A stretch of DNA of 20,711 bases from a virus, in IMG/VR virus record IMGVR_UViG_3300042516_004802, positions 1-20,711 of that record; one strand, written 5' to 3'. The notes beneath the pieces were generated by a model. It did no database searches and had not been told where the DNA came from. It was given only the letters and a program-made list of their open reading frames with translations. Both the position numbers and the translations under genes were made by a program. Shown one piece after another: positions 1 through 20,711 of the stretch; positions within the stretch are counted from its first letter, which is position 1; each line of letters opens with the position of its first letter.

Positions 1-808
1 TTAGCTGAGTTTCATAGTAAAGGTCACCCGGCAACAGGGTGCCGCCTTCTGCGGGGCGATTCTGAATCATCCAGAACTCAGCGTCAGCTTTGCATCCCTT
101 CTCTGTCATGAGCAGCAGGTTGAGAAGGGCAGTCGGATCTTGCGAGTCAGCTTCCTCGTTTCTATCTACAATAAAATCAAGACTGCCACCACCGGAAACA
201 ATGCTCTTAACTGCATCGCCGAATTTTTCACCAACACCAGTTGTGTCAACTTCGGGCGCAGTCAGATTCAGTGACCACTCCCTGAGAAGCGACTGAATCT
301 TCCAGTCAGACTCACTGACACTTAGTGCTATTTCTAGATCACTTGAGTTGACCTTGAAAATAGAGACACGATTGTTTGTCGCCCCACGCAGGGCATCCGC
401 TCGCGTAGCGTAAAAACTAACGCGACCAAGTTGATCTACATAAACGTAGAAAGTTGCTGTAGTTGTCTGCCCAACGTCAGCGGCTCTCACATAAAACTGA
501 GAGGCATCCGAGACTTTGTAAAAGGCGGAAGATTCACTTGTGATGTGACTTCTGTTTGAACCAAGAAGCCACTGACCGCCAAAATAAGTCCCGTGCCCAT
601 CCGGGCAATCAGGCCCAGCGAGCGCCGAATTGATGTTAAAAGGAAGTCCGACAGCGCTGGTAAGCGTAACTCGATCTCCACTCCAGAATGAACTGGAGCC
701 CAAGTAGATCGAATTGCTGGTTGTGTTAATGCTGGAGGCATCCAGCTCAACCGGATCGGGAGCTTCTCTCTTTAACTTAAGCTGGCCTCCTATGCCTAGG
801 ATTGCCAT
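1..808 (-). CDS. Tail-tube-like protein, third copy (3' end outside window)
   Basis: This open frame starts at ATG 808 and is still open at base 2 after 269 codons, so it is cut by the window edge. The ATG shares its A with the TAA of the gene before it (TAATG), which suggests coupled translation. Residues about 172-269 look like a phage tail-tube domain: REWSLNLTAPEVDTTGVG near 176-193, then an aspartate-rich loop (IVDRNEEADSQD, 213-224), a Leu-rich helix (LLNLLLM) and LLPGDLYYETQL at the edge. The same pattern is in the tube protein at 15868-16662 (DWSLEISRTEIDVTTIG). Residues about 25-160 form a Gly/Ser/Thr-rich beta-type region that begins INTTSNSIYLG and corresponds to the insert INTTTDVISIS of that tube protein. 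Perhaps 30 residues are missing. Its position after the J-like gene suggests a tail-tip or distal-tail role. That role is inference. Confidence 0.75.
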   Translation of the reverse strand, partial: MAILGIGGQLKLKREAPDPVELDASSINTTSNSIYLGSSSFWSGDRVTLTSAVGLPFNINSALAGPDCPDGHGTYFGGQWLLGSNRSHITSESSAFYKVSDASQFYVRAADVGQTTTATFYVYVDQLGRVSFYATRADALRGATNNRVSIFKVNSSDLEIALSVSESDWKIQSLLREWSLNLTAPEVDTTGVGEKFGDAVKSIVSGGGSLDFIVDRNEEADSQDPTALLNLLLMTEKGCKADAEFWMIQNRPAEGGTLLPGDLYYETQL

Positions 809-1200
809 TAGAAGGTACCGCTAAGAGATCCAGTGATTTGGAAGTTAATGCTGCAGGCGGTAACTTCGCCAACAGAAACAGGTGTGCTGACCTGAGTAAC
901 AATCGCAGTGCAGGTCAAAGAAGCACCACCAGAAGCGGTATTCAGAACCATCTGGATGCTGCTTGTGCCGCTGCTCAGAATGCTGTTCAGGAAGCTCTTT
1001 GTCGTAACGTCGTCGGGATCATAAAGAACGGTCGCCGAACCAGTTGCACCACGCAGACCTTCAACATAGGTGCGATCAACGCCGCCCAGAACAGTGGTTT
1101 CTAGGGCGTCACGGGAGATGTCAACTGAAAAGTTTCGGCACTTTCCAACAGCGCTACCCCCAAAGCGGATCTCACCGCTATTGCCGGTCAGGACGGCCAT
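808..1200 (-). CDS. Small tail-tube-like protein (second copy)
   Basis: A 130-residue protein that is almost a bare tail-tube domain. CRNFSVDISRDALETTVLGG (residues 21-40) and RGATGSATVLYDPDD (50-64) match, in the same order and spacing, DWSLEISRTEIDVTTIGKA and AEATGSATVYMTDED of the 264-aa tube protein at 15868-16662. It lacks that protein's N-terminal insert. Tube domains of this family form hexameric rings that stack into the tail tube, and related folds build tail-tip rings. The gene follows the M-like gene after 20 nt with no clear Shine-Dalgarno sequence, and its TAA overlaps the next ATG. It lies about 15 kb downstream of the main tube gene in the tip cluster, so I infer a tip or distal-ring component, not the main tube. 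The family assignment is solid by motif; the role is open. Confidence 0.8.
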   Translation of the reverse strand: MAVLTGNSGEIRFGGSAVGKCRNFSVDISRDALETTVLGGVDRTYVEGLRGATGSATVLYDPDDVTTKSFLNSILSSGTSSIQMVLNTASGGASLTCTAIVTQVSTPVSVGEVTACSINFQITGSLSGTF

Positions 1201-1220
1201 GAGCTGTTAAGCCAACACTA

Positions 1221-1628
1221 CTACTGCAGTCTAATCTCGGCGAGAAGAATCACGCGAACACTAGAGCGCCCATTAACTACACTTTCAATGCTCGGTGGTT
1301 GATTGTCGTCAAAGTACCACTTAAGCCCCGCCGACATTGAACTCGCATCAAGCCATCCTTTTAGATTGGTAGATGCGCCAGCAAAAATGCTACTTGGCAG
1401 TGTCAGGTCAACGAGAGAGCCTTGCGCACTGTTATACGCTTGCATAATTAACGCAGCGTTGTCATCTGAGATATTGTCAAATGACAATGTGAGTTGGCCT
1501 TTTCTTGGCAGACTTCCCCAAAGCCTAAAAGAGCTAACACCAGATTGACTGTCAATTTTTGTGCTAGCCCACTGCGGAGCAGAAAAACTTCTGCTCGTGG
1601 GCGTTAGCGATGGGAAAGTAACTGCCAT
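1221..1628 (-). CDS. Minor tail protein, probably gpM-like
   Basis: A 135-residue protein without Cys, with no signal peptide or membrane segment. The centre (RKGQLTLSFDNISDDNAALI, then a helix with YNSAQGSLVDLTLP) resembles gpM-type minor tail proteins, in which a beta core is followed by a helix and a Pro-containing strand. The C-terminus (SSVRVILLAEIRLQ) would complete a sheet. The ATG shares a base with the TAA of the J-like gene (TAATG), so translation is probably coupled. In lambda gpM sits upstream of L, so its place after J here is a rearrangement if the assignment holds. The gene lies between J and two tube-like genes, consistent with a tail-tip structural part. Similarity is general, so the name is tentative. 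Confidence 0.6.
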   Translation of the reverse strand: MAVTFPSLTPTSRSFSAPQWASTKIDSQSGVSSFRLWGSLPRKGQLTLSFDNISDDNAALIMQAYNSAQGSLVDLTLPSSIFAGASTNLKGWLDASSMSAGLKWYFDDNQPPSIESVVNGRSSVRVILLAEIRLQ

Positions 1629-4600
1629 TAGCCCTGTATGCTCCAGTTTGCAGAATCAGTGAAGCCCTCTGCCATTTTAAGAATGCCAGAAGAGTTGACA
1701 GGCATGTGAACAGCTTCAATGCTAAACCCGCCCTCTTGAACTGGGCTAATGCGCTCAATTTGATAAGTACGTGATCGTGTCTCGGAATTTATTAGCGTAA
1801 AGATAATTCCACTTGGGCTAGCAGTCTTGCCGTTATTTGAAACAGTTAGCGTAGTCTGAGCTGGAACATTTTGACTCGTCGGATCCCAAGCAAGAACTGT
1901 GTAGCTTCCGTTTGCAAACGGTTGCGTGCTAACGAGAGAGCCATCTTGCAAAACCACGCCATTGCGCAGCTCGTCATAGTAATTCAGGTCAAGCGCAACT
2001 CTGATGTAATCGCCGGGCTGAATCGCAGCAACGATACCTTCGTGCGTAGTTTCAAACTTGACTGCGTGCTCAGGAATTCTCCTCATCCTGATAATAAACT
2101 TTGCTGCATCAATTGCGTGCTGCCTATTTGTTACATAGTCAGACAGATCAACAGATTCAATTGGGGCGGTATCAGATCCGTATGGAGATACTTCCCTGAC
2201 CAGCACCTCTTTTTCAACTGCAAACATGCCAGGGTTTGCCAAATTACTGGACAGCCTCTCCTCTCTGTACCTGACACTCACCTGAATTGGCCTGCGATCC
2301 TCCGGTTCCATGAACTCCATCGCAAAAGTGCCTTCCTTGATATTCCCTGCTGTGAAAATGCCTTTGATTGAAACGGCGGTGGGGGAAGAAACGGTTCCAG
2401 GCCATGCGGGGCGCAGCCAGAATTTCCCGCCAGCTTCGCCAAAAAGCAAAAGATGAGCAGCTGCTGCATCTGCTGCCCATTGACGCAAATTCGTATTTGA
2501 TGTAATAGCGCCATCAAAGAAGTACTTATGCGTCTGACACCAACTACTAGCAGCGGTAAAACTTGCCAGATCAATTTGCTGATCTGTTACCTGATCGCCC
2601 TTGCCGTATCTTGTATTTGTCAGTAGATCCTTGAGAACCTCGGGGAAAAGATGCGTGTTGGCGAGGCCGGAAGTCACGTAAACAGAAAACTGTCCAAACT
2701 GCTGCCACTCACTTCCAGACCTCATGTTGAGGCCAAGAATTGCAAGATTGTCATAAAGCGGCGCCTCGCTGTTATCTATGTATTCATTAATTGCAACTAT
2801 TTCATGCTCTGGGCCGCTATCAGCACTTGACTTGACTTCTTCATAAACAAAGGACTCAGCAAGCTTGCCCCAGTAGTCAAGATAAGAATCAACATCGGCG
2901 TATCCAATGCCGATCTCTGCAAGCCCACCCCTCTGCGCTGATGCGATCCTGAATTCGTTCGGTCCCTGCGATGCACGATTGGCGCTAGATATAAGCTGCT
3001 TGCCATAGAAGCTGACACTGACTCCACCAGAGCTGACAGTGCGAGTCGTCTTCATTCCAGAATCAACCAATTCAAGATCACCAGTTGCAACGCCAGACCT
3101 GATCTCCCAACCGCTGAGCGGCTCAACCTGGAACTCCCATCTCTTTGTAGATGGCATCACAAACTTGATGCTGTTAAATACGCTTTGCTGGGTGATTCCG
3201 CGAATGCCAAAACACTGCGGAAGCTTGGTGTATTCGCCAGAAGTTCCAGACTCTCTGTAGCCAATTCTGAAGAAGCTGTAGCGCTCTTCAGAGCTGCTCA
3301 TTTGTCCACTGTTGAAAATATCAACAACCAACGTATCGCCAGGGCTAAGCTTGTCGCCCTTTTTGCTGAGACAAGCTTTATTGTCGATCTGAGTGTAACT
3401 AAGGCTGTCCTTGAAATTACACAAGCCATTAATTCTTATGCCCAGAGCACTGCGAATGCAGAAAGATACAATCCGGCACTCGCGCAGGGTTGAAAAGTTA
3501 GCAATTGCAACCCTGAAAATATGAGATTGATTTGTCGCTGTGTAGAAAGCTGGGGCGGGACTATCCTCGTCTCCGTTCGCCTCAATATTGGCGAGTGGAA
3601 TCGTGCTTCCAATTGAGCCAGACCTGATGATCCTGAAGTCAGCAGTCAGTGGATTGCCGCCACTGGTCGGCGGCTCAAATGCAGCGTTGGAGTTGAAGTT
3701 GTTATCAGTCGGAGTGCGATTTGTGCATATCGCTAAGGCCGAACCTATTTTGTATAGCTGCCCAATCTGAAGAGCGTCATCATAAGAATTTTGCCTACCA
3801 GCCACAGCAGAAGCAACATCGCCACACCTTTCTTCGTGAGAAGAGTTAGCCGCGAAGTCGCGTGTTTTTGTAACGCTGATTGGACTAAACGTGTAATTTC
3901 TTGTGGTTACAGGCGGGGTGCCTGATGTGGTTTCGGAGATAACGGCGGTCACTGAGTGCCTTGCCGAAACCTGCTTGCCAGTATTTGCCTCAGCCCATGT
4001 AAAATATTTAATTACATAGGTACCAGTCGAAACCGAACCAAGTGCAGACTGTGCCGACGAGCTATTAAAAGTCCAAGTAACACTTATGTTGTTGTTATTG
4101 ACGACGACATTGCTTCCAGTTAACCAACTTTTGACAGTAGTATCACTTATTCCGGGGAATGGGTTTTCCGATACAGTTCTCTTTGCTTCCCACGAATAAG
4201 GTTCTGCGCTTGCAACAAATTCAGTGCTGGCGTCAGAAGTGTTAGAAAGATAGTAGGACCACTGACTGCCTGCTGCGCTAATCAGTCCGCTTCTACCAGA
4301 GAACTTGGCTTTGTATTTTTCGCGCTGAGCCAATGAAACATAGTCAAGCTCGCAAACGACTCTCGCTTCTGCGTCTCCGCCACCGCCTTTCTTGCCACCT
4401 CCACTCTCAACATCAACTGTCAGCTGTGCGTTAACGCCAGGGCGAAGACTTGGATTGACTCGGTAGCCAAGTCCATTGCCAATCATTGAATAAACGCCAA
4501 ATTGCGTTTGAGTGTTGGGGCGATGAGAGTGACAGAAATTGGAAGCAAGAGCGCCGGAGCTATTTTGCACTGCATAAACATTGCTTGGCGATAGCGCTCC

Positions 4601-5263
4601 GTCATCATTTGAAGTGCCCGCAACTCTGTCAGAAGTGGTAATTCTTCCGCCATTGGGCCTGTAGTAAACAGTAAAGCGAGCGGCATCGTTTCCGCCAAGC
4701 AAGTAGGAGCCAAGGGTGTTATTACCAATTGCAATATTATTAATGTCAATCGAATAGGTGCTTACTCCTTCGCCAATTAAGAACATTGCACGCAGCAACT
4801 GCCCTTTGTCAAGCGTTAAAATCTCGCTCCAAATCAAAGGGACATTGATCCTGATTCCGCCGTAATATTCACCACCTATCAGCTCACGTTTTGCGTAAAC
4901 AAGTGGAACTGCGCTGCCAATTGTTGCAATGTCTTGGACCGAATCAAAACCCTGCCTTGGTGCATACTTTCTAATATTTGATGTTGTTTCGCCCTGAGTT
5001 TGTACTTGACGCAGCTGCGGTTGCTGCTGCTGCGACATTCGCGGCTTCAGAAAAGCAGAAGCAATCGAAAAGCCAGTCGAAAGCAGTGTTGTAATGACAA
5101 GCGCATAGATCCACCAGTCAGGACCAATGGCTACAACACTCGGCTGAGGGCCTTCTGCTGCACGCCTTCTAACCTCTGCGATGTAATACCGATACTGTTC
5201 GTCTGTCAGCCCAAGCAGGTCAGCAATGTAACGATCAGACGGAAGCAGAGGGTAGTCACTCAT
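1628..5263 (-). CDS. J-like tail tip / host-specificity protein
   Basis: At 1211 residues it is close to lambda gpJ (1132). Residues 1-48 are a charged helical leader (LLGLTDEQYRYYIAEVRRR), followed by a hydrophobic segment at about 49-71 (DWWIYALVITTLLSTGFSIASAF). A hydrophobic segment of this kind is typical of gpI, so this could be an I-type leader fused to J. Next comes a conserved tip region with VQDIATIGSAVPLVYAKREL and LLRAMFLIGEG, then long beta-rich stretches and a Gly/Lys linker (GGGKKGGGGD, near residue 290). The C-terminal third (about 840-1200) looks like a J-type hub with fibronectin-like segments. Such proteins form the trimeric tail tip and touch the host receptor. Its first eight bases (ATGAGTGA) overlap the end of the K-like gene. 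The hub call is strong; receptor contact is family knowledge. Confidence 0.85.
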   Translation of the reverse strand: MSDYPLLPSDRYIADLLGLTDEQYRYYIAEVRRRAAEGPQPSVVAIGPDWWIYALVITTLLSTGFSIASAFLKPRMSQQQQPQLRQVQTQGETTSNIRKYAPRQGFDSVQDIATIGSAVPLVYAKRELIGGEYYGGIRINVPLIWSEILTLDKGQLLRAMFLIGEGVSTYSIDINNIAIGNNTLGSYLLGGNDAARFTVYYRPNGGRITTSDRVAGTSNDDGALSPSNVYAVQNSSGALASNFCHSHRPNTQTQFGVYSMIGNGLGYRVNPSLRPGVNAQLTVDVESGGGKKGGGGDAEARVVCELDYVSLAQREKYKAKFSGRSGLISAAGSQWSYYLSNTSDASTEFVASAEPYSWEAKRTVSENPFPGISDTTVKSWLTGSNVVVNNNNISVTWTFNSSSAQSALGSVSTGTYVIKYFTWAEANTGKQVSARHSVTAVISETTSGTPPVTTRNYTFSPISVTKTRDFAANSSHEERCGDVASAVAGRQNSYDDALQIGQLYKIGSALAICTNRTPTDNNFNSNAAFEPPTSGGNPLTADFRIIRSGSIGSTIPLANIEANGDEDSPAPAFYTATNQSHIFRVAIANFSTLRECRIVSFCIRSALGIRINGLCNFKDSLSYTQIDNKACLSKKGDKLSPGDTLVVDIFNSGQMSSSEERYSFFRIGYRESGTSGEYTKLPQCFGIRGITQQSVFNSIKFVMPSTKRWEFQVEPLSGWEIRSGVATGDLELVDSGMKTTRTVSSGGVSVSFYGKQLISSANRASQGPNEFRIASAQRGGLAEIGIGYADVDSYLDYWGKLAESFVYEEVKSSADSGPEHEIVAINEYIDNSEAPLYDNLAILGLNMRSGSEWQQFGQFSVYVTSGLANTHLFPEVLKDLLTNTRYGKGDQVTDQQIDLASFTAASSWCQTHKYFFDGAITSNTNLRQWAADAAAAHLLLFGEAGGKFWLRPAWPGTVSSPTAVSIKGIFTAGNIKEGTFAMEFMEPEDRRPIQVSVRYREERLSSNLANPGMFAVEKEVLVREVSPYGSDTAPIESVDLSDYVTNRQHAIDAAKFIIRMRRIPEHAVKFETTHEGIVAAIQPGDYIRVALDLNYYDELRNGVVLQDGSLVSTQPFANGSYTVLAWDPTSQNVPAQTTLTVSNNGKTASPSGIIFTLINSETRSRTYQIERISPVQEGGFSIEAVHMPVNSSGILKMAEGFTDSANWSIQG

Positions 5264-5642
5264 GGCAGAAGCGGCGATAGTTCATGGGCTTAAGGCTTTC
5301 CGCTGGAGTCCATGTAACTCCAACATTAGGGCGAACTGAAAGCAAGCCGTTGTCAACGAATACAGCAATAGCAAAATCAGATGTTCTAGAAAGAAGTGTC
5401 ATCGCATAGTCTTCAGGTCCAAACGTCTGCTCTGTTAAATTGTACCAGTCATCCATAATTATATTCATTTCATTTCTTGCCATATGAAGATACCATTCTT
5501 TCTTAAGCTCTGGAACGTACTTTCCGCCACTTTCTATGACGCGAAAAACTAGGTGGATGCAATCTGTTGCATTTGTTTTTTCTGGGTCGGCGCACAATCT
5601 ATAAGGAAGTCCAACATATTTCATCCAGCGCTGATTCGTCAT
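5256..5642 (-). CDS. K-like tail assembly protein with degenerate NlpC/P60 fold
   Basis: A 128-residue protein. The N-terminus has the NlpC/P60 entry motif: WMKYVGLPYRL (residues 6-16), then TDCIHLVFRV with the candidate nucleophile Cys28. The second half, AIAVFVDNG (91-99) followed by LLSV, aligns with the usual HVGIYLGDG...HA segment, but the catalytic His position is Ala91 and the later His is also absent. The end (GVTWTPAESL...YRRF) fits the family's last strand. In lambda, gpK carries an NlpC/P60 domain and acts at the tail tip. Here the fold seems kept and catalysis doubtful. The start overlaps the L-like stop by four bases (ATGA) and the end overlaps the J-like start, giving the normal L-K-J order. 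The alternative is a plain structural protein. Confidence 0.7.
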   Translation of the reverse strand: MTNQRWMKYVGLPYRLCADPEKTNATDCIHLVFRVIESGGKYVPELKKEWYLHMARNEMNIIMDDWYNLTEQTFGPEDYAMTLLSRTSDFAIAVFVDNGLLSVRPNVGVTWTPAESLKPMNYRRFCHE

Positions 5643-6112
5643 GACACTGTGATTGATCCAGTCGTGGGGAGATTTCCAACAAGCTTAGTACTTAATGCCC
5701 TTTTTGGCACATGCGAATCAACGGCATCAAGTGGCGAAGAAAGCCTTAGCGTCGCTCGCTCTGTATTGACTTCAGGGCGCGAACAAACCCAAGTCTCTTG
5801 TGTAATTTGCTGAACAGTTGCGTAGGTTTGTGGATCAAGTAAAACCATCGTTATTTCGCACAACCAGTTCGACTGACAAGCTTCAACGAAAAGATTGATT
5901 GACAGTGGGTAAGGTGGCGCGATAAGCACAGCATCACTCCTGTCTCCACCCTTTGTGCCAGCGCCCGTCGTAACACCAATCGGCGCAAAATTGTAAGAAA
6001 CGCTTTGATACGTCCTCAATTCATTAACGTAAAAATTCTGATAGTTATAACCAGAAACATATGCACCTGCACTGGTCTTAAATCTGACAAAGTGGCAAAT
6101 TGCAATCGTCAT
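5639..6112 (-). CDS. L-like minor tail protein
   Basis: A 157-residue protein starting one base after the tape measure stop (TGA-C-ATG) and overlapping the K-like start, the position of lambda gpL. The N-terminal half is beta-rich with aromatic residues (YVSGYNYQNFYVNEL). The middle has GVTTGAGTKGGDRSDAVLIAP and a strand segment before LLDPQTYATVQ. The C-terminal half has ATLRLSSPLDAVDSHVPKRAL, which resembles the gpL signature of a strand, 'SSPLD' and then Pro-Arg/Lys-Arg. It is shorter than lambda gpL (232) and lacks the C-terminal Cys cluster that binds Fe-S in lambda. Probable role: a ring or adaptor between the tape-measure end of the tube and the J hub. The assignment rests on position and the short motif. 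Confidence 0.65.
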   Translation of the reverse strand: MTIAICHFVRFKTSAGAYVSGYNYQNFYVNELRTYQSVSYNFAPIGVTTGAGTKGGDRSDAVLIAPPYPLSINLFVEACQSNWLCEITMVLLDPQTYATVQQITQETWVCSRPEVNTERATLRLSSPLDAVDSHVPKRALSTKLVGNLPTTGSITVS

Positions 6113-6113
6113 G

Positions 6114-9100
6114 TCAGATACCTATTTGACGGCGAGCTTTGACGCTGTTCTTGAGTGAGCTGAGTGTGAGAGCGCGTCCACGCTCCGCAGCTTCGGCAAG
6201 TCCACGCTGGTACTGATCAACAGTAACATACTCGACATTGTTTATCATCTGAGATTCATACTTAATATCAAGCGGCTTGGTGATCGCAGTTACGTTGCTT
6301 TCCATGACGCGCTCCATGTTCTTTTCTTTATTCATGTTTGACACAGAGCTGAGCACTTCTCGTGTCTGACTGATTGCACTGCTTGTCTCCCTGCTATCAC
6401 GCGCCTGCATGAGAGCTGAGATCGTCTCCTTCGTGGAAATAGCCGACTGAGAACCAGAAGACTTGCCAACTGCATTGCGTGAATCGCCAAAAGCAGAAGC
6501 CTCGGCTTTCTTGGAAGAATCAGGCGAGGAGATACGATCTGTGATTTTCTCGATGAACTCACGAGAGTTGGTAATCGCACCAGCCTCGCCCACCTGTTGC
6601 ATCTGATCCGGCTCGCCGCCACTGATTTCAGAAGCAAGAACGCCACGCGCAGCGGAAATGGCATCACCGTATGCAAGCTGCTGCTGAGAACCAGCGGCAA
6701 ATTGATCAGTACCATCAGCGCTGCCAATCTGATTATTTGTAATTTCACGAATCGTATTGCTATCTTTAGTTGCAAGCAGCTTGTAAAGCTCTCGTGTTTC
6801 AGGAGAGGCAGAAGCTGCAGCAGCAGCAGCTTTTGCATCGTTCTCCTGAGTGATGCGCTTGATCATTTCAACGGCGCCCCTAGAATCAGAGACCGCCATT
6901 GCAGTAGCCCGCGACATCTTGCCTTGGGCTTCACCTGACTTGAGGCCCATAGCGCCATAGCCATCAGATACGCCACCAGACAGCTCTAGCCCTGTCGCCC
7001 CATCACCCTGAGCCATTGCATCAGAAGCCTCATCAAGGGCATCCCTGGCTTCAGAGATGGCGTCAGAGAAGCCTGTTGCGTCAACACCAAGACGACCATC
7101 GGCGCCACGGCTAAGGGGAATGATTGCCTCTGGGCCAGCCTCACCCATGAGGCCAGTCTTGCGAATTCCACCATCGGCAAACCTGAAGAGAGTCGGCGAG
7201 GAGACAATGGAATTCGTAAACATTCCACCGCTACCGAAAGAGGCAATTCCGCCGTTGAAATAAGCACCTTTCGCGGCAAGACCGCCGAGCATATCTGTAA
7301 TATTCCCTGCCCCCGTATCAAGACCGGTATTAGTAGCCTGTCCCATCGAGCCAGGCAGCGATGTAGCGCCAGCGCTTCCAATAGAAGCGGCAATGCCAAG
7401 CGCCTTAAGCGCTGTACCCCAAACAAACATCAGTATTTGCTTAGCAATAATCTTGGTTGCCATTTCAGCAAAAGCGTCTGCAATGCCAGCCATCATCTGC
7501 GATAAAGCGTTCTTGACCTGAACGCCAACATTTGACATCTCATTAAGCTTTAGCTTGGCTTGATTAATTTGATCCGTGTAACGCTTGTATTCATCGGTTC
7601 CCTCTTGAGTCTTTGAACGCAGTTTCTCGAGTTGATCAACTTCGTACTGAAGATCAAACCTCTCCCTCAATGTGCTGAGACCCGTTATTCCCTTAAACGA
7701 ATCTTGAATTCCAGTGGTAAATGTATCAACTATACTCCTTGCTGCGTCAATTCCCGGAGTAGAGAGTTCTTCGGTTTTATCAGCAAATACTTGACCTAAT
7801 TGCTGCGTAAAGCTGCTTTCTTGGGCTGCAATACCACGAGTGGTTCCAGCTGCTGTGTTAGCTTCGCCAGTAGCTGTTGTTGAAAGCTGATTTTTTAGAT
7901 CTAGCACTTTCTGGAGGGCGCTGCGAAGCTCTTCTTGTTTCTTAACGTCTTGCTCGGTTGCAATAAGGCGGGCGAGAGTGGCTTCAGTTAATGTAAATTC
8001 AGCATCGACAAGCTCTGGATTGAGCTTAAGGCGCTTCAATTCTTGTTTTACGAGTTCGTTTGTAGAAACGTTAATTCCAGTAAGTACGCTATCAAGATCG
8101 CGCTGAATCTGTAAGACACGCACTTCTGCATCCGCAATCTTCGGATTGGCGCCTTCCATAAGAAGACGATTGCGGACTCTGCGATTATCTATTTCAAGTT
8201 GAAGCTGTCGATTCTGCTCGGAATATTCACGAAGCGGAGCAAGAGCCCTTTGCTCAAGCTGGAATCGTGCGCCCGCGAGTTCTATGCTATTTTTCTCAAT
8301 TAACAATTGATTATTGCTTGCCAACGCAGACTTCAGATCATTCTGGAGCCTGATATATGTTTGAAGCAGGTCATTAACTTCAACCATCTGTGGCGCAGAC
8401 GGAAGAGCGGGCATTGATGGAGCGGTAGGTGCGGTAGGCGCAGCAGTGGAAGCAGCATTTGATGCTCCAGTGGCGGTAGGCACGCCAGCCTTGGCTTGCT
8501 GGCTGCGTCCATAGAGGAAGTCGCCAATTAAAGCATGTACTTTTTTCTGTCCGGCCACAATTTGAGACATTGGGCCGCCCATCGAGCTACCCGGAATATC
8601 AAAAGCATTAAAGCCTTGCGATCTGTAATGCTGAGAACCAGCGGAATGACGGCCAACTCGCTGTCCATATTGACCAAATTCGGTAATTTGATAACCATAG
8701 CCCTTGAGCATATCGGCAACTGCTTTTGTCTCTGCGGGATTTTTTCCTGCAAAGTGATAATGTATATTGGTTTCCGTGGCGTGCGAACGATCAAATCCAG
8801 CGAAGCCGGGGATGCCATGTAGCATCTGGCGACCGCCTTGGAAGCCTCCAACATTGGCGTAATTTTTGCCAGTGGCGGGAGTGGAGAGCCCTTCCTGTCT
8901 TGCTATTTCAGTGGCTTTTGCAATATTTCCTTCTTCAACCGCAAGATCAAATCTCCTCCTGGCCATTGCCAAGCGATATTCTTCAACCTTAATTACATAA
9001 TCACCAATAGAACGCTCAAGCTGGAACTTAACCTTGCCGACATCACGCGAGAATTCTTCGCGTTGAATAACCATCTGCCTAACTCTATCTTCTACACTAA

Positions 9101-12100
9101 GCTTGTACTTTGCTGTCTCCTGATCAATTGACTGAAGCTGCAGTTTCAGCTCGCGTTCTTTTTGCAGTAAATTAGCCTCTCCCTCAGCGCGAACCTTGAC
9201 ATACTCCCTAGCTGCATCAACGATTCCCTGAGCGATTGGGTCAAGACCGGCACCTGCTTTTTGCAGCTGAAGATCGAAGGCGTCAATTGCGTTCTGTTGA
9301 CGCAGCCGATCATTCTCAATTAACTGACGCTCCAGCCCTTGACGCTTGTTGAAAATCTCATCCTCAACAGAGCGACGGAACTCAACAGCTTCGCGCTCTA
9401 GGTCAGTGGCGCGTTTGCGTAGATCATAAATAGTGTCTTCAATGCTCAAGCGAAGATCCTGAGCAGTGCGCTGAACGTCTATACCCTGTTGATTCAAGGC
9501 ACGAATCTTATCAGCAGTTTCAATTGATTTGAGAAGAACCTTTTCCTGTTCCTCTAAAGAAGAAGATGGAGCTTTTGCTTGCTGTGGCGCAATTCTATTA
9601 AGAATGTCTTCTCGCGCTTTTAGCCCAGCTCCAGATATACCGGCTCTCTCTCCAGAGAGCTTTGCGACTTCTGCGGTAAAAGCTTTTCTTTGATCCGATG
9701 TCAGTCCAGCAATTCGCTCACCCAGGCCAACGGTCTTATTTGATTCAATTTTTGCGCCAACAACTTTAGCAACAAGATTGAGAAAGTCGCCAACAGGCCC
9801 AGCAATTAGAGCCTGCATTTGATAATTCAGCTCGGCCCACTTTTTGCTTAAGTTATTTGCAGAATCGCCAAGATCAACAAGATCATTGTATCCCTGAACG
9901 CCGACCTTGCTGATAATTTCAGACTGAATTTGCGCAGCTGCTTGTGTAACTCTTCCCGATTCAATTAGCTTGGAAATATAGTACTCTTGCTGTCTGCTTG
10001 CAAACAAGCCAGCTTCTTTTAACTTATCAAAACTCTCTGTTGGATACTTAAGTGCTCGGCCAGTATCCTGTGCAGCTTGGCTGAGGGTATCAAAAGCAGT
10101 GCCAAGCGCCGTACCAACCAGGGACAAACCAAAGCCAAGCCCACCACCAGCAAAGCCGCCAGCAGCACCGCCAAGGCCGCCGCCAACAGAGGCCCCAATG
10201 CCCTGCCCAAACAGAAGTGGGAAGGCACCACCAATCAAGCCTTCGCTAACTGCGCGACCACCCCTAGGGCCAAAACGGCGAGTCAGAAATTCAGCATCAG
10301 GAGCACGACTCTCAAGCTGACGATCAAGATTCGCGGCAGTTTCACGAAGTTGCCTTTCAAGGCGATCAAAACCCTCTGATGTTGGATCAAGAATTGCCCT
10401 AAATTCCTTGAGAACCGCGCTGAGTGCCTCAAGCTCCCTAATAGATGCAGTCGCTGGCTTGGCCAGTTCCTTGAGTCCAAGCACAGCCTCTGGACCTTGG
10501 GCTACAGCCTGCTCAAATCGACGACCGAAATCACCTGCTCCACCACCTGCTCCACCACCTGCCCCACCACGACCTCCACCGCCAAATCCAATCCCTCCGC
10601 CAAATGCACTGCGGACAGCGGAAGAGATGCGATCAAAGAGATCGGAAACAGACTGGCGAAGTGAACGAGACTGATTTTCAACTTCCGAGCTAGCAACGTC
10701 AATTGTTGGTGGAAGAGCCCTGCCAATACCGGACAACCGACTAATTCTTGCCGGATCTGCCATAAATCCAAAATTCGCAGCAGAGAGAGCAGGGCGACCA
10801 GACGCACGGAACGCATCTTGGGAAAGAACCGATAAACCCCTAGCTTCGGATCTGCGATAAGCCTCCTGAATTCTTTGTTGCTGAACAGCAGTCAGATTTT
10901 GCGATGCAGGAGGCAGTGCCCCGGCCATACGAGAACCAGGAAGTGCTAGCTGACTCTGATTTAGCTTTTGCGTAGCAGCAATAACTTTATCAATAAACTC
11001 TCTATAGTCACCAACAAGTCCAACCCAGGGATCTGGAGTTCTAACTGTACGAAAATATTTCGCAGCGGCAGAAGTGATTTCTTTTTCAAGCTCACCAGGG
11101 CCAAGCTGTCTTTGCGCCGACATAAATGAAGGGATTTCCGCTGCAAGGGCTCGACGGCTTGCAGCTCCGGCTAGATCAGTTGTAATAGCAAAGTCAGGCA
11201 GAGCCCTTAAAAGGTTGCTGTAGATCTCTGGTTGAGTTGTAAGCTCTGCTATATCTTTTCTGAATTGCAACATCATGTTGCCGAATTCAGACGTTGCGCC
11301 AGGCGTGCTAATGCCTCCATTGAAGGGGAGGCTTTTCAAAGGACGAAAACCGGTTGAAGGTCGATTCGTAAACTCAAATCCTTTATTTGTCGCAGTAAGC
11401 GTTTTAATACCTCTTACCAGCTCTTCTTCACCAAAAGCTCTTTCCGTTGCCGCCTGAATCCTAGGATAGGATTTTTGCATTTCTGCAATATATGTGGCAA
11501 CAAGATTTCTGACAATCTCAATCATGAAGCGAGAAGGACTCGCAATGCCAAACACATCTTTAATGGCCTGAGCAGCAGCACTGGCAAAAGTTTTTGCAGC
11601 AGCGGCTCCACGAGAGGCCCCTTTTCTTAGATTTGCGTTAAATGTTTCAGAGATATTTTGGGCAACATCGCCAGCAGCAGGCTTGCCTGTATTAAACTCA
11701 CGAACAATCTTGTCAATTCCCTGCGCAGGAGAAACACCACCAAGGAATTTTTCGCGTGCTGCACGAGCGTTTCTAAGACTTTCAATTGCTTGTTCTAAAC
11801 CTGAGCCAGCTTCGCTGGAGCGTCGCCCAGAGCCACCTTGACCAGCAAGTATTTGCTTCTGAAGAGATACATACCTTCCAGCAAGCCCAACTTGCTCAGT
11901 CAGAGCGTCTAAATTATTCTGGGTAATTACATAATCTTCTCTCTTGGCATTATTTAATGTTTGCTGAAGGCTATTTAACTCAGAGGTTACGTCAACTCCC
12001 TTGCGCTGAAGATTTATCAGTCCCTGCTCAATGATTGCGCCAGAAGCAAGGGTGTAACGAAGACGACGAGGAGTGTCAAGTCCAAGAGTTTCGCCGCCCC

Positions 12101-13805
12101 TAGTCGTTCCACCCCGCACGCCAAAGCCAGGAGGCAGCGCTGGGCCACCACGCATCTTCCAAGCATCTGCAATGGCTTTTTCTTCCTCACGCATCTTTTG
12201 CTGCGCAAGCGAAACAGCTGCTCTTGTTTCATCCTGAAGACGCCTGCGCTCCTCTTCAAGAGCTTTTAATTTTTGCTGGCCTAAAGCAGTTGCAGCTTGC
12301 GTTCCACGACGAAGTTCTTCCGCTTCCTGATCAATGGCTTGTAGTTTTTGCTTTGCGAGCGCAACTGCAGCTTCGGTAGATTCACGATTTGCCTTGGCCT
12401 CCTCAAGCCTTGCGGCAGGAGAACCGGGAATCAAATTGCGAATCCTCTGTCCGCCGGGAGTAACCGTTGAAGGCAGCTCGCCGCTAATCGGTGAAAAACC
12501 AGTTCCAAGAGTACCAAATACTTGCGTTTGCGCTTTTTGTGAGCGATTTGCACGCTCCATTGACATGCGCTGCCTGTCAATTTCACGAGTAATCCGCTGA
12601 GCAGTTAAAAGCTGGTCGTCAGCAAGTGCAGAGGATGCTTCTTCAAGACGATTGCGAAGTTCAAGCTTTTGTGCTTCACCAAGATTGGCCCTGTTGATTC
12701 TGTCTTCGATTCCAGCCTGCCTCGCAAGCTCGTCGCTTACGCGCTTTTGATATGATTCTCTCTCCTTGAAAGCTCTAAGACTTCCCAGATCAGTTGCAGG
12801 ACCAGCAAGTGATTGAATTGAAGACTTTTGCCCTCTTAGCCCAATGCTAGAAAGCTCATCGTTAACAGCAGAAATTACTTCTTCTAGAGCGCGAAACTCA
12901 TTGCTCGTATAAGGAACAAGCGTTTGAATTGCTCTGAGCTGCTCTGCATAAGAAGACAGGGCGGCCTCGCTTTTAACTATTTGACCGTAAGAGCCGACTA
13001 GCGATGAAACCAAATTTCTGGCGCCAGCGATTGAGCTTTCACCGCCAGCCCCAATATTGACTTTGGGCGCAGCAGATGAGAGACCAAATGCAGTTGCTTT
13101 TAATTGCTGTTGCCTAGCCTGAAAGATCTGCTGACCAGCTGCCTGCGAAGCAATAGTAAAACGATTGAATTCGCTTGAGGCAATTCTGGAATTACTAGCA
13201 ACAAGCTTCAGCGCATCTGCTTGAGCGCCAAGTTGGGCAATAGTCGATCCAAGCTGTCGAGTAAGAACTTTGCCGCTAACACCTCTCTCTTGAGACTGGC
13301 CAAGTCTTAGATAATCATCGGCAAGCGTGTTAATTGCTTCAGATGCTCTTTTGGCCGCCCTTGCCTGTTCTACACTTTTAGTTGCGGTTCCAAGCCTTGA
13401 TTCAGATGACTCGAGCTGAGACTGGGCTTTTACCAAGTCACTTTGAGCTTGAGCCAGTCCTTTGATTGCCTTTTGCTGTCTTTCAAGTACCTGATTATAC
13501 GCCTTTGTATTTGGATTTAGTTGATTTAGCTTTGACTGAGCAGAGGCAATTTGCGTTGCATAAGATCCAATTGCATCCCCGGCCCCGTCAATCGCCTTCT
13601 GCGAATTCTTTATTGTGGCTTGGAGTGCTTTTAGCTCAGCATCAAAGCTATCAAGATCGCTCGTTGCCCTTTTAACATTAATATCTAGCGGTGTACCACT
13701 TATTTTTTGGACGACTGCATCCAGCTGGCTAACCTTGCCAATAATTCGATCAACCTTTGATCCCCCATTAACAACTAAATTAATAGAGGCGTCAATTCCA
13801 GCCAC
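6114..13805 (-). CDS. Tail tape measure protein with embedded M15-like peptidase motif
   Basis: At 2563 residues this is a very large tape measure. It is rich in Gln, Ala, Glu, Arg and Leu, with long coiled-coil stretches, including three 25-residue repeats at about 473-547. Residues about 1060-1090 are Gly-rich, and about 1188-1252 form a Gly/Ala/Leu hydrophobic stretch (GLIGGAFPLLFGQGIGASVG). Residues about 1660-1765 hold a His-rich segment: NIHYHF, then RHSAGSQHYRSQGFNAFDIP with His1720, His1726 and Asp1736, resembling the metal site of M15-type peptidoglycan peptidases, though His-to-Asp is three residues longer than usual. FGIASPSRFMIEI and, near the end, GLMGEAGPEAIIPL are typical of tape measures. 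The start is GTG; an in-frame TAG lies just upstream and there is no ATG between. A terminator precedes it. The protein sets tail length and probably enters or degrades the wall at infection. Confidence 0.93.
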   Translation of the reverse strand: MAGIDASINLVVNGGSKVDRIIGKVSQLDAVVQKISGTPLDINVKRATSDLDSFDAELKALQATIKNSQKAIDGAGDAIGSYATQIASAQSKLNQLNPNTKAYNQVLERQQKAIKGLAQAQSDLVKAQSQLESSESRLGTATKSVEQARAAKRASEAINTLADDYLRLGQSQERGVSGKVLTRQLGSTIAQLGAQADALKLVASNSRIASSEFNRFTIASQAAGQQIFQARQQQLKATAFGLSSAAPKVNIGAGGESSIAGARNLVSSLVGSYGQIVKSEAALSSYAEQLRAIQTLVPYTSNEFRALEEVISAVNDELSSIGLRGQKSSIQSLAGPATDLGSLRAFKERESYQKRVSDELARQAGIEDRINRANLGEAQKLELRNRLEEASSALADDQLLTAQRITREIDRQRMSMERANRSQKAQTQVFGTLGTGFSPISGELPSTVTPGGQRIRNLIPGSPAARLEEAKANRESTEAAVALAKQKLQAIDQEAEELRRGTQAATALGQQKLKALEEERRRLQDETRAAVSLAQQKMREEEKAIADAWKMRGGPALPPGFGVRGGTTRGGETLGLDTPRRLRYTLASGAIIEQGLINLQRKGVDVTSELNSLQQTLNNAKREDYVITQNNLDALTEQVGLAGRYVSLQKQILAGQGGSGRRSSEAGSGLEQAIESLRNARAAREKFLGGVSPAQGIDKIVREFNTGKPAAGDVAQNISETFNANLRKGASRGAAAAKTFASAAAQAIKDVFGIASPSRFMIEIVRNLVATYIAEMQKSYPRIQAATERAFGEEELVRGIKTLTATNKGFEFTNRPSTGFRPLKSLPFNGGISTPGATSEFGNMMLQFRKDIAELTTQPEIYSNLLRALPDFAITTDLAGAASRRALAAEIPSFMSAQRQLGPGELEKEITSAAAKYFRTVRTPDPWVGLVGDYREFIDKVIAATQKLNQSQLALPGSRMAGALPPASQNLTAVQQQRIQEAYRRSEARGLSVLSQDAFRASGRPALSAANFGFMADPARISRLSGIGRALPPTIDVASSEVENQSRSLRQSVSDLFDRISSAVRSAFGGGIGFGGGGRGGAGGGAGGGAGDFGRRFEQAVAQGPEAVLGLKELAKPATASIRELEALSAVLKEFRAILDPTSEGFDRLERQLRETAANLDRQLESRAPDAEFLTRRFGPRGGRAVSEGLIGGAFPLLFGQGIGASVGGGLGGAAGGFAGGGLGFGLSLVGTALGTAFDTLSQAAQDTGRALKYPTESFDKLKEAGLFASRQQEYYISKLIESGRVTQAAAQIQSEIISKVGVQGYNDLVDLGDSANNLSKKWAELNYQMQALIAGPVGDFLNLVAKVVGAKIESNKTVGLGERIAGLTSDQRKAFTAEVAKLSGERAGISGAGLKAREDILNRIAPQQAKAPSSSLEEQEKVLLKSIETADKIRALNQQGIDVQRTAQDLRLSIEDTIYDLRKRATDLEREAVEFRRSVEDEIFNKRQGLERQLIENDRLRQQNAIDAFDLQLQKAGAGLDPIAQGIVDAAREYVKVRAEGEANLLQKERELKLQLQSIDQETAKYKLSVEDRVRQMVIQREEFSRDVGKVKFQLERSIGDYVIKVEEYRLAMARRRFDLAVEEGNIAKATEIARQEGLSTPATGKNYANVGGFQGGRQMLHGIPGFAGFDRSHATETNIHYHFAGKNPAETKAVADMLKGYGYQITEFGQYGQRVGRHSAGSQHYRSQGFNAFDIPGSSMGGPMSQIVAGQKKVHALIGDFLYGRSQQAKAGVPTATGASNAASTAAPTAPTAPSMPALPSAPQMVEVNDLLQTYIRLQNDLKSALASNNQLLIEKNSIELAGARFQLEQRALAPLREYSEQNRQLQLEIDNRRVRNRLLMEGANPKIADAEVRVLQIQRDLDSVLTGINVSTNELVKQELKRLKLNPELVDAEFTLTEATLARLIATEQDVKKQEELRSALQKVLDLKNQLSTTATGEANTAAGTTRGIAAQESSFTQQLGQVFADKTEELSTPGIDAARSIVDTFTTGIQDSFKGITGLSTLRERFDLQYEVDQLEKLRSKTQEGTDEYKRYTDQINQAKLKLNEMSNVGVQVKNALSQMMAGIADAFAEMATKIIAKQILMFVWGTALKALGIAASIGSAGATSLPGSMGQATNTGLDTGAGNITDMLGGLAAKGAYFNGGIASFGSGGMFTNSIVSSPTLFRFADGGIRKTGLMGEAGPEAIIPLSRGADGRLGVDATGFSDAISEARDALDEASDAMAQGDGATGLELSGGVSDGYGAMGLKSGEAQGKMSRATAMAVSDSRGAVEMIKRITQENDAKAAAAAASASPETRELYKLLATKDSNTIREITNNQIGSADGTDQFAAGSQQQLAYGDAISAARGVLASEISGGEPDQMQQVGEAGAITNSREFIEKITDRISSPDSSKKAEASAFGDSRNAVGKSSGSQSAISTKETISALMQARDSRETSSAISQTREVLSSVSNMNKEKNMERVMESNVTAITKPLDIKYESQMINNVEYVTVDQYQRGLAEAAERGRALTLSSLKNSVKARRQIGI
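10532..10567. repeat. 12-bp tandem repeat coding a Gly-rich linker
   Basis: Three direct copies of CACCTGCTCCAC on the plus strand, the third with one change (CACCTGCCCCAC). On the coding strand they give the Gly/Ala run GGAGGGAGGGAGD inside the tape measure, a likely flexible linker before the hydrophobic stretch. Such a repeat can change length by slippage without breaking the frame. Confidence 0.8.
12166..12390 (-). repeat. 75-bp tandem repeats coding a coiled coil
   Basis: Three copies with an exact 75-nt spacing, judged from the TTTTGC anchors beginning at 12196, 12271 and 12346 on the plus strand. They code for AAVALAKQKLQAIDQEAEEL, AATALGQQKLKALEEERRRL and AAVSLAQQKMREEEKAIADA. This is a 25-residue repeat with a coiled-coil pattern (Leu/Ile/Ala spacing, charged flanks). 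Tape measure genes often grow by such internal duplication. Confidence 0.85.
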
Positions 13806-13849
13806 TTTGATCGACCCAGACTTCTCATCAGTCTAGCCAGCAAGAGAAA

Positions 13850-13871
13850 AGCCGCCCCGATTGGAGCGGCT
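13850..13871 (-). terminator. Rho-independent terminator after the chaperone genes
   Basis: On the minus strand AGCCGCTCC and GGGGCGGCT pair as nine base pairs with one G-U, leaving an AATC loop, and a run of four T follows (the last stem T plus three). The hairpin overlaps the TAG stop of the T-frame (13870-13872). It sits 44 nt before the tape measure start, so tape measure expression would depend on read-through or on a promoter I cannot recognise. Confidence 0.85.
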
Positions 13872-14115
13872 ATCGACGAGACTGACGCTTGATTTTCTCC
13901 ATCTCTTGCTCTTGTCGCCTATTCTTGATTGCAAAGTAGGCAGACCACAAAAGCATTTCTTCGTCTGTGACTTTAGTTTTTAGTTCAGACAAAGTGCAAT
14001 GAAGAACTTCGGCGAGAGATAGCTGGAAGAACAATCTCCCGTCCGATTCAAGCTCAGACTCAATCGCTTTTGCTATCAGCTTCTGCTTCGTCCTCGCTAT
14101 TAGGACGCAGCGCAC
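13870..14115 (-). CDS. Tail assembly chaperone, T-like part (probably made by frameshift)
   Basis: This frame overlaps the 3' end of the G-like gene and is open downstream of a TGA at about 14122-14124 on the minus strand. Its first usable start is GTG 14115, with no ribosome binding site before it and no suitable ATG. I therefore think it is reached from the G frame. Fused at the AAAA site the product is 187 aa: 122 residues of G followed by 65 in this frame. The C-terminal part (FFQLSLAEVLHCTLSEL, then DEEMLLWSAYFAIKNR) resembles T-domains of lambda-like chaperones, which bind the tape measure while G-domains recruit tube subunits. The acidic 'EEM..W..YF' pattern is the best sign. It ends in the hairpin of the terminator. 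If translated alone it would be 81 aa. Confidence 0.75.
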   Translation of the reverse strand: MRCVLIARTKQKLIAKAIESELESDGRLFFQLSLAEVLHCTLSELKTKVTDEEMLLWSAYFAIKNRRQEQEMEKIKRQSRR

Positions 14116-14434
14116 AAAGGATCAGTTTTTGCAGATCTTCATCAAGGATCTCGCGCTTCAGCACAGGAATGTCGCCTGGGCGGAACAGCTTTTCGCCGTT
14201 CTCATCAAGTGCTTTGGAGACAAGCAGCTGCATTGCAAAGTCACTAGCGTTGTCAGACCTTGCATCTTTTTGCGCCTTTTCACGTTCGGCTGCCGTCAGC
14301 GGCGTAACGTAAAAAACAAACTCATCGCCATTGCTGAGCAGGACTTCCTGCTTGATCGGCTCAAAATTTGCTGCTTTACGAAGACGGTCGATAGCCCTGA
14401 TAGGACCAGTGGCTTGGGCTGGTGCGTTTGCCAT
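14060..14434 (-). CDS. Tail assembly chaperone, G-like part
   Basis: A 124-residue protein between the tube-side genes and the tape measure, the place of lambda gpG. Residues about 28-60 (KQEVLLSNGDEFVFYVTPLTAAEREKAQ) form a strand-rich start with the 'TPLTAAER' turn seen in tail chaperones. A helical body follows (DFAMQLLVSKALDENGEKLF). The C-terminus is acidic (NSEDEAEADSKSD). The start at ATG 14434 has no evident Shine-Dalgarno sequence: the eight bases before it are TTTCCTTT. The last 56 bases overlap the T-like frame, which lies at +1 (equivalently -2) to this one. It is expected to coat the tape measure during tail assembly and to be absent from the virion. Confidence 0.8.
   Translation of the reverse strand: MANAPAQATGPIRAIDRLRKAANFEPIKQEVLLSNGDEFVFYVTPLTAAEREKAQKDARSDNASDFAMQLLVSKALDENGEKLFRPGDIPVLKREILDEDLQKLILCALRPNSEDEAEADSKSD
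14066..14074 (-). promoter_or_regulatory. Candidate programmed frameshift site (+1)
   Basis: On the minus strand the G frame reads AGC AAA AGC GAT TGA. A tRNA on AAA can move one base forward and still read AAA because four A's are in a row, and the next codon is then GCG in the T frame. A second candidate is CTT TGT at 14119-14114: CTT can slip to TTT, as at the known prfB site. A -1 slip is excluded because that frame carries several stops in the overlap. Confidence 0.5.
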
Positions 14435-14488
14435 AAAGGAAACATGGTCAGCCCGAAGCCTACTGCATTATCATCTAATTGACAATAA

Positions 14489-15808
14489 TCAGCGCGTTAC
14501 CTCTTCCCAATCAACATTTCCATAGATGCTGCTGGAAGCAGTGTCACAGGAAACGGCAACAGTAAACGTCTGCGGAACAGAGGTAAAGCTATTCCTCTCA
14601 AGCTGAAGCTCAAAGATCTCTTGGCGCAGAATGTTTGCCATTGAGGTTGACTGGTTAGAAGACGAGAAGTAGCCAGAGGCAACCACGTCACCACCAGTCA
14701 AAGAGGTCGAAGAGATGTTGTACTCAACAGAGGAGTCGTCTCCCCCGCTCACCCAAGTGCCACCAGTTACGGCACCACCCAAAATAACTTCCCACTTGTA
14801 GTTATGACCATTGCCAACCCCCAAAAGAGATGCGGCGGTAGGAATGACGATAGAGGAAAGCTCAGTGGTCTTTAGTCGCAGCGAAACAACTGGATATTTT
14901 ACCCCAGCAGTTGTCAGCGTATAAACTGAATTAATTGCAGTGCCAATCGTTTTTTGCTGGCCGCGCAACTCATAGCCACCTTCAGAAAGAACCGTCGAGC
15001 AGATTTGCTTGAACGTACTGGAGCTAGTAGTAGCTGCAGTATTTGTAATTTCGTAGCGAATCGGCAGGCAAGCAGTTCCAATATGCGTTGTGCTCAAAAT
15101 GTTTGCATGATGAAACTCATGGCAAACAACAGGCTCTCCATTAATTACAAAACCCATGCGCACAGTTCCAACACCAAGCCACTCAATGTCGGTAAACATA
15201 ATTTGCGCTGCATCCACATCAAGCGTGATACGAGAAGCGCCATTGCCATCAAGCTTGTCAACATTCCATCCCGTATCACTTCCGCCGTAAACACCGCCAA
15301 AGCGGCTGATTTTTGTTTCTACAAGAGAACCACTAGTAGAAGTACGGCGAACAAAGCAAAGGCTGTTTTCATCTGCCCCAAGCTCAAGATAGTAGCCGCT
15401 GACGGTATCAAAATAGCCAACGCGCTGGCGAAGCCCTGTTTTCGGCGTAGCAAAAACAAAGCTATTCATCACAAGCAGCGACTTGCCAGGCTGATAAGCA
15501 AAGACTCGCTTAGTCTCGCGCAACACCTGGGAACCAGAAGCTGTTGTTACGGCAAGATCAACAGAACCATGATTCGCATTGAAGCTAGTGGAGCCACTCG
15601 TTGCTGTTGAAGTATTCCAAAGCCCGTTATCAGCAAAACGATGACTGGAATCAAACAGGGTCAACGGCGCAGAAATGCGCAGTCTTCCAAAAGCATCAAC
15701 AGACGACCTTGAGAAACTTGCATCAACAGCAAGGCGTCCTTCATCAGTAGCGCCAATCTCTTTTGCGGCGCCAGTCGGCAAAGTACCGTGAACAACAGCA
15801 TCAGGCAT
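14489..15808 (-). CDS. Phage structural protein of a type common in aquatic phages
   Basis: A 439-residue, beta-rich protein with few charged runs. I recognise the N-terminal pattern VDAFGRLRISAPLTLFDSSH (residues about 37-56), followed by WNTSTATSGSTSFN and AYQPGKSLLVMNSFVF, from predicted structural proteins of cyanophages and other aquatic viruses. Its function has not been settled as far as I know. The middle has RQRVGYFDTVSGYYLELG and GTVRMGFVINGEPVVCHEFHH, and the C-terminus has LQLERNSFTSVPQTFTVAV. The start has a good AGGAG eight bases ahead of the ATG. The gene lies after the tube terminator and before the chaperones, where lambda has nothing equivalent. A tail or capsid decoration, or a fibre-like part, would fit. 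I see no catalytic motif. Confidence 0.75.
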   Translation of the reverse strand: MPDAVVHGTLPTGAAKEIGATDEGRLAVDASFSRSSVDAFGRLRISAPLTLFDSSHRFADNGLWNTSTATSGSTSFNANHGSVDLAVTTASGSQVLRETKRVFAYQPGKSLLVMNSFVFATPKTGLRQRVGYFDTVSGYYLELGADENSLCFVRRTSTSGSLVETKISRFGGVYGGSDTGWNVDKLDGNGASRITLDVDAAQIMFTDIEWLGVGTVRMGFVINGEPVVCHEFHHANILSTTHIGTACLPIRYEITNTAATTSSSTFKQICSTVLSEGGYELRGQQKTIGTAINSVYTLTTAGVKYPVVSLRLKTTELSSIVIPTAASLLGVGNGHNYKWEVILGGAVTGGTWVSGGDDSSVEYNISSTSLTGGDVVASGYFSSSNQSTSMANILRQEIFELQLERNSFTSVPQTFTVAVSCDTASSSIYGNVDWEEVTR

Positions 15809-15832
15809 GACGAAACTCCTAAAAGAAAAAAA

Positions 15833-15850
15833 GCCCCGCCGAAGCGGGGC
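15833..15850 (-). terminator. Rho-independent terminator after the tail tube gene
   Basis: A perfect 7-bp stem with a TTCG loop on the minus strand (GCCCCGC-TTCG-GCGGGGC), followed by eight T's. It stands 18 nt downstream of the tail tube stop and 24 nt before the next start. It is the strongest of the four terminators in the window. Confidence 0.95.
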
Positions 15851-15867
15851 GTGGACTTAACTCAAGC

Positions 15868-16662
15868 TCAAGCGACAGCGCTGAGATCGAAGGTCGGCTG
15901 ATCCACAGGACGGAAGTTGATGCTCACCTGCTGGCCATCATCCGGGTTAACGGCGAGAGAAGCAGAGGTCAGAGCAACCTGCATGTAGATCGAACGGCTC
16001 AGGGCATTGCTGACCGTGCCACCGCTGATCACTTGGTCAACGTAAAGACGGACGCTAGCGCCAACCTGCTTACGCAGCAGCACGTCTTGGATGATCCGGT
16101 TTGCAGTGGAGGCATCCTCATCCGTCATGTAAACGGTTGCAGAGCCAGTGGCTTCAGCAAAGCCAGGGATGAAGGTACGGAAGGGCACGAACTGGCCAGG
16201 AGCTTTACCAATGGTGGTAACGTCGATCTCAGTACGAGAGATCTCAAGGCTCCAGTCACGAACCTCCGCAACAGAGGAGAAATCGGCGTAGTAAACCTCA
16301 AACTTGTTAGGAGAGGCAAGGGTGCCGTCATCCGAGAAGTTGATGTTTGCACCACCCTGAGTAGCAGCAACAGTCAGGGCGCCAGTTCCATTGTTGTAGG
16401 AAGTGACGTAGTAGGTGCTGCTGGTGCTCAGGCTGCCAGAAGACAGAGCAGGCATCACGTTGGACGCATCAGGCGTCACGGTTACGCCTGTAGTCGGGTT
16501 ATAAATACGGAACTTGACAGGATCGCCCGCAAGGAAGTTCAGGGAGGGGCTGATCGAGATCACATCAGTGGTGGTATTGATGGCAGTTTCGATGAAGCCA
16601 TCAATCGTACCGGCTGGCTTGTAGTAAAAAGCGCCGGAAATGCCGGACAGAACGGTTGCCAT
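15868..16662 (-). CDS. Major tail tube protein
   Basis: A 264-residue tail tube protein. The tube domain is split. A short N-terminal strand (ISGAFYYKPAG) is followed by a beta-rich insert (about 26-125) containing TYYVTSYNNGTGALTVAAT, a module also found in other phage structural proteins, probably displayed on the tube surface. The tube core then follows: VRDWSLEISRTEIDVTTIG (134-152), EATGSATVYMTDED (170-183) and a final strand VSINFRP. Tube subunits form hexameric rings around the tape measure. The gene is flanked by a leader hairpin at 16688-16700 and a strong terminator at 15833-15850, as expected for an abundant protein. The ATG has no Shine-Dalgarno sequence that I can see. Position between the tail terminator and chaperones supports the call. 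Confidence 0.9.
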   Translation of the reverse strand: MATVLSGISGAFYYKPAGTIDGFIETAINTTTDVISISPSLNFLAGDPVKFRIYNPTTGVTVTPDASNVMPALSSGSLSTSSTYYVTSYNNGTGALTVAATQGGANINFSDDGTLASPNKFEVYYADFSSVAEVRDWSLEISRTEIDVTTIGKAPGQFVPFRTFIPGFAEATGSATVYMTDEDASTANRIIQDVLLRKQVGASVRLYVDQVISGGTVSNALSRSIYMQVALTSASLAVNPDDGQQVSINFRPVDQPTFDLSAVA

Positions 16663-16687
16663 GACAAAACAGGGGTAGTGGCTTTAG

Positions 16688-16700
16688 TGGGCACTGCCCA
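16688..16700 (-). repeat. Inverted repeat in the tail tube leader
   Basis: A perfect 5-bp hairpin with an AGT loop (TGGGC-AGT-GCCCA) in the 58-nt gap before the tail tube start. It shares its core GCAGTGC with the last hairpin of the capsid leader (20042-20056). It lacks a T run, so it is not a terminator. Confidence 0.6.
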
Positions 16701-16720
16701 GCTACAGACAGGCTAGCAAT

Positions 16721-17149
16721 TCATTTCACACTTGCCTGCCAACCTGTATCAAGCCTTCCCATAAAATGAGAATAGTCATCAAGTGTTTGAAAAAACGGCC
16801 CTCTAATTTCACTCGTTCTTACATAAACACCAGAAGATGTTTTCTTTGATAAATTTATTTCATCAATAACACCCTTCGCAACTTCTAGCATTTTCTGACA
16901 GCGAGCCGGTCCGTATCCCTTTTCAGAGAAGCATCGAATAATTAAAGCTCCCCTTGGGTAATCCCAAGACCTAGCAAGCGCGGACTCGGTGGTGACACCA
17001 AAAGTTAGGTTGACTCGCACGTATTCTTTTGGTGGATCAGGCGGAACAAAAGTGATGTTGTCGAAATAGACAGGGATTGGAGGAGTTTGCGAATTAAAGG
17101 CGCTGAGCAGTGGGCCTTCAATTTTGGCGCGAATGGCTTGATAGTTCAT
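16721..17149 (-). CDS. Tail terminator protein (DUF4128-like, lambda gpU role)
   Basis: A 142-residue protein that fits the phage tail terminator family DUF4128. The N-terminal helix (YQAIRAKIEGPLLSAF) is followed by PIPVYFDNITFVPPDPPKEY, the usual 'strand, two or three Pro, strand' turn, then VRVNLTFGV and GALIIRCFSEKGYG. The family caps the growing tube as a ring and joins it to the head. The ATG shares its A with the stop of the tail completion gene (TAATG), and the tail tube gene follows, so the head-neck-tail order is intact. Length is normal for the family. Confidence 0.8.
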   Translation of the reverse strand: MNYQAIRAKIEGPLLSAFNSQTPPIPVYFDNITFVPPDPPKEYVRVNLTFGVTTESALARSWDYPRGALIIRCFSEKGYGPARCQKMLEVAKGVIDEINLSKKTSSGVYVRTSEIRGPFFQTLDDYSHFMGRLDTGWQASVK

Positions 17150-17733
17150 TAGAAGCTCCCCACAAAGCCAGCCGAAAAACCCCGACGAAGATCAATTGTT
17201 AGACCTCCGCCTTGGGTGTAGTTGATATACCAATCCAATGGCGCAGTAGCAGTTCCGGGATTCCCATCTCCAAATCCAGCGCTATCGAGATCGCCTCTCA
17301 AGTGCAAAGTCTGATCGCCATTGTCATTAGTTGGCCTCCAACCAATGAACTTATTTGGCTTTACGGGTTCACCAATTTGCTTAAAGGTACTCGCCTCACC
17401 GTCGATAGCAATATTAGCATGTTCAGATGTATTGATAAACTGAAATTTTTTTACGCCACTATTAATATACCTTTCAACGGTTGTTATGCGAATATCTTTT
17501 TTGCTGTATTCATAAACACCGCCAGATGGACCAGGACCACCACCCGACTGCCCTTCTGGAACGAAGCGCCAGGATGCAGAAAATTCACCACTCCAAGCTG
17601 GTCCTTCTTTTGCCAGTCCATTCATTGTTTCTATCGCCGCACTCTGAATACCTCTAGCCAACTGCCTGTTAATTTGTTTCATCAGGTCATTTGCTATTCC
17701 CTTTTCAAGTCCACCGCCCTTGAATTTGGCCAT
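17149..17733 (-). CDS. Tail completion / neck protein (HK97 gp10-like)
   Basis: I start this gene at ATG 17733 (194 aa). A longer reading from TTG 17751 would overlap the stopper gene by 17 bases and is less likely. A GAGG lies about ten bases before the ATG. After a helical region (LMKQINRQLARGIQSAAIETMNGL) comes KEGPAWSGEFSASWRF, the HK97-gp10-like signature 'GP.W.G.F..SW'. The remainder is Gly-rich beta structure ending in a conserved-looking YINYTQGGGLTIDLRRGF. Such proteins act at the head-tail joint with the tail terminator. The gene sits between the stopper and the tail terminator, one base from the former and overlapping the latter. Confident in family, less in the exact role. Confidence 0.8.
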   Translation of the reverse strand: MAKFKGGGLEKGIANDLMKQINRQLARGIQSAAIETMNGLAKEGPAWSGEFSASWRFVPEGQSGGGPGPSGGVYEYSKKDIRITTVERYINSGVKKFQFINTSEHANIAIDGEASTFKQIGEPVKPNKFIGWRPTNDNGDQTLHLRGDLDSAGFGDGNPGTATAPLDWYINYTQGGGLTIDLRRGFSAGFVGSF

Positions 17734-17734
17734 A

Positions 17735-18112
17735 TCAACCAAGCCTCGCAACTACTGAGTGCATTATAGGATTGTCGCCACGGTACGAAAACATGCCAAT
17801 AATTTTCGCAGTGCGAGTAGAGCCATTTTGCAAATATTTAATCGAGTCAGTCGTCTGCGGATAATACCCAGACAGAGCATCGGCGGCAAAAATGATTTTT
17901 ACATCAGTCTGCTGATAAAGCCCCTGCATCTCTTCTGGCTTTAATTCAGAAATGACAATCTTGATTGGAATCTCCGAGGAGTATCCCATCACAGTTCCGG
18001 TCTCAGGATTGTATGTTTGATTCTGAGATGCTTTTACATAAGTCGCATTGATTCCAAACTGACTAATCAGCGGCCCTGGAATCGAAGAAAAAATGCTGTC
18101 AACAAGTGCCAT
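17735..18112 (-). CDS. Head closure (stopper)-like neck protein
   Basis: A 125-residue beta-type protein. YNPETGTV in its first third, then IPIKIVISELKPEEMQG, and IIFAADALSGYYPQTTDSIK fit head closure proteins, which plug the portal channel after packaging and bind the tail. The name rests mostly on position: the DnaT-like adaptor is upstream and the HK97-gp10-like protein downstream. No catalytic motif or membrane segment is seen. The ATG at 18112 lies six bases after the adaptor stop, with only a weak purine stretch ahead, so reinitiation is likely. Confidence 0.65.
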   Translation of the reverse strand: MALVDSIFSSIPGPLISQFGINATYVKASQNQTYNPETGTVMGYSSEIPIKIVISELKPEEMQGLYQQTDVKIIFAADALSGYYPQTTDSIKYLQNGSTRTAKIIGMFSYRGDNPIMHSVVARLG

Positions 18113-18118
18113 GGCTCA

Positions 18119-18778
18119 TCACAGCGGATTGCTGTACCACCCGCCACGAGCAGGGAACACCTGCCCACCAGCAAAGCGAATGCGATTGGGTCTAAATGCA
18201 GCGTTTCCGTAGTAAGGATCAATCCTTGCGGTGCTGCTACGACTCACATAAGGCTGGTTGAAGCTGGGATCAATCATGTAACGATACAAAATATCCATTG
18301 CAAACGGCGGAATGTAATCAACGCCGGTCTGCGGCATATCGCCCTGCTTGAACTTTACGCGCAGCGCCCCGTCGCCAAGTTCAACTTCTTCGTATTGATT
18401 CGTGCCAAGAAGATTTGCGCCGCCATCATTCACAGCAACTGCTGTATAACCACCACCACTTCCAAGAAACGCAGCCATATAAGCAACTGCAATTTCAAAA
18501 TCAATGGGAAGGGTCTCAGTTGTAAGCTGTCGCCCATCAATTTTGATCAGTCGCGGCCAAGACAACGATTGCGTTTCATCAAGAATTCGCCCCTTCCACT
18601 TCAAGGGGTTGATTGTCATCGTTGCAGCAACAAGCGTCTGCTCTTTTTGCGTATTATTCAACGCAAGCCAAGCTGTAATACCGGCGCTTGCTGGCAATTC
18701 ACCAAGTAGCGACGTGGCCCTCGCAACGCTCAGGAAGGAGTTGGCATTAGCAGCTCCCAGTGTCGATACGAAGGCCAT
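18119..18778 (-). CDS. Head-tail adaptor, DnaT-like fold
   Basis: A 219-residue protein with the signature of the phage 'putative DnaT-like ssDNA binding' family: ANSFLSVARATSLL (residues about 12-25), a Trp and KEQTLVAATMTINPLKWKGR (44-63), then DETQSLSWPR (67-76). In tailed phages these genes regularly follow the capsid gene, and the fold matches head-tail adaptors of the HK97 gp6 type, so I take it as the ring that binds the portal, not as a replication protein. The C-terminal extension (after about 130) ends RGGWYSNPL. The start has a GAGAGG about eight bases before the ATG. The gene follows the 55-aa protein by 19 nt. Confidence 0.75.
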   Translation of the reverse strand: MAFVSTLGAANANSFLSVARATSLLGELPASAGITAWLALNNTQKEQTLVAATMTINPLKWKGRILDETQSLSWPRLIKIDGRQLTTETLPIDFEIAVAYMAAFLGSGGGYTAVAVNDGGANLLGTNQYEEVELGDGALRVKFKQGDMPQTGVDYIPPFAMDILYRYMIDPSFNQPYVSRSSTARIDPYYGNAAFRPNRIRFAGGQVFPARGGWYSNPL

Positions 18779-18792
18779 GTGCGTGCCTCTCT

Positions 18793-18805
18793 AGGGCTCA
18801 GCCCT
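18793..18805 (-). repeat. Inverted repeat with the stop codon in its loop
   Basis: A perfect 5-bp hairpin (AGGGC-TGA-GCCCT) on the minus strand. The TGA in the loop is the stop codon of the 55-aa gene. It leaves the Shine-Dalgarno sequence of the next gene just outside, so it may affect termination or coupling. It has no T run. Confidence 0.5.
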
Positions 18806-18965
18806 TGACAGTAGTGGTCTTGGACTTGGCAGTGCTCACAGGTGCCTTCTTGGGCTCCTCAGCGGGCACTGGTGCAGGACAAGCGGCAGGAGCTTCGGCC
18901 TCAGCCTCTACTTGCAGCTTTGCCTCTTCTTGCTCACGAGCAAGTCGGAAAGTGGTAATCGACAT
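18798..18965 (-). CDS. Small Glu/Ala/Lys-rich protein after the capsid gene
   Basis: A 55-residue protein from ATG 18965 to TGA at 18800-18798. The first half is a probable helix with alternating charge (FRLAREQEEAKLQVEAEAEA); the second is Pro/Ala/Lys-rich and disordered (PVPAEEPKKAP), ending basic (KSKTTTVKG). It lies between the capsid terminator and the adaptor gene. Short charged proteins are often found in this place in cyanophages and related phages, but I know no function. It could be a capsid accessory or a chaperone-like protein. The start has no Shine-Dalgarno sequence; the capsid terminator hairpin ends 22 bases ahead of it. Confidence 0.7.
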   Translation of the reverse strand: MSITTFRLAREQEEAKLQVEAEAEAPAACPAPVPAEEPKKAPVSTAKSKTTTVKG

Positions 18966-18987
18966 GGCAGTTACTTGATAGTTGAAA

Positions 18988-19005
18988 GCCCCTCCGAAGA
19001 GGGGC
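18988..19005 (-). terminator. Terminator hairpin after the capsid gene
   Basis: A 7-bp stem with a TTCG loop on the minus strand (GCCCCTC-TTCG-GAGGGGC), 17 nt after the capsid stop. The T run is short (TTTC), so it probably only attenuates transcription and also protects the 3' end of the capsid message. Confidence 0.75.
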
Positions 19006-19022
19006 CGTTACTACAGCAACGA

Positions 19023-20006
19023 TCAGATGTAGCAGCGCAGCTGCGTGATCCGAATGTTGCGGTTGTCGGTGAACACCTTGCTCCAGTTGGAACCAGTAGC
19101 AAGCTCGGCATTGGAAGGCGAGTTGCCAGCGGCATTACCAACCCAGCTGATACCGTTGGGATGCACCAGATAGTGCGTCCGGTTGATCAGGTAGTCGATA
19201 CCCTTCAGGGAATCGCGGTCGGTTTCCAGAGGAGACTTGGCAGGAGCAGTTGCAAAAGCAAATGCGCCAGGGCCAAAGAAGTAGGTGTGCAGCACGTCAG
19301 CACCACCAGTGCCAGCGCCAGCATCGACAGGCAGGGTGTCATCAACGAACACCGGGCGACCCAGATAGGTACCCAGCTCAAGACGTTGAGCGGACAGGCG
19401 GGTGTCGAGCTGAGAGGTGCTGGAAGCAGGAACAATCAGATCCAGCTTCATCAGGGCGTAATACACACGGGAGTGCATCAGAACGCCAGTCAGCTCCTGA
19501 CCTGCATCACCCAGCTTGGCGATAGCATCAACCATCACGCTCTGAGAGAGCTGAGTGGAGGTGCCGCCAGCAGCGTGAGAAGAGGTCAGAGGACCGCCAG
19601 TTGCAAACAGACCCTTGATCACGTTGATCAGGGAAGTTTGCATGTCACGCACCCAGTACTGACCGGTGCGACGAGCAATGGCCTGCATGGGGTCCGAACC
19701 AGCCAGTTCACCAGCCAGGTCCGAGGCTTTCCAAGCCTTACCACGCATGTTGCGAACACCGGTCTGCACATCACCAGCCAGAGTGGCGGCGGTCAGACCA
19801 ACGGTGTCGTCAAGGATCTCCGAATCGCCGGAGAGATCACCAAAGAAAGGCAGATCAATCGTCTTGCCGCCTTTGGCGAACTCAGCCTGAATAGCGGAGT
19901 TGGTAACCATCAGGCCAGAAGTGACCAGAGCGTTACGGTTTTGCAGCTCCTCCTGCTGGTATTCCAGGAAAAGCTGAGGAATGAAGGGAATGCCAGCGAG
20001 GAGCAT
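19023..20006 (-). CDS. Major capsid protein, HK97-type fold
   Basis: A 327-residue major capsid protein. The N-terminal helix (FIPQLFLEYQQEELQNRNAL) is followed by TIDLPFFGDLSGDSE, the P-domain start, then a long region with DLAGELAGSDPMQAIARRTG and YWVRDMQTSLINVIKG. Later come GVLMHSRVYYALMKLDLI and LGTYLGRPVFVDDTLP, typical of capsid proteins of this group. LVHPNGISWVG and the end (NRNIRITQLRCYI) fit the C-terminal core. No delta domain or protease site is obvious and no scaffold or protease is in the window; they could lie upstream, outside it. A GAGG nine bases before the ATG is the clearest Shine-Dalgarno sequence in this part. A 150-nt structured leader precedes it and a terminator hairpin follows. 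Confidence 0.93.
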   Translation of the reverse strand: MLLAGIPFIPQLFLEYQQEELQNRNALVTSGLMVTNSAIQAEFAKGGKTIDLPFFGDLSGDSEILDDTVGLTAATLAGDVQTGVRNMRGKAWKASDLAGELAGSDPMQAIARRTGQYWVRDMQTSLINVIKGLFATGGPLTSSHAAGGTSTQLSQSVMVDAIAKLGDAGQELTGVLMHSRVYYALMKLDLIVPASSTSQLDTRLSAQRLELGTYLGRPVFVDDTLPVDAGAGTGGADVLHTYFFGPGAFAFATAPAKSPLETDRDSLKGIDYLINRTHYLVHPNGISWVGNAAGNSPSNAELATGSNWSKVFTDNRNIRITQLRCYI

Positions 20007-20041
20007 TGTCTTTGCCTCAAGTGAAAGTATGAACGAGTGCC

Positions 20042-20120
20042 AGCAGCACTGCTGCTAAGCAAAAGCTTGCGGTACAACCGCGATGCGAGCACTGGGCTCG
20101 ACTTCACGAGGCACGGCCTC
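20042..20120 (-). promoter_or_regulatory. Array of five hairpins in the capsid gene leader
   Basis: Five perfect inverted repeats, in order of transcription: GAGGC-CGT-GCCTC (20120-20108), CGAGC-CCAGT-GCTCG (20100-20086), GCGGT-TGT-ACCGC (20081-20069), AAGC-TTTT-GCTT (20068-20057) and AGCAGC-AGT-GCTGCT (20056-20042). Gaps are 7, 4, 0 and 0 nt. The gene's Shine-Dalgarno sequence is downstream and free. No T run follows, so it is not a terminator. I find no confident promoter in the 36 nt between the 62-aa gene and the first hairpin. It may protect or control the capsid message, or act at DNA level. Confidence 0.7.
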
Positions 20121-20156
20121 TAACGATCAAAGAATAGCAAGAAGCCGGAGCAGTGA

Positions 20157-20345
20157 TCACTTTTTCTTGTAGGCAGGCTTGCCTTTTTTCTTGGCTGGCT
20201 TTTTAGCCATTCCACTTTCGCTGGCAGCAATAGCGGCGGCCTGCGCACGAGTCGTTACCTTTTTACCCGAAGACGACTTCAGGGTTCCGGCGTAGAACTC
20301 ACGCATGACTTTTGCAAACTTGTCCTGAGACTTGCTCTTTTTCAT
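20157..20345 (-). CDS. Small basic protein, DUF6496-like
   Basis: A 62-residue, strongly basic protein. FAKVMREFYAGTLKSSSGKKV (residues about 10-30), then TRAQAAAIAASESG, matches DUF6496, a family of unknown function with pattern 'KVM.EF..G.LKS..GKKV..R.QA.AIA.SE'. The last 15 residues are almost all Lys, Ala and Pro. The fold and charge suggest nucleic acid binding, but that is inference. It lies between a terminator and the capsid leader, with no clear Shine-Dalgarno sequence before its ATG. About 36 nt separate its stop from the first hairpin. Confidence 0.65.
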   Translation of the reverse strand: MKKSKSQDKFAKVMREFYAGTLKSSSGKKVTTRAQAAAIAASESGMAKKPAKKKGKPAYKKK

Positions 20346-20371
20346 GACGAGTAAAGCAATTTAATAAAAAA

Positions 20372-20389
20372 GCCCCACCGAAGTGGGGC
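20372..20389 (-). terminator. Rho-independent terminator after the 96-aa gene
   Basis: A 7-bp stem with a TTCG loop on the minus strand (GCCCCAC-TTCG-GTGGGGC), followed by TTTTTTATT. It lies 18 nt after the stop of the 96-aa gene and 26 nt before the ATG of the 62-aa gene. Confidence 0.93.
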
Positions 20390-20407
20390 GTTGCACCTGA
20401 AAATAAA

Positions 20408-20698
20408 TCAGGCGGTGGTATCCAGAGTCCAGCCCTTGCCAGTGGCAACGGCTTTTTCTCCAACAGTGACGGTGGCGTTGCCAGTGGTGCCGCTGATGTC
20501 CAGGGTTTGCGTGCCGGTCACAGTGGGCAGGCCAGCAAACAGTTCCACCAGATTGGTGCGGGTGAAGGCAGCAGGGATCACATAGATGCTGCCGCTGGCA
20601 ATACCGGCGTCGTAAGCAACGCGGACAGCGGTGATGACCTCTTCAACGGCAGTAGTGACCTGACGGCCAATGACGTTGCGATCAGTTTTGAAAGGCAT
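20408..20698 (-). CDS. Small phage protein with LRR/BspA-like C-terminus
   Basis: A 96-residue protein, complete in the window (ATG 20698). The N-terminal half is helical then strand-like (GRQVTTAVEEVITAVRVAYDAG, residues about 11-32). The C-terminal half reads NLVELFAGLPTVTG, LDISGTTGNATV and VATGKGWTLD. This 'LF..LP..TG...I.G..G' then 'ATGKGWT' pattern resembles the last repeat of BspA-type leucine-rich proteins, which phages often carry as short tail or surface proteins. It stands two genes upstream of the capsid gene and has its own strong terminator, so it may be well expressed, perhaps as a head decoration. The function is not known to me. The ATG has no clear Shine-Dalgarno sequence in the 13 bases left of the window. 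Confidence 0.7.
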   Translation of the reverse strand: MPFKTDRNVIGRQVTTAVEEVITAVRVAYDAGIASGSIYVIPAAFTRTNLVELFAGLPTVTGTQTLDISGTTGNATVTVGEKAVATGKGWTLDTTA

Positions 20699-20711
20699 GG
20701 CGAGTGAGGGT

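Follow-up and report, generated by a model that had tools for sequence, protein, structure and literature searches.

Two tail-tube homologues in the tip gene block of uncultured siphophages, probable ring proteins of the tail tip

By sequence-profile comparison, the phage fragment analyzed here encodes three homologous tail-tube proteins: the main tube protein (TTP), encoded with the shaft genes, and two relatives, T2 and T3, encoded after the genes for the tip hub. Gene order, co-inheritance and fold prediction together suggest that T2 and T3 are tube-derived tip rings that sit between the M/L/J hub and the final ring of the main tube, and that T3 probably helps to anchor the side fibres. We put the probability of this reading at roughly 0.65.

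Gene order in the window

The window is the whole virus record, a 20,711-base fragment classed as linear. Its structural genes lie on the minus strand, and the TTP, T2 and T3 frames are open. In the order of transcription, the genes encode a capsid protein, connectors, the terminator, TTP, a 439-aa virion protein, an assembly chaperone and the tape measure protein, followed by L, a K-like protein, J, M, T2 and T3, the last being cut by the window edge. The genes discussed below are:

16721-17149, minus strand: tail terminator (phrog_179, 3e-12)
15868-16662, minus strand: TTP, main tail-tube protein, 264 aa (phrog_1407, major tail protein)
14489-15808, between TTP and the chaperone: 439-aa virion protein (phrog_1645)
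14060-14434, minus strand: tail assembly chaperone (phrog_344, 2.5e-5)
6114-13805, minus strand: tape measure protein, 2563 aa, the longest ORF between the chaperone and L, assigned by position
5639-6112, minus strand: L, gpL-like, 157 aa (phrog_25799)
5256-5642, minus strand: K-like small protein, 128 aa, between L and J, putative function
1628-5263, minus strand: J, hub or central tail protein, 1211 aa (phrog_27845, tail protein, 1e-15)
1221-1628, minus strand: M, distal tail protein like lambda gpM, 135 aa (phrog_15525, minor tail protein, 1e-11)
808-1200, minus strand: T2, minimal tail-tube protein of the tip cassette, 130 aa (phrog_10528, 3e-12; PF18906, 8.7e-7)
1-808, minus strand: T3, tail-tube protein with a large insert, 269 of 303 aa within the window

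The whole T3 (303 aa, L012:10001-10912) is found in a nearly identical sister record of 70.7 kb, which supplies the 34 missing residues and carries a gene for a 1032-aa fibre after T3.

The tube fold of TTP is interrupted between strand 1 and the WSL strand by an insert of some 110 aa, and the TTP gene sits between the terminator and the assembly chaperone. A protein of cyanophage KBS-S-2A encoded at the same position is 49% identical to it, and among cultured phages the only TTP relatives are those of KBS-S-2A and of cyanophage S-2L (27%). The best relatives of J are found in Synechococcus phages S-CBS1, S-CBS3 and S-LBS1. Since the relatives of TTP and J lie in cyanophages, the host is likely cyanobacterial.

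The tip genes include counterparts of the lambda set. Iterated profiles lead from L to gpL (PF05100) and from M to gpM (PF05939) of the canonical lambda-type tip of genome G032 (locus L058), at 4e-16 and 2e-8, respectively, and the J profile reaches J of the same genome weakly (3e-5). L is shortened to roughly the size of the tube-fold (HDI) domain and lacks the iron-sulphur part; in lambda gpL the HDI comprises residues 1-166 (PMC10721106). J has a hydrophobic stretch from residue 54; its N-terminus looks like a membrane segment of the gpI type, making an I-J fusion probable. The K-like protein is found in part of the loci only and is missing from many cassettes. Since M, L and J all have counterparts in the window, T2 and T3 come in addition to them.

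Some other features of the locus are recorded here. An 81-aa ORF in another frame (13870-14115) overlaps the end of the chaperone gene, an arrangement that resembles programmed-frameshift chaperone pairs. In the relatives L078, L085 and L095, the phrog_1645 virion protein is encoded about 6-7 kb upstream of the terminator; it was not found in the loci of some other relatives. By the general rule of 0.15 nm per tape measure residue, a tape measure protein of 2563 aa predicts a very long tail of roughly 380 nm. By eye only, J of genome G014 (L142:7308-9812) appears to contain an insertion of intein/Hint-like type close to its start (CFLGHTPVRTPNG...HHTFVAGGIRVHNAG).

TTP, T2 and T3 are homologous tail-tube proteins

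The similarity of T2 to TTP is detected directly, by BLASTP (E 4e-9, 34% identity over 68 aa). Moreover, T2 matches phrog_10528 (3e-12) in PHROGs and PF18906 (8.7e-7, above its cut-off) in Pfam. For all three pairs, comparison of separate family alignments with hhalign gave links (T2-TTP 9e-14, T3-TTP 7.6e-8, T3-T2 4e-4), and the larger non-redundant sets did so as well (T3-T2 1.3e-11, T2-TTP 6.8e-10, T3-TTP 3.5e-6). Six other tail families of these loci (J, K, L, M, terminator and chaperone) served as a control against T2, T3 and TTP and gave E-values of 0.069 or weaker except for J-TTP (0.0013). That match pairs the C-terminus of J with the TTP insert and was dropped, as the insert alone gave only 0.12. 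A renaming of gpM as T2 or T3 was likewise rejected: a separate M is present, and hhalign gave 0.45 for M-T2 and 0.29 for M-T3. These data bear out the preliminary description in its claim of three tube-like proteins in one phage.

T3 itself has no PHROG or Pfam match, and 4 of its 18 relatives match a major-tail-protein PHROG, weakly; T3 is assigned to the family through hhalign to the TTP and T2 families only. Hence, a tail-tube hit exists for T2 in the libraries and for T3 at the level of family profiles, without a direct library match. Searches of PDB sequences with the T2, T3 and TTP profiles gave nothing relevant apart from a weak T2 match to a "phage tail protein" (E 0.5). No homologue of T3 was confirmed in cultured phages, where the weak matches were to the tube of phage S-H1 only, or in 84,980 prokaryote genomes.

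The preliminary description had based its claim on a shared pattern, and this part fared less well. TTP and T2 both contain the exact string ATGSATV. The motif "E/D..TT.(L/I)G", however, does not occur literally; the strings aligned at its position are EIDVTTIG, ALETTVLG and EVDTTGVG. In TTP as well as in T3, strand 1 and the WSL strand are separated by an insert, and INTT occurs in both inserts. The notion of a common insert nevertheless finds no support: the inserts alone do not match each other (E 0.065), and INTT is not conserved in the relatives of T3.

The AlphaFold2 model of T2 (pLDDT 73, pTM 0.66) has a tube fold at moderate confidence and predicts the tube β-sandwich with an E-loop and a flanking helix. 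Its PDB matches include the tail tubes lambda gpV (8k36) and R4C TTP (8gtb), and at E <0.001 nearly all matches are to tail tubes or to related rings of tails or injection machines. The T3 model is of low confidence (pLDDT 62), and its top PDB matches are mostly tube proteins at E 0.006-0.05, none reaching 0.001. As to whether the two proteins might adopt unrelated folds, T2 is thus modeled as a tube, and T3 has weak fold matches from a low-confidence model. The E-loop, which forms the contact between rings in tail tubes, ranks among the best-conserved regions in T2, T3 and TTP alike, and the C-terminal strand of T2 and T3 is conserved too. T3 has a large and variable insert, which T2 lacks.

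A fixed J-M-T2-T3-fibre cassette

Iterated profiles merge the three tube families, and strict single-family models were therefore used for all T2, T3 and TTP counts; those for T2 and T3 were run on 269 fetched loci. T2 lies immediately upstream of T3 in 113 of the 114 non-redundant T3 loci with room upstream, and the two genes overlap by 1 nt in 77 of these 113 paired loci. The lone exception has a frame-broken T3, and its locus also carries T2. J and then M precede T2 in 90 loci. In two loci of a second subgroup (L076 and L095), M comes before L as in lambda, and T2-T3 still follow J.

A long fibre gene follows T3, and in 97 of 101 such genes the first 120 residues match a single profile. A search of the viral collection with this fibre domain alone gave 363 relatives. 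The best 80 loci were examined: all 80 have T3, and the J-M-T2-T3-fibre order is entire in 67 of them, the rest being cut by locus ends; loci beyond the best 80 of the 363 are more distant and may differ. The invariable pairing, the one-base overlap and the tight co-variation described below fit a T2-T3 complex, while the T3 insert and the conserved fibre N-terminus encoded after it suggest fibre docking.

These features raise the possibility that T2 and T3 instead form an outer collar or adaptor at the tip that holds the side fibres, with the tube fold as a ring scaffold and the channel not lined by it. Such a collar would suit the fibre gene after T3, with its N-terminus conserved in 97/101 cases and its association with T3 in the best 80/80 loci, and likewise the large variable insert of T3. 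T2, however, lacks an insert and resembles an ordinary minimal tube subunit, and conservation in both T2 and T3 is among the highest in the E-loop. Moreover, T2 distances do not follow those between fibre N-termini (r 0.11), and T3 distances follow them only weakly (r 0.34; n = 10). We consider an outer collar rather unlikely.

T2 and T3 belong to the tip block

TTP, T2 and T3 occur as three distinct genes in 18 records, and pairwise sequence-distance correlations were calculated over up to 15 of these. T2 and T3 vary together (0.90), both follow J (J-T2 0.80, J-T3 0.82), and L, J, M, T2 and T3 inter-correlate at 0.5-0.9. The terminator, TTP and the chaperone, which served as the positive control, make up a second block at 0.92-0.97 (TTP-terminator 0.97, TTP-chaperone 0.92). 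Correlations between the blocks range from -0.22 to 0.15 and are not significant; r is -0.01 for TTP-T2, 0.04 for TTP-T3 and -0.14 for TTP-J.

The same division is seen in natural swaps. Genome G032, with a record covered over its full length, has a TTP that is 82% identical and neither T2 nor T3; its tip is canonical lambda, with gpM (PF05939), gpL (PF05100), gpK (NlpC/P60 plus JAB), an I-like protein and gpJ. Genomes G004 and G005 carry the cassette, and the protein at their main-tube position has no match to TTP and weakly matches major-tail PHROGs. The two distance blocks and the natural swaps place T2 and T3 in the tip block. In addition, the T2 and T3 genes come after J and M and not at the main-tube position between the terminator and the chaperone and tape measure. 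Collectively, these sequence data argue for T2 and T3 as tip parts rather than shaft variants. Co-inheritance marks membership of the tip block; a position in the channel is not given by it.

The preliminary description had offered extra rings at the tip, a tip built from duplicated tube subunits and a minor tube variant as options. Extra rings are the best supported of the three: T2 and T3 are inherited with J, the fibre gene comes next after them, and a phage with an 82%-identical tube and a canonical lambda tip has neither. The formation of rings as such we infer.

A minor tube variant is disfavored. According to this explanation, T2 and T3 would be minor shaft subunits mixed into the main tube or capping it, like SPP1 gp17.1*. 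They are sequence homologues of TTP, and the E-loop and next strand of T2 resemble those of TTP (RTYVEGLRGATGSATV vs RTFIPGFAEATGSATV). In contrast, T2 and T3 form clades of their own (see below), their distances do not follow those of TTP, the terminator or the chaperone, and the two genes occur with an unrelated main tube and are missing beside a closely related one. This makes a role in the shaft improbable.

Proposed role of T2 and T3 in the tip

In the preferred reading, T2 and T3 would be structural proteins of the tail tip descended from tail-tube proteins. They would form one or two tube-fold rings, either two homohexamers or one mixed 3+3 ring, and carry the DNA channel on from the last main-tube ring to the M/L/J hub. 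The T3 insert is expected to face outward, where T3 probably helps to anchor the side fibres. We infer the presence of both proteins in the virion, ring formation, copy number, the order of the stack and fibre docking. Several findings count against this reading: the tip already has the lambda set of M, L and J, the T3 model is of low confidence, distances of T2 and T3 follow those of the fibre N-terminus not at all and weakly, respectively, and a related hub occurs without T2 and T3 in S-CBS1, S-CBS3 and S-LBS1.

A more specific version, which we advance tentatively and hold to be possible rather than probable, is that a mixed 3+3 ring or two stacked rings of T2 and T3 adapt the six-fold symmetry of the tube to the three-fold symmetry of the hub and carry the side fibres. 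In this scenario, two genes would do what conformers of gpM or a double-domain distal tail protein do elsewhere, and the tips would represent a widespread class among aquatic siphophages.

Alternatively, T2 and T3 could be assembly factors, for example a scaffold that nucleates polymerization of the tube and is not kept in the virion. Their position in the tip block fits a tube-initiating role. The tube-fold proteins of solved tips are structural, however, and both T2 and T3 have the conserved E-loop and C-terminal strand that ring contacts would need. We judge a purely transient role to be very improbable.

Origin of T2 and T3

A tree built on the tube domain separates T2, T3 and TTP into three clades, each with 100% bootstrap support (support values of 100/99 for T2 and 100/97 for T3), and other phages' main tubes branch between these clades. 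The alignment has 128 columns only, and the deeper branching order is beyond its reach. The separate clades, with tubes of other phages between them, show that T2 and T3 are not recent copies of the phage's own TTP, and a recent duplication was rejected on this ground. For the option of duplicated tube subunits, this means that deep shared ancestry stands, while the clades are ancient and separate and do not represent copies of the own tube.

That T2 and T3 are remnants of a second tail operon gained by recombination, for which one might cite that the nearest cultured relatives of T2 are main tubes of other phages, is hardly credible given open frames with strong conservation and a fixed order across more than 100 contigs, and loci that on examination contain no second tape measure, chaperone or terminator.

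Further tube genes were noted in relatives. In Synechococcus phage S-H1 (L128:19582-20423), the main-tube position is occupied by a tandem pair of tube genes with 48% identity. G017 has a fourth tube gene about 5 kb past T3 (L129:6120-6992), which shares 59% identity with the phage's own main tube. G014, a phage with lambda-type L-K-I-J, encodes a T2-like tube protein right after the tape measure (L154:3361-3768), which groups in the tree with the main tubes of S-H1 and MED4-184.

Comparison with known tail tips

Tube-fold proteins of tail tips are already well known and are usually too divergent to be seen by sequence. Lambda gpM forms a six-membered ring and is topologically identical to the tube protein, and the ring next to it consists of three gpL tube-fold domains (HDI) and three gpJ domains (PMC10721106). 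In T1, gp37 is a tube-fold protein at the tip (PMC11945409). T4 gp48 and gp54 form the start of the tube and have been described as a platform for tube polymerization (PMC3004832); in Mu, the tube starts with gp43 (PMC11915804). The distal tail protein of JBD30 has two tube-like domains and takes part in holding the fibres (PMC11445458). A literature search, with subscription journals mostly outside it, gave no case of two sequence-recognizable TTP homologues in a lambda-type siphophage tip. Here, two relatives of the tube are recognizable by profiles and locked in a tip cassette that moves independently of the tube. The natural swaps, which go both ways, offer a direct view of how tube proteins are recruited to tips. 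Moreover, the T2-T3 cassette marks a large group of uncultured siphophages, several of them with cyanophage relatives, and the adsorption apparatus of cassette-bearing siphophages has no described representative in the sources searched.

Compared with tail tubes (lambda gpV, R4C TTP, PHROG 10528 and 1407, PF18906 and PF06199), the likeness is direct for T2, which shares the predicted fold, and at profile level for T3. In contrast to these tubes, T2 and T3 are encoded after J and co-vary with the hub, and the phage keeps a separate TTP. Lambda gpM and the distal tail proteins of PF05939 are tube-fold rings next to the hub, and the role of T2 and T3 would be alike; however, T2 and T3 have no sequence match to M (E >0.2), and the phage's own gpM-like gene adjoins them. 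T4 gp48/gp54 and Mu gp43 are separate tube-like proteins between hub and tube, and T4 also has two. Those phages are contractile, whereas no sheath gene was seen here, and the comparison is by role only, from papers. JBD30 gp49, a trimer with two MTP-like domains, places two tube-like units per repeat at the junction between six-fold and three-fold symmetry and is part of the fibre attachment site, in one polypeptide as opposed to the two genes for T2 and T3. Finally, S-CBS1, S-CBS3 and S-LBS1 have related L and J hub proteins and an M gene after J. In place of T2 and T3, they carry a second M-like gene after J (L285, L284 and L283, respectively; both M-like genes belong to phrog_15525), and their main tube is of the phrog_290 family. 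This second M-like gene suggests that this type of hub often takes on an extra ring protein.
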